Source of the DNA: an uncultured Ruminococcus sp.
GTDB taxonomy: Bacteria; Bacillota; Clostridia; Oscillospirales; Ruminococcaceae
Length of the DNA stretch: 48,717 nucleotides
Assembly: GCA_902780695.1 (NCBI GenBank)
Contig: CACZGM010000004.1
Span: forward strand, 1-48,717
Reading direction: 5' to 3'
Within the stretch, counting starts at the first letter, position 1; each line of letters begins with the position of its first letter. Below the pieces are notes generated by a model, which was given only the letters and a program-made list of their open reading frames with translations, had not been told where the DNA came from and searched no databases. Positions 1-48,717 of this stretch are shown here, one piece after another. The position numbers were made by a program, and so were the translations under genes.

Positions 1-381
1 CGCGGTTAGCTCCCCATTATCGTTGATCCCGAACGTGACATCGGCTTTTTTGAAGCCGTCGGACATAGACCACAGATGCAGTCTGTCAGAGTTTTCGCAG
101 ACTATGTTCTTTTTGTAAAGGAACTCATAAAGGTCGGTATGATCTTCGATCTGCTTTTTGATATCCTCCGCGGAGATATATCCGTTGTTATCCTCCGGCT
201 CGGCTGTTGTCGCTGACGCAGTTGTCGTGTCTGTCGTTGTCGTTTCTTCAGTCGTCGTTTCCGCCGCGCTCGTTGTAGTCTCGCTCTCCGACACTGCCGG
301 CGCAGGTGTTCCCGCGTTGCAGCCGGAAAGGAGCAGCACTGCGCAGAGTGTTAAAGCTGTAAATGATCTTTTGCGTTTCAT
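1..381 (-). CDS. Surface lipoprotein with Thr-rich linker (C-terminus beyond window)
   Basis: This is the 5' part of a gene that runs off the left edge (126 codons visible, no stop). The start at 381 has a GGAGAAAAAT ribosome site directly upstream. The protein opens with a basic n-region, a hydrophobic core and the lipobox LSGC (Cys21), so it should be exported and lipid-anchored. A linker of about 40 residues rich in Thr, Glu and Ser follows, as in the next two lipoproteins, then a mixed globular start (DIKKQIEDHTDLYEF). The outer domain is not recognisable from the visible part. It lies 73 nt downstream of the next lipoprotein on the same strand and may be cotranscribed with it; no convincing separate promoter was seen. 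The shared leader style suggests duplication. Confidence 0.8.
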   Translation of the reverse strand, partial: MKRKRSFTALTLCAVLLLSGCNAGTPAPAVSESETTTSAAETTTEETTTTDTTTASATTAEPEDNNGYISAEDIKKQIEDHTDLYEFLYKKNIVCENSDRLHLWSMSDGFKKADVTFGINDNGELTA

Positions 382-454
382 ATTTTTCTCCGTTTCAGTT
401 GCAATTCTTCGGAACATTTCTTTGTCAATACCCTTTTTGAAAGTCCGTGAGGAT

Positions 455-2414
455 TCAATCGTATGATCTCCACCCAGGTCCCCGACGGGGCTGCGTGCCT
501 ATCAAAGCGCGCGTCGCTTCGCTGAGCCATACCTCGGTCATATAGCAGAGGTCAAGCGTGGCGATGTTCTCGTCGGTAATTTTATCACCCGCATAGATCA
601 CATCAAGCGTTCTCGCACTGCTCCCTTTATAGAACGCGTGAGGCGCTATGTAGGTCACGCTCTCGGGAACGGTGTATATTTTGACGGTGACAGGAGCTAT
701 AGGTTCATCATACGGATACGGGTCTTCCGCGTCATACGGAGCGACGTACATTACCGTCATATCGAGGCTGAAAAGGCATCCATCCTTCAGCGCAAAGAAC
801 GTGTTGTCGGGATCGAGCTCGATCTCTGTGTTCGTAAGCTCGTTGATGAGCGCGCCGACATCCGGGTCGGTGCAGTTCGCGGGTATGTGCAGGGTATAAC
901 GGTCGCTGTTGTTGATGTGTTCCTTCGACACATACGCTATGGTGTCGTCCTTCATATCCTCGAAGTCGCCGAGCTCCCACACACCCTCGTCCGTCACCCC
1001 TGTGAAAAAGCGAGGATAGGATAATGCTGTCGCCGTTGTCCTCGATGAGTCTCAGCTCACGCGGCGGTCCGTCACGGTACCGGTCGTCGTTGTTGTACTC
1101 GAACCCATCGTATTCGATCGTAACGCAATGCTCTGACTGGCGGAAGTGCCTGCAGTCCAGCTTCCTTGCAAGATAAAACGTGAATGCGCCCGTATCCGGG
1201 TACGACTCCGCGTCATCGACACGGGTGTATGTTTCCGTATGTTTAGTGTATTTCCCGTCGGAGTAGTTTCCGTAGAGATCCTCGACGATCATCACATTCG
1301 GCTCGTTGGCATAAACGCAGTAGTGTATGATATTTGCGATATAATCCGTAGTGCAGTACATCTCCGCCTTCTTGTCATCCACACAGGCGTAAATGGGATG
1401 GTCGCCGTACCAAATGAGCGCATTGCCACCACCCTCGACCTCGTAATTCCTGTTCACGCCGAGGACAAAGCATCTACCGTTCAGGGTGGTACTTTCGTCA
1501 GTCCACACGCCGCGGAAATGCTCGCGCATAACGCGAACGTAGTTCTCCTCGAGGGAATTGTGGCTGCCGAAATATGTGAGACGTCGCATCTCCGCACCCA
1601 CAAGGGCATAATCCACTCTCCCTTCAAGGCAGTCGGCATCCTCGCAGACGAAGCGCGGGAGCTTCCACTCGCCGTTCTCTTTGACTGCACAAAACTCGTA
1701 AGCATCGTAGTTTATCATATCTTTTTCGCCGTCGCTCGGGCAGAAGAACAGGAAGCTGCACTGATTGTCGGAAACGTCGGTGATATTGAACCAACTGTGC
1801 TCCCCGGTGATGTCGCGCAGCCTCACCGTGCCGATACCGCTGCTTGCGGGCTTACCTTCCTCGGTCTCAATGATGCGGCGCTGTTCTATGGTATCCTCCG
1901 CGAAGCCATCGATGTAGATGCGGTCGGTGAAGTCCCGCAGGTCGGTAAGGCTTTCGAAAATATCCGAGCCTTCCCATATATACACGCTTTCGGGGTCGTC
2001 GATGAACAGCTTGCACTCGTCAAACATATACATTCCGAGGCAGATGCTGTTGTCCGCGAGCAGCCGCCCGATGACATCCTCCATATCGTCGGAACCGTAG
2101 TCGAACGAGCGTATACTGTCGATGTCCCGGAGCGCCTCATCGAGCGTGAGAACAGGACTGCTTGAATAGAAGGGTTCCTGATATTTGTTATCGGTAAAGA
2201 CGGGTTCGGTGAAAACCTCTTCCGACATAGACGTCTCAGCCGAGGTCGTTTCCTCGGGTGTAGTTGCTGTCGTTTCAGGTGCAGTCGTTGTTTCCGCTGC
2301 ACTCGTTGTCGTCTCGCTTTCCGACACCGACGGAGCAGGAGCTTCTGTTCCGCACCCCGAGAGGAGCAAAGCCGCCGCGGCTGCAAAAGATATAAGTTTT
2401 GATGTTTTTCTCAT
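455..2414 (-). pseudogene. Frameshifted Thr-rich lipoprotein with LRR_5/BspA-like C-terminus
   Basis: Translation from 2414 gives a signal peptide, lipobox LSGC (Cys21), a Thr/Glu-rich linker (about residues 27-65) and a long outer domain. The sense frame stops being protein-like at codon ~470 and continues in the frame ending at 455. The switch falls in an A5 run (T5 in the gene) at 1005-1009; one T fewer restores a continuous reading SLFTGVTDEG. The tail has the pattern of BspA-type LRR_5 repeats (IPANC, DPDNTFFALKDGCLFS, VPESVTYIAPHAF). Repaired, it would be about 650 residues. It may be a real pseudogene, a phase-variable tract or a sequencing error. The promoter and leader are shared with the lipoprotein starting at 5002. 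The ribosome site is GGAGGT, upstream of the ATG. Confidence 0.8.
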
Positions 2415-2470
2415 TTCTGACCTCCGATGTGTTAAAAATTTCCTCTACTATATAAAACGAATAAAAAGCC
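2372..2470. repeat. Leader repeat, copy 1 (signal peptide plus promoter)
   Basis: This 99-nt stretch is identical to 4960-5058. It covers the first 14 or so codons (signal peptide), ribosome site, 5' UTR, -10 box and part of the promoter spacer of the lipoprotein gene starting at 2414. Identity falls off on both sides, so the leader and not the whole gene has been kept uniform. Confidence 0.9.
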
Positions 2471-2480
2471 CAAAAGTTAC
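2456..2480 (-). promoter_or_regulatory. ECF-type promoter GTAAC-N16-CGTT for lipoprotein 455-2414
   Basis: Read on the minus strand, GTAAC (2480-2476) is followed after 16 nt by CGTTTTATATAG (CGTT at 2459-2456), about 42 nt before the ATG. The same pair of boxes occurs at seven other places in the window with a 15-17 nt spacer, which fits ECF -35/-10 geometry. The cognate sigma is unknown. Confidence 0.65.
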
Positions 2481-2567
2481 GCCTGTTTTTCCGATTTGTG
2501 CATATTGACCCCGCTCTTTGTCAATAATTACCCAAGCTATTATATCACATATCCAATTAAAGCACAA

Positions 2568-2597
2568 TACCCCGACACTCACCAAAATATCGGGGTA
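2568..2597 (-). terminator. Hairpin terminator after lipoprotein 2603-5002
   Basis: TACCCCGA (2568-2575) pairs with TCGGGGTA (2590-2597) over 8 bp with a 14-nt loop, starting 6 nt after the stop codon. The following T stretch is interrupted, so the strength is uncertain. Confidence 0.6.
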
Positions 2598-2602
2598 TGA
2601 TC

Positions 2603-5002
2603 TTATTCTTCGCTTCCGCCCCACTCAACGAGCGTAAAGCCGTTTCTCTCATAGTGCGGCAGTTTCTGTTCGGGAATATCCACGGGTGTGTCGCTTGAAT
2701 AGTAGGTCATGAACACGCGTATCTGCGTATCGGGCGTGGGAGACACAGTAAGCGGGACGCTGCGTGCGTAATCGTCGGTGTGCAGGGTTATCACGTTGTA
2801 GGGGTTGTCCTGCATCTTCGGGAGCCAGTAGATGATGAACTCGTTGGCTTCGCGTGCCGTCAGACCTATGTACATCAGCTTCTCACGCAGGAATTTTGCG
2901 GTATCGGCTCCGGCAACGCAGAAGCCTTTGCTCATATCGAAGTCCGCTGCTCCCTTACCCTCCCAGTACAGGCAGTAATACTCGTCGCCGTTCGCGTCGT
3001 ACAGCGTGCTGTCGGGCATTGCGGTCACATTCCAGCCGTCGCCGTAGTCCGGGTATGTGCAGGTAAGTTCGCCGCCGTATGGGAAGTTCACCTGTACCGA
3101 AATGTCGGTCTGCTGTTCGGGATAGAAGTAGATGACTGGCTTTGCATACGCGCCGAGGAACCAGTAGTCATGCTCAACGCCGTTATTTCTGCCATAGTAG
3201 CAGTCATCAACCACATAGGCAATTTTGTGCGCAAACTCACGGTCGGTGATCTCGTAGCGCTCGCTTTGAGTACCATTCCATGTATGACTTGACAGATCGG
3301 ATATCCAGTCGCTCAGTAACGGATAGCTTGTTTTGATGCTCTCACAGTAATTTGCTCTCGCGAACCCGAACAGTTCCCACATACCGAAATAACCCGCAAC
3401 GCCGTTCCATACCGGCGTCTCAAAATTGAGCTCACCGGTCTCGCTGTAGGGTTCCTCCTTCATAACGATCTCGGGTACTATTCTTTCGCCCATATAGAAG
3501 TAGTCGAGTGTTGCCGGTTCTCCATTCAGAATTACCGGGTCGCTGCCCGCCTCCTCCGCCGTGAACAGCGGGTATTCGTTCAGCGTGTTACCGTCGAGCG
3601 TATAGAGATAGTCATAGCTGTCGTAAAAATCCTCTGTCTGTTTCGACATAAACCAAGCGGGTGTACCGTCTTTCAGCTCGCTGAGTCCGAGATAAGCGGC
3701 GTTGCCTTCTCCCGTATTCAGCATGGGATAAAGTGTGTCTATGAATTTCAGCGCGCCGTCTTCTACACGATAAATATTCGATCTCAACCGTCCGGTATTT
3801 TTATCATCCTTGATAATGCTCTTCGTTACAATGATCTCGGGCTTAACGTCAAAGTCAAGGTCGAGCAGTAATATTCCGCAGGTCTCGGCTGTAAAAAGCT
3901 CTTCCTTCGCGTTCATTACCGCATCATAGATCTCTTTCATCTGCGGATCCTTATTCTTTCCGCTGATAACGTCGGTGTTGTGTGTTATGTCAAGCTCGGA
4001 AATGTCCGAGAAAGTCTTTATAATCTCAATATCAGAGACGGTACAGGTGTTCGCGTAACCGTCTTTTTTGCTGTAGCTGACATGCGTGTTGTGCATCACT
4101 ACTTTCGCATATGCGTATGCTGCGGTGTCGAGGGACATACCCTCTGTCATCACGCCAGTAAAAAATAGCGAATCCGAGGTCACCCGCACCCTGCCGATAT
4201 CGAAGAAAACATCTCCGAGAGTGAACATAGGCAGTCCATACATATATTCGGGGTCAATGAGTATTGACAGTCCCTCATCGCTGCCACATACGAACGCGTT
4301 TACCGTCACAGGGTCGTCTATCGTGTAGCCGAGAGTTATGTCCGGGCAGGTTCTATCGTATTTTCTGCCAGTGTAGAAGTTTTCATCTTTGGTGACTTTG
4401 TACGGTATCACTGTTACGACGGGGTCGTCGTACTCTATCTCATATGCGGATCCGAAGCTTTCCGATGGGGTGTACATAGAAATATCAAGACGTTTAGAAA
4501 TGTCATTTTCGACTGTATCAGAAAAGGCGTTGACCGAGGGGCGCACTTTGATCTTCGCTGCATCGGCGTTTATTGTCAGAAACGTCACGTTGCCATTATT
4601 CGACTCCTGCGATGTATCTTCGCTCAGCGTGTAGTCAAGCACCGTAACGGTATTCCCGTTTCCGTTCTGAGATCCGTACAGTATGCTCTCATTTGTCGTT
4701 ACATCGGTAGTAAGCCTGTTTGAGTATCCGTAGTATTCGGTCGCTGTAAATTCATCCTTGTGATACGCAACAGCTATGCTAACTGGTTCGGGCTCCGGCT
4801 CGGCTGTAGTTGTGACCGTCGTTGTCGTACTTGCGGTGGTAGTGGTAGCTGCCGTCGTTGTAACTTCCGCAGTCGTCGTTTCCGCCGCGATTGTTGTCGT
4901 CTCGCTCTCCGACACCGCCGGTGCGATGGTTCCCGTTCCGCACCCCGAAAGGAGCAAAACCGCCGCGGCTGCAAAAGATATAAGTTTTGATGTTTTTCTC
5001 AT
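2603..5002 (-). CDS. Large Thr-rich surface lipoprotein, KPVIYFYP-type C-terminal domain
   Basis: A 799-residue exported protein. It has a signal peptide with lipobox LSGC (Cys21) and a long Thr-rich linker (about 35-70), likely a glycosylated stalk or wall-spanning segment. A middle region of about 550 residues with no recognised fold follows. The C-terminal ~170 residues begin at a conserved-looking AKPVIYFYPEQ and contain GELTCTYPDYGDGW. I recall the motif KPVIYLYP from uncharacterised Firmicute surface proteins but cannot name a domain. The first 15 residues and the upstream 60 nt match the lipoprotein at 2414 exactly, yet the outer domains differ. The gene has its own ECF-type promoter (5044-5068) and a terminator at 2568-2597. 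Role: surface-exposed, substrate unknown. Confidence 0.85.
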   Translation of the reverse strand: MRKTSKLISFAAAAVLLLSGCGTGTIAPAVSESETTTIAAETTTAEVTTTAATTTTASTTTTVTTTAEPEPEPVSIAVAYHKDEFTATEYYGYSNRLTTDVTTNESILYGSQNGNGNTVTVLDYTLSEDTSQESNNGNVTFLTINADAAKIKVRPSVNAFSDTVENDISKRLDISMYTPSESFGSAYEIEYDDPVVTVIPYKVTKDENFYTGRKYDRTCPDITLGYTIDDPVTVNAFVCGSDEGLSILIDPEYMYGLPMFTLGDVFFDIGRVRVTSDSLFFTGVMTEGMSLDTAAYAYAKVVMHNTHVSYSKKDGYANTCTVSDIEIIKTFSDISELDITHNTDVISGKNKDPQMKEIYDAVMNAKEELFTAETCGILLLDLDFDVKPEIIVTKSIIKDDKNTGRLRSNIYRVEDGALKFIDTLYPMLNTGEGNAAYLGLSELKDGTPAWFMSKQTEDFYDSYDYLYTLDGNTLNEYPLFTAEEAGSDPVILNGEPATLDYFYMGERIVPEIVMKEEPYSETGELNFETPVWNGVAGYFGMWELFGFARANYCESIKTSYPLLSDWISDLSSHTWNGTQSERYEITDREFAHKIAYVVDDCYYGRNNGVEHDYWFLGAYAKPVIYFYPEQQTDISVQVNFPYGGELTCTYPDYGDGWNVTAMPDSTLYDANGDEYYCLYWEGKGAADFDMSKGFCVAGADTAKFLREKLMYIGLTAREANEFIIYWLPKMQDNPYNVITLHTDDYARSVPLTVSPTPDTQIRVFMTYYSSDTPVDIPEQKLPHYERNGFTLVEWGGSEE

Positions 5003-5058
5003 TTCTGACCTCCGATGTGTTAAAAATTTCCTCTACTATATAAAACGAATAAAAAGCC
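4960..5058. repeat. Leader repeat, copy 2 (signal peptide plus promoter)
   Basis: Identical over 99 nt to 2372-2470. It covers the start of the lipoprotein gene at 5002 and most of its promoter. The next residues of the two proteins are still similar (SESETTT), then diverge. Confidence 0.9.
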
Positions 5059-5068
5059 AAAAAGTTAC
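5044..5068 (-). promoter_or_regulatory. ECF-type promoter GTAAC-N16-CGTT for lipoprotein 2603-5002
   Basis: On the minus strand GTAAC (5068-5064) is followed by a 16-nt spacer and CGTTTTATATAG (CGTT at 5047-5044). It lies within a 99-bp leader identical to that of the lipoprotein starting at 2414, up to the spacer. An A-rich tract (CCGAAAACA) precedes the -35 box. Confidence 0.65.
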
Positions 5069-5201
5069 GCTGTTTTCGGAAATATGTTCATTTTTGTATA
5101 GTTGCACAGTTGGCTTTGTGAACAATAACCAATTCCGACTGCAAGATCACACTAATCTGTTTTATTGAGGATCCTCAAACTGCCATACAACGCTGTCTTT
5201 T

Positions 5202-8200
5202 TCAAAACTCATCATCTTCTATGATCGTCACTTCATCGGTTGGATCCGGCTCCTCGATTCCATCGTCAACAATGACCTCAACACTATCCTGCTCCGGGAG
5301 AGAGTATGCCGAACGTGTGATATTGCAAACAGTCCCGCCGTCCGAGATTTCCTTCTCAAACGACAGAATGAAGTAATGCTCTGTTGGTTCCGGAAATGTA
5401 TAGTTTCGCTCAGCGAACGAATCAAACTCTGTTTTTTCATAATATCTCACCGCAAGTCTCAGGTCATGACTTCCGTCGCCGCCAATATAGTAAATTTTCA
5501 TGAGCGGCATAGACTTTGTGCCTGCAATCTCCCACACAACACCGTTCTCGTCGGTGAAACTGCCTGAACCATTGAAACCGCCGGCTTTCTCAAATCCTGT
5601 TTCAAGGCAGAATTGACTGAATATAGCACTCTGAGCGCTGTTGCCCATGAGCTTGTAAAGTCCCCATACGCCTATCTCGTCGCCGGGGTGCAGCTCGCGG
5701 TCGTTCTCAAATCTGTTTGCAATAACGTATTTGTCGGAAGCGGTATTTATTATAAAAATGTCCTTTTCATCGGAACCGACGCCGTATGATGCCAGATTCC
5801 ACCAACCCTTGTACAGCGCGTCGGGCGCGTCTTTCCTGATGATGTAGCATTCGCCGACACCGCCGTTAATATACGGCATGACATATAGCTCGTCGGTCTC
5901 GGCGATACCGCGCGGGAATATCCAGTTCTCGAACGTGAACATATCATCGCGGTATGTGAGCAGTATTCCGTTGTCGTCGGAGCTGCCGCCGTCCTTTTCC
6001 CACTTGCCGTAGAAAGACCTCTCGAACAGTTCGGTGTCAAAGCCGCTGTTTATCTCCGCAAGACTGAAAGTATATGTTTCTCTGTAGGCGTAGTTTATGA
6101 GCTTTTGCTTGAAGGCTTCCCAAGCGTTAGGATACATAGCGGCACCCTCGCCCGCGAAGGTCTTCTCATACATCGGAAGAGCCTTCCTCACATCTTCGGG
6201 AGTTATCCCGGCAGTCTCGTAGTCGTCGATAGTATGGTAATAGAGCCACTGAGGACTGAATACATTCTCGCCGACAGCTATCGCGAGATCACTCAGAAAA
6301 TAATGTGCAATGAGTCCTCTGTTGCCGCTCAGAAGTACCTCAATATTCTCGTCGGTGTACAGAAATTTGTCAAGATATGTCATATCTCCCTCGTTATTGC
6401 TGTATATTTCGTTTCTCTTTCGGATAAGCTCACCCAGCTCGTCATTCGACAGCCCGAGAAGCTCCGCGTACCGCAGATCGTTATAGCTGTTTTCGATGTT
6501 GTAGGGTGTTTCCGCGATGTCAAACGCAATATCCGAGCTTGCGGGGAAGAAATGCCCGAGGTCTATATAAGACGCGGTATTGTCTCCGCCGAATTTATCC
6601 TGCCACATCAAATAAAAATCTGATAATCCCCACAGTGATTCCGTCGGTTTGAACGGCACCGGCATATTGTCGGTCTTTACCGAAAGGCGGTCAGTGATCT
6701 TCACGCTCTCGGCGTATGCAGTCAGCTTCGCCTTGAACAACTCCCAAGACTTTTCGTCAAGATCCTCGCCGTTGTCCGTACCGGTGAATGTTTTTTCAAA
6801 GAGCGGTATCTTCGCCGCTAACATCTGCGGCTCGATCCCTATCGCCGCGTAATCCTCGGCTGTGTGGTAGTAGAGCCACTCCGGCGAGATAACGTAGTTG
6901 CTGCCGGTCAGCCATATCGAATAGTCGGAAATGAACAGGGCGATGATCTCCGCGTCATTGCCGCTTTTCAGCGCGTTTATCTCCTCCTCGGAGAATATCT
7001 CATTGCGGCAGTTCATTATCGCGCCTTCATTTCCGCTTTCTTCCGCTTGTTTGAGACTTTCCCGCCACCTTGCGTTGCGCTCTTCAAAATATTCGTCAAT
7101 TTCCCCGGAGGTTATCCCGAACTGCTTGATAACGCCCGCGACATTATTATTGTCGTCGAGCCTGTACGGTGTGCGAATGCTCATGCACATTCTGTTCCAC
7201 TCATCGTAATTCTCGCGCCCGCGGCAGTCCATAGCCGCGCCGACGGCTTTCGTTTTCCACTGGAATTCAAACTGAGCGTTGTCTGTGTCGTGCCATTCGG
7301 GGAAGGGTCTCGGCATGGACGTGTCGGTTATCTGTCCGAAGGGGTCGGCGTTATCCGCGTATTTTTGAAGTTTCGCACTGAATGCCGCCCAAGCTTCGTC
7401 GGTCAGTCCGAGTGTTTTGTATTTTTCCAGCATATCATTTATCATACGCGGAGTTATGCCTGCCGCTTTGTAATCTTCGGTAGTGTGGTAGTAGAGCCAC
7501 CGAGGGCTGAAAACATATTCACCGACGGATATGCAATATTCGGTCTTGTTGTTTTCGGCAATTTTTTCTTTTGAGCCAAATGTGACGAAAATATCCTCCT
7601 GTACCATACTTGCAGGACTTTCAGACCAGTTCTCGTCCGCCATTTGACGTGCGCGCCGCACATCGTTCGCGGTCAGTCCGGTATCCATTGCAAACCTATA
7701 CCAATTCTGAGTATCATCTATCCTGTACCGCGTAATGTTTCCGGCTTGGTTATCAGCCAATTGTTCGGCTTTATATCCCGATATCACCTCCATTGCGCGT
7801 TCCTCTCCTACATACTTCTGCAAATAATCGTCTATCATGTAAAAATCGTTCTTCCACAAGTTATAAAATTCGTCGTGCCAGCCGTCAGTTCCGCCGTAAT
7901 AAAACTCTGTAATTTCGGGCTGCGCGAAAGGCTCAGGCATATCCATATCGGAATAATACAAAAACGGGTCATATTTATCCGGCTCGGTTATCGTGCTGTC
8001 ACTTGTAACAACCGGCTCACTTATGGTACTTATAACTCCCGGTCTTTCGCTTCCGCTCACCGCTATCTTATCCCAGTTCTGCACCAGAAGAACAACTGCA
8101 CCGACTATCAGCGCGACAACTGCCGCCATACCGATTGCATGGGTTATCCAGTATATCCGCAGGTCTTTCTTGCTGATCTCTGTACCGGTTTCCACAAGTG

Positions 8201-8324
8201 TTATCGGAGCTGCGGCAGCAGCACTATCCGAAACTGCGTACTTTCCGGTACGAGGCATAGCTTCGGCTATGAACCTGTCGTCAAGTCCGCCGAGTATATC
8301 CATTACAAGCTCTTCGCGTCTCAT
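5202..8324 (-). CDS. Membrane-anchored sensor/putative anti-sigma with three ~205-residue outer repeats
   Basis: A 1040-residue protein with a cytoplasmic N-terminus (about 57 residues), one TM segment (about 58-81, ending VLLVQNWDKIAV) and a very large outer part. Three tandem units of about 205 residues each carry the signature SPxWLYYHTxEDYxxxGI, near residues 275, 481 and 691, preceded by helical segments (PYRLDD, PYNIEN). A different C-terminal domain of about 270 residues follows. The ATG overlaps the sigma stop codon as ATGA (8321-8324), so the two are translationally coupled. By analogy with sigma/anti-sigma pairs, the N-terminus should bind the sigma and the outer part should sense a surface cue; this is inference. 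The TM neighbourhood is closely like that of the protein at 9059-11131. No known ligand-binding fold was recognised. Confidence 0.85.
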   Translation of the reverse strand: MRREELVMDILGGLDDRFIAEAMPRTGKYAVSDSAAAAAPITLVETGTEISKKDLRIYWITHAIGMAAVVALIVGAVVLLVQNWDKIAVSGSERPGVISTISEPVVTSDSTITEPDKYDPFLYYSDMDMPEPFAQPEITEFYYGGTDGWHDEFYNLWKNDFYMIDDYLQKYVGEERAMEVISGYKAEQLADNQAGNITRYRIDDTQNWYRFAMDTGLTANDVRRARQMADENWSESPASMVQEDIFVTFGSKEKIAENNKTEYCISVGEYVFSPRWLYYHTTEDYKAAGITPRMINDMLEKYKTLGLTDEAWAAFSAKLQKYADNADPFGQITDTSMPRPFPEWHDTDNAQFEFQWKTKAVGAAMDCRGRENYDEWNRMCMSIRTPYRLDDNNNVAGVIKQFGITSGEIDEYFEERNARWRESLKQAEESGNEGAIMNCRNEIFSEEEINALKSGNDAEIIALFISDYSIWLTGSNYVISPEWLYYHTAEDYAAIGIEPQMLAAKIPLFEKTFTGTDNGEDLDEKSWELFKAKLTAYAESVKITDRLSVKTDNMPVPFKPTESLWGLSDFYLMWQDKFGGDNTASYIDLGHFFPASSDIAFDIAETPYNIENSYNDLRYAELLGLSNDELGELIRKRNEIYSNNEGDMTYLDKFLYTDENIEVLLSGNRGLIAHYFLSDLAIAVGENVFSPQWLYYHTIDDYETAGITPEDVRKALPMYEKTFAGEGAAMYPNAWEAFKQKLINYAYRETYTFSLAEINSGFDTELFERSFYGKWEKDGGSSDDNGILLTYRDDMFTFENWIFPRGIAETDELYVMPYINGGVGECYIIRKDAPDALYKGWWNLASYGVGSDEKDIFIINTASDKYVIANRFENDRELHPGDEIGVWGLYKLMGNSAQSAIFSQFCLETGFEKAGGFNGSGSFTDENGVVWEIAGTKSMPLMKIYYIGGDGSHDLRLAVRYYEKTEFDSFAERNYTFPEPTEHYFILSFEKEISDGGTVCNITRSAYSLPEQDSVEVIVDDGIEEPDPTDEVTIIEDDEF

Positions 8325-8881
8325 ATCTCTATGCCCTCCTTTTCAAGATAACTGCGCAGCTTCTCCCGTATTCGCCGCAGTGTCACTGTGACATTTCCTT
8401 CAGTTGTGTGCAGTTCCTTTGCTATATCGCCGTATTTGCTGCAATAGAAATAGCGGCGGACGAACATGATACGCTTGTCCCTCGGGAGCGTTTGCAGGAA
8501 ACTCTCGACGGCTTTCAGCACCGCGTTTCTGTCAGCTATACTTTCCACATTCTCGGAAACCGGCAGGAACTCCGATATCTCATCGAAGCTTACCGTGTTG
8601 TAACCGTTCCTGTTTTTGACCGCATTACGTTTCTTGTAAATATCTATCGCAAGATTACGGACAATACGCATAACAAAAGACCCGAGCTTTGCAGGTCTTT
8701 GCGGCGGGATAACATTCCACACCTTCATATATGTATCGTTGACACATTCCTCGGTATCTTCGTGATTACCGAGAATGTTGTACGCCGTGCTGCGGCAGAC
8801 ACCCCCGTATTTCTTGTCAGTCTCGCTTATCGCGTCCTCCGACCTTGTAAAGTACAACTCAATTATCTTTTCGTCGTTCAT
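8321..8881 (-). CDS. ECF-type RNA polymerase sigma factor (ELYF/ETDKKYG group)
   Basis: A 186-residue sigma-70-family protein. The start at 8881 (MNDEKIIELYF) was chosen over an in-frame ATG at 8983 because it has the ribosome site AGGGGGAC and aligns with its paralogues at 11685 and 19596; the upstream ATG lies inside the promoter. Region 2 (about 1-95) includes ETDKKYGG, ILGNHEDTEECVNDTYMKVW and RIVRNLAIDIY. A linker and region 4 follow (about 125-185: LPRDKRIMFVRRYFY, then a helix-turn-helix around GDIAKELHTTEGNVTVTLRRIREKL, quoted here only as its span). It should direct polymerase to ECF promoters when freed from the membrane protein encoded by the overlapping next gene. Confidence 0.93.
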   Translation of the reverse strand: MNDEKIIELYFTRSEDAISETDKKYGGVCRSTAYNILGNHEDTEECVNDTYMKVWNVIPPQRPAKLGSFVMRIVRNLAIDIYKKRNAVKNRNGYNTVSFDEISEFLPVSENVESIADRNAVLKAVESFLQTLPRDKRIMFVRRYFYCSKYGDIAKELHTTEGNVTVTLRRIREKLRSYLEKEGIEI

Positions 8882-8918
8882 TTCCGTCCCCCTGTCACAA
8901 GTATCATTCATATTTAAA

Positions 8919-9000
8919 GACGAAAAAACACACCAAAATCTAACACTTTTTTCAAAATTTTTTCTGAAATTATTATAGCGCAATTTTGCGGGGATTGCAA
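8919..9000 (-). promoter_or_regulatory. Tandem promoter for the 8881 sigma operon
   Basis: Minus strand. P1 is TTGCAA (9000-8995), 17 nt, TATAAT (8977-8972), a near-consensus sigma-A promoter. About 25 nt downstream lies an ECF-like pair GTGTTAG (8946-8940), 17 nt, CGTC (8922-8919), about 38 nt before the ATG. The stretch TTTCAGAAAAAATTTTGAAAAAAGTGTT is shared, with few changes, with 21725-21751. Confidence 0.6.
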
Positions 9001-9010
9001 TAGTCAGAAT

Positions 9011-9039
9011 AAAGGACAGAGAAATGCTCTCTGTCCTTT
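9011..9039 (-). terminator. Hairpin terminator after gene 9059-11131
   Basis: AAAGGACAGAG (9011-9021) pairs with CTCTGTCCTTT (9029-9039) over 11 bp with a 7-nt loop. On the minus strand it lies about 20 nt after the stop at 9059 and is followed by a T-rich stretch. Confidence 0.8.
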
Positions 9040-9058
9040 TCGTTATCCTGTATCGGGA

Positions 9059-11131
9059 TCAGTCGTAAAGTCCCGTTATTGCCGGCACGTCCGGCATAGC
9101 CTGTGACTCTATCTCGTAATAAAATTCTCCGAATTTCCTGTTTTCCGCATTCTTACGGATAGCTTCGTGATACTTCTTGTCGGCGGTAATGCGGATATAT
9201 ACACGGGGCTTCTCGCCACTGTCGTCCGCGATAAAGTCAAGTCGGTCTATCATATAAACGCCCTCGCCTTCATCGTTCCATACGGGATGCAGGAAGTAAT
9301 TCAAAACGACCTTTCGTACATTCGTCATTTTGAAGTCATAATCCCACTTGCATACGGTAACGCCCCACTCTTTACCGATACCTTTTACCTCTATGACGCA
9401 CGCGCCGAGATCGTAGTAAACGCTGTCGGTGCTGTACGGCATAAGTATCGGGTCGAACACGTCCGCGTTCGGAGTCACGCGAAGCTCTTCAAGCGGTGTC
9501 TTTTCGAGCTTTTTCTTAATTTCTGCGTTCTCCGCCGAAAGCTGTTCCAGTACGGCTTCAAGGCTTTCCGATGTTCCGTATGTCATATTGAACACCTTGT
9601 CGCCCACCGAAATATATTTGTGACTGTTCCAAAGCTGAGGATCTGTCATCTCAAACGTCCCGTCCGAACGGGTATGATAATACCGTATCGGTAGGTATGT
9701 TTCCCTCTCTTCTTCGGGTGTCAGAACCGTGTACAGGGAAATATCTGCGCCCGCGCTCTGCATATAATCGTACAGCACATATCTGTCCGCTTCATTCTCG
9801 ATAACAGCCTCTACATAGTATCCGAATTTAACAAAATTTGTATCTCTGATGTCGTGAACGAAAACTATGCTCATATTTCCGAACTTGTCGGGCTGTTCCT
9901 CCGCGGCTTTCCACAAAAGCTCGAATATGCGGCGCACACCATGCACGTTATCGCTGTAATTATATTTCGTATTCTGATCTGTCAGTTTTTGAAGTATGCG
10001 CACGCCCGTTCCCCATTCATCGTTGCCGACGGATATAATGAAATTGTCGGTAAGTCGATAGAACGTGACAGCCGTGTGCTCCTCATTCGTGAAATAGTCG
10101 TATACTCTCGTTTTCGTAAGTGTTTTTTCAGCCTTTTCGGGAACGAATACATCGTCCTCACAGACGGGCTTCATAGCGTTCCAAACACTGCTTACATCGG
10201 CGGGAGAAAGGCTGTACGAGGACAGCAGCTCGCTTACCCGTTTATATGGAATTGCGCCGAAATTCACATACTGATACAGGTCACTGCTGCAGACGACGAT
10301 CATATTGTTACTGAAAACGGCACCCTCTCCAGCGGCGGGAAGCCTGTCGGACAGATACTTTTCCTGTATGGGTATCACCTTGTACTCTATGTGCTCGACT
10401 GTCTCCTCTACGGGAACTTTTGCCTCTTCCGCAAGTCCGAATATCTCACATATCTTTGCCGCAGCTTCCGCGTCGGCGGTCTCAAACTCTTTCTTCGTTT
10501 CGTCAAAATGAACTATATACCCGATATCACTCTTGTCATAGCATCTCAGCACTGTTCTCATTTCATCGGCGTTTATAAAATGTATTGAATCCACGTCGTA
10601 CTTTTCACCGGGGTGCTCCAGAGCAAAACTTATCATATCGTCCGTGTCATACAGCGTATATGTCCATTCTCCGCTGTCGTTCGTTTTATAAGCCAGTGAC
10701 AGCCCTATCGACGCCGGAAGAAGGTCGAACATCTCCGGGTACAGGCGTTTCAAACGGTCTGTTTCCGTTTCAAATTCAGGAATTTTATCGTCCCATATAT
10801 TGACCGGGTCTGTCGCCGATAATGTTGTATCAGAGGAAACTGAGGGTTTATCTGGCTCCTTGACCGCTATCTTATCCCAATTCATTATCAGAAGCACCGC
10901 CGCACCGATGATAAGAATTGCCACCGCTGCAACACCGAGCGAATGTGTCACCCAATATATAATACGTTCCTTCTTCGTTATATGCACCTCGGATCCGTAT
11001 TGAACAAAACCGCCGGAATTAACAGGAACCGATGCACTGTCTGCGCTCGTATAAGCGGGTGCGGCTTTTTCTATCAGGTCTTCCCCGATGTCTCCGAGAG
11101 CTTTTATAAGTCTGTCGGCTCTGTCGTTCAT
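9059..11131 (-). CDS. Membrane-anchored sensor/putative anti-sigma factor, 690 aa
   Basis: The start at 11131 (MNDRADRLIKAL) overlaps the sigma stop as ATGA (11128-11131), which decides it against an in-frame upstream start inside the sigma gene. It has about 55 cytoplasmic residues, one TM segment (about 57-82, ending LLIMNWDKIAV) and an outer region of about 600 residues. The N-terminus and TM clearly resemble those of the 5202-8324 protein, including the WDKIAV exit motif, but the outer part has no repeats and no fold I recognise. Late segments are rich in beta-type motifs (KFGYYVEAVIENEADRYVLY). It is likely the partner of the sigma encoded just upstream; the sensing function is inferred from this arrangement. 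A terminator follows at 9011-9039. Confidence 0.85.
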   Translation of the reverse strand: MNDRADRLIKALGDIGEDLIEKAAPAYTSADSASVPVNSGGFVQYGSEVHITKKERIIYWVTHSLGVAAVAILIIGAAVLLIMNWDKIAVKEPDKPSVSSDTTLSATDPVNIWDDKIPEFETETDRLKRLYPEMFDLLPASIGLSLAYKTNDSGEWTYTLYDTDDMISFALEHPGEKYDVDSIHFINADEMRTVLRCYDKSDIGYIVHFDETKKEFETADAEAAAKICEIFGLAEEAKVPVEETVEHIEYKVIPIQEKYLSDRLPAAGEGAVFSNNMIVVCSSDLYQYVNFGAIPYKRVSELLSSYSLSPADVSSVWNAMKPVCEDDVFVPEKAEKTLTKTRVYDYFTNEEHTAVTFYRLTDNFIISVGNDEWGTGVRILQKLTDQNTKYNYSDNVHGVRRIFELLWKAAEEQPDKFGNMSIVFVHDIRDTNFVKFGYYVEAVIENEADRYVLYDYMQSAGADISLYTVLTPEEERETYLPIRYYHTRSDGTFEMTDPQLWNSHKYISVGDKVFNMTYGTSESLEAVLEQLSAENAEIKKKLEKTPLEELRVTPNADVFDPILMPYSTDSVYYDLGACVIEVKGIGKEWGVTVCKWDYDFKMTNVRKVVLNYFLHPVWNDEGEGVYMIDRLDFIADDSGEKPRVYIRITADKKYHEAIRKNAENRKFGEFYYEIESQAMPDVPAITGLYD

Positions 11132-11685
11132 ATCTGCACACCCTCCTTTTCCAAGTATTCCCGCAGCTTCTCGCGTGTACGGTGCAGTGACATTTTGACC
11201 TTGCTCTCGCTGACACGCATTTCGTCTGCTATCTCCGCGACTGTGCGCATATACCAATAACGCTTTAAGAAAATAAGCTGCTTTTCGCGGTCAAGTGAGC
11301 GCAGAAACTTATCGAGCAGCGCCGAAAGCTCTTTATCATCAACGCTCTTTTCCACACTTTCCGTCGAGGGAATACTCTCCGAAAGTTCATCATAAGCAGC
11401 CCCGTATCTGCCGCCACGCTTCTTTGCCGACATACGATCAAGCATATTCAGTGCGATATTGCGTGCAATGCGGGCTATGAACGCGCGGAACTTCTCCGGG
11501 CGCTGCGGCGGTATTATCTCCCAGAGTCTCATATATGTATCGCTGACGCATTCCTCGCTGTCCTCATGGTTTCCGAGAATGCCGAAGGTCATTGACCGGC
11601 AGAACGCTCCGTGCTTTTTGTCAGTCTCGGTTATAGCGTCTTCCGAACGCGCGAAGTACAGTTCTATTATTTCGGAGTCCTTCAT
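11128..11685 (-). CDS. ECF-type RNA polymerase sigma factor (ELYF/ETDKKHG group)
   Basis: 185 residues from the ATG at 11685, preceded by GGGAGGG. An in-frame upstream ATG at 11739 has no such site and overlaps the promoter. It is a paralogue of the sigma at 8321: MKDSEIIELYFARSEDAI, ETDKKHG, ILGNHEDSEECVSDTYMRLW and IPPQRPEKFRAFIARIARN mark region 2, and LDREKQLIFLKRYWYM plus a VAEIADEMRVSESKVKMS helix-turn-helix mark region 4. The stop overlaps the start of the membrane partner gene. The two proteins presumably form a regulated pair. The two paralogues share the region-2 promoter-recognition helix only in part, so they may recognise different -10 boxes. Confidence 0.93.
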   Translation of the reverse strand: MKDSEIIELYFARSEDAITETDKKHGAFCRSMTFGILGNHEDSEECVSDTYMRLWEIIPPQRPEKFRAFIARIARNIALNMLDRMSAKKRGGRYGAAYDELSESIPSTESVEKSVDDKELSALLDKFLRSLDREKQLIFLKRYWYMRTVAEIADEMRVSESKVKMSLHRTREKLREYLEKEGVQI

Positions 11686-11715
11686 CTTATCCCTCCCGTT
11701 TTTGGCTCTCTGATA

Positions 11716-11789
11716 TATATGACAGGAAACAGGTGCCAAACGTCACACATTTTCAGAAATATTATAGCGCAGATCGTCAGAAAATGCAA
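11716..11789 (-). promoter_or_regulatory. Tandem promoter for the 11685 sigma operon
   Basis: Minus strand. P1 is TTGCAT (11789-11784), 17 nt, TATAAT (11766-11761). Downstream is an ECF-like pair GTGTGACG (11748-11741) and GTCATATA (11723-11716), ending about 30 nt before the ATG. The layout matches the promoter of the 8881 operon. Confidence 0.6.
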
Positions 11790-11790
11790 G

Positions 11791-11825
11791 AAAAGCATCA
11801 CCGGTATATTCCGATGATGCTTTTT
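11791..11825 (-). terminator. Hairpin terminator after gene 11829-14684
   Basis: AAAAGCATCACCGG (11791-11804) pairs with CCGATGATGCTTTT (11811-11824) with one G-T pair and a 6-nt loop, immediately after the stop codon. T-runs lie on both sides, so it may also insulate the sigma operon upstream of which it sits. Confidence 0.8.
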
Positions 11826-11828
11826 CTG

Positions 11829-14684
11829 TTATTCTGAGATTTTTTCTGGAGTATCGGCGGTTATGTCGAACTCACAGCAGATCATTATCTCTTTTGTCTT
11901 TCCGTCGATCACTGCGCTGAACTTCTTCCCCAACCGATAGTGTCCGGCAGAAAGTGTACCAAACAATTCCTTCCATACAATATCGCCCATAATACCGGAC
12001 GAACCTCCGCCGGTAAATGCATCCAGAGCAGGTGATGCAGACTTCGACGGAACCCCGCCTTCCGCAGCAGGAAGTGTCTTCCATTTACCGCCGGCTGTCT
12101 GTTTTTGCAGCGAAAACTCTTTATCGCTTAATGTTCTTACGTTATAGTCTCCTCCGAGACTTTCAAACGCAAATCGTCCGCCTGTCCGCGAAACCTCGAT
12201 CGGTCGTATCTGCAAACCGAACTCGTTTGTCATGTATTCCTCGACTGTGAATTCCGCGTAAATCGTTTCGGAAACGCTGCCGCCGGTGAACGTAAGGCCT
12301 ATGCGATATTCCCCGACAGGAAGACTGCCCGCTCTTTCCCGCCAGTCAACGGTAAATGTCACTACATCACCCGCGTTTATTTTTCGGGCAGTCTCCGGTG
12401 TGGGGATCCCCGGAACAGCGGTAGAATAATACTCTGTCCATTTGCCGTTTTTCTTCTGCTCTATGACATAGCTGTTCTCATTGAAACTCATGTGTTCGCT
12501 GACCGTATCGCCTATACTTGCGGCATCAAGTGTTATCCAGCGCGCGGTATTCCGTTTAGTGTTAAGTGTTATACCGAGTTCTGAACCGGTTTCCGGAACA
12601 TCGAATTCCATATAAAAGTCACATTGGTCGTAATCACCCGTTTTCCGGAAATCCATGAACTCCTTGACTAACCGATAATGTCCTGCGGGAAGATATCCGT
12701 AAATATAAGTCCAGTTTATCTGATTTTCATTATGCGCGCCGGGCTCAAGGATATATCCGATATCCGTCCAATTAATTTCATCTGTTATATATCCAAGTTT
12801 TTCCCATGTACCGAATTCATCGCTCTTTACTTCGATGCTGAAGTCTTCGCCATAAGTAAGCTCTCCCGTGGCATTACCGCCTTTCTGATCTATAAGGAGC
12901 GTCATTCCCGCAGGCGTTACGTCCTTCGCGGACATCGTTATTCCCCAGTCTTTTTCGCCGTTTGTTATCTCAAATTCAGGAGAATAATATACAGAACAGT
13001 TTAGAATATCATCTTTCTTACTTCCCGTCCCCGCATAATTTACAAGCCATATCATCATACGATATGTTCCGGCTCCGAGACTTCCGAGTCCGTTTGTATC
13101 GGTGTATGAAACATTGATTTGCGTGGTGTCGTTCACTTTCAAAGGCGTTATTTCAGAATCAGATATTGATGTTGTCGGGTCTGACGACGGATTATTCCAC
13201 CTGCCGTCTTCCAGCCTCTGCGTCACTATCCGGGAATAAAAACCGAGTTTAACTTTGTTATGAAAATAATTGTGACCGCCATGTGTTACAACAAGTACTG
13301 CACCGTCCGGAGTTGCATCTTTTACCGATATTGCAATATCGAACAGATTTGGTATATCATCGGTTATATCGAACTCTGCATAAACAGGCAGATATCCGAT
13401 TTTTTGCCATGTTACTGTGCTTGTAACACTCAGATTTTTTACAATTCGGTAATGCCCGTTCGGTATCTCATTATCGTAGCTATATTTACCGTAGAACGAC
13501 ACTTTTTCCGTTGTCTCATTGCCCCAATCTCCGCCGAGATCGAAAAGTCCGTCCCACCATGTAGTTTTCTCGACATTATCGGGTTCATAGACCACCCAGC
13601 TTCCGTCTGCTGCAGGAGTTTCCAACTGATACCGGTTATACCATGTATATTCAAGCTTATCCGCATATCTCACGCTCTCGTCTATGGAATAATTCAACAT
13701 CAGCCCTGATGTTTTCAAGTCACTGACCGTTATTTTCAGTCCGCACGCTTCTGCGCCCTGCTTGACAAGGGCTTTGAGCTCGTCATCGGTGGGAGAGACT
13801 TCTGCGGGTTCTGTTGTTTCCGATGAAACAGCAGCTGAAGATTCAGGCAGCGTTGTGTCCGCAAATGTGCTTGCGCTTATTTCAGCCGCAGTATCATACA
13901 GAAGCGCATTCGTTGTGATTTCCGCAGATGTTTCTGTGGTGCTTTCTGTTTCAGCATCACGCGAACGCTCTGCTTCAAGAAGTTCCTGTTCCAAAACGGA
14001 AAGCTCCTGCTTTAGTCTGTCTATATGATCATCAAGAACGGATATTTCATCATCGTATGCCGCTTTGATTTCAGAATAATAATCAATATCCGCTTCTATT
14101 CCCTTTATTTCCTGCAATATTTCAGGCGTTTCATCAAGCGCCCTTAGGTTCACGAGCGTCTCTGCAAGAGCGTTCAGACTGTTGTTTGCATCCTCTGCTT
14201 TTTTTGAATAAGCGTTTTTTTCAGTTTCCGCATTCTCGATCCCAGCTTTCTTTTCTGCTATCTTTTTCTTTATTTCGGTTATTTTATCACTAAGAGCAGT
14301 TGTCTTGCTTGTCGTAATCTCTTCGTCCTTTGTCACCTGTGCTGCGGTAACAGCCGGCTCATTTGTCCCGGTAACAGTCACGTTTCCCCCGCCCTCTTTA
14401 AGCAGTTCTATATTGTTGTCTTTCAGATATTTCGCTCCGAAGAATGCCCCGGCAAGCACTGCAGCGACCGCAGCTATACCCGCCAATGCTTTAATAATTT
14501 TATGATCTCCGGTTCTTACGTTAGTTCCTGCGGCTGCATTTGCGCGTACAGCTGCACGTTCCTCACCCGGAGCTGTGTTTTCAGCCCTTTTCAGCACGTT
14601 TTCAAGCGCGTTTTCAATATCGGAAGGGGGATATTTGCTCTCGGCTTCGGACATTGCATTTTCTACGATCTCTTTGATATCCAT
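11829..14684 (-). CDS. Membrane sensor/putative anti-sigma with coiled coil and repeated Ig-like domains
   Basis: 951 residues from the ATG at 14684, preceded by GGGAG at 8 nt. A GTG at 14690 overlapping the sigma stop is an alternative start. The cytoplasmic N-terminus is about 60 residues and the TM is about 63-84. A Thr/Glu linker follows, then a charged heptad region (about 128-240: ITEIKKKIAEKKAGIENAE and on), predicted to be a coiled coil, then a second Ser/Thr linker. Beyond residue ~310 come about five Ig-like units of about 120 residues with recurring WxxLxGxLxxGHYRLxK and TPxGxxLxI motifs, resembling a bacterial Ig-like domain family often found in Clostridia (Big_14-like by memory). 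The coiled coil could be a stalk or a dimerisation element. It follows its sigma gene (14687-15166) directly. Ligand unknown. Confidence 0.85.
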   Translation of the reverse strand: MDIKEIVENAMSEAESKYPPSDIENALENVLKRAENTAPGEERAAVRANAAAGTNVRTGDHKIIKALAGIAAVAAVLAGAFFGAKYLKDNNIELLKEGGGNVTVTGTNEPAVTAAQVTKDEEITTSKTTALSDKITEIKKKIAEKKAGIENAETEKNAYSKKAEDANNSLNALAETLVNLRALDETPEILQEIKGIEADIDYYSEIKAAYDDEISVLDDHIDRLKQELSVLEQELLEAERSRDAETESTTETSAEITTNALLYDTAAEISASTFADTTLPESSAAVSSETTEPAEVSPTDDELKALVKQGAEACGLKITVSDLKTSGLMLNYSIDESVRYADKLEYTWYNRYQLETPAADGSWVVYEPDNVEKTTWWDGLFDLGGDWGNETTEKVSFYGKYSYDNEIPNGHYRIVKNLSVTSTVTWQKIGYLPVYAEFDITDDIPNLFDIAISVKDATPDGAVLVVTHGGHNYFHNKVKLGFYSRIVTQRLEDGRWNNPSSDPTTSISDSEITPLKVNDTTQINVSYTDTNGLGSLGAGTYRMMIWLVNYAGTGSKKDDILNCSVYYSPEFEITNGEKDWGITMSAKDVTPAGMTLLIDQKGGNATGELTYGEDFSIEVKSDEFGTWEKLGYITDEINWTDIGYILEPGAHNENQINWTYIYGYLPAGHYRLVKEFMDFRKTGDYDQCDFYMEFDVPETGSELGITLNTKRNTARWITLDAASIGDTVSEHMSFNENSYVIEQKKNGKWTEYYSTAVPGIPTPETARKINAGDVVTFTVDWRERAGSLPVGEYRIGLTFTGGSVSETIYAEFTVEEYMTNEFGLQIRPIEVSRTGGRFAFESLGGDYNVRTLSDKEFSLQKQTAGGKWKTLPAAEGGVPSKSASPALDAFTGGGSSGIMGDIVWKELFGTLSAGHYRLGKKFSAVIDGKTKEIMICCEFDITADTPEKISE

Positions 14685-14686
14685 TC

Positions 14687-15166
14687 TCACCGCTCCCTTC
14701 TCTCAATAAGTTTTTTCAGCTGTTCTCGCCCGCGTTTCAGCCGAGACAAAACCGCACTTTTGCTTACACCGGTAATCTCTGCGATCTCCTCGACGTGATA
14801 GCCCTCACAGTAGTGCATATACAATGCCGTACGGTTGTTTTCCGGCAATTGCAGGAAAAGCTCGAAAACCTGTCCCTGCTCTTTATCCTTGTCATCATAA
14901 TAAACTGCCGCCAATGTATCTGCCGGAATATCCTGCGTTCTGCTCCTTGCCCGGAGAATATCCGTACTGAGATTGACAGTACAGCGAAGCAGCCATGCCT
15001 TAACATGGTCGTCGCCGTTAAATGTATTCCCGCAGGTGTACAGTCTGAAAAACACCTCCTGCGCCGCGTCATCTGCGTCGTGCGGATCCTTGCAGCGGCA
15101 CAGTGCGGTACGGTAAACGCTCTTGTAATACATGCGCATATATCGTTCAAGATCGTTGGCGGTCAT
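14687..15166 (-). CDS. ECF-type RNA polymerase sigma factor
   Basis: 159 residues from the ATG at 15166 (MTANDLERYMRMYY), with the ribosome site AGAGGGAAC; a GTG six codons earlier is less likely. Region 2 carries DADDAAQEVFFRLY and KAWLLRCTVNLSTDIL. Region 4 carries LPENNRTALYMHYCEGYHV, then EIAEITGVSKSAVLSRLKR. This is a standard ECF arrangement, closer to the 15426 and 23136 sigmas than to the ELYF group. The next gene (coiled coil plus Ig sensor) starts at its stop codon. Its divergent neighbour at 15426 starts 260 nt away, so one intergenic region drives two sigma operons in opposite directions. Confidence 0.93.
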   Translation of the reverse strand: MTANDLERYMRMYYKSVYRTALCRCKDPHDADDAAQEVFFRLYTCGNTFNGDDHVKAWLLRCTVNLSTDILRARSRTQDIPADTLAAVYYDDKDKEQGQVFELFLQLPENNRTALYMHYCEGYHVEEIAEITGVSKSAVLSRLKRGREQLKKLIERRER

Positions 15167-15259
15167 TCCGTTCCCTCTTTTCACTTATGTCTTTTATAAT
15201 AACACGATACAGAGCGCCGAAAAATTGCGCTCACCGCAAACTTTGTAGCATCTTACAAT

Positions 15260-15288
15260 ATTATACATCATTTTTATTGCAAATGCAA
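15260..15288 (-). promoter_or_regulatory. Sigma-A-type promoter for the 15166 sigma operon
   Basis: Minus strand TTGCAT (15288-15283), 17-nt spacer, TATAAT (15265-15260). The 5' UTR would be about 90 nt. No convincing match to the ECF boxes seen elsewhere was found between it and the ATG. Confidence 0.6.
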
Positions 15289-15304
15289 CAAAGCTGATAG
15301 ATCG

Positions 15305-15403
15305 TTGCTATTATCTTTACAATCTGATATAATATGACCGATAAATCGGAAAAAATATGAGACAAAATGCTCTTTTCAACCGTTTTATATACAGAACGCG
15401 TTC
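15305..15403 (+). promoter_or_regulatory. Tandem promoter and palindrome for the 15426 sigma operon
   Basis: P1 is TTGCTA (15305-15310), 17 nt, TATAAT (15328-15333). P2 is GACAAAA (15361-15367), 14 nt, GTTTTATAT (15382-15390), followed by the perfect palindrome GAACGCGTTC (15394-15403) around the likely transcription start. The same P2 boxes, spacing and palindrome precede the paralogous sigma at 23603, so P2 is probably the autoregulatory ECF promoter of this sigma type. Confidence 0.65.
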
Positions 15404-15425
15404 ATGAACGGAAAGAGGTGACACT

Positions 15426-15893
15426 ATGACCGACGAGGAATTCATATCCGATGTGGAGCGATATAAGAATATGCTTTTCCGGCTTGCTTACAGCAACACC
15501 GGGGACAGCTCGGTATGCGACGACATCGTTCAGGAGGTCTTCCTGAAATACCTTAATTGCGGCAAGCACTTTCCGGACGATGATAGCAAAAAATTTTGGC
15601 TTATCCGGGTAACGATAAACAAGTGCCGGGATCACACACGGCTTTTCCGGAATACCCACAGAACGGAACACGAAGACAATACGGCAATAACGTCCGATAA
15701 CGTAATTGACGACAGGATCGCTCTCCGGGAGGCTCTGAAAAAGCTGCCGCAGAAATATCGTGATGTGATATTCCTGCATTATTACGAGGGATATTCCGCA
15801 GCGCAGATAGGCTCGATGCTGAAAATAAGCACCTCGGCGGTCACATCTCGTCTCCAGCGTGCCCGGGAAGCCCTGAAAAAATATCTCGAATAG
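15426..15893 (+). CDS. ECF-type RNA polymerase sigma factor (paralogue of 23136-23603)
   Basis: 155 residues, with the start preceded by AAAGAGGTG. Region 2 has MLFRLAYSNTGDSSVCDDIVQ (quoted as span 15-35), EVFLKYL and FWLIRVTINKCRDH. Region 4 has LPQKYRDVIFLHYYEGYS, then AQIGSMLKISTSAVTSRLQR. Its nearest relative in the window is the sigma at 23136-23603 (same length, the same landmarks throughout). The stop is 15 nt before the membrane partner, whose own ribosome site is GGAGGA. It should recognise the GACAAAA-type promoter that both paralogues carry, if autoregulated as is usual in this family. Confidence 0.93.
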   Translation: MTDEEFISDVERYKNMLFRLAYSNTGDSSVCDDIVQEVFLKYLNCGKHFPDDDSKKFWLIRVTINKCRDHTRLFRNTHRTEHEDNTAITSDNVIDDRIALREALKKLPQKYRDVIFLHYYEGYSAAQIGSMLKISTSAVTSRLQRAREALKKYLE

Positions 15894-15908
15894 AACGGAG
15901 GAAATGTT

Positions 15909-17021
15909 ATGAGCATATATAAAGAATATTTCAACGAAGTGGAGTCGTCACTTTCCGGTGAGAAAATACTCGCCGATGCTGCGAAAAAGTCTAAAAAGCG
16001 GATAAACAAAGCCGCGGCGATACCAATAATCATAGCAGCGGCGATGAGCATTTGTGTTGTATCTGTGGGGGCAGCCTGCAACTGGGATTTCAAGTCGCTG
16101 CTGGTAAGTGATTATTCTGATTACAGACGCGACAGCGCCAAATGGAACGAACCCTACATCGGCACTGAACAGGAACAGTTCATGTACGGCGGAACTTACA
16201 CCGTTCCCGAGGGGTTGCAGGAATTTCATGAAATGACAGACAAGGAGCTTGAACTTCTTGACAGACTGACTGTTGATGTCAATAAAACACTGGAATTTGA
16301 CGACTTTGATTTTAGTCTGAGCGGGCTTATTTATGACGGAACCGTTCTCCGCGTTTTTGCCACGGTAACAGATAATATAAACAGTGAGATTGACTGGAAA
16401 AATGATGATAATATATTTACAATTGAAATAGACGATATGAATGGCACAGTTGATATTGCGGGTATGGGTGGAAGCCATGTCGGAGATCTCAGAGGCAAAA
16501 ATCATGTCGATTGGACATACGAATGGAAAATATCGTCACTTCCGGATAAGGTCGATTCACTGACATTTATCATTCATAAGCGAGGTGAGACAGTGACCGG
16601 CTACACCGACTATTACGAATGCGGCAGAATAAACGTGACTCTTCCCGACGCAGCCGAACTTTCACAGACTTATAGACTCGATAATTACACGACCCTCGGC
16701 GATTACGGGTATTCTCACCTGAAAGAGGTTCGGTTTTCACCGCTCGGAACGTATATCAATTTTGACTTCAACTTTGACGGACGTTTCAAGGATTTTTATA
16801 GCGTCCATATCGGAGTTCCACCGGTATTTCTCACAATGAATGACGGAACAGTCATAGAATTTCAGGGCGGTGTCGGAGATCGGGCGGTCAACGATGACGG
16901 CAGCTTCAATCATGGCTGGCAGCTCTCACAAAAGGGATATATGATCGACGCGTTCGACATAGCTTCGGTACAGATCGGCGACTGCACCATAGAGCTTGAC
17001 GATTCGATGATAATTGAATGA
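15909..17021 (+). CDS. Putative anti-sigma/sensor protein, DUF4179-like
   Basis: 370 residues: a cytoplasmic N-terminus (about 1-34, MSIYKEYFNEVESS), one TM (about 35-55), then an extracellular part. A short box NWDFKSLLVSDY follows the TM and is also in the 21988-23121 protein. The outer region contains a beta-rich unit (SLSGLIYDGTVLRVFATV) and a C-terminal unit (FSPLGTYINFDFNF, TMNDGTVIEF), ending FDIASVQIGDCTIEL. The layout resembles DUF4179-type proteins that accompany ECF sigmas. DNA identity with the 21988 gene is complete over 42 nt just after the TM and 59 nt at the 3' end, while the middle is divergent. It should hold the sigma encoded upstream; the ligand is unknown. A strong terminator follows. 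Confidence 0.88.
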   Translation: MSIYKEYFNEVESSLSGEKILADAAKKSKKRINKAAAIPIIIAAAMSICVVSVGAACNWDFKSLLVSDYSDYRRDSAKWNEPYIGTEQEQFMYGGTYTVPEGLQEFHEMTDKELELLDRLTVDVNKTLEFDDFDFSLSGLIYDGTVLRVFATVTDNINSEIDWKNDDNIFTIEIDDMNGTVDIAGMGGSHVGDLRGKNHVDWTYEWKISSLPDKVDSLTFIIHKRGETVTGYTDYYECGRINVTLPDAAELSQTYRLDNYTTLGDYGYSHLKEVRFSPLGTYINFDFNFDGRFKDFYSVHIGVPPVFLTMNDGTVIEFQGGVGDRAVNDDGSFNHGWQLSQKGYMIDAFDIASVQIGDCTIELDDSMIIE

Positions 17022-17028
17022 GCGTAGA

Positions 17029-17059
17029 GCGCACAGGCTTTCGGGCTTGTGCGCTTTTT
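17029..17059 (+). terminator. Rho-independent terminator after 15909-17021
   Basis: GCGCACA (17029-17035) pairs with TGTGCGC (17048-17054), with further inner pairing in the GGCTTTCGGGCT loop, followed by T5. A closely similar hairpin occurs at 18936-18974. Confidence 0.85.
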
Positions 17060-17060
17060 C

Positions 17061-17130
17061 TTGAAAACTAAATTATTATCTGCTATACTTGGTTTATGTG
17101 CGAAAAAATGATCGTTCCGGTCGTCTAATA
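17061..17130 (+). promoter_or_regulatory. Tandem promoter for the 17170 sigma operon
   Basis: P1 is TTGAAA (17061-17066), 17 nt, TATACT (17084-17089). An ECF-like -10 CGTCTAATATA begins at 17122, with an A-rich GAAAAAA at 17102 about 14 nt upstream as a possible -35. The second pair is weaker than in the other operons. Confidence 0.5.
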
Positions 17131-17169
17131 TATGTAAGAGCAAATTTGCGCTGAAAAGGAGGAAACCGA

Positions 17170-17721
17170 ATGGATAACCACGCGGATAGCTACCGCCGTT
17201 ACCTTGACGGTGATGACAAAGGACTTGTGGAAATAATCGGGCATTACAGATACGGTCTTACGCTTTACATAGGCGGCATTGTCGGGGACATCTGTCTCGC
17301 TGAGGACATAATGCAGGAGGTATTCGTGAAGCTTGCGGTAAAGAAGCCGAAATTCGGCGGGAAAAGCAGCTTCAAAACGTGGCTGTATTCTGTCGCACGC
17401 AACTGTGCGGTCGACAGGCTGCGGCAAAGAGCGAGACATAAAGAAACACCGCTTGACGAGTGCTTTGAAACGTCCGATGAAACGGATATCGAAAAGCAGT
17501 ACATAAAAGAGGAGCAGAAGATCGAGCTGCACAAAGCGATGAAGCGGCTATCGTCTGATTACGCACAAGTCCTGTATTTACGGTATTTTGAGGATTTTGA
17601 CACGAACGAGATCGCAGGTATCATGCGCAGATCGAAAAGGCAGATCGGTGACCTGCTGTACCGTGCAAAAAAATCACTCAGGACCGAACTTGAAAGGGCG
17701 GGATTTACCTATGAAGACTAA
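17170..17721 (+). CDS. ECF-type RNA polymerase sigma factor
   Basis: 183 residues with a strong AAAAGGAGG ribosome site. Region 2: LAEDIMQEVFVKLAVKKPKFG (span 44-64), then SSFKTWLYSVARNCAVDRL. Region 4: LSSDYAQVLYLRYFEDFDTN, then EIAGIMRRSKRQIGDLLYRAKK. The GGKSSFKTWLYSVARN box is typical of ECF sigmas with a full region 2.4. It overlaps the next gene by 11 nt, implying translational coupling with its putative anti-sigma. It is the most canonical ECF in the array and unlike its neighbours in linker sequence. Confidence 0.94.
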   Translation: MDNHADSYRRYLDGDDKGLVEIIGHYRYGLTLYIGGIVGDICLAEDIMQEVFVKLAVKKPKFGGKSSFKTWLYSVARNCAVDRLRQRARHKETPLDECFETSDETDIEKQYIKEEQKIELHKAMKRLSSDYAQVLYLRYFEDFDTNEIAGIMRRSKRQIGDLLYRAKKSLRTELERAGFTYED

Positions 17722-18808
17722 TGAACAGATAGCGGCTTATGTTTTCGCCGCACGAGATGAATATATCAGAAAACAGGAAAAAAAGCGGTCTGTTCTGAAA
17801 ACAGCCCTGCCGCTTACTGCGGCGGCACTGACGCTGGTATCGCTGACCGTATTCGGGGCGATAATAAATATTAACGGAACCGATCGCAGCTTCACATCAA
17901 ATATGACCGTACAGGAGACAGTTGCGGCAACGGCAATACCGGAAACAGGTCCGGCAATATACCTCGACACATACACAGGTATGCAGGTTGGCTGGGACGA
18001 AATGCCGGCTTATGACAAATTCCGCAGCTTCACTCACGACGGAAAAGAGTACCACGGATTCAGGCATGAGGACGGCTCCGGCATCATTCCGGAAAACGCG
18101 GTCGATGAAAAGCTGTATGATGTCACTATGAGCACGATAGAGACCTTTTCGGAGAAGGAGTTCCGGATAAACGCGGAGGTTTTCTCTATAACCGATATAC
18201 AGCCAGATGCCGCAGTCGCGGTGAGATTTGAAGGAGAGGACGAATACTGCTCGTTCAGACGCGGAGACTACTGCCTTCCCGCAACTCTCGGAGAGCTTAC
18301 CGACGAGCTTGACCTTATGGATTCCATGTCATTTGGGAATATATGGATCCCCGAAAGAGGAATGGGAAACGCTTATTACACCTACGATCCGATACCGGTC
18401 AGCGCGGATCACGCTAAGCTTCTGATGCAGCTTTTTGAGGAATGCCGGGATATAAAATGCGAGAGCGACGATGATATTATGTTCTCCCGTCAGGTGTTCT
18501 CCGTTACCGCAGATGTCGAAAAGGCGGGAATAGCGAACAGGTATATCGGGTTCATGGAGGACGGGTACATGATAACTAATATCATGGAATACGCGTTCTG
18601 CTTCAATATCGGCACCGAGCGCGTGCAGCGGCTTGAGGAAGCGTTTAAGATAAGTGAACAGACGCCGCATATCCAGACCTTCCCCGAACCGCCGCAGACT
18701 ACCGCCGCCGATGATTACTACGGCGAAGAAACGAGCATCGGCACGGTCGTGATGCACACGCAGGACACTATGATAAGTCAGCCCGCGCCGCAGACTATTC
18801 CGGAATAA
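17711..18808 (+). CDS. Putative anti-sigma/sensor membrane protein, 365 aa
   Basis: The start at 17711 (MKTNEQIAAYVFAARDEYI) lies within the end of the sigma gene, with GAAAGGGCGG upstream; earlier in-frame starts would run deep inside the sigma gene. It has about 30 cytoplasmic residues (basic, RKQEKKRS), a TM at about 31-51 and an outer region of about 310 residues without a recognised fold. That region holds an acidic mid part (VRFEGEDEYCSFRRGDYCL) and a Pro/Thr-rich tail (PEPPQTTAADDYYGEE) that may be a wall-spanning extension. The pairing with the sigma is inferred from the 11-nt overlap. No clear terminator follows directly; the next hairpin is at 18936. Confidence 0.85.
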   Translation: MKTNEQIAAYVFAARDEYIRKQEKKRSVLKTALPLTAAALTLVSLTVFGAIININGTDRSFTSNMTVQETVAATAIPETGPAIYLDTYTGMQVGWDEMPAYDKFRSFTHDGKEYHGFRHEDGSGIIPENAVDEKLYDVTMSTIETFSEKEFRINAEVFSITDIQPDAAVAVRFEGEDEYCSFRRGDYCLPATLGELTDELDLMDSMSFGNIWIPERGMGNAYYTYDPIPVSADHAKLLMQLFEECRDIKCESDDDIMFSRQVFSVTADVEKAGIANRYIGFMEDGYMITNIMEYAFCFNIGTERVQRLEEAFKISEQTPHIQTFPEPPQTTAADDYYGEETSIGTVVMHTQDTMISQPAPQTIPE

Positions 18809-18865
18809 TATATGGTAATAATTGCCAAAGTTTATTGTGATATGTAACAAATTTCCAAAAATGGC

Positions 18866-18895
18866 GTAACATTTTGCCATTCATGTTCGTTTATA
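18866..18895 (+). promoter_or_regulatory. Orphan ECF-type promoter GTAAC-N17-CGTT
   Basis: GTAAC (18866-18870), 17 nt, CGTTTATATTA (from 18888), preceded by the A-rich tract AAATTTCCAAAAATGG typical of the other copies. No ORF follows. The transcript would run straight into two hairpins. Confidence 0.55.
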
Positions 18896-18935
18896 TTATT
18901 AGCACAAGATAATGTGCTGCTAAATACCCCTACAA

Positions 18936-18974
18936 CCAATACGCGCACAGGCTTCGGGCTTGTGCGCGTATTGG
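18936..18974 (+). terminator. 14-bp perfect hairpin, terminator-like
   Basis: CCAATACGCGCACA (18936-18949) pairs with TGTGCGCGTATTGG (18961-18974), loop GGCTTCGGGCT. The core matches the terminator at 17029-17054, but no T-run follows, so termination is uncertain. Confidence 0.55.
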
Positions 18975-19014
18975 AATCTAATGCATAATTCGATACAGCA
19001 AATAAACGACTCAA

Positions 19015-19109
19015 GCGCACGGGTCATCTGATCCATGCGCTTTATAGTTAAAGTAACCAATACATTCTTTAAAAGCTTGTACACTTTTCACGAATTCCAA
19101 AAAAATGCC
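19015..19109. repeat. Repeat R1, copy 1
   Basis: About 95 nt nearly identical to 28555-28649, without gaps. It starts with a hairpin (GCGCA...TGCGC, one C-A mismatch) and continues through TTTATAGTTAAAGT and TACACTTTTCACGAATT. In the other copy it leads into an ECF promoter; here it does not. Confidence 0.9.
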
Positions 19110-19326
19110 TTAAAGCAAAATTCCTTCAGCCATGTCTATAACGAAAGACTGACTATTATGCGAAATATCCCCACCACATGTGCTTCCGTTATATTACTTG
19201 CGAATACGGACTATAATGGAACCGTCATTCCGATGAATAGCAATATAATAAAAAGTACAATATTTTTCTGATAATACGCAAGTTTTGGATTTGATTTGCG
19301 AGTGTATAGACAAAGGAGTGGAAATA

Positions 19327-19584
19327 ATGACAATCAAAAAATATAAAAAGATATGCTTGTTGATAGGTATTGTCATTATCATACTGTTGTTTCCATTCAG
19401 CTATCATCTCAGAGATGGTGGCACAGTCGTTTACGAGCCCATAACCAAAATATACAGAATATATAAAATGCACGCATTAACAGCCGGTCCGGACAGGCTA
19501 TACGGTGACTTTTATATCGGGACTGTTATTTACATTTTCGATCAAGAAGTGTATAATGATGTTAGTGTTGCCAACAGAGAGTGA
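19327..19584 (+). CDS. Small single-TM membrane protein (LRDGGTVVYE family)
   Basis: 85 residues from the ATG at 19327, with AAAGGAGTG upstream. It has a basic start (MTIKKYKK), one TM (about 9-26) and an outer part with LRDGGTVVYEPITKIYRIYK, then GTVIYIFDQEVYNDV. I recall many short Firmicute proteins with a YKDGGTVEYKA...LYKVTK...GxxIEILGxEVYNN pattern and no known function; this matches that plan. It ends 11 nt before the sigma at 19596 and is probably first in a three-gene operon with that sigma and its membrane partner, which is unusual among the pairs here. Role unknown. Confidence 0.75.
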   Translation: MTIKKYKKICLLIGIVIIILLFPFSYHLRDGGTVVYEPITKIYRIYKMHALTAGPDRLYGDFYIGTVIYIFDQEVYNDVSVANRE

Positions 19585-19595
19585 CGGAGGACAAA

Positions 19596-20153
19596 ATGGA
19601 CGATGCAGGGATAATAGAGCTGTACTTCAGCCGTGACGAAAATGCGATAAAGGAGACTGACAAGAAGTATGGTGTGTATTGTACAACAATAGCAATGGGT
19701 TTGCTGCATCTCAGGGAGGACGCCCAAGAGTGTGTCAATGATACATATTTGTCAGCATGGAATCAAATACCGCCGTTTGTTCCGGAATGCCTGCGTACTT
19801 TTCTTGGGAGACTCACCCGTAATATCGCAATATGCAGATATAGGAGAAACAATGCGATGAAGCGCCGCGACAGTCTGGATATACCATTTTCTGAGTTGGA
19901 GGAGTGTCTGCCCTCTGACAGGAATGTTGAACAAACTTTTGACGCAAAACAGCTTGGAAGATATATCAGTGAATGGCTGGACGGGCTTGCAGAACAAGAC
20001 AGAATGATATTTGTGAGAAGATATTGGTTAGGAGATAAGGCTGTTGTGCTTGCTAAGATGACGGGAATGACGGAGTCGGGAATGTCTCGTAAACTCACGA
20101 TACTGAGAAATGATCTGCGCAAATATCTTACTAAAAAGGGGGAGAATATATGA
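19596..20153 (+). CDS. ECF-type RNA polymerase sigma factor (ELYF group)
   Basis: 185 residues from the ATG at 19596, preceded by CGGAGG; a GTG at 19581 is possible but less likely. It belongs to the same group as 8321 and 11128: DAGIIELYFSRDENAI, KETDKKYG, EDAQECVNDTYLSAW and IPPFVPECLRTFLGRLTRN. Region 4 (LAEQDRMIFVRRYWL, then LAKMTGMTESGMSRKL) is more diverged. The gene is AT-richer than its relatives. The stop overlaps the partner start as ATGA (20150-20153). Confidence 0.92.
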   Translation: MDDAGIIELYFSRDENAIKETDKKYGVYCTTIAMGLLHLREDAQECVNDTYLSAWNQIPPFVPECLRTFLGRLTRNIAICRYRRNNAMKRRDSLDIPFSELEECLPSDRNVEQTFDAKQLGRYISEWLDGLAEQDRMIFVRRYWLGDKAVVLAKMTGMTESGMSRKLTILRNDLRKYLTKKGENI

Positions 20154-21502
20154 ACGAAAGAGCATTGTTGATGTTTGATGCGATCACAGAAATACGCGAT
20201 GATATAATCGAGAAAGCAACTGATTATAAATTTAAAAAATCTCCTATGCGGTTTCTCAGGTCGATAAGTATAGCCGCAAGTATATGTTTTGTGCTGGGGG
20301 CTGCTATATTATCCGCGAACTTATTATCAGGGACAAAAGACATACGAACTTCAAATTACCCACAGGCGAATACTGAGACAATGATCAGTACAGCCTCAAC
20401 TCAGGTCTCGGAAGAAGAATTATTACCATCAGTAACGGAAATATCACAAATTACTACGGACATGAATGTCACGACATCAAAAGAAATAGTACCTCAAACA
20501 TCAGGCACCGATACGGTAAGTGAAATTATAACCGAGACAACATCAGAAACAACTGCCACAGAGACAAAGACTGCAATAACAAGTCAGACATCAGATTCCG
20601 ATACTGCGAGCAGTGTTACAACTGCAGCAACAACAGAAACAACTTCTACTGATACAACGGCAGACACAACCGCTGAATCCGAGGGAGATGTAATAGTTGA
20701 CTCCGGTGCAGACTCTTGCTATATCCTGATGAGCTTCGATGATGTAGTCAAAGCCAGTTATTCTATTGCTGTAGTACGCTGTGATGCTGTACTGCCCGAC
20801 GTGGAAGGAATGAACGACGAAACAGGTGCGTATGCAGTGACCACTGATGAAATCTTGCTCGGAAATGATCTGCCGGAAAACTTTATTATCAGAAATATTA
20901 GCAGCAGTGATCTTATTCTTGAAGAGGGCGAGTGCTATGTAGTGTTCCTCGGACGGTCGAGCTCCGTATTCTATGATGAAGATAGGTATTATATAGACTG
21001 TCGCACTTTTATGCTACTGAACGATGATGGTTTCATTGAGAAAACTATGTCACAGGGTTCGGAAACTGACATCGGAATATACTCGCTCAGCGAACTAAGA
21101 CAGTATTTCTCCGATAATAATCTGCACGCGAAGGCTAATGAAGGTATCAAATACACAACATCTTCCGATATCAAAGATGTCGTGAATGAATCTGAGTATG
21201 TTCTGGAGGTCAGAATAAAGGAAATACAAATAGATTTTGTACCTGATCGCACAACATATACAGTTGAGATTATAAACAAGTATAAATATATGAACGAGAT
21301 CACACCCGACAGTATTGGAAATCTGACAATAACAGTTCCTAAAAGTCTTTGCGCGGTCGGTAACAACTATGTTGTTTTAGTTAACAGTTTAGGCTCGGGT
21401 TCAGGCAGCTTTGTTGTTTCTTCACGCAAACTGAGCGTATTTCCTGCCGACAGCCCTGAGGCACAAGAGATCATAGAAATTGTAAAAAATCAAGAACAGT
21501 AA
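20150..21502 (+). CDS. Putative anti-sigma/sensor with Thr-rich stalk and two related beta domains
   Basis: 450 residues: a cytoplasmic N-terminus (about 1-36), a TM at about 38-58, then a stalk of about 120 residues strongly rich in Thr, Ser and Glu (about 70-185). Two related outer units follow. One starts SFDDVVKASYSIAVVRC and has TTDEILLGNDLP and LEEGECYVVFLG; the other starts DIKDVVNESEYVLEVRI and has YTVEIINKYKYMNEI and CAVGNNYVVLVNS. Each looks like a beta-barrel with a conserved GExYVVFL/GNNYVVLV end, suggesting internal duplication. It overlaps the sigma gene by 4 nt. A terminator follows at 21544. Confidence 0.87.
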   Translation: MNERALLMFDAITEIRDDIIEKATDYKFKKSPMRFLRSISIAASICFVLGAAILSANLLSGTKDIRTSNYPQANTETMISTASTQVSEEELLPSVTEISQITTDMNVTTSKEIVPQTSGTDTVSEIITETTSETTATETKTAITSQTSDSDTASSVTTAATTETTSTDTTADTTAESEGDVIVDSGADSCYILMSFDDVVKASYSIAVVRCDAVLPDVEGMNDETGAYAVTTDEILLGNDLPENFIIRNISSSDLILEEGECYVVFLGRSSSVFYDEDRYYIDCRTFMLLNDDGFIEKTMSQGSETDIGIYSLSELRQYFSDNNLHAKANEGIKYTTSSDIKDVVNESEYVLEVRIKEIQIDFVPDRTTYTVEIINKYKYMNEITPDSIGNLTITVPKSLCAVGNNYVVLVNSLGSGSGSFVVSSRKLSVFPADSPEAQEIIEIVKNQEQ

Positions 21503-21543
21503 AGCAACAATCGGCTGCAATCAGCTGATATAGTAAACAACCG

Positions 21544-21577
21544 AGGACAGGTGTATAATTCGCCTGTCCTTGTTTTA
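21544..21577 (+). terminator. Rho-independent terminator after 20150-21502
   Basis: AGGACAGG (21544-21551) pairs with CCTGTCCT (21563-21570), 8 bp with an 11-nt loop, followed by TGTTTTATT. Confidence 0.8.
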
Positions 21578-21694
21578 TTGACCCGCCTCGTTTCAATGTC
21601 TTTTTATTTCTTACTGCCGAAGTTTAGTTTTATATTTATCGATGCGAACATTCTATATATTTTTACGCCGCACATCCTTGCATGAAAAAACGCA

Positions 21695-21785
21695 TTGAAA
21701 TCCGGAAAGATATCTGCTATAATATTTTCAGAAAAAATCTTGAAAAAAGTGTTCGGTTTACGTCCGAAATATTGACTATATTAGT
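21695..21785 (+). promoter_or_regulatory. Sigma-operon-type tandem promoter with no intact gene
   Basis: P1 is TTGAAA (21695-21700), 17 nt, TATAAT (21718-21723). TTTTCAGAAAAAATCTTGAAA and GTGTTCGG follow, then GACTATATTAG near 21774. The arrangement and much of the sequence match the promoter of the 8881 sigma gene, but only a seven-codon sigma remnant follows. Confidence 0.55.
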
Positions 21786-21810
21786 AGAGGGTATTATATG
21801 GAAGGGCAAA

Positions 21811-21843
21811 ATGACTGACGAAAAGATAATAAAACCAATATAA
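21811..21843 (+). pseudogene. Seven-codon remnant of an ELYF-group sigma gene
   Basis: The ATG at 21811 reads MTDEKII and then KPI and a stop. The first seven residues match the start of the sigma at 8881 (MNDEKIIELYF), and the upstream 90 nt also match its promoter. Nothing sigma-like follows in any frame. This is best read as a deletion scar; a very short real peptide cannot be ruled out. A 14-bp hairpin closes the unit five nt later. Confidence 0.55.
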
Positions 21844-21847
21844 GAAA

Positions 21848-21892
21848 TGAACTGCCCCGATTTGTGCATACAGCTCAGATCGGGGCAGTTCA
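21848..21892 (+). terminator. 14-bp perfect hairpin between converging units
   Basis: TGAACTGCCCCGAT (21848-21861) pairs perfectly with ATCGGGGCAGTTCA (21879-21892), with a 17-nt loop. It follows the sigma remnant and lies about 95 nt beyond the stop of the converging gene at 21988. It is T-rich on neither side, so it may be a weak bidirectional terminator. Confidence 0.55.
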
Positions 21893-21987
21893 GATTCTAT
21901 AATAAAATTCAGTTTTTACAGACAGTATCCTACTCCATTATCGGCGGGTGATTTTCGTCTGCGTTGGTAAATCATCTAATGTGTAAA

Positions 21988-23121
21988 CTATTCTATTATC
22001 ATCGAATCGTCAAGCTCTATGGTGCAGTCGCCGATCTGTACCGAAGCTATGTCAAACGTGTCTATGAGATAATTCTTCTGAAATGCCTGCCATGATATAT
22101 AAAAACTACCGTCATCGTTTATTCTGTATTCATTTCCGACAGCTTTTGCATTCTGTTCTATTACAGTTCCGTCATTCATAGTGATAAAAACTGGTGGAAA
22201 GGCTGGGTGTATGCTCTGGAGGTCTTTATATCTTGAATCAAGATTGAAGTCATAGTCAAGCAAGACACCGAGCGGCGAAAAGGTGATGTTTTTAATATGT
22301 GATTTTCCGCAGCTGCCGAGCATGGTATCTGTCTCAATATTATACGTCCTGCAAAGGTCACTGACATCAGGCAGATCTACTGTAAATTCTCCGCACATCG
22401 GATAGCTTGAGAAACCTGCACTATTGGTATAAGCATAACCAACGACAACAATTATTTTTTTCACATTGTGTTCTGCGGTAAACGAGGTATAGCGTGTTCC
22501 GGATATGCTGTTTTTTCCGATAGCATTTTCATCAGTACCGCCTACACCACCGTGTTTTGACAGCTCATTACGATTTTCGTCCAAAAGGGTATAGTTGAAT
22601 ACATTCCATGCGTTGCCCTGTTCCACAACATCGGAAAAACAACCGTTATTACTGGTAACGGTGGATCTTATTCCGATTACATTTCCGTCATATAAAATCC
22701 CGTGAACTGTAAGAGTGTGTTCATCAGCTTCAAATGTTTTTTCAACAGGTATCGTGACTCTGTCAATCAACTCAAACTCCTTTGCAGTGAATTCATGATA
22801 AATTCCTATCTCTTCGGGATATTGTACTGCTTCACCGTACAAGAAAGGCTCAACCTCATTTCCTGCTTTAAACGCATTTGCAACTTCAGAAGCATTCTTC
22901 CTTTCCCGCGTATAATCACTTACCAGCAGCGACTTGAAATCCCAGTTGCAGGCGGCTCCCACCGACACAACGAGTATGCTCATAGCCGCTGCAATAAAAA
23001 CAGGTATTGCTACAGCTTTATTGATACGCCTTTTTGTTGTTCCGGTGCTTGCGGCAGCTATGACGCTCTCTGCCGTAACGCTTGTGTGCAGTCTGTCAAA
23101 CTGATCTTTGTATATACTCAT
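21988..23121 (-). CDS. Putative anti-sigma/sensor protein, DUF4179-like (paralogue of 15909-17021)
   Basis: 377 residues from the ATG at 23121, chosen because GGAGG stands 7 nt upstream; an ATG at 23139 overlapping the sigma stop is the alternative. The cytoplasmic part (MSIYKDQFDRLHTS) is followed by a TM (about 37-56), the box NWDFKSLLVSDY, an outer domain (LTVHGILYDGNVIGIRSTV, FSPLGVLLDYDFNL) and the tail FDIASVQIGDCTIEL. The ends match the 15909 protein nearly residue for residue, while the central 200 residues are strongly diverged. It lies in inverted orientation to that paralogue. It should bind the sigma encoded just upstream. Confidence 0.88.
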   Translation of the reverse strand: MSIYKDQFDRLHTSVTAESVIAAASTGTTKRRINKAVAIPVFIAAAMSILVVSVGAACNWDFKSLLVSDYTRERKNASEVANAFKAGNEVEPFLYGEAVQYPEEIGIYHEFTAKEFELIDRVTIPVEKTFEADEHTLTVHGILYDGNVIGIRSTVTSNNGCFSDVVEQGNAWNVFNYTLLDENRNELSKHGGVGGTDENAIGKNSISGTRYTSFTAEHNVKKIIVVVGYAYTNSAGFSSYPMCGEFTVDLPDVSDLCRTYNIETDTMLGSCGKSHIKNITFSPLGVLLDYDFNLDSRYKDLQSIHPAFPPVFITMNDGTVIEQNAKAVGNEYRINDDGSFYISWQAFQKNYLIDTFDIASVQIGDCTIELDDSMIIE

Positions 23122-23135
23122 ATCAATTCCTCCGT

Positions 23136-23603
23136 TCATTCAAGGTATTTTTTCAGCATTTCGCGCCCCCGCTGTAACCGCGAAGTGATCGCAGACGTAC
23201 TCAGATGCAGAATACCGGCGATCTGACCTGCTGTAAAGCCCTCGTAATAGTAAAGATGAATGACCTCCCGATAGATCGGGCGCAGTTTTTGCAGAGCCTC
23301 CCGAAGCGAGAGCAGTTCGTCGTTGTCGCTGTATTCCTTGACAGGTTCGTTCTCCGACAGTTCTGACCTACGGCTGTGCCACCAGAATTTTGTGTGGTTG
23401 TGGCAGCAGTTTATTGTGACCCGTATAAGCCATGCTTTTTTGCTCTCTTCGCGCTCAAAGTCCTTGCCGAGACGGTAATACTTTATGAAGGTCTCCTGCA
23501 CGATATCATCACATACGGACATATTTCCTGTGCAGCTGTACGCAAGACGGAACAACATATCGCCGTATTTGTTTACATCTACGGTAAATTCAGCATCATT
23601 CAC
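23136..23603 (-). CDS. ECF-type RNA polymerase sigma factor (paralogue of 15426-15893)
   Basis: 155 residues, with the start at 23603 preceded by AGAGGTGGTAAAGTG. Region 2: MLFRLAYSCTGNMSVCDDI, QETFIKYY and AWLIRVTINCCHNH. Region 4: LRPIYREVIHLYYYEGFTA, then GQIAGILHLSTSAITSRLQR. It has the same length and layout as the 15426 sigma and the same promoter and palindrome. Its linker is different (WWHSRRSELSENEPVKE). Whether the two sigmas cross-talk at each other's promoters is open. Confidence 0.93.
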   Translation of the reverse strand: MNDAEFTVDVNKYGDMLFRLAYSCTGNMSVCDDIVQETFIKYYRLGKDFEREESKKAWLIRVTINCCHNHTKFWWHSRRSELSENEPVKEYSDNDELLSLREALQKLRPIYREVIHLYYYEGFTAGQIAGILHLSTSAITSRLQRGREMLKKYLE

Positions 23604-23624
23604 TTTACCACCTCTTTTCGTATT

Positions 23625-23729
23625 GAACGCGTTCTAAATATAAAACAATTGCGAGGGGTGTTTTGTCGCAAGTATTTTTAGAAAAATAAGATTTATATGA
23701 ATTATAACATACGCCTTGATCTGTTTCAA
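23625..23729 (-). promoter_or_regulatory. Tandem promoter and palindrome for the 23603 sigma operon
   Basis: Minus strand. P1 is TTGAAA (23729-23724), 17 nt, TATAAT (23706-23701). P2 is GACAAAA (23667-23661), 14 nt, GTTTTATAT (23646-23638), then the perfect palindrome GAACGCGTTC (23634-23625). Boxes and spacing are the same as at 15361-15403. Confidence 0.65.
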
Positions 23730-23739
23730 CCCCGTATCG

Positions 23740-23768
23740 TTGACAACTCTCCATGTATATGCGATAAT
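23740..23768 (+). promoter_or_regulatory. Sigma-A-type promoter TTGACA-N17-GATAAT, no adjacent gene
   Basis: TTGACA (23740-23745), 17 nt, GATAAT (23763-23768), then AATTCAGAAAAAATTTTGATT. The same string, with a few changes, stands at 38364-38411 before the 38480 sigma operon. Here it lies about 160 nt before the BlaI-type gene, which has its own promoter, so it may be a relic. Confidence 0.45.
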
Positions 23769-23854
23769 AATTCAGAAAAAATTTTGATTTTATCTCATTT
23801 TTTTAAAGCGGTTTTTAGACGCCCCATTATTTTTGGGAAAATACCTATATGCTA

Positions 23855-23903
23855 TTGACATTTGCTACACGATGTAGTATAATATAGTTACTACACAGTG
23901 TAG
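23855..23903 (+). promoter_or_regulatory. Promoter with two BlaI-type operators
   Basis: The promoter is TTGACA (23855-23860), 17 nt, TATAAT (23878-23883). Two dyads CTACA-N3-TGTAG sit at 23865-23877 (filling the spacer) and 23891-23903 (over the expected start site), 26 bp centre to centre. TACA/TGTA dyads are the known operator type of BlaI/MecI repressors, so the repressor gene at 23926 is almost certainly autorepressed here. Confidence 0.88.
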
Positions 23904-23925
23904 CATTTGCAAATGAGGTGATAAT

Positions 23926-24297
23926 ATGGATATTCAGACATTATCGGATTCCGAGCTTGAAGTGATGAACGCTATATGGGACAAGGGTGCGCCTGTATCG
24001 GTTTCGGAGCTTCTCAAATATTTTTCAGATACAAAGGGGTGGAAAACAACAACAATAGCAACATTTGGAGTAAGGCTGATAAAAAAGGGGTTTTTATCCG
24101 TAGAGAAAATAAAGAATATAAAATACTACACGCCGCTTATATCTCGTGAACGCTATGACAGCTCACTTGCACGGAAATTCATTGATACCGCCTACAAAGG
24201 TTCGGCAATGAATATGTTTGTGTCACTCTGGGACGGCAAGGAGATCACACGCGAGGAGATCGACGAGATACGCAAGTGGATAGACGATTTGAAATGA
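23926..24297 (+). CDS. BlaI/MecI-family transcriptional repressor
   Basis: 123 residues, the usual family length, with an AAATGAGGTG ribosome site. Features are the family start (LSDSELEVMNAIWDKGAPVSV), a winged helix with TTIATFGVRLIKKGFL, the wing (YYTPLISRERY) and a C-terminal dimer region (MFVSLWDGKEITREEIDEIRKW). In the family, the dimer blocks transcription until a partner membrane peptidase triggers its cleavage. The partner gene follows 10 nt later, and two operators lie in its own promoter. The target could be this operon alone or other genes elsewhere; no further operator dyad of this type was noticed in the window. Confidence 0.93.
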   Translation: MDIQTLSDSELEVMNAIWDKGAPVSVSELLKYFSDTKGWKTTTIATFGVRLIKKGFLSVEKIKNIKYYTPLISRERYDSSLARKFIDTAYKGSAMNMFVSLWDGKEITREEIDEIRKWIDDLK

Positions 24298-24307
24298 GGT
24301 GTGCGGA

Positions 24308-26026
24308 TTGGCAAACTTTTTCATCTACATACTGATCTCGTCTGTGGTGTGTTCGCTGTGCGGATTGTCTGTATTGCTGCTGAACAGGCTTGCAAAGGGC
24401 GTTTCACAGCGATTTAAGTGCAGTATCCTGACGCTTGCAGTAATTGTCCCGTATATCGGTGTGTTTGCCGCGCCGATCTTTCCGAAAGTCGCAACTACAC
24501 CGGAAATAGCATCAACAGTCGTTGAGAACGAATACAGAGAGGACGTTGTCAGCGGGTATGTTACCGAACAAAATTCGGAAACTCCTGTCATTGAAGAAAA
24601 GCAAACCTTTCAGATGATCTCCGTTGACATTATTGTCATTGCCGCTTGGGTATGGTGTGCTGTCGCGGCGTTTATGCTGACATACAGTATAGCACGTCAT
24701 ATCCGGCTTTCACTTATACTGCGAAAACAGCGGCAGCTTATGAGTAACAGCGGCACTCTCCGCATCTATACTGTCAGTATGCAGATATCACCGTTCATTT
24801 CCGGCTTTTTCAAGCCGGTGATATATATTCCTTACGGGACATACACCAGCGACGAGCTTGAACTTGCTGTTGCTCACGAGACTGCACATTACAAGCGCGG
24901 TGACCTGTACAGGAGACTGCTCATAATGATACTTAACTGTGTGAACTGGTTCAATCCGGCGTATCGTTTTGTTCTGAAAAAGCTGATACAACAAACGGAG
25001 TTTGCCTGCGACGAAACAGTCATAAACACATTAGGAAAGGATTCGGATAAACGCTACGGATATATGCTTCTTAAAACAGCCGAAAAAGGGAGCAAAAACG
25101 GTGTTCTGGGCGTTGGGCTCGGAAGCGATGCCGAAAACCTGAAAAGGAGGATAGAAATGATAATGAACAATAACAGAAAAGCATCACGGAATGCGAGAGC
25201 TGTTACTTTATGCGCATTCATTTCGTCAGCTGTAATCTGTATAGGCGGCTGTGGGGCGGCAATGGCAACAATAGTTCCCGGTTCTGAAACAAAAGACGAG
25301 GGTATATGGATGAGTATTTACTTCAATGATCGTTCGGAGGTCCCGCAGACACTTTTTACCGGGAAATACTATCTTACAGACGGTACACCGGATTCATATA
25401 TCGCGGTAATCCCGGACGGAACTCTTGAAATACACTGTGATGAGTATTTCGATGATCTCGAACAGTACGAGACTGTTGAACGTTTCGGAGAAGAAGAGGC
25501 GAAGTTTGCCGCAGAAAGACGGGAGTTCCTGAGAAGCAAGCCCATGTACTTTTATAATAGTGTCATGGGAACTATCTGCCTGAAAGATCCTGAAGATCAG
25601 ACAGGGGAACGGATCTATGATCGCTGGTTTGCTGTACACACAAGTGAATACGATATCCTGCTTGAAACTTACAATAAAAAATATTACTTTCACAAGCCGG
25701 TATATGAAGTAAACGAAAATGGTCAGACTATCGGATTTATTCCCGATGGTGCCACTGAAGATGAATTCCCCGACCTTATCCCTGTTATCGGTGACAACGG
25801 AAAAGCCGGATATATCTATGAAAGAGAACTTTTCGGAACTCCGTCCTCGCCGGAAGAGGCTATGAAGATTCACGAAGCCATTGAAAATGGTACATATGAG
25901 CCTAAATCCGTAAATGTATATGAAGCAGACGGTAAGACTGTCATAGATACTTTCACGGAACAGACAGGGACAATGGAACATGTCACTATGAATGAGGACG
26001 GGACTTATACATTAATCGGAGAATAA
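24308..26026 (+). CDS. BlaR1/MecR1-type M56 peptidase with a novel outer domain
   Basis: About 572 residues. The TTG at 24308 is favoured because GAGG stands 8 nt upstream; a GTG at 24299 is the alternative. Several TM segments (near 3-25, 35-55 and 105-128) lead into the M56 core: VAHETAHYKRGD contains the zinc motif HEXXH, and FACDETVINTLG supplies the downstream family motif. A further TM (about 300-320) with GGCGAAMATIVPG follows, then about 250 outer residues ending VTMNEDGTYTLIG. That outer part lacks the SxxK, SxN and KTG motifs of penicillin-sensing BlaR1, so the cue is probably not a beta-lactam. Its likely action is cleavage of, or signalling to, the BlaI-type repressor. Confidence 0.9.
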   Translation: MANFFIYILISSVVCSLCGLSVLLLNRLAKGVSQRFKCSILTLAVIVPYIGVFAAPIFPKVATTPEIASTVVENEYREDVVSGYVTEQNSETPVIEEKQTFQMISVDIIVIAAWVWCAVAAFMLTYSIARHIRLSLILRKQRQLMSNSGTLRIYTVSMQISPFISGFFKPVIYIPYGTYTSDELELAVAHETAHYKRGDLYRRLLIMILNCVNWFNPAYRFVLKKLIQQTEFACDETVINTLGKDSDKRYGYMLLKTAEKGSKNGVLGVGLGSDAENLKRRIEMIMNNNRKASRNARAVTLCAFISSAVICIGGCGAAMATIVPGSETKDEGIWMSIYFNDRSEVPQTLFTGKYYLTDGTPDSYIAVIPDGTLEIHCDEYFDDLEQYETVERFGEEEAKFAAERREFLRSKPMYFYNSVMGTICLKDPEDQTGERIYDRWFAVHTSEYDILLETYNKKYYFHKPVYEVNENGQTIGFIPDGATEDEFPDLIPVIGDNGKAGYIYERELFGTPSSPEEAMKIHEAIENGTYEPKSVNVYEADGKTVIDTFTEQTGTMEHVTMNEDGTYTLIGE

Positions 26027-26057
26027 ATGCCCCCTACACGCATTTATAAAAAAACAG

Positions 26058-26087
26058 GCACATGAGTTTTCGGCTCGTGTGCTTTTT
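26058..26087 (+). terminator. Rho-independent terminator after the BlaI/M56 operon
   Basis: GCACATGAG (26058-26066) pairs with CTCGTGTGC (26074-26082), 9 bp with one G-T pair, loop TTTTCGG, then T5. It is preceded by GCCCCCTACACGCATTT, a post-stop string also found near 28530 and 18922. Confidence 0.85.
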
Positions 26088-26089
26088 CA

Positions 26090-26245
26090 TTGAAATAAGT
26101 ACAAGAATATGTTATAATTTCAGTGCATAACAAAAACATATCGGCACTCTGCACTGTAACGCGGTTTATTATTTGTCCGATTTTCACAAAATTTAAAAAA
26201 ATTTCAAAAAACCGGTAACATCGCTGCTTTTCATTCGTTATATAA
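26090..26245 (+). promoter_or_regulatory. Tandem sigma-A and ECF promoters for the 26285 sigma operon
   Basis: P1 is TTGAAA (26090-26095), 17 nt, TATAAT (26113-26118). P2 is GTAAC (26215-26219), 16 nt, CGTTATATAAG (from 26236), about 40 nt before the ATG. An A-rich TTTTCACAAAATTTAAAAA tract stands before P2. The gap from P1 -10 to P2 -35 is about 97 nt, as at 33391-33489 and 41601-41699. Confidence 0.7.
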
Positions 26246-26284
26246 GTAGAGGCAGTTATATCTTCGGATCCGGAGGAGCAGGAA

Positions 26285-26824
26285 ATGCTTTCGATATATC
26301 TATCAATGGTTAAGACCGATGAACAGCGTACATTCATCGAGCAGTTATATAAGACCTACGAGCGCAAAATGTACGGAGCAGCATTCGATATATTGCACAA
26401 CAAACACGATGCAGAAGATGCGGTACATAGTGCATTTGTACGAATTATCGAAAATATTGAAAAAATAATGCAAATCCCCGCTGATAAACAGGGGTATTAC
26501 ATCGTTATTATAAGTAGGAACATATCAATAGACATTCGCAGGAAGAAAAACAATTCAGAGATGCCGATCGAGAATATTGAAGAAATCGAGGACAGGATAT
26601 CATTTGACGATGTCATTGATTCCCGTTTAACAGCCGAGAGCATCAGAAAATGTATATTTTCGCTCAGGGAAAGTGATTTCGAGGTGCTGTATCTGAATCT
26701 GCTGTGTGAGCTTCCGGCAGCGGATATAGCCGGAATACTGGCGATAAAGCCGACTACGGTAAGGCAGCGCATCTATAAAGCAAAAAAGAGGCTTATTAAG
26801 ATCATAGAGGAGCAGAAATGTTGA
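26285..26824 (+). CDS. ECF-type RNA polymerase sigma factor
   Basis: 179 residues, with an ATG preceded by GGAGGAGCAGGAA. Region 2: YKTYERKMYGAAFDIL, HDAEDAVHSAFVRIIENI and YYIVIISRNISIDIRRKK. Region 4: LRESDFEVLYLNLLCELPA, then DIAGILAIKPTTVRQRIYKAKK. The HSAFVRIIENI form and short linker place it in a group separate from the other eight sigmas. Its operon has the GTAAC/CGTT promoter, so it is one of two candidates (with 38480) to be the sigma reading that regulon. It overlaps the DUF4367-like partner gene by 7 nt. Confidence 0.92.
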   Translation: MLSIYLSMVKTDEQRTFIEQLYKTYERKMYGAAFDILHNKHDAEDAVHSAFVRIIENIEKIMQIPADKQGYYIVIISRNISIDIRRKKNNSEMPIENIEEIEDRISFDDVIDSRLTAESIRKCIFSLRESDFEVLYLNLLCELPAADIAGILAIKPTTVRQRIYKAKKRLIKIIEEQKC

Positions 26825-27513
26825 GTGGTGAACAGCTATTAAAACAGGCATTTTCAGAGACCGCAGCAATAAAGTATGAGCAGGTACCGGAATACCGGCA
26901 TATCTTTTCGCTGCGCTATCGGATACGCAAGCATAAGCTCCTGCGTTCATTGGAGCGTAAGACCGCATCGGAACCGAGAGCGCATACCGGACGTTTCAGA
27001 CTGAAATACTTCGTTCTGGCTATCATTATGGCTTGTGTGCTGGTGCTCACCGGTGGTGTTATAATGTTTTGGGCTGATGGATTTAAGGGTATTGTGCATT
27101 CCGATCATATAAGATTGTATGTATCGGATATTGAAGGCTCTCCGGAAACAATAGAAAAATGCTGTTTCCTGTCAGTTTTGCCGGAGGGTTTTACTTTGGA
27201 GCATTACACAACCGGATACTCTATGAATTTTATTGTTTACAGAAATAATGAGGGGAAAGATATATTTTTGATCCAATATGTGAAAAAAGAATTTGATCCT
27301 TATGTAAATAATGTCGATGTTGAATTTACTGAAACAACCGTTAATGGCTATAAAGCTATATATGCGGAACACAGTAAAGATGGCTTTACCGACTCTATAA
27401 TTTTCTGGGACAGCGAGGATTATGTTTTTGAAATGTCAGGAAGCGGTTCAAAAGAATACATTAGAGAACTTGCTGAAAAAAACGAGATGTCAGGGTTTAT
27501 AGAAACAGAATAA
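26818..27513 (+). CDS. Putative anti-sigma membrane protein, DUF4367-like
   Basis: 231 residues. The ATG at 26818 lies inside the last codons of the sigma gene. A long basic cytoplasmic part (about 1-63, RHIFSLRYRIRKHKLLRSL) is followed by a TM (about 64-86) and an outer domain of about 145 residues. That domain resembles DUF4367: FLSVLPEGFTLEHYTTGY, FLIQYV, TVNGYKAIYAEH, IIFWDSEDYVFEMSGSG. This domain is common at the C-terminus of anti-sigma proteins in Firmicutes. It should inhibit the sigma encoded upstream. The ligand is unknown. Confidence 0.88.
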   Translation: MLSGEQLLKQAFSETAAIKYEQVPEYRHIFSLRYRIRKHKLLRSLERKTASEPRAHTGRFRLKYFVLAIIMACVLVLTGGVIMFWADGFKGIVHSDHIRLYVSDIEGSPETIEKCCFLSVLPEGFTLEHYTTGYSMNFIVYRNNEGKDIFLIQYVKKEFDPYVNNVDVEFTETTVNGYKAIYAEHSKDGFTDSIIFWDSEDYVFEMSGSGSKEYIRELAEKNEMSGFIETE

Positions 27514-27624
27514 ACTATATTAATACGGAACATTTATTGAAAGAAATGCTCAATAAGATACTATGAATGAATTAATAATTTATGCGTGAAACCGCACAAA
27601 ATAAACATTAAGGAGGACAAAACA

Positions 27625-28386
27625 ATGTATGTTATCAACGTAAAGAAAGGAAATGTTGTAATGAAAAAATCATTTAAATTTATTGCGGCGGCATTAGCTG
27701 CAATAACAGCAATGTCATGCACGAGCGCGACTGTGTTTGCGGACAAGCTCAAATCCGTTGACGGTGTTACATACCGCTATTCCGACAGCGGCGAACAGGT
27801 AGGCAAGTACACGGGTTGGGCGAAAACATCTAAAGGCAGACGCTATTACAAGAATGGGGTGATGCTCAAAAAGACTTGGCTGAAAGCAAAAACTGGAAAA
27901 TACTATTATATTGGTAAAGACGGATATATGTCCACAGGCTTTGTAAAAGTGACGAGAGATAAGAACAAGGGCGAGTACAGCTACTTTGACGAAAATGGCG
28001 TATGGGACGGAAATACATACGCTTCCGATTCATTCGACTCGGTGTTTTTATATGACATTACCGATGTGGCACTAGTACCTCTGGATGAGGTGGAAATAGG
28101 CAGCGCTTATACCGATTATTTCACTCTTGATGACAAAGACGACCTAATCTTCTATGCGAATATATCAGATTCACCGGCATGGAAAGGCAAAAAATTCACC
28201 AAAGGCAAGGTTTTAGGAGAAATAAAGGTCGTGACCGACAAAAGAAAGCTGAGCGCGATCCCCGAGTACGCAGCAAATGTACTCCCTGTCGGTACTAAGA
28301 TATATTATGTTACAAATTTTACGGGAGTTCGTTTAGCCGAAGTGGACGGTAAATTAATACCGTATGTACAAACGGCAGCGGGTTGA
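27625..28386 (+). CDS. Secreted protein with choline-binding-like cell-wall repeats
   Basis: 253 residues from the ATG at 27625, which has a strong AAGGAGG site; an ATG at 27661 (MKKSFKF) with a weaker site would give a more usual signal peptide. The export signal ends near TVFA. About four aromatic/Gly repeats follow (TGWAKTSKGRRYYKNGVML, TWLKAKTGKYYYIGKDGYM, TGFVKV...YSYFDENG), the pattern of CW_binding_1 repeats that attach proteins to wall polymers. The C-terminal ~110 residues (DVALVPLDEVEIG, FYANISDSPAWKGKKFTKG) are unrecognised. It lies 111 nt after the DUF4367 gene and may belong to the same operon as an output gene; no separate promoter was identified with confidence. Confidence 0.85.
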   Translation: MYVINVKKGNVVMKKSFKFIAAALAAITAMSCTSATVFADKLKSVDGVTYRYSDSGEQVGKYTGWAKTSKGRRYYKNGVMLKKTWLKAKTGKYYYIGKDGYMSTGFVKVTRDKNKGEYSYFDENGVWDGNTYASDSFDSVFLYDITDVALVPLDEVEIGSAYTDYFTLDDKDDLIFYANISDSPAWKGKKFTKGKVLGEIKVVTDKRKLSAIPEYAANVLPVGTKIYYVTNFTGVRLAEVDGKLIPYVQTAAG

Positions 28387-28554
28387 CATTAATTCTCCGC
28401 ATATCGCACTTTTTATTTCAGAAAGGAAAGCTGATACCATATCTTAAAATTGTTGAAGGATAATTGTTATGATGTTTTCCTGCTGAAAGTCGTAAATAGT
28501 GTTGATGACTAATTTAATAAATAAATACCCCCTACAAGCATTTATGCTTAATAA

Positions 28555-28584
28555 GCGCACGGGTCATCTGATTCGTGCGCTTTA
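28555..28584 (+). terminator. Hairpin terminator at the head of repeat R1
   Basis: GCGCACG (28555-28561) pairs with CGTGCGC (28574-28580), with further G-T and TCA/TGA pairing inside, followed by TTTATAG. The copy at 19015 keeps the outer stem but has a C-A mismatch. Confidence 0.65.
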
Positions 28585-28649
28585 TAGTTAAAGTGACCAA
28601 TACATTCTTTAAAGACTTGTACACTTTTCACGAATTTCAAAAAATGTCA
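28555..28649. repeat. Repeat R1, copy 2
   Basis: Nearly identical, ungapped, to 19015-19109. It runs from the hairpin to CACGAATTTCAAAAA, 9 nt before the -35 box of the 28658 promoter. It is thus the terminator and upstream A-rich element of a promoter unit. Confidence 0.9.
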
Positions 28650-28657
28650 TTTTCAGC

Positions 28658-28685
28658 GTAACATTTTGGTATGTTCATACGTTAT
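28658..28685 (+). promoter_or_regulatory. ECF-type promoter GTAAC-N17-CGTT for gene 28812
   Basis: GTAAC (28658-28662), 17 nt, CGTTATTTATTA (from 28680). An A-rich tract precedes it. The 5' UTR would be about 120 nt, longer than at the other sites. Confidence 0.65.
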
Positions 28686-28811
28686 TTATTATAGACGGGC
28701 AGTGCGTGTTATTTTGCAAACTAAAGTTTTTCTCTCTCCTGCCGATATAATAAATAAGATCAGTTATTCAGAACGCAATGACGCGTTTGTAAATATGAAA
28801 GGAGCATCATC

Positions 28812-29726
28812 ATGAACGTAAAAGTGAACCTATCGACAGCCGCAAATCAATTCAACACCCACACACAGCCGACTGCCGCAAAATCAAAGCAGGACGGCTC
28901 GTTCCTCAATGTTGGCGATGAGACCACAAAAGTCGGCAAGCAGGATATGGGGACGTTCACCGAGCGTCTCGCGGAAGCCTTCAAGACCGATAATGCCGAG
29001 GTCATACGCGCTCTTGATGAACTCTCGGATAGTGATAAAATGGAGATAGCGATGCGCTCGTATCTCCAGATGCAGGGTCGTGTCCACAGCGCGAAAAGCA
29101 AGGAAGAATCGGACATCAGACAGTTCAGCGCCTTGAAGGAAGAAAAGGCGTATTATTCCGATATGCTCGAAGAGGCGAAAGAGAACGGTACTGCCGAGAT
29201 AAAAGACGACAAAGGCGCAAAGTTTATGTTCTCGGACAGGAAAGCGGGCGAAAAGCTATCGACAAGGGATATCGAGAAGGCTTTGGAGGACGTTCAGGGC
29301 AGGATCGACAATTTCCTCTATCCATACGGACGCAATGAGGACGGGACTGCAATATCGACACCCGAAAACGAAAGAATGACACGCGACTATATCGCATACG
29401 CGAGCGTATTCAAGGAGATAACCGGTCTTGACGCAAAATGTCTCGATCCCGGCGATTCTCTGTTGCTCACCAAGCCTGACCGGAATGAGGATAATTTTAT
29501 AGAAAAAGCAAGAGAGAATATCGACAGTCTCAATACCATGTCAAAGGACTTGCGCGACCTTATGAAGAAGTACCGCGACGAACAGGAGATCGAGATAGGC
29601 GGCGGTGATCTAAGCGAGGAAGCACGCACCCGAATGGAAGCCTTCGATTATGTACGCGAGCAGTTCGTTTACGGCAATCAGAGTGCGGAACTACACACTC
29701 TTGGTATCCTGAATACGCAGGCGTGA
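28812..29726 (+). CDS. Unrecognised soluble charged protein, 304 aa
   Basis: The ATG at 28812 has GAAAGGAG upstream. There is no signal peptide or TM. The sequence is rich in Glu, Lys and Asp and mostly helical by eye, with a Ser/Thr/Gln-rich first 40 residues. Then come FTERLAEAFKTDNAEVIRAL, a long charged helix (EEKAYYSDMLEEAKENG) and a C-terminal helix near LRDLMKKYRDEQEIEI. I do not recognise a family. The free, polar N-terminus recalls exported rod or flagellar-type proteins, but that is only an impression. Transcription should come from the GTAAC/CGTT promoter, which links it to the surface-stress regulon proposed here. The next gene starts 21 nt after its stop and is likely cotranscribed. 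Confidence 0.8.
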   Translation: MNVKVNLSTAANQFNTHTQPTAAKSKQDGSFLNVGDETTKVGKQDMGTFTERLAEAFKTDNAEVIRALDELSDSDKMEIAMRSYLQMQGRVHSAKSKEESDIRQFSALKEEKAYYSDMLEEAKENGTAEIKDDKGAKFMFSDRKAGEKLSTRDIEKALEDVQGRIDNFLYPYGRNEDGTAISTPENERMTRDYIAYASVFKEITGLDAKCLDPGDSLLLTKPDRNEDNFIEKARENIDSLNTMSKDLRDLMKKYRDEQEIEIGGGDLSEEARTRMEAFDYVREQFVYGNQSAELHTLGILNTQA

Positions 29727-29747
29727 CCTGCAAAAGGAGTAATATTT

Positions 29748-30266
29748 ATGGCAAAAATAGATCTACCAATAGTTGTTTTGAATTTAATCATATGTTTAAT
29801 ATTGACTGGATGCAAAAATAACAATGGCGAAAACTTAATGTCAATTGGATATCGTGCTCAACAAATTAACAATGAGGTAATGTCCTGTATTGAAAACGAT
29901 AACTCCGAAGCACTTAAGGAAATGTTTTGTAAGAAGGTTTTAGATGCATATCCAAACATTTATGATGATATTGAACGGTTCTTTGAATTTATAGACGGAA
30001 ATATTGTTTCTTACAAAAAACCTATTTATTCAGAAGACGGATCGAAGAAAGACGGAGAGTGGATCAAGTATCGTAGTGACCCTCAAATATATGGTATTAT
30101 TACAGACACGAATAAAGAGTACAATTTGATATATTATAACATTCTTGTTTGTAAAGATGATCCTGATCGTATCGGTATCTCTGAAATGGTTATTACTGAG
30201 GAGGATACAAATCTTTCTTGCAAGATAGGCGATGTTTATTTGGCTAATCCAGAATTAAAACATTGA
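29748..30266 (+). CDS. DUF5104-like lipoprotein, copy 1
   Basis: 172 residues with an AAAAGGAG site. The signal peptide has lipobox LTGC (about Cys23). The mature part has a helix (QQINNEVMSCIENDNSEALK), the box EMFCKKVLDAYPNIYDDIE, FFEFIDGNIVSYKKP and a C-terminal beta region (DPDRIGISEMVITEE, CKIGDVYLANPELKH). This matches my memory of DUF5104 lipoproteins from Firmicutes and is clearly paralogous to 40902-41429. AT content is higher than in neighbouring genes. It probably shares the transcript of the 28812 gene and ends at a strong terminator. Function unknown; a sacrificial or immunity-type surface role is only a guess. Confidence 0.85.
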   Translation: MAKIDLPIVVLNLIICLILTGCKNNNGENLMSIGYRAQQINNEVMSCIENDNSEALKEMFCKKVLDAYPNIYDDIERFFEFIDGNIVSYKKPIYSEDGSKKDGEWIKYRSDPQIYGIITDTNKEYNLIYYNILVCKDDPDRIGISEMVITEEDTNLSCKIGDVYLANPELKH

Positions 30267-30272
30267 TTTTGT

Positions 30273-30302
30273 CCGCATGGTAATAGCCATGCGGATTTTT
30301 TA
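30273..30302 (+). terminator. Rho-independent terminator after 29748-30266
   Basis: CCGCATGG (30273-30280) pairs with CCATGCGG (30287-30294), loop TAATAG, then ATTTTTTATTTT. Confidence 0.92.
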
Positions 30303-30366
30303 TTTTGCATCCCATTCTTTCATACTAATCATGTTAGATTAACTATGACGAATGGAGGCAATACAA

Positions 30367-30471
30367 ATGTGCAATTATAAAGATTACACAGAAAAAGACT
30401 TCGACATGAGTTCGTCTACTAATTTATATCCTGAAGAGGAAACAAATGCTATCTTCCAGCAATCCTTATAA
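30367..30471 (+). CDS. Small ORF, 34 codons
   Basis: ATG at 30367 with GGAGG 9 nt upstream. The peptide starts MCNYKDYTEKDFDMSSS and ends FQQSL. It is polar and acidic, with no TM, signal or known motif. The ribosome site is the main support. It ends where repeat R3 begins, so the C-terminus might come from the repeat junction and the ORF could be a truncated gene start. No clear promoter was seen in the 60 nt upstream. Confidence 0.4.
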   Translation: MCNYKDYTEKDFDMSSSTNLYPEEETNAIFQQSL

Positions 30472-30610
30472 CCCTGAAAACCTGCTCCACTGTACCGGAA
30501 AGATTTTCCGCAGCGTTCTCTGTATTCATCGCATCATCAAGGCTGCAAACAGTCCGGAGTATAGGAAAATAAGCGTCAATGCCGCACTCATTAAGGGTGG
30601 CGGCATTTTT
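30470..30610. repeat. Repeat R3, copy 1
   Basis: About 140 nt, similar to 33181-33331 and, over its last ~95 nt, to 41451-41545. The plus-strand end is a hairpin AATGCCGC (30578-30585) / GCGGCATT (30600-30607) with T5. On the minus strand it reads as a protein-like tail (NECGIDAYF, LDDAMNTENAAENLS) to a stop. Confidence 0.85.
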
Positions 30611-30712
30611 AGCGTACCTGTAATACAAACCAACCGCATATCAAATAACAAGATGTAACTTTTGGCAGTATTATTGTAACCGAATCGTAATAATATCGTA
30701 ACCGCTTTGTAA

Positions 30713-30741
30713 TTGCATTTGACAGACCGCTATGGTATAAT
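30713..30741 (+). promoter_or_regulatory. Sigma-A-type promoter for the VWA lipoprotein
   Basis: TTGCAT (30713-30718), 17 nt, TATAAT (30736-30741), 58 nt before the ATG at 30800. Confidence 0.75.
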
Positions 30742-30799
30742 ATGGAAAAAGGCAGATACACGGCGACTGACGTGCGGCAACAAAAAGGAGCTGAAAACA

Positions 30800-32365
30800 A
30801 TGAAAAACAAATATATATTATCAGCAGCAGCACTTCTCACAGCAACACTTGCAATTTCGTCATGCGGCGGGAGCAACTATAAATCAGGAGCAGTGACGAC
30901 TGCTGCGGCAATGAACTATGATATGATATATCCTATGGCGGAAGAATACACCGTGCAGGAAACGGAATTCAATACCGAAGAGTACAGCGCCATAACCGAG
31001 AATACGTTCATGAGCACTGTCTCCGACCCGCTTTCGACATTTTCGATAGATGTTGATACTGCATCGTATTCAAATATCCGCAGAATGATCGATCGCGGAC
31101 GTGATATTCCTGCTGACGCTGTGCGTATAGAGGAAATGATAAACTATTTCGACTACAGTTATCCCGAGCCTAAAGGCGACGAGCCGTTCTCGGTAAGCAC
31201 CGAGATCACCGATTGTCCGTGGAACAGCGACACAAAGCTAATGCGCATAGGTTTGAAATCTATGGATATCGATCTGTCACAGCGTGCGCCGATAAATCTC
31301 GTGTTCCTTATCGACGTCAGCGGCTCGATGAGCGATGATGATAAACTTCCGCTGGTGCAGCGGTCTTTCTCGATACTTACAGATCAGCTCACACCACAGG
31401 ACAGGATATCGATAGTCACCTATGCAGGCGAGGATAAGGTAGTGCTTGAAGGTGCGGACGGTAATGACCGCCGTCGTATTCTTGACGCTATCATGAGTCT
31501 GGAAGCGAACGGTTCCACTGCAGGCTCAAAGGGTATAACTACCGCGTATGAGATAGCAGAAAAATACTTCATTCAGGGCGGCAACAACCGCATAATCCTC
31601 GCAACTGACGGCGACCTTAACGTCGGAGTAACGAGCGAAGCCGAACTTAAAGCCCTTGTAGAGAAAAAGCGCGAGGGTGGTGTATTCCTGTCTGTTCTTG
31701 GTTTTGGTCAAGGCAACATCAAGGACAACAAAATGGAAACGTTAGCGGATAACGGAAACGGCGCGTATTCCTACATAGACAGCGAGCGTGAAGCTCGTAA
31801 GGTGCTTTGTGAGGAAATGGCGGCAAGCTTCATTACCGTCGCGAAGGACGTAAAAATACAGGTGGAGTTCAATCCCGCGTATATAAAGGGTTATCGTCAG
31901 ATAGGCTATGAGAACCGCGCTATGTCCGCAGAGGATTTTAATAACGACGAAAAGGACGCGGGCGAGATAGGCGCGGGTCATACTGTCACTGCACTCTATG
32001 AGATCGTGTACAAGGACAGCAAAATGGATTTGACATCATCCGATCTGAAGTATTCCGATACATCTGCTCTCGGCACCGAGAATGGTGAGTTGCTTACAGT
32101 ATCAGTGCGTTATAAGGCTCCCGACAGCGATGAGAGCAAGCTTTTGACATACCCTGTGACCGATCAGGCATATACACAGATCATGTCAGAAGATCTGAGC
32201 TTTGCGGCGGCAGTCGCGGAGTTCGGAATGCTCCTGAGAAACAGCGCATACAAGGGCAGCGCCACACAGGACAGCATACTTGCGCTTGTCGGCAATTGCA
32301 ATATTGAGAATGACGAGTATAAGCAGGAGTTTGTACAGCTTGTCAAAGCAGCAAACTTGCAATGA
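30800..32365 (+). CDS. YfbK-like von Willebrand factor A lipoprotein
   Basis: 521 residues from the ATG at 30800, with AAAAAGGAG upstream; longer in-frame starts would cover the promoter. Signal peptide with lipobox ISSC (Cys22). Domains in order: a VWA-preceding N-terminal domain (about 70-130: FSIDVDTASYSNIRRMID, VRIEEMINYFDYSYP), a VWA domain (about 165-345) with the MIDAS motif DVSGSMS (Asp172, Ser174, Ser176) and ATDGD, then a DUF3520-like C-terminal domain (about 365-520). This is the domain order I know from E. coli YfbK. It should bind a divalent cation and a protein partner on the cell surface. No operon partner is evident. It runs from a housekeeping promoter, not an ECF type. Confidence 0.95.
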   Translation: MKNKYILSAAALLTATLAISSCGGSNYKSGAVTTAAAMNYDMIYPMAEEYTVQETEFNTEEYSAITENTFMSTVSDPLSTFSIDVDTASYSNIRRMIDRGRDIPADAVRIEEMINYFDYSYPEPKGDEPFSVSTEITDCPWNSDTKLMRIGLKSMDIDLSQRAPINLVFLIDVSGSMSDDDKLPLVQRSFSILTDQLTPQDRISIVTYAGEDKVVLEGADGNDRRRILDAIMSLEANGSTAGSKGITTAYEIAEKYFIQGGNNRIILATDGDLNVGVTSEAELKALVEKKREGGVFLSVLGFGQGNIKDNKMETLADNGNGAYSYIDSEREARKVLCEEMAASFITVAKDVKIQVEFNPAYIKGYRQIGYENRAMSAEDFNNDEKDAGEIGAGHTVTALYEIVYKDSKMDLTSSDLKYSDTSALGTENGELLTVSVRYKAPDSDESKLLTYPVTDQAYTQIMSEDLSFAAAVAEFGMLLRNSAYKGSATQDSILALVGNCNIENDEYKQEFVQLVKAANLQ

Positions 32366-32455
32366 TACCAATTCAGTGCTGATCCGGCATCTGTATTTCC
32401 GTACGCAAAACCGTATGCGTTGATATGTTCTCAATTTTTGCGCTTGTTTTTGATA

Positions 32456-32484
32456 TTGCATTTTTCTGATATATGTTGTATAAT
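32456..32484 (+). promoter_or_regulatory. Sigma-A-type promoter for gene 32585
   Basis: TTGCAT (32456-32461), 17 nt, TATAAT (32479-32484). The surrounding ~45 nt (TTGCATTTTTCTGATATATG core) are almost identical to the promoter at 40796-40824. Confidence 0.8.
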
Positions 32485-32584
32485 GAAAGCCACATAGATA
32501 AAAAGCGAAGAATTGAAGGGGCTTAGTGAAAAGCGGTAAGTTCTATGCACATTAACCCTTTTGCTTTCAGGGGGAGGAATACAA

Positions 32585-33154
32585 ATGGATCCGTTTTGGC
32601 TGATCATTGGACTGATAGTGCTTATCGCTACAGTGTTATTCAACATCATAAAAGCAAAAGGCGGTGCAAAGCTTGTTGCGCGCATCGGAAACGGCATTCT
32701 GCTCGCCTTGTTTGCGGGAATAATGATATTATCAAAAGCCGAAGAAGCAAGAATAAACGACCTGTCCGTCAACAACAATATCTTAAGCGGTGGATTTTTC
32801 AAATCAATTCGCTATAACGGAGAGTCCGGCGGCTATAGCTTATTCCACGAAAGCAATTTCATGACAGGAGAAGAGTTCGCGGTACCGAAAAGCTGCTGCG
32901 ATATTCCCGTTGCTGCAAAGTTCACGGGAAACGTATATCTCATTTATACGGGTGATATTGTTCTGTACAAAAATATGGTCACTATCGACTCCAAAAGCTA
33001 TAATTTGCTTGACAGTGTTGTTGAAGTACTGCCTGATACAACGAATATAAGGATAATTGCATTCATATTAGCGCTCATTACGGCGGCAGGTCTGAACATT
33101 GTAATATTTATGATAGTTCTCGTACAGATAAAAAAAGAAAAACAAACGGAATAA
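32585..33154 (+). CDS. Small membrane protein with three TM segments, 189 aa
   Basis: ATG at 32585 with GGGGAGG upstream. It has two N-terminal TM segments (about 4-20 and 37-53, separated by a basic loop IIKAKGGAKLVAR), an outer region of about 90 residues (SVNNNILSGGFFKSIRYNG, CCDIPVAAKFTGNVYLIY) and a C-terminal TM (about 155-180) ending IKKEKQTE. The family is not recognised. It is monocistronic by appearance: its own promoter upstream and repeat R3 with a terminator hairpin downstream. Confidence 0.8.
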   Translation: MDPFWLIIGLIVLIATVLFNIIKAKGGAKLVARIGNGILLALFAGIMILSKAEEARINDLSVNNNILSGGFFKSIRYNGESGGYSLFHESNFMTGEEFAVPKSCCDIPVAAKFTGNVYLIYTGDIVLYKNMVTIDSKSYNLLDSVVEVLPDTTNIRIIAFILALITAAGLNIVIFMIVLVQIKKEKQTE

Positions 33155-33180
33155 CTTTCCGCTTTCATCAGTTCAAAATC

Positions 33181-33331
33181 CCTACCGCCCTGAACACCTG
33201 CTCCGCCGTGTCGGAAAGATTTTCCGCAGCGTTTCTCTGTATTCATAGCATCATCAAGACTACAAACACTCCCCAGTATCGGAAAATAAGCGTCAATGCC
33301 GCACTCATTAAAGGGCGCGGCATTTTTTTTT
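33181..33331. repeat. Repeat R3, copy 2, with terminator
   Basis: About 150 nt similar to 30470-30610. It ends in AATGCCGC (33295-33302) / GCGGCATT (33317-33324) followed by a run of nine T, a good rho-independent terminator for the 32585 gene. Compared with copy 1, the minus-strand protein-like frame is broken by one extra base (GAGAAACGC versus GAGAACGC). Confidence 0.85.
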
Positions 33332-33362
33332 GCATACATGTTTCTGATGTCCGCTTTTTCTG

Positions 33363-33515
33363 TTGCAGTATATCCGATTATGTGATATAATTAATTTATC
33401 GGAAGGCATCGTGCTGTGCAGACTGCACAAGCGCGCAGATTCCGGATTGTCGCATTTTCACAAACTTGAAAAAATTGGGAAAACCCGTGTAACATTTCGC
33501 CGTTTCATTCGTTAT
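33363..33515 (+). promoter_or_regulatory. Tandem sigma-A and ECF promoters for the 33578 operon
   Basis: P1 is TTGCAG (33363-33368), 17 nt, TATAAT (33386-33391). P2 is GTAAC (33489-33493), 16 nt, CGTTATATAT (from 33510), preceded by TTTTCACAAACTTGAAAAAA. The P1 to P2 distance (about 97 nt) equals that before 26285 and 41762. Confidence 0.7.
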
Positions 33516-33577
33516 ATATATCAGAGTACTGCACAAGTTTTTTGCAGTAAAACCCGAAACGGAAAGAGAGGAATATT

Positions 33578-35542
33578 ATGAAAAAAGCCTTGATCAAATC
33601 AGCATCTGTTTTATGCGCGGCAATAATGCTCGGGACAAGCACGGTGGGAACTGTGACCGCGTCGGCGGAACAACAGTTCGACAGCTTCTTTTCCACTGCA
33701 TCATCGAGCAAGGACGACCCCGCGGATCATGTCGGTATGCCCTCGGACAAGGTGATAAGCACCGCGGTGCAGAAGGCATTGAACCGGAAGAACGCGTGTA
33801 TCGCCTACCGCAAGGATCACAGCTACGCTATCATTGACGTTGAGCAGGCAAATAAGGACATTTCCTTGTCTGCCGCGGCAGCTATGCTGGACAAGAAATT
33901 CTACGAGGAAATGGGCGGCGACAAGTATTTCGGGAGCTATGCGGAATACAAGGCAGCTGTGCTTGAAAAGGCGGGGGTGAAAAGCGAGGCGGAACTCAAA
34001 GTCGAGCCGTACTTCGTGTTTGCATTCTACTACGGCAAGCCGAACGGCGACAGTCAGCTCGTCACCGATGAAAAAGCAGCCGAGAAAGCTATACGCAGAA
34101 CTTTTGAGCTTCAGAAAACGAACAGCGACTTCAAAAACGCAATATCCGATGTATTCAGCAAAGGCTCGGTAGGCGGCGTGGTTGTAAACTGCGATTATAA
34201 CGGAAAATCGGAGGCCGCCCTTAAAATAAGAGCGAATGACGCTTCGTTCAGTATATCGGAGACTCTTAAATTCAGCTCCGACTCCGCGTTCTACATATAC
34301 AACACCCTCGTGCCGAAGAACACGAAAAAGCTCGTCATTTCAAGCCGTGACGAATTTACGGTGAAGTTCCTCACCGACTTTATCCCCGACGACTGCGTGT
34401 GGGTGTGCAGCGACGACGAGGTGGATTTCGACGACTGTGTATTTGACATGAAGGAGATACAGAAAGCGCTCCCGGATCTTACGGAGCTGTATATGTATCA
34501 GGCGCGGGTCAAAAACGAGAAGTACATAAGCAAGATGACGAAACTGCAGGCTCTTTCGTACTATCCGCTCTCCGCGGACGAGAATTTCGGTCGGTTCATT
34601 GAAACACCTGTCATAAAAACCGTATCGTTCAAAAATCTGAAAAATATCAAAAAGCTCTGGCTTTACGGCGAATACTCCGATTACAGCTTCCTCGAAAAAA
34701 TGACGAGCCTTAAAAGCGTGTATGCCGAGCTCCGCAATGAGAAAGCCGCGCCGTCGCTGTTCAGGAGCAAATGCGTGACAAAGCTGTTTATTCAGTGCGG
34801 CACGAAGTTCGACATGACCGGAATAAAGAATATGACAGGGCTGAGGGAGCTTGATATTGAAAATGTAGCAAATGTTGACCCGAAAGCGATATCCGGCATC
34901 AAAAACCTCAGAAAGCTCAAAATAGGCGTCGGCGGGACTTACGACTTTTCGCCGCTTACAAAGCTCACGAAGCTGAAAGGCCTGTCGATCAGCGGCGCGG
35001 AAACCAAGGACTGGTCATTCCTCAAAAAGCTGAAAAGCCTCGATACGCTTTTCATCGGCTATACAAAGCTGTACGACAAAGACATAAAGGGGCTTGGCGT
35101 AAAGAGTATATGCCTTTATGAAACGCGAAACACTTATGCTGTATTCTCGGAGATGCCGAATCTCGAAACCGCGGAGATAATGAGCAGTTATCACACTTTC
35201 AAGGATTTCAAGCCTTCAAAAACGCTGAAAAATTTTACCGAGACATTCGGCAGCGGCGGGGATTATTCCGCGCTCGCAAAATGCCCTAAGCTCGAAAGAG
35301 TTATCCTGCTTGGCTGCAAGGGGGAATTCGACGTGAAGGATTTTGTGGGCTGCAAGAATCTGAAAGAGATATATCTGAACGGGACACAGATAACCAACGG
35401 TGAAAAGCTCGCAAACATCAAGACGCTCAAAAACATAGCAATATATTCGTATTACGTCGATCCCGCGCTTGCGGACGAGCTGAAAAAGGCACTCCCGAAG
35501 TGCGAGATCGACATAAAGCAGGATCAGTTCTACCAGAACTGA
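33578..35542 (+). CDS. Secreted leucine-rich-repeat protein
   Basis: 654 residues, with GAAAGAGAGG upstream. The signal peptide ends near TASA. A first region (about 30-280) has no recognised fold (VDFDDCVFDMKEIQKALPDL closes it). From about 290 to 640 there are irregular LRR units: ALPDLTELYMYQ, MTKLQALSYYPL, IKNMTGLRELDIENV, GIKNLRKLKIGV, LTKLTKLKGLSISGAE, CKNLKEIYLNGTQI. No anchor motif or lipobox is visible, so it is probably released or held by partners. Such proteins usually bind protein or glycan ligands. It is the first gene of an operon with 35562 (19-nt gap) under the tandem promoter. Confidence 0.9.
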   Translation: MKKALIKSASVLCAAIMLGTSTVGTVTASAEQQFDSFFSTASSSKDDPADHVGMPSDKVISTAVQKALNRKNACIAYRKDHSYAIIDVEQANKDISLSAAAAMLDKKFYEEMGGDKYFGSYAEYKAAVLEKAGVKSEAELKVEPYFVFAFYYGKPNGDSQLVTDEKAAEKAIRRTFELQKTNSDFKNAISDVFSKGSVGGVVVNCDYNGKSEAALKIRANDASFSISETLKFSSDSAFYIYNTLVPKNTKKLVISSRDEFTVKFLTDFIPDDCVWVCSDDEVDFDDCVFDMKEIQKALPDLTELYMYQARVKNEKYISKMTKLQALSYYPLSADENFGRFIETPVIKTVSFKNLKNIKKLWLYGEYSDYSFLEKMTSLKSVYAELRNEKAAPSLFRSKCVTKLFIQCGTKFDMTGIKNMTGLRELDIENVANVDPKAISGIKNLRKLKIGVGGTYDFSPLTKLTKLKGLSISGAETKDWSFLKKLKSLDTLFIGYTKLYDKDIKGLGVKSICLYETRNTYAVFSEMPNLETAEIMSSYHTFKDFKPSKTLKNFTETFGSGGDYSALAKCPKLERVILLGCKGEFDVKDFVGCKNLKEIYLNGTQITNGEKLANIKTLKNIAIYSYYVDPALADELKKALPKCEIDIKQDQFYQN

Positions 35543-35561
35543 AAACGGGAAAGGAAAGAAA

Positions 35562-38144
35562 ATGAAAAAGCATATCTCAGTACTTGCATCGGCGGCGATC
35601 ATTCTCGGAATGCTGCCGTCGCTGACAGTCCCCGCGTCGGCTGCAAACAGTATTCCCGTGTCGTTATCCTCGGCGGTGAAAACATCGTACAGGACGAATG
35701 AAACGGTTATCGGGAAGAATGTGAGGATAAGCGGGAACAACGTTTCCGAAAGCGTCATCAGCGACTTTGCAAAAAAAGTGAATGCCGCTGCCCTCGGAAA
35801 TATCATACTTCCCGTCGATGCTTCCACAGCGAAGTATTACTACACGATAAGCGGCAGCAGCGACAGCGGGCGCTTCTCCGTTTCATGCATAAACGGAAAA
35901 CATTTTGATTATTTCAGCATAAACGGCTGCGCTTATCCGTACAACAAGGCTCTCGATACGGTTTGCAGGAAGATCGCCGGGAATGATGACGCGAACAGCA
36001 GCATTCCCGACCGTATGCTGAAATACAGGGTAAAATGCAGCGAGCCGAAGACGGAAGAGGAATATTTCAACGCCGCTGCGACCCTTGTGGGCGCTTGGCT
36101 CGATTCTCTGAAAAAGGAAACGGGCGAATACAAGCTCGGCTCGTACAAATTCAACGGCGAAACGCTCCCTACCGAAAGAGATATCCTGCGCGGCGAAGGG
36201 CTTATAAGCGGCGGACGCGAGTTCTGCTGCACCATCGGTTTTGACGCAGCGGGGCTCAGCAAGGAAAGCGTTTTCTCGGAGCCGAAAAACTCCGGGTACA
36301 ACAAGTTCTACAACTATTACAGCGGCGCGCTTGTTGTCGTTCGGTGCAGGTGGGAAAACGGGGTATGCCGCATAGTTGATTACGGAAACGGCGAAAGCAG
36401 ACTCATGACGGGACTGAACGGTATACGCACGAAGAACGCGAAGTATGACACCCTGTTCGATTTTTACCGCGACACAAAGCAGGTGGAAAAGCTCGATAAA
36501 GCTTGTACATACAATATACTCGGCAGATACGGCATTTCCGCGACATCGCCTGTGTATATGGCAGACGGAAGAGTGGGTTATGTTGCAATATATCCGAGAT
36601 ATAACGCACAGACCGGTAAGGACGGCATAAAGACCACAGTTTACGACAACGGCTATTTTGATGAAAGCTATAATGCAACTTACAGCTCCCCTGTGGATTA
36701 CAAGTCCGATGCACAGGAAGAAAACTTCCACGAAAAATTCAGCCTTGTATTTGACGATTACAACGGCGACGGCAGTGCGGATTTCGCGCTGAAACAGTCC
36801 GCCGAAGATGAAAACAGCGACGGTGCGACATACGAAGTGCGTTGTATGTCTAATGACCTCACGCCGAGAAGCGACCGCTTCTCGTTCTATATGGCGGGAC
36901 GGCATGAGGAGTCCATACGTCTCCAGCACACCGACAGCGGCAGGTTCGTTTACTGGCAGAAAGGCACCGACGGCAAGCTCACCTCGAATGTTACGGTCGA
37001 TGATTACCGTATGTATTCCGAGAGGTACTACCTGCCGCCAGAGCTGCGCATTTACGATGACGAAAAAACGGTTTACTGCTTCTTCTGGAACAACACCGCG
37101 AAAGATGTCAAAGTCGGAGGGAAATACCATATCGAGTACAACAAAAACGGAAACTGGGTAAGCGTGACAAGCGACAAGACGCTTGCCGCGAAAACTGCAA
37201 AGGCATACCGTGACACCGAACTTGGATTCGACATTTCCGATGTAAAGCGCACTGCCGGAGAATACCGTATTGCAATGAAAGTTTCCGGCAAGACCGTTTA
37301 CGGCGGCTTCTACATCGGCAGCAGGAACGCAAAACTGTCTGTAAATGCAGACGAAAAAACGATTCCCGCAGGTACGGGATTTATTGACATAACCGTGAAG
37401 AACACAGGCACAGAACCTGTCCGCATGACCTCCGCGTATATCGCAAGCGGCAGCAAGAAGATATCCGATATATCAGTATCCGACAGCCTTATCCTCGCGG
37501 GCGGCGAAAAGCAGCTGACCGCCGAACTCGACAGAAAGCTTGCGGCTGGAAAGTACACGATAAATATACCTTACGGGACAAAGACCGCGTCATACAGCTT
37601 CACTGTCAAAAAGGTAAATAACGATGCGCTCACATATTTCGGCGGGAAATGCACCGCAAAGGTATCGGACGGAAAACTAAGCATAACTGTGAAGAATAAC
37701 AAATTCACGAAGGAAAAGATCGGTGTCATGTTCAGGAGCTCGGACTCTCCGGAGGTGTTCGCGAACGGAAAGTGGGTAAAATCCGGCTGGCTTCTGATGA
37801 CCGACGGTAAATATAATGCTGACGGCATTATGTTTGATATTGCTTACGGAAAAACCGGTACAATTACATTTTTCGATTACTATGCGGAAAGCTACAAAAT
37901 GATAATGGAAAACCCGGAGTATCTTGAGCAATACAAGCAGATGTATGACTACTTCAAGGAATCTCTGAGCAGATACTCCGGCGATGACCCGGAATATCTC
38001 AAGGAATACGAAAAGTACAAGGATATCACTTTTGAGGAGTTTGTGAAGCTGATGATAACAGGAGGAGGTCAGGAGGATGAGGCAGCGAAAAATTCGCTGT
38101 ACCGGCTGAAACTCAATGGGGAGTATGTTTACTTCGTTGTATAA
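35562..38144 (+). CDS. Large secreted protein with FG-GAP-like and Ig-like regions
   Basis: 860 residues, with AAAGGAAAG upstream. The signal peptide ends near PASA. The N-terminal ~300 residues are unrecognised, with four or more Cys (FCCTIGF, VVVRCRWENGVCRIV). A short calcium-loop-like segment FDDYNGDGSADFAL (about 395-410) recalls FG-GAP/VCBS loops. Later parts look like beta-sandwich units (YHIEYNKNGNWVSVTSDKT; FIDITVKNTGTEPVRM; LDRKLAAGKYTINIPYG). The C-terminus has a Tyr/Glu-rich helix (EYLEQYKQMYDYFKES). No anchor is seen. It is encoded directly after the LRR protein and is likely its partner. Confidence 0.85.
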   Translation: MKKHISVLASAAIILGMLPSLTVPASAANSIPVSLSSAVKTSYRTNETVIGKNVRISGNNVSESVISDFAKKVNAAALGNIILPVDASTAKYYYTISGSSDSGRFSVSCINGKHFDYFSINGCAYPYNKALDTVCRKIAGNDDANSSIPDRMLKYRVKCSEPKTEEEYFNAAATLVGAWLDSLKKETGEYKLGSYKFNGETLPTERDILRGEGLISGGREFCCTIGFDAAGLSKESVFSEPKNSGYNKFYNYYSGALVVVRCRWENGVCRIVDYGNGESRLMTGLNGIRTKNAKYDTLFDFYRDTKQVEKLDKACTYNILGRYGISATSPVYMADGRVGYVAIYPRYNAQTGKDGIKTTVYDNGYFDESYNATYSSPVDYKSDAQEENFHEKFSLVFDDYNGDGSADFALKQSAEDENSDGATYEVRCMSNDLTPRSDRFSFYMAGRHEESIRLQHTDSGRFVYWQKGTDGKLTSNVTVDDYRMYSERYYLPPELRIYDDEKTVYCFFWNNTAKDVKVGGKYHIEYNKNGNWVSVTSDKTLAAKTAKAYRDTELGFDISDVKRTAGEYRIAMKVSGKTVYGGFYIGSRNAKLSVNADEKTIPAGTGFIDITVKNTGTEPVRMTSAYIASGSKKISDISVSDSLILAGGEKQLTAELDRKLAAGKYTINIPYGTKTASYSFTVKKVNNDALTYFGGKCTAKVSDGKLSITVKNNKFTKEKIGVMFRSSDSPEVFANGKWVKSGWLLMTDGKYNADGIMFDIAYGKTGTITFFDYYAESYKMIMENPEYLEQYKQMYDYFKESLSRYSGDDPEYLKEYEKYKDITFEEFVKLMITGGGQEDEAAKNSLYRLKLNGEYVYFVV

Positions 38145-38191
38145 CGTAAGAAAATATGAAATTCATTCATCCGGCAATAAGCAGAGCATAT

Positions 38192-38298
38192 AAATCAAAA
38201 CCACCAGTTTCGGAAGTTTTCTTTCGTATGCGCCGCATCGTACGGCGCCCGGAAAACTTCCTTACGACATCCGTGTCTTGAACTGGTGGTTTTGATTT
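38192..38298 (+). other. Branched palindromic element, possible structured RNA
   Basis: An 18-bp perfect outer stem (38192-38209 with 38281-38298; core ACCACCAGTT/AACTGGTGGT) encloses two arms. The first arm is a 10-bp stem GGAAGTTTTC (38212-38221) / GAAAACTTCC (38252-38261), itself topped by GCGCCG (38230-38235) / CGGCGC (38243-38248). The second is a small hairpin GACA-TCCG-TGTC (38266-38277). The transcript of the 35562 gene would fold into a three-way junction. It may be a terminator, an RNA stability element or a palindromic mobile unit. No second copy was noticed in the window. Confidence 0.7.
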
Positions 38299-38363
38299 GT
38301 GTAGTTGCATCGGCTTTTGCGCTTGTCTATTCTTCAAGAAATCTTAAATCCGATAGCACATCG

Positions 38364-38445
38364 TTGACAATTGCTCCGGTCTATGCGATAATAATTCAGA
38401 AAATTTTTTGATTTGTTGTAACATTTCCACTGTTTTACGTGTACA
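38364..38445 (+). promoter_or_regulatory. Sigma-A and ECF promoters for the 38480 sigma operon
   Basis: P1 is TTGACA (38364-38369), 17 nt, GATAAT (38387-38392). P2 is GTAAC (38418-38422), 15 nt, CGTGTACATAT (from 38438). The -10 is less like the other GTAAC sites. The P1 sequence is almost the same as at 23740-23768. Confidence 0.55.
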
Positions 38446-38479
38446 TATATATGAAACCGCTTTGCAAAGGAATTTCATA

Positions 38480-39022
38480 ATGAAAGATAAGCTTGTCGAA
38501 AAAATGATAGGCTCGGACGTGCGCGCATTCGAGCAGATCGTGAAGAAATACGGCAGATATGTTTTTCGTGTTGTTAAGAACCATTCCAAAGGCTTGCTCA
38601 CCCGCGAGGACGAGGAGGAGATCACCAACGACACGTTTGCGGCGCTGTGGCTTAATCGTGAAAGGATAGACCCTGAGCGTCTGATTTTGACATATCTTGC
38701 TGTGATAGCCCGGAACAAGGTATCAAACAGGCTCCGCACCCTTAAATTTACCGTCAGTATCGAGCAGCTCGGCGAGCTGTTTGACGCTGATCTTGACCGT
38801 AAACTGGAGGATAAGGAGAATGTTGATGCCATTCTTGAGGCTGCCGGAACGCTGAATAAGAAGCAATATGAGGTGTTTGTCCGTTTTTACCTGTATGGGG
38901 AGCCGCTGACGGAGATATCCGGAAGAATGGGTATCGGCAGTTCTGATGCCCGGACAACCTTGTTCCGCACGAGAGAAGCCATAAGAAAACATCTGTCCGA
39001 AAGGGGTTATTTCGATGAGTGA
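38480..39022 (+). CDS. ECF-type RNA polymerase sigma factor
   Basis: 180 residues from the ATG at 38480, preceded by AAAGGAA; an upstream in-frame ATG would lie on the promoter. Region 2: VRAFEQIVKKYGRYVFRVV, REDEEEITNDTFAALWLN and LILTYLAVIARNKVSNRLR. Region 4: LNKKQYEVFVRFYLYGEPL, then EISGRMGIGSSDARTTLFRTRE. The ITNDTFAALW form is typical of another ECF subgroup. It overlaps the membrane partner gene by 8 nt. It is one of two sigmas here whose operon carries a GTAAC-type promoter. Confidence 0.93.
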   Translation: MKDKLVEKMIGSDVRAFEQIVKKYGRYVFRVVKNHSKGLLTREDEEEITNDTFAALWLNRERIDPERLILTYLAVIARNKVSNRLRTLKFTVSIEQLGELFDADLDRKLEDKENVDAILEAAGTLNKKQYEVFVRFYLYGEPLTEISGRMGIGSSDARTTLFRTREAIRKHLSERGYFDE

Positions 39023-40052
39023 AGAACTGCTGCCCTACGACAGCGAAAGACTATCGGCGCGAATTCTTGATGATATGGTGCGTGCAGCAAAGGAGAAAGC
39101 AGGAATTGCGGAAATAAAGACTTCTCGCAGGCTTCACAGACCGGCTGTGCTGATAACAGCGATAATTGCAGGAATTTCTTTGTTTGCGGTAACTGCCGGA
39201 GCCTTGCTGAAATGGAATATATTCTCGCTGTTCCGCAGTCAGAGGGAGAATGCTCAGAACGCTGCCGGTGAGCTTTCTTCGGAGCTTACAGACAGGAAAC
39301 GCACATTCCTTGACAACATCAATATTCCGGAAGGAGCGGAAGCATTCCCGGAATACACCGAGCGGGAGTATGAGATACTTGCGGAGCTTGCTCACGAAGC
39401 AGATCTGACATTCGATTACGGAGACAAGACGCTGCATATCTCCGGATATGTGTTTGACGGGAGCTGCCTTGATATTTACTATGATGTGACATACCCGTAC
39501 ACAGACACAGAGTTCTACTTCTACAGCGATGATACGCTGACAGCAAGCGCTGCTGTTCCGTATCTGCTCTATACTGACGGAAATATTGCATATTACAGGA
39601 GCAGGAACTACTTGCAGCTTGCGGGCAATGTTACAAGCACAGAGATCATTATAGGCGACAGCGACACCCCTCCCGATGATAGCACACAAAACAGCTTTAT
39701 TGTAGATGTTCCAAGCATCAAGCCGGTAATTATCGAGGATATTGAGCTTAGCGAGGGCGTTCATCTCAATCGGTTCGTACTTTCTTCTCTCGGGGCGTTT
39801 ATGGAGCTTTCGGAGAGCATCGAATACATTCAGACCTACGACAGCAGCGCCTTCCCTATCTATGTGACTTACAAAGACGGCACTGTTATTGACCTTTCGG
39901 ACTATACGGGAAACTTTGAGGGCGGTGCCGGATATCTGAACGAGGAAGGCAGGATAGTTCTTGATTATACGATAGGCAGAAATTTGAATATCTTTGATAT
40001 TGAGCAGATACGTTCTGTGCAGATATTCAACGAAGTAATAAAAATCAGCTGA
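39015..40052 (+). CDS. Putative anti-sigma/sensor protein, DUF4179-like
   Basis: 345 residues. The ATG at 39015 overlaps the sigma stop. The cytoplasmic part is about 43 residues, with TM about 44-65 and KWNIFSLFRSQREN just outside. The outer domain has the same landmarks as 15909 and 21988: EYTEREYEILAELAHEADL, LHISGYVFDGSCLDIYYDV, LSSLGAFMELSESI, VTYKDGTVIDLSDY and a C-terminal FDIEQIRSVQIFNEV. It is thus a third, more distant member of that family with a different sigma type. It likely inhibits the upstream sigma. The gene ends 15 nt before the FliD-C-like gene. Confidence 0.87.
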   Translation: MSEELLPYDSERLSARILDDMVRAAKEKAGIAEIKTSRRLHRPAVLITAIIAGISLFAVTAGALLKWNIFSLFRSQRENAQNAAGELSSELTDRKRTFLDNINIPEGAEAFPEYTEREYEILAELAHEADLTFDYGDKTLHISGYVFDGSCLDIYYDVTYPYTDTEFYFYSDDTLTASAAVPYLLYTDGNIAYYRSRNYLQLAGNVTSTEIIIGDSDTPPDDSTQNSFIVDVPSIKPVIIEDIELSEGVHLNRFVLSSLGAFMELSESIEYIQTYDSSAFPIYVTYKDGTVIDLSDYTGNFEGGAGYLNEEGRIVLDYTIGRNLNIFDIEQIRSVQIFNEVIKIS

Positions 40053-40067
40053 GAAAGGAAGAAAATC

Positions 40068-40763
40068 ATGAGAAGTTTTGGATTACACCGTTCATCAATA
40101 AGCAGATATATGGGGCGCAGCAGCTTCAAACGCAGCTCTTTCGGCAGGCGGAACACTTATAAAGTCAGCAACAGCTCATTCAAATCATATCTTGCGGAAG
40201 CCCGTAAGATTGCAGACGATATTGAAGCTGAAAAAAGCGAAAACACTTCGGGAGCATCAAGGACAAAGGCTGCAACCTATTCGATCACCGGCAGTAGGTA
40301 CAACAACGCCGTCACAGCTATGAGCGACAGCTCAAAGGCAATAACCGACCTGATTGACGAAGAGACACCCGACATCGAAAAAGCCTATGATGAAGCCGTG
40401 AAGTTTGCTGACGGGTATAACGATATGCTCGCGGCTGTGAAGAGCTCCTCAAACAGCTCTGTCATCGGCAAGGCAAGATATATCTCTGATGTTGCAAATG
40501 TATTCTCGCGGGCGCTTGGGAATATCGGTATCAGCGCGGACAAAAGCGGGAACTTAAGTGTTGACAAGGATAAATTCATGAAAGCCGATAATGACGATAT
40601 TTCAAAGATATTCGGTGGCAAGTCATCTTTCGCAAGCCTTATAAAGGAACAGACCGACAGCATTTCCGTGCTTTCCGCTATGAGTGCCGACACATATTCC
40701 GGCTCTCATACAGCCGCTTATACTTCGGCAATGAGCGGGTCAATATTCAGTAAGTTGCTTTGA
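40068..40763 (+). CDS. Protein resembling the C-terminal part of FliD (flagellar hook-associated protein 2)
   Basis: 231 residues, with GAAAGGAAG upstream. The start is Ser/Arg/Phe-rich (GRSSFKRSSFGRR). A helical region follows, then FADGYNDMLAAVKSSSNSS, IGKARYISDVANVFSRALGN and IGISADKSGNLSVDKDKFMK, with DDISKIFG. This run is the pattern I know from the FliD C-terminus (AYNDLL ... LADIGITTDKDGKLSLDEDKL ... DPDAVKALF). The N-terminal half of normal FliD and the D2/D3 domains are absent, and no other flagellar gene is in the window. It may be a non-flagellar relative that works with the sigma/anti-sigma pair encoded upstream in the same operon. There is no signal peptide. Confidence 0.75.
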   Translation: MRSFGLHRSSISRYMGRSSFKRSSFGRRNTYKVSNSSFKSYLAEARKIADDIEAEKSENTSGASRTKAATYSITGSRYNNAVTAMSDSSKAITDLIDEETPDIEKAYDEAVKFADGYNDMLAAVKSSSNSSVIGKARYISDVANVFSRALGNIGISADKSGNLSVDKDKFMKADNDDISKIFGGKSSFASLIKEQTDSISVLSAMSADTYSGSHTAAYTSAMSGSIFSKLL

Positions 40764-40795
40764 CCGGGTTTTGGTTTGTGCGCCTGTTTTTGATT

Positions 40796-40824
40796 TTGCA
40801 TTTTTCTGATATATGTGGTATAAT
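40796..40824 (+). promoter_or_regulatory. Sigma-A-type promoter for lipoprotein 40902
   Basis: TTGCAT (40796-40801), 17 nt, TATAAT (40819-40824), almost identical to 32456-32484 including the flanks. The 5' UTR would be about 70 nt. Confidence 0.8.
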
Positions 40825-40901
40825 CAATAAAAGCCTTGTGTAAAGGGTTTACAATAATAAGTTTTGACATATACTGCGTACTATTGGAGTGACATCAATC
40901 T

Positions 40902-41429
40902 ATGGCAAAAAAGATTTTCATAATAATGGTTCTATCAATAATAGTACTAAATCTATCCTCGTGTATTTTTATTCCTTCAATCGACAAATCTGATGAGCAG
41001 AATGTTTTTACAGTAAAAGCTCAGATGAAAAATGACTGTAAAGAGATAATTCGTTGTTTGGAGGAAAAGGATAGTGATACTCTCAAAAGTATGTTCTGTA
41101 AAAAACTTCTCAATAATTATGAAAACATAGATGAAGATATTGAACAAGCTATGGATTTCTTCCAAGGAAATATCACATCATATGGCAATGTTTTGTATGG
41201 AGATAGTGATTCAATAAGAAATGGCGAATATATCTTATTTGAGGTATCACCTCATATAAAGGAATTGAATACAGATGCTGCTAAAGAGTATAAGATTAAG
41301 TACTATCAGCATTTGATTAATGTTGAAAATCCGGACAGAATAGGCGTTTCATATATTAAAATAACAGATGAAGCTGATAACATTTGTGAAATAGGTGATT
41401 TTTATTTGGTGAACCCTGAATACAAATAA
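40902..41429 (+). CDS. DUF5104-like lipoprotein, copy 2
   Basis: 175 residues. The ribosome site GGAGTG is rather far (12 nt) from the ATG. Signal peptide with lipobox LSSC (about Cys21). Its landmarks match 29748-30266: IIRCLEEKDSDTLKSMFCKK, LLNNYENIDEDIEQAMDFF, QGNITSYGN, NPDRIGVSYIKITDE and EIGDFYLVNPEYK. The two proteins share the plan throughout, with many substitutions. It has a housekeeping promoter upstream and repeat R3 with terminator downstream, so it looks monocistronic. The same promoter sequence serves the unrelated 32585 gene. Confidence 0.85.
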   Translation: MAKKIFIIMVLSIIVLNLSSCIFIPSIDKSDEQNVFTVKAQMKNDCKEIIRCLEEKDSDTLKSMFCKKLLNNYENIDEDIEQAMDFFQGNITSYGNVLYGDSDSIRNGEYILFEVSPHIKELNTDAAKEYKIKYYQHLINVENPDRIGVSYIKITDEADNICEIGDFYLVNPEYK

Positions 41430-41450
41430 TTCATTCAGCTTTCCACCTCA

Positions 41451-41545
41451 TTCTCTGTATTCATCGCATCATCAAAACTGCAAATACTCCGCAGAATCAA
41501 AAAATAAGCGTCAATGCCGCACTCATTAAGGGTCGCGGCATTTTT
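41451..41545. repeat. Repeat R3, copy 3 (shorter), with terminator
   Basis: About 95 nt matching the distal part of copies 1 and 2. It ends in AATGCCGC (41513-41520) / GCGGCATT (41535-41542) and T5. On the minus strand it reads NECGIDAYF ... FDDAMNTENEVES and stop. Confidence 0.85.
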
Positions 41546-41572
41546 ATTTGCGTCGGCTCGTGCGCCTTCTCA

Positions 41573-41725
41573 TTGAAATAAGTACAATAATATGTTATAA
41601 TTTCTTTGTGGTACAAAAACAAACTGTAAACCCTGCACTATATATCGGCACGATATTTGTTGCATTTTCACAAATTTGAAAACATTTCAAAAAATTCCGT
41701 AACATTTTCGCTTCTCATTCGTTAT
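41573..41725 (+). promoter_or_regulatory. Tandem sigma-A and ECF promoters for gene 41762
   Basis: P1 is TTGAAA (41573-41578), 17 nt, TATAAT (41596-41601). P2 is GTAAC (41699-41703), 16 nt, CGTTATTCTT (from 41720). The stretch CATTGAAATAAGTACAA and the TTTTCACAAATTTGAAAA tract closely follow 26088-26215. Confidence 0.7.
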
Positions 41726-41761
41726 TCTTAATAGAGTCGATAAAGAAAGTGTGGTTTAATT

Positions 41762-42601
41762 ATGAGTTATTCGGAGATATACCAAAAAGCTTTTGCAGAG
41801 TTAAAGAAGTGCTATCCTGCCGCATTTTTCACCTGTGCAATAGGAATATTGCTGACCTCGGGACTGCATCAGCTTAAAGAGTACTTATACCGGACTGCGG
41901 CTGTGTGCGCGGGACACAATATCTGTCTGCTTCTTATATTATTGCTTGTTTATCTGGCTGCAAGTATCGGAGTTTACTTCTGGTCAGATGTCATTTTTGC
42001 CGGTGAAGCAAAGTTTTTCATGCAGGCAAAGTCCGGCGAGATAAATGTCAGAAACCTGTTCTGGTTTGTAAGCGGACGCGGAAATGCAGTGAAAGTGTTA
42101 TGGAGAAAATATATACATATTTTTCTTGCCACGCTCATGCTCATAATACCGGGAGTTATTGTTTCTTATGATCTTATGCTTGTGCCGTATATGCTTTGTG
42201 ATGTTCCGGAAATGCCCAAAGACCGCGCTGTGAAGATCTCCGAAAGCGCAATGGAGGGTTATAAGTGGAAGTGTTTTGTTATGCTTCTGCCGTTTTATGC
42301 CATAACCGTGCCGGAACTTATAATTGCTGTTATATTGAGGGAAAACATGATCGCCGTTTATGTAGTGCTGTACATAATATCAAGTATAGCTAAACCCGTT
42401 CAGCTCGCAGTGATGCAGGAGTTCTATGAATTCATGAACGGTCGGATACTCGCCGCAGCAATTGATATCAACGAGGAAGAACGCCAAACCGAATACACCG
42501 TGACCGAAGAAGTTATTGAAATGTACAGTACCGGGATCTCCGACGAACATAATGACAGGATCATGACCATCTCATCTGATGAAATGGGCGATAATAAGTG
42601 A
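41762..42601 (+). CDS. DUF975-like integral membrane protein
   Basis: 279 residues; the start has only a weak ribosome site (AAAGTG). About five TM segments: near 20-36, 53-75, 118-140, 165-190 and 195-215. The central motif LIIPGVIVSYDLMLVPYML, then ISESAMEGYKWKCFVMLL, matches the DUF975 pattern (IPGIIKxYxYxMxPYILADxP ... S.xxMxGxKxxLF). A Glu/Thr-rich cytoplasmic tail of about 50 residues follows (ERQTEYTVTEEVIEMY). The function of the family is unknown. It is transcribed from the tandem promoter and is thus a candidate member of the GTAAC/CGTT regulon. Confidence 0.85.
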   Translation: MSYSEIYQKAFAELKKCYPAAFFTCAIGILLTSGLHQLKEYLYRTAAVCAGHNICLLLILLLVYLAASIGVYFWSDVIFAGEAKFFMQAKSGEINVRNLFWFVSGRGNAVKVLWRKYIHIFLATLMLIIPGVIVSYDLMLVPYMLCDVPEMPKDRAVKISESAMEGYKWKCFVMLLPFYAITVPELIIAVILRENMIAVYVVLYIISSIAKPVQLAVMQEFYEFMNGRILAAAIDINEEERQTEYTVTEEVIEMYSTGISDEHNDRIMTISSDEMGDNK

Positions 42602-42723
42602 AATCGGATTTACAGTCGGAAAGTTGTCGCTATTTTCGGAAATAAGGTATATGACAGCAGCCGGGTGGTATATGATGACAGGATCAACGGACAAAACGCA
42701 AAACAATAAAGGAAAGTAATGTC

Positions 42724-43056
42724 ATGAAACACATACATAAAGGAACGTCATTGACAACATGTGCATCTATTGACATCGGACTTGTCAACAAGTATTATGA
42801 CCTTCCAAAGTCCGGAGATACGCTTGCTGCTGGGTATTACAGAACACTGGAGGTAAACGCAGGCAGCTGCATCGGCTGCAGGCATTGTATGGCTGTAAGA
42901 TTGGGCGGAAGCCCCAAACAAATTTCTGTTGTTCTGCTGTATTTCGATACTGGATTCATCCGCTTTAATTACTTTTCCCTATATCTGCTTTTGTACAATG
43001 AAAACATTGTCTGCAGAGTAAAAGGTCAGTCCAACAAGAATGATTTTTCCCAATAA
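42724..43056 (+). pseudogene. Truncated C-terminal fragment of an aldo/keto reductase with Fe-S box
   Basis: The ORF starts with a fair ribosome site (AAAGGAAAG). Residues about 15-60 (IDIGLVNKYYDLPKSGDTL, YYRTLEVNAGSC, CIGCRHC) match the end of aldo/keto reductases that carry a C-terminal ferredoxin-like motif (LYNxYYDLAKxGDxLAxxHYxxL...CIxCGHCxxxCPF). The expected next Cys-Pro is missing and similarity ends near 42900. The rest of the ORF is unrelated and lies antisense to another gene fragment (42979-43077). It is best read as a relic and is unlikely to be functional. Confidence 0.65.
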
Positions 43057-43077
43057 TTCATCGTATGTTTCAACCAT
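42979..43077 (-). pseudogene. Interrupted small gene start (YDELLGKIILVGLTFY family)
   Basis: On the minus strand an ATG at 43077 with CAGGAGG upstream reads 32 codons (MVETYDELLGKIILVGLTFY ...) to a TAG at 42979. Past the TAG the same frame stays protein-like (GKVIKADESSIEIQQNN) to about 42905. I recall small Firmicute proteins starting YEDLIGKxxLIGxTxYDxxGxFIEQxQxHG and carrying IEIxLxNGExxxLPP. Here a stop codon and a truncated 3' end mark it as a relic, joined tail to tail with the aldo/keto reductase fragment. Confidence 0.55.
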
Positions 43078-43127
43078 ATATACTATCCTCCTGCTAAAAT
43101 TACCGTTTTAACGTAAAAATAATAAAA

Positions 43128-43820
43128 TCAACCAGATCTTTTCTTTAACTCTTCTATTCCTCTTATCAATGAGAATCGTACCGCCTCAGTCTCCTCTTTT
43201 GCCAAGCATTCCTCGAAAGACATAATAATCTTTTGTTTATCTTCACGCCTTGCCGCAAATATCAGGTCATTGACAACACTGCATCTGACATGATAGTCGT
43301 CGTTTGCAAGAAATGAAAGCAGATCATCCAGTGCATAAGGATAGTCAAACCTGTATAGAGCGTAGAAAAAGCTGAGTTGGCAAACATCTGATTTTCTATT
43401 CTCTTTTCGTTTCATTTCTTTCAGCACAAAAGCAGTATGTCTGCTATGATCTGCGTTATTGGCTGAATTTGCACATATGCTGTCAGCCCACATTACAATT
43501 GCCCAACCACGCGACATCTCATCTTCTTCTGTTTGCACAGCCTTACGAAGCCTTTCGCAGGCTTCGGACGATATTACTTTAGAAAGTGCCTCGTAAGCCT
43601 CTGTACGAACAACTGCAGCGTTATCATCACACAGCTCTGTAAGCATTTTTAAATCATCATCTGTAAAATACGGTGTGTCAACTATGAGCGGTATTGCTTC
43701 CATTCTGACAAGCTTGTCCTTATCAAAAAGGCATTCCCGTATAAACTCCAGTTCATCCGGCTTTATTTCTCTATCTTGCATATCAAGAAGCCGGTAGAAT
43801 TTTTCATCTTTCTCTTCCAT
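43128..43820 (-). CDS. HEAT-repeat protein
   Basis: 230 residues, with GGAGATG upstream of the ATG at 43820. It is all helical by pattern, with HEAT-like pairs: ECLFDKDKLVRMEAIPLIV, MLTELCDDNAAVVRTEAYEAL, LLSFLANDDYHVRCSVVNDL and AVRFSLIRGIEELKKR. There is no signal or TM, so it is a cytoplasmic scaffold-type protein. It starts 10 nt after the stop of the giant DUF4132-family gene and should be cotranscribed. The partner is unknown; binding to the large protein is a reasonable guess since that protein also carries helical repeat stretches. Confidence 0.88.
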   Translation of the reverse strand: MEEKDEKFYRLLDMQDREIKPDELEFIRECLFDKDKLVRMEAIPLIVDTPYFTDDDLKMLTELCDDNAAVVRTEAYEALSKVISSEACERLRKAVQTEEDEMSRGWAIVMWADSICANSANNADHSRHTAFVLKEMKRKENRKSDVCQLSFFYALYRFDYPYALDDLLSFLANDDYHVRCSVVNDLIFAARREDKQKIIMSFEECLAKEETEAVRFSLIRGIEELKKRSG

Positions 43821-43830
43821 AGTTCATCTC

Positions 43831-46800
43831 CTACTTTATCTGCGCCAGTATCGTCGGATCCTTTATCTTCCCGTCCTCCGCGAGGAACAGTATCTTCGTG
43901 ATTATCTCGGCGGTCTTCGGGTCATCGTCCGCGAACGGCAGGAACAGCTTTCCCCTGTGCTGCGAATGGACAGGCAGTATGTTTATCATTGTTCCGCCGA
44001 GCTTATGCACTACACCGCTGCCGAGATGTACGGAATAATCCCCGTACTTACCCTTGATATGCGCGTGGTTCTTTTCTATTGCCACATTTTTCAGCTTGAA
44101 CAGCGTGAGCGTGAACTGCACCAGCGCAGCACGCATCTCGATAGTCGAATGGCTCGTTTCGGGGTCAACTCCGCCGGCGTGAGCAACGCTGACAGCGAGA
44201 TCGACATCCCGCATGACCTCGGAGAAGATGATGTTGGGAATGTCCTTTATCTTCATGGGCTTGCCGTTCTTTCGGTCATAGAACGCCACCCATTCCAGCG
44301 TCGGAGCCTCGATATCCGCGGGCGAGAACCAGTCTGCCATTGCGTATATCGTCGCAACAATGTTTTCCTTGTAGTAAACCTTCTGCAAGCCGTTCTCGAT
44401 ATCGGCTACCCAGCGGCGGGATTTCAGACATGCGGCAGTCTTCGCAGGCTGTATCTGATTGCCGGAATAACGGCGGGTATCACACATTTCAAGCTCCTCG
44501 TCCGTCTTGACATACAGTTCTCTGAACACCTGTCTGAACGGCTGCACGATGCCCTTCTCGAACAGATAGCGCTGATACCACTCCCAATGCCCGTCACGGT
44601 ACATATCATACGGGTGCGCAATAGTCACAAGGCGGGTTTTCTTCATCTTCTCTTCAATGCATGAACCGCATTTCATAAAACCGTCGTACTCGTTAATAAA
44701 TCCGATCTCGCCGCCGTCCTGCTCTTTGAACACGAGGTCGCGTATTATCGGCTCGACTACGGGATTTTTTCGCAGTTCATGAATCTCTCCCACCGTGAAC
44801 TGTGTTTCGTCCTCCATTGCCTGCTCGAACATAAGGCGGGTGCGGCGGTACTGCTCGGTGAGCTTTTTCTTGGTCTCCTGCAAACGCACGATATGTGCGT
44901 TTTTCTTTATCTTCGCGGGTATTGATTTAAGCGCCTTTCCGTCCTTGGTCACAACTATTTCGGCCTTTCCCTGTTCATCAACGGACAGCTTCACGCTTAC
45001 TCCGTCTATGATGTTCTCCCAAAACAGGTCGCGGCTGTCGTCGATGAGCTTAGTCTCCATTCGCAGGGTCAACCGTGTTACGTCCGCGTAACCCGCGTTT
45101 GTTGCGAGGTTCTGCATTGCGATACCCACTGCGGATTTTTCGCTCGCGCTTCGCTGCGAACCGAATTTTTTGCTTTCTTTCAGAAATTGCTGCAAATACA
45201 GATACCTGCGGCAGATGTCGTCCTCCCCTGCCAGCGGTATCAGCGCATACGCCATGAGCAGGTCTTTGTTGCGCTTGTCGGCAACAGTCTTTTCGGTCTC
45301 ATCGACGGTGAACTTTCCGAGCACAGCGTCAGCGTACTTCCGTGCGCGGGAATGTTTCGTGCCGTCGGTTATGTACTTTGCGGAATCGTAGATAGCGTCG
45401 AACCGCTTGCTTCCGAGAGTTTCATACGCGCTCCTGAACCAGTTCACATCGAACGCGCCGCCGTTCAGCTCCTCGGCAGTCAACGGAGTGTACCTTGCTA
45501 TCATCGCCTTGCGCTTGTCGTCGAAATACTCGTTCATGTGCGCCATGAAGTAGTAGCAGCCCGATACATAGCCCTCCCAGCCGAGGTATTCCGCCACAAT
45601 GTCTATCCACTCCGGCGAGTAAAGCGACGTTTCGATCAATCGCTTTTCGGTAATATCAGTGCCTTTCAGATGCCAGCGGAGTTTATCGGCATTATCGCCG
45701 CTGTCCGGGACGCAAACTGCAAGAAGACGGGAAAGAGCGGTCTTCTTAGTGTTCGTATCATGCCAATAATATGTGCTGCGTTCAAGCTTTTCCTTTCCAA
45801 GTGCCGACAGTATCGCAACAAAGTTTTCAATACCGTAAACGCGGTTCACGGAACCTATGTACTGAGAATATTTCGTCTGAGTGTCGCCGCGTTTCAGTTC
45901 GACAGACAGCACTTCGTTTATTATCGTGTCATATATGTCGGAAATGAACTGCAAAAATCCCTCGTCCGTTTCCGTTTCGATATCGCGGAGCACTTCGCTG
46001 CGCCGCCAGTTATAACGCTCACGGGAAGTATAGTTCTTGTCCTTTTCGCGTACTGCGGATATTGCCGATGTGACGAATGAGAACGCATCAGCGATATTGT
46101 CCCGCTTGAACAGCAATCTGTACATCTGCGGAACTGTTATGATATTCCGGTATGCAGCGAGTATCGTGTATTTTGCGGAGGGCAGGACGCGGCGATAATG
46201 GTTTTGCAGATACCGATAATCGCTGTCCTTGATTTTTCCTGTGGCTGCCAGCACAAATTTCAGATACAGTCCGTACAGCAGCGGATATGTAACAGACATT
46301 GTATCCGAGTCGCCTCTGTCGATATTGCAGATCAAATTCCTGATACTGTCATCTTCTGTAAGTGTAGCCGTATCTTCATATCCGAACCCCTTATATCTGA
46401 ACAGCAGATTCTCGGCGGGAACACACTCTGTAAAATACAGAAACAGCGCAATTGCTATACGAGAAAAATCATGTTTGGAGATGTATTCATAAAGCAGCAT
46501 ATACAGAATTACATGAGCGTGCATGATATACTCATAGCCGGGTCGTTCGCACAGATCATTACCATACAATTCGTTCAGTGTCCCGCTGATATGTCGTATA
46601 TAGTCGGTGGATCGTCTGCCTGTTCCCGACTTTAAATACATTTTAAGCAGCCGTTCCGGATCCGGAATGTTTTCATCTATCCATGCTTTCCAAAGGTCGT
46701 GCAGCGGTAATACTCTTCTATGGTTTTCATCTACGGAATTGAATTCTCCCGCTTCACAACCGACTATATTTTTCTCACCTCTGCTGTCAATGAACTCGTC

Positions 46801-48717
46801 ACGCTCGTGCTGCTTTATGAATTCGCACAGCGATTTGAGATCCTTATCCGCTTTTTTGGCGGAGCCGCACGGAGAGATCTTTATCTTACCGAATAACCCC
46901 TTCCTGTATTTGTCCGGATAAAGCATTTCTCCCACCGACGAATCCGGAAAGTACCGCATAAATATATCTACGCACTCACGGGTAAGCTCGTTGTCCGGTA
47001 TCTCAGGGATATACTCGTCCTTTTCGGTGTAGAGCGGCTTTGCGGGCGCTTCGGACCTCACGCTGTCCGCGGGGGAAATGCTTTCGAGAAGTATCTTCTC
47101 TTTTGTTGTAGGTGCAGTCATGGACTTGGTGAGTTCCCTGCACCGTCCGAACAGCTCCCCGCGCTTTTCGTCCTTCGACAGGTTCAGGATAATGTCAAGG
47201 GCGGCGGTGCGCTTTTCCTCCTTCTTGTCCGCGATAAGCCGCGAAACGCTCCCGTACAGCGCATCGTCGTCCTGCTTCATAAGCAGCTTTATCAGGTTTT
47301 CACGCGCATCGGCAGCCTTGTATTTCAGCAGCTCTTCCATTTGCAGATAGCTTTCCGGCGGCAGCTTACATGCCTGCACAATATTATACGCGTATTTTCG
47401 GGTGTACTCAGCCTTGTCGCACAGTGCCGATACAAGCGCATGGCGCTGTACGTCCGTTTCCGGCTGAGCAAGAAGTAGTTCCAGCAGCCTTACACGGTCA
47501 TACTGATCCGCGTCACCGAGCATACCGCAGACCTCGTCTATAAGCTCATTCGACCTTAGTGCACTTGCTATATATCCCATACGCAGCACAGCATAACCGC
47601 GCTCGACAAAATTTGAGAACCACGGGAAAACAAACGGAGAAAACTCCTGCTTTCTGCCTTTGATACTGCTGCAAATTACTTTCAGATGATCGTAGTATTG
47701 TTTGGCTTCCGTGATGCCGGAAAAATACGGTTCAATGTCCACATAATGACGATTGCTGTAGTCCGTCTTGTCGCCCTGCAAGCCGCGGTATGCCAGCCCG
47801 ACACCGGCTACTGCAAGATTTATTCTGTTGGTGATACCGCGCATAAAGAAACCAAGATACCCCGCCATCATCTCGGTATCGGTGCAATACAGCGGTATTA
47901 CCTGCTTTGCGACCTCATGAGACAACTCGCTGTTATTGAGCATATCGACCGAATATGACGCGGTAAGGAGCTGGTGCCGCGAACCGTGCTTCGATATCTC
48001 GCGTATCTTCTCCACAAGGTCACGGCTCTCATAAAATCCCAGTGACCACAGCCCGATGTGAATTTTCATCGAGTCCTCGGAGTTCAGATATTCTTCCCGC
48101 TTTGCCGGGTCAGTAAGACAATCGGTTATCAGAGCTATCGACTTGTCGCTTATACGTTCGAGCTTTACGGTCTCCTCCTCCGCAAATCCGAGCCATGTGC
48201 CTACCGCGCGCTTGACAGATGAAAAGCGGATAAAGTTGTTCTCATTGATAACGCCGAGCAGATACAGGAACGCTTCGGGCGTACCCTCGTCCATTGTCTC
48301 GCATATCGACTGGCGCAGACCCTCCTGCAAACGTGCGGCACACAGCAGTCGTCCGAGAAGCTCGTGCAGTCCGCGGTCATGGCTCTTGACTATTGCGCGG
48401 AACATCAGACGATCGAGCGGAATGTCATTCTCGCCGTTTATGCAGTCGGTAAGCAGGCTGATAAGACGCTCATTCCCGAAGTCTATCTCGGCGGCGGCAA
48501 GATCGTCAAAGCAGTAAGGAAGGCTTGACACGCCGAGTTTATATCCGAGCTCCTCTTCGGTCAGCTTGTCTTCAAGATAATCACAGATATCGTCGGGTAC
48601 GGAGTCCCATTCCTTGAAATCACGAATAACGTTGATAACACAGTTCGCAACTATCATCGGGTCGCGGGAACGCAGTGATCGCCGCTGCCACCCGGTCGCG
48701 TAAATACGCTCGTGAAC
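43831..48717 (-). CDS. Giant DUF4132-family protein (5' end beyond window)
   Basis: At least 1628 codons. The frame is open to the right edge, so the ATG at 48657 may be internal. The N-terminal ~1100 residues are helical with repeat-like stretches (DUF5724-like by memory). The C-terminal ~300 residues are the DUF4132 domain: YRDGHWEWYQRYLFEKGI, PFRQVFRELY, FSEVMRDVDLAVSVAH, GGVDPETSHSTIEMRAALV, YSVHLGSGVVHKLGG and ILPVHSQHRGKLFLPFADDD. This family (MolR-like regulators) is widespread and its biochemical role is not established. It has no signal or TM. It forms an operon with the HEAT-repeat gene. Confidence 0.9.
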   Translation of the reverse strand, partial: VHERIYATGWQRRSLRSRDPMIVANCVINVIRDFKEWDSVPDDICDYLEDKLTEEELGYKLGVSSLPYCFDDLAAAEIDFGNERLISLLTDCINGENDIPLDRLMFRAIVKSHDRGLHELLGRLLCAARLQEGLRQSICETMDEGTPEAFLYLLGVINENNFIRFSSVKRAVGTWLGFAEEETVKLERISDKSIALITDCLTDPAKREEYLNSEDSMKIHIGLWSLGFYESRDLVEKIREISKHGSRHQLLTASYSVDMLNNSELSHEVAKQVIPLYCTDTEMMAGYLGFFMRGITNRINLAVAGVGLAYRGLQGDKTDYSNRHYVDIEPYFSGITEAKQYYDHLKVICSSIKGRKQEFSPFVFPWFSNFVERGYAVLRMGYIASALRSNELIDEVCGMLGDADQYDRVRLLELLLAQPETDVQRHALVSALCDKAEYTRKYAYNIVQACKLPPESYLQMEELLKYKAADARENLIKLLMKQDDDALYGSVSRLIADKKEEKRTAALDIILNLSKDEKRGELFGRCRELTKSMTAPTTKEKILLESISPADSVRSEAPAKPLYTEKDEYIPEIPDNELTRECVDIFMRYFPDSSVGEMLYPDKYRKGLFGKIKISPCGSAKKADKDLKSLCEFIKQHERDEFIDSRGEKNIVGCEAGEFNSVDENHRRVLPLHDLWKAWIDENIPDPERLLKMYLKSGTGRRSTDYIRHISGTLNELYGNDLCERPGYEYIMHAHVILYMLLYEYISKHDFSRIAIALFLYFTECVPAENLLFRYKGFGYEDTATLTEDDSIRNLICNIDRGDSDTMSVTYPLLYGLYLKFVLAATGKIKDSDYRYLQNHYRRVLPSAKYTILAAYRNIITVPQMYRLLFKRDNIADAFSFVTSAISAVREKDKNYTSRERYNWRRSEVLRDIETETDEGFLQFISDIYDTIINEVLSVELKRGDTQTKYSQYIGSVNRVYGIENFVAILSALGKEKLERSTYYWHDTNTKKTALSRLLAVCVPDSGDNADKLRWHLKGTDITEKRLIETSLYSPEWIDIVAEYLGWEGYVSGCYYFMAHMNEYFDDKRKAMIARYTPLTAEELNGGAFDVNWFRSAYETLGSKRFDAIYDSAKYITDGTKHSRARKYADAVLGKFTVDETEKTVADKRNKDLLMAYALIPLAGEDDICRRYLYLQQFLKESKKFGSQRSASEKSAVGIAMQNLATNAGYADVTRLTLRMETKLIDDSRDLFWENIIDGVSVKLSVDEQGKAEIVVTKDGKALKSIPAKIKKNAHIVRLQETKKKLTEQYRRTRLMFEQAMEDETQFTVGEIHELRKNPVVEPIIRDLVFKEQDGGEIGFINEYDGFMKCGSCIEEKMKKTRLVTIAHPYDMYRDGHWEWYQRYLFEKGIVQPFRQVFRELYVKTDEELEMCDTRRYSGNQIQPAKTAACLKSRRWVADIENGLQKVYYKENIVATIYAMADWFSPADIEAPTLEWVAFYDRKNGKPMKIKDIPNIIFSEVMRDVDLAVSVAHAGGVDPETSHSTIEMRAALVQFTLTLFKLKNVAIEKNHAHIKGKYGDYSVHLGSGVVHKLGGTMINILPVHSQHRGKLFLPFADDDPKTAEIITKILFLAEDGKIKDPTILAQIK

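Follow-up and report, generated by a model that had tools for sequence, protein, structure and literature searches.

In the stretch of an uncultured Ruminococcus genome analyzed here (48,717 nt, hereafter the window), seven sites, together with a probable eighth beyond it, would form one ECF promoter class, and the reader of this class is probably a sigma factor of the 26285 type that drives its own operon (Table 1). The class, here called class A, has a GTAAC −35 box, a spacer of 16–17 nt, a CGTT(A/T) −10 box and an AT-rich stretch after it. According to PMC8103513, AAC and CGT core boxes are hallmarks of ECF promoters generally, and only about 55% of ECF sigmas are predicted to be self-driven.

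In the mechanism we propose, RNA polymerase carrying a 26285-type ECF sigma would read the class A sites, including the one before its own sigma/anti-sigma operon. The putative anti-sigma 26818, with an external DUF4367 domain, would restrain 26285 until its release by a signal at the envelope, and the freed sigma would then direct expression of two lipoproteins, a secreted LRR/Big_14 pair, the DUF975 protein, the soluble 28812 protein and its own operon. A paralogue on contig C115 with the same promoter would most likely read the same sites, giving two sensors with one output. The sites, the class before many sigmas of the family, the shared targets, the operon missing at 41699 and the displacement of 18866 are shown by the sequences; from these we infer binding by 26285, inhibition by 26818, the signal and the activity of the sites.

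Table 1. Promoter sites, predicted targets and associated features in the window (window coordinates)
Feature	Coordinates	Strand	Basis or remarks
Class A promoter, lipoprotein gene 732–2414	2456..2480	−	R1 32.3 bits; in cassette D2
Predicted target lipoprotein	732..2414	−	open frame; no Pfam match
Class A promoter, lipoprotein gene 2603–5002	5044..5068	−	R1 48.1 bits
Predicted target lipoprotein, 799 aa	2603..5002	−	no Pfam match
Class A promoter N17, "orphan" in the window	18866..18891	+	R1 27.7 bits
Very stable hairpin, leader of promoter 18866	18936..18974	+	folding
Direct repeat D4, left copy	19013..19104	+	resembles stretch before promoter 28658; without its −35/−10 after
A-tract of promoter 26215	from about 26180	+	sequence
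Class A promoter, sigma 26285 operon	26215..26239	+	GTAAC-N16-CGTT; R1 69.1 bits, best in genome
ECF sigma factor, leading individual candidate as reader	26285..26824	+	Pfam Sigma70_r2, r4_2
Putative membrane anti-sigma	26818..27513	+	PF14285 (DUF4367); hydropathy
Direct repeat D4, right copy	28553..28644	+	93%; runs into promoter 28658
Class A promoter N17, soluble gene 28812	28658..28683	+	R1 27.2 bits
Predicted target, soluble 304-aa protein	28812..29726	+	no Pfam match; no TM-like stretch (hydropathy)
Class A promoter, LRR/Big_14 secreted operon	33489..33513	+	R1 56.4 bits
Predicted target, secreted leucine-rich repeat protein	33578..35542	+	Pfam LRR_4; signal-like hydrophobic stretch 5–23
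Predicted target, secreted protein with Big_14 domain	35562..38144	+	Pfam, hydropathy; operon with LRR gene by position
Sigma 38483 promoter, non-member	38418..38441	+	GTAAC-N15-CGTG
ECF sigma with own promoter class	38483..39022	+	Pfam; orthologue promoters
Class A promoter before DUF975 gene	41699..41723	+	R1 66.1 bits
Gap site relative to G077	41725..41757	+	about 1.6 kb missing: sigma and nearly all of anti-sigma
Predicted target, DUF975 membrane protein	41762..42601	+	PF06161

Promoter sites and their predicted targets

Exact matches to GTAAC-N15..17-CGTT occur seven times in the window, against a mean of 1.04 (sd 1.12, largest 4) in 100 shuffles. When the spacer was varied from N4 to N33, five matches fell at N16 and two at N17, and all other lengths gave 0 or 1, with the exception of N29, which gave 3. 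By our own gene list, each of the seven lies entirely within intergenic DNA, which makes up 12.3% of the window; the distance from CGTT to the start codon is 38–64 nt for five sites and 128 nt for 28658, while the gene nearest to 18866 is more than 430 nt away. The initial annotation had proposed eight sites of one ECF promoter type. Its box coordinates are all correct and seven of the eight sites hold, but the −10 of 38418 reads CGTG, not CGTT, and this site belongs to a separate class. The A-rich tract that was said to precede most sites (TTTTCACAAATTTGAAAA-like) is, by eye, clear at four of the seven (26215, 28658, 33489 and 41699), but weak at 5068 and poor at 2480 and 18866. A single duplicated 226-nt cassette (D2, 87% identical) carries both 2480 and 5068, which are therefore not independent. 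The open frame of the lipoprotein at 732..2414 has an apparent break near 990, being continued by 455–997.

Several of the targets originally named (LRR, lipoproteins and 28812) have orthologues behind such promoters in related genomes. Class A sites precede the LRR orthologues in G002, G076 and G073, and those of gene 28812 in G088 and G091; in G077 such a site stands before another gene. Similar promoters precede related lipoproteins in G002, G076 and G091, and in relatives these lipoprotein promoters frequently carry GTTAC and CGTTTT. Across related genomes, genes are seen to be exchanged behind the same promoter class.

Candidate reader of the class A sites

Bare patterns are by themselves insufficient to support the case beyond the window. 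In the own genome, the plain pattern matched 61 times and its reversed control 67 times, and for GTAACNTTN{11,13}CGTTW the two counts were 4 and 5. GTAACN{13,15}TTCGTTWT gave 8 against 1 there, and 68 against 71 over all 71 genomes of the genus. Apart from the 8 against 1, these counts are what speaks for chance matches, an explanation that is nevertheless exceedingly improbable in view of the window count, the spacer control, the intergenic placement, the orthologous targets in relatives and the scan with a profile, R1. This profile was made from 13 promoters of 26285-type sigma operons in seven other genomes, none being taken from the own genome. When the own genome (3.29 Mb) was scanned with R1, the eight best matches, with E values from 6.6e-19 to 7.9e-6, were the seven window sites and C115:7527; the match in ninth place has 3e-4. 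The training set holds close copies of 26215, 41699 and the C115 site and none of the other five.

Four second-tier matches in the own genome were kept outside the proposed regulon: C134:2081, with GTTAC, upstream of a lipoprotein gene from the same cassette; C107:1640 and C138:3146, before other ECF sigmas; and C115:37, a near copy of C138:3146. A further own match, C94:23601, was dropped together with its copy in G011:C10, as they form a common conserved block without a nearby gene start. The GTAACACTTATCGTTGC type found in G028, G072, G074 and G078, and read at G078 only, was likewise a conserved block without a gene start and was dropped.

Sigma 26285 (179 aa) has only the Sigma70_r2 and r4_2 domains and scores above the TIGR02937 cut-off. 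The gene at 26818, which overlaps it by 7 bp, encodes a short N-terminal part, one TM-like stretch (58–89) and the DUF4367 domain, and its position and layout suggest a putative anti-sigma role. Promoter 26215 is kept before the 96–97% orthologues of sigma 26285 in G088 and G077. Among the 32 family members examined, out of 47 matches, 13 have GTAAC-N15..17-CGTT within 200 nt upstream, compared with 0.04 per 32 in base shuffles; these 13 include close orthologues and represent five groups. Another 12 have neither promoter class within 200 nt, although in one of them (L147) a site lies further upstream behind another gene, and a second (L047) shares the −10 but carries GTCGC. In a tree of the family, the sigmas with a class A promoter are not monophyletic: the 26285 trio clusters with G011:C15, a sigma without such a promoter, and the remaining carriers fall in a group with other non-carriers.

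Over the 71 genus genomes, R1 matches at E ≤ 1e-6 were present in 14. A sigma with a class A promoter was found, among those whose upstream regions were read, in 8 of these 14 (G000, G002, G011, G070, G073, G077, G088 and G091); G089 and G003 also have sigma matches. None was seen among the 3 matches read in G060 or the 5 read in G076, genomes with completeness of 79% and 85%, and in G004 the motif was absent before the one sigma homologue read.

The initial annotation had named 26285 or 38480 as the likely self-driving reader. The first is supported by R1 and by the targets in relatives, but the second (38483 in Table 1) was rejected, and it is very unlikely that it reads the sites. In its favor, GTAACATTT occurs at the −35 of its own promoter too, but that site scores 4.5 bits with R1 (E 1.5), and its three orthologues (49–69%) retain GTAACATTT alongside another −10, TGTGTAC or TGCGTAC. 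The combination of GTAACATTT, a YGYGTAC −10 and a TGAAA tail is present in four of four, i.e., the window gene L079 and the orthologues L080–L082. Among four more distant homologues none has GTAACATTT, and two have a related TGTGTATAT −10.

A more serious alternative, though one we regard as somewhat unlikely, is that other sigmas mainly read the sites, in two or three overlapping regulons: the C107 sigma would take the N17 sites (18866 and 28658), and a further one the lipoprotein sites (CGTTTT). C107:1793, which belongs to the 11128 family of sigmas in the own genome, has GTAAC-N17-CGTTTATATTTATAG upstream, and 18866 and 28658 have the lowest R1 scores of the eight. In addition, the lipoprotein promoters of relatives favor GTTAC..CGTTTTATATAGTAGAG, and G060 has such a site with no GTAAC..CGTT-promoter sigma among its matches read. 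However, R1 places all seven window sites above C107's own promoter (19.7 bits), and the N17 spacing is also found before 26285-type sigmas (G011:C29 and G077:C65).

The reading by a 26285-type sigma need not involve a single protein. C115:7527 is a class A promoter before a 26285 paralogue in the own genome, and in G091 and G002 a distance of 87 bp separates the C115 sequence from the right window end; therefore all eight sites probably lie within one island of ~59 kb, with the eighth about 3 kb past the window. The C115 paralogue probably shares the reading of the class A sites with 26285. Moreover, G002 keeps targets without a 26285 orthologue (best match, 41%). The local regulon proposed at the outset is thus supported by R1 and the relatives, but a single sigma is too narrow a description of it. 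A tentative extension, to which we give somewhat less than even weight, is a design with many sensors and one promoter, in which several ECF pairs of these clostridia, with different outer sensor domains, would share a promoter specificity. Pairs could then be gained, lost or moved within an island with the regulon intact; here one pair would have been deleted behind promoter 41699, and this promoter, with its DUF975 gene, would have come under the control of the other paralogues.

Missing and displaced partners

In G002, G077, G088 and G091, the promoter corresponding to 41699 precedes a sigma/anti-sigma operon that is absent here, and in G077 the DUF975 gene is the third gene of this operon. 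From this comparison the operon seems to have been lost in the own genome, the DUF975 gene remaining behind the promoter.

Site 18866 was originally described as an orphan. No gene adjoins it in the window, but in relatives its counterpart stands before the 28812 gene, 9.5 kb away here, which identifies it by comparison as the displaced promoter of this soluble gene. In G091 and G002, a single D4 copy joins both flanks. The sigma gene at 19581 was considered as its target and rejected, since the 1.1 kb upstream of its paralogue C90 showed no promoter of this kind and the relatives point to 28812. The leader of 18866 contains the hairpin of Table 1 (folding of 18898–19070: −60.7 kcal/mol, z −6.9), and no Rfam match was obtained anywhere in the window, hairpin included. 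Paired changes in the hairpin were seen by eye, uncounted, in the G011 and G077 copies.

These rearrangements bear on another possibility, that the likeness of the sites mostly reflects descent of copied intergenic segments spread by duplication or recombination, not all of them being working promoters and 41699 and 18866 being leftovers. One duplication accounts for 2480/5068, repeats are shared by 26070/41553 and by 19013/28553, 41699 is without the sigma operon found elsewhere, and 18866 has lost its gene neighbor. Upstream, at 26090 and 41573, sigma-A-like TTGAAA-N17-TATAAT sequences can also be seen by eye. We nevertheless judge this explanation improbable: the flanks diverge with −35 and −10 intact, the boxes of 18866 are kept in a stretch that is 80–82% identical to G011 and G077, and the D6 repeat (26070/41553) precedes the ECF boxes.

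Comparison with known systems

Self-driven ECF regulons are already a known kind of system; it is the plasticity of this one that is unusual. Our literature search found no paper pairing DUF4367 with an ECF sigma factor or sigma and no ECF sigma paper with GTAAC and CGTT, and a search on ECF in rumen, Ruminococcus or regulon gave nothing on point among the titles listed. For ECF sigmas of uncultured clostridia whose partners carry DUF4367, the analysis offers a sigma-to-promoter assignment that can be tested. A second outcome is a natural record of regulon rewiring, legible against relatives, with one promoter apparently outliving its own sigma and another 9.5 kb from its gene. If several sensors do share one promoter, this would be contrary to the usual view of ECF pairs as insulated by promoter specificity.

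SigW, SigX, SigM and SigV of Bacillus are self-driven ECF sigma/class I anti-sigma regulons. The system described here resembles them in its r2 + r4 sigma, the adjacent putative anti-sigma with one TM-like stretch, the AAC/CGT promoter before its own operon, and its predicted envelope and secreted targets. It differs in that the score of 26285 falls well short of the cut-offs for the named NCBIfam equivalogs among the best 25 of 58 families, including those for SigW, SigM, SigV and SigX listed there, and in that its partner carries DUF4367. The canonical EcfG promoters, as presented in PMC8103513, also have AAC at −35 and CGTT at −10, a likeness of the short core only; EcfG is the general stress sigma of Alphaproteobacteria and works with another partner system, unlike here. 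In PMC6056542, the SigI/RsgI systems of cellulolytic clostridia are compared with ECFs and not counted among them. They are similar in having several paralogous pairs per clostridial genome, usually self-driving and with related promoters. However, as described there, the SigI promoters have an A-tract −35, a CGAA −10 and a divergent stretch, whereas here two paralogues have nearly the same promoter.

Promoter sites in the window and across the genome

The initial annotation had proposed that GTAAC-N15-17-CGTT occurs at eight sites and marks a local regulon of one ECF sigma factor. When the sequence was re-read, every box coordinate proved right, and seven sites (2480, 5068, 18866, 26215, 28658, 33489 and 41699) are of this type; the eighth, 38418, reads GTAAC-N15-CGTG and has a -10 of another class. 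The seven exact matches in the window compare with a shuffle mean of 1.04, and when the spacer was scanned from N4 to N33, N16 gave five matches, N17 two and N29 three, the rest giving 0 or 1. All seven sites are wholly intergenic, the intergenic share of the window being 12.3% by our own gene list.

By its sequence, 38418 is a predicted second ECF class with the -35 in common with the seven sites. Orthologues of the adjacent sigma gene, 38483, in three related genomes (G011, 69%; G007, 52%; G002, 49%; G numbers denote genomes among the 71 of the genus, C numbers contigs) retain GTAACATTT, a -10 of TGTGTAC or TGCGTAC, and a TGAAA tail. The remaining sigma operons mostly carry different boxes again by eye, e.g., GAGAC..CGTTTTATA upstream of 15426. 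Nine ECF-like sigma genes lie within ~31 kb (8321-39022), each beside a putative anti-sigma gene and most with distinct ECF-like boxes of their own. Sigma 19581 scores slightly under the Pfam cut-off.

The draft genome comprises 3.29 Mb in 153 contigs, the window being one entire contig (C4, 48,717 bp), and holds 61 matches to the bare pattern against 67 for the reversed pattern. This lack of enrichment is expected, since GTAAC/CGTT-type boxes are described in a review as hallmarks of ECF promoters (PMC8103513); pattern matches beyond the window are poor evidence. The longer form GTAACN{13,15}TTCGTTWT gave eight matches against one control in this genome (five in the window, then C115, C60 and C94) and six against none in G002; summed over the 71 genus genomes, it gave 68 against 71. 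The form GTAACNTTN{11,13}CGTTW gave four against five in this genome.

A sequence-only profile, R1, was built from an alignment, A2, of 13 promoters of operons of the 26285 type (26285 being the candidate reader sigma) from seven other genomes; in one member (G002_C31b) a 193-aa gene separates promoter from sigma, and in another (G091_C64b) the downstream sigma was matched over residues 1-97 only. Because A2 promoters were picked for GTAAC..CGTT upstream of a sigma, R1 tests the likeness of target sites to sigma promoters across 88 positions. With 150 of 1911 first-look candidates scored, its top eight matches in this genome were C115:7527 together with all seven sites of the window, at E values from 6.6e-19 to 7.9e-6, and the next match had E 3e-4. 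Near copies of 26215, 41699 and the C115 site are in the training set, and none of 33489, 5068, 2480, 18866 or 28658. The chance of random placement putting seven of eight hits inside 1.5% of the genome is ~1e-12, or 4e-9 with duplicates arbitrarily collapsed to five of six. At E <= 1e-6, under stricter filters and with 62 candidates per genome, R1 found matches in 14 of the 71 genomes. Among the sigmas read, one bearing a GTAAC promoter is present in 8 of these 14, a count in which G089, G003, G004 and G067 were covered little or not at all; none was found in G076 and G060, whose assemblies are 85% and 79% complete.

In G091:C64 and G002:C31, the counterparts of window position 48717 and of C115:10608 are 87 bp apart. 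If this adjacency of C4 and C115 holds in the genome studied here, all eight strong sites would lie within ~59 kb. C4 and C115 carry 11 of its 24 sigma-region-4 matches above the Pfam cut-off (8 and 3, respectively).

Predicted targets and probable promoter rearrangements

Repeats, cassettes and other features of the window
Feature	Coordinates	Size or identity	Remarks
Copied cassette	2281-2506; 4869-5094	226 nt, 87%	promoter, leader and signal-peptide/lipobox codons
Leader hairpin	18936-18974		retained in G011 and G077 with paired stem changes (by eye)
BlaI/BlaR-like pair	23870-26026		by eye; between two sigma operons
Sigma-A-like TTGAAA-N17-TATAAT	26090-26118; 41573-41601		by eye; inside repeat D6, upstream of ECF sites
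Intergenic repeat	30505-30611; 33222-33328; 41440-41546	107 nt	three copies; terminator-like stem inside

Loci were read in two sets, one of 23 loci and a second of 20 relatives' sites, seven lower hits from this genome and four others. The same promoter class precedes LRR orthologues in G002 (95%), G076 (96%) and G073 (67%), lipoproteins in G002, G076 and G091, orthologues of the soluble protein 28812 in G088 (99% across the 119 residues that its contig holds) and in G091 (98%), as well as sigma/anti-sigma operons in G002, G011, G070, G073, G077, G088 and G091. The 28658-type promoter of G077 precedes a gene other than 28812. GTTAC replaces GTAAC in a broader set, mainly lipoproteins, in G060, G070, G077, G088, G002 and G011.

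The lipoprotein bodies behind the two cassette copies are otherwise unrelated, and like cassettes occur in eight relatives (G002, G011, G060, G070, G076, G077, G088 and G091) and at C134:2081 of this genome. The lipoprotein ORF 732-2414 has its frame broken near 990, with the end out of register, and is continued by ORF 455-997 (window 455-2414); the break is either a natural frameshift or an assembly error. The BlaI/BlaR-like pair has an inverted TACTACA..TGTAGTA-like operator upstream (by eye).

G002, G077, G088 and G091 share the exact 27-mer of site 41699, which in those genomes lies upstream of a sigma and anti-sigma. In G077, DUF975 is the third gene of that operon (94% identical to the window copy); two window segments align with G077, 41589-41736 with the promoter (85%) and 41758-42582 with the DUF975 region (96.6%), and the ~1.6 kb that G077 has between them is absent from the window. 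In G002, the sigma operon stands behind an identical promoter between flanks syntenic with 40036-40757 on one side and with 42602-42770 and 43833-48717 on the other. The gap may be an assembly fault; the simplest reading of these alignments is that a sigma operon behind 41699 was lost in this lineage. Of 10 genomes searched at E <= 1e-20, two gave a DUF975 match; G077 has a second copy, on the same strand as another sigma and ~2 kb downstream of it.

A displacement is suggested at 18866. Through one copy of repeat D4, window 17313-19100 continues directly into 28553-29726 in G091, and 17310-19107 into 28553-28866 (contig end) in G002, thus placing promoters 18866 and 28658 in tandem upstream of 28812. 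In G011 (C27:10457 and C13) and G077:C185, an 18866-type promoter and hairpin lead without interruption into the 28812 leader, at 28717. Another G011 copy, C27:9687, lacks this direct junction. In the window, D4 copies 19013-19104 and 28553-28644 (93%) stand at either end of a 9.5-kb stretch that holds three sigma operons. In G077 and G088 the 26285 operon lies upstream of the 28553 segment, which makes the window look like a recombinant of two arrangements. Leader 18898-19070 folds much better than shuffles (z -6.9), and its hairpin has no U-run and no Rfam match.

Candidate reader sigmas and proposed mechanism

The 26285 sigma is 96-97% identical in two close MAG records, and its family gave 47 matches in 11 genomes. 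Among the 32 members for which the upstream 200 nt were examined, 13 had GTAAC-N15..17-CGTT, seven GTCAC-N15..18-CGTT and 12 neither; the 13 contain close orthologues and amount to five groups. In the tree, the GTCAC sigmas form a single supported clade that shares the CGTT -10 and includes C83:1214 of this genome and relatives in G070, G073, G076, G088, G090 and G091. The contrast between GTCAC and GTAAC sigmas is a naturally occurring example that bears on how the -35 is recognized. The GTAAC sigmas are not monophyletic: 26285 and two close orthologues pair with G011:C15, the nearest diverged homologue (53%), which is without the motif, and the others are placed elsewhere among motif-less members. 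The class would therefore either be ancient and have been lost in places, or have originated or spread repeatedly.

Two sigmas of this family in the genome have a GTAAC promoter, 26285 and C115:7655 (35% identical); C107:1793, of another family, has a GTAAC-N17-CGTTTA promoter. The seven sites are probably regulated by a 26285-type sigma. The neighboring 26818 combines a short N-terminal part with a single TM-like stretch and a DUF4367 domain, the layout of a putative membrane anti-sigma. A signal would make 26818 let go of 26285, which would then raise expression of its own operon and of the lipoproteins, the secreted LRR and Big_14 proteins, DUF975 and 28812. Since 26285 and its C115 paralogue share a promoter class, two sensors may feed one output. 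ECF sigmas are described as mostly self-driving (PMC3817407), and a review puts the share at ~55% by prediction (PMC8103513).
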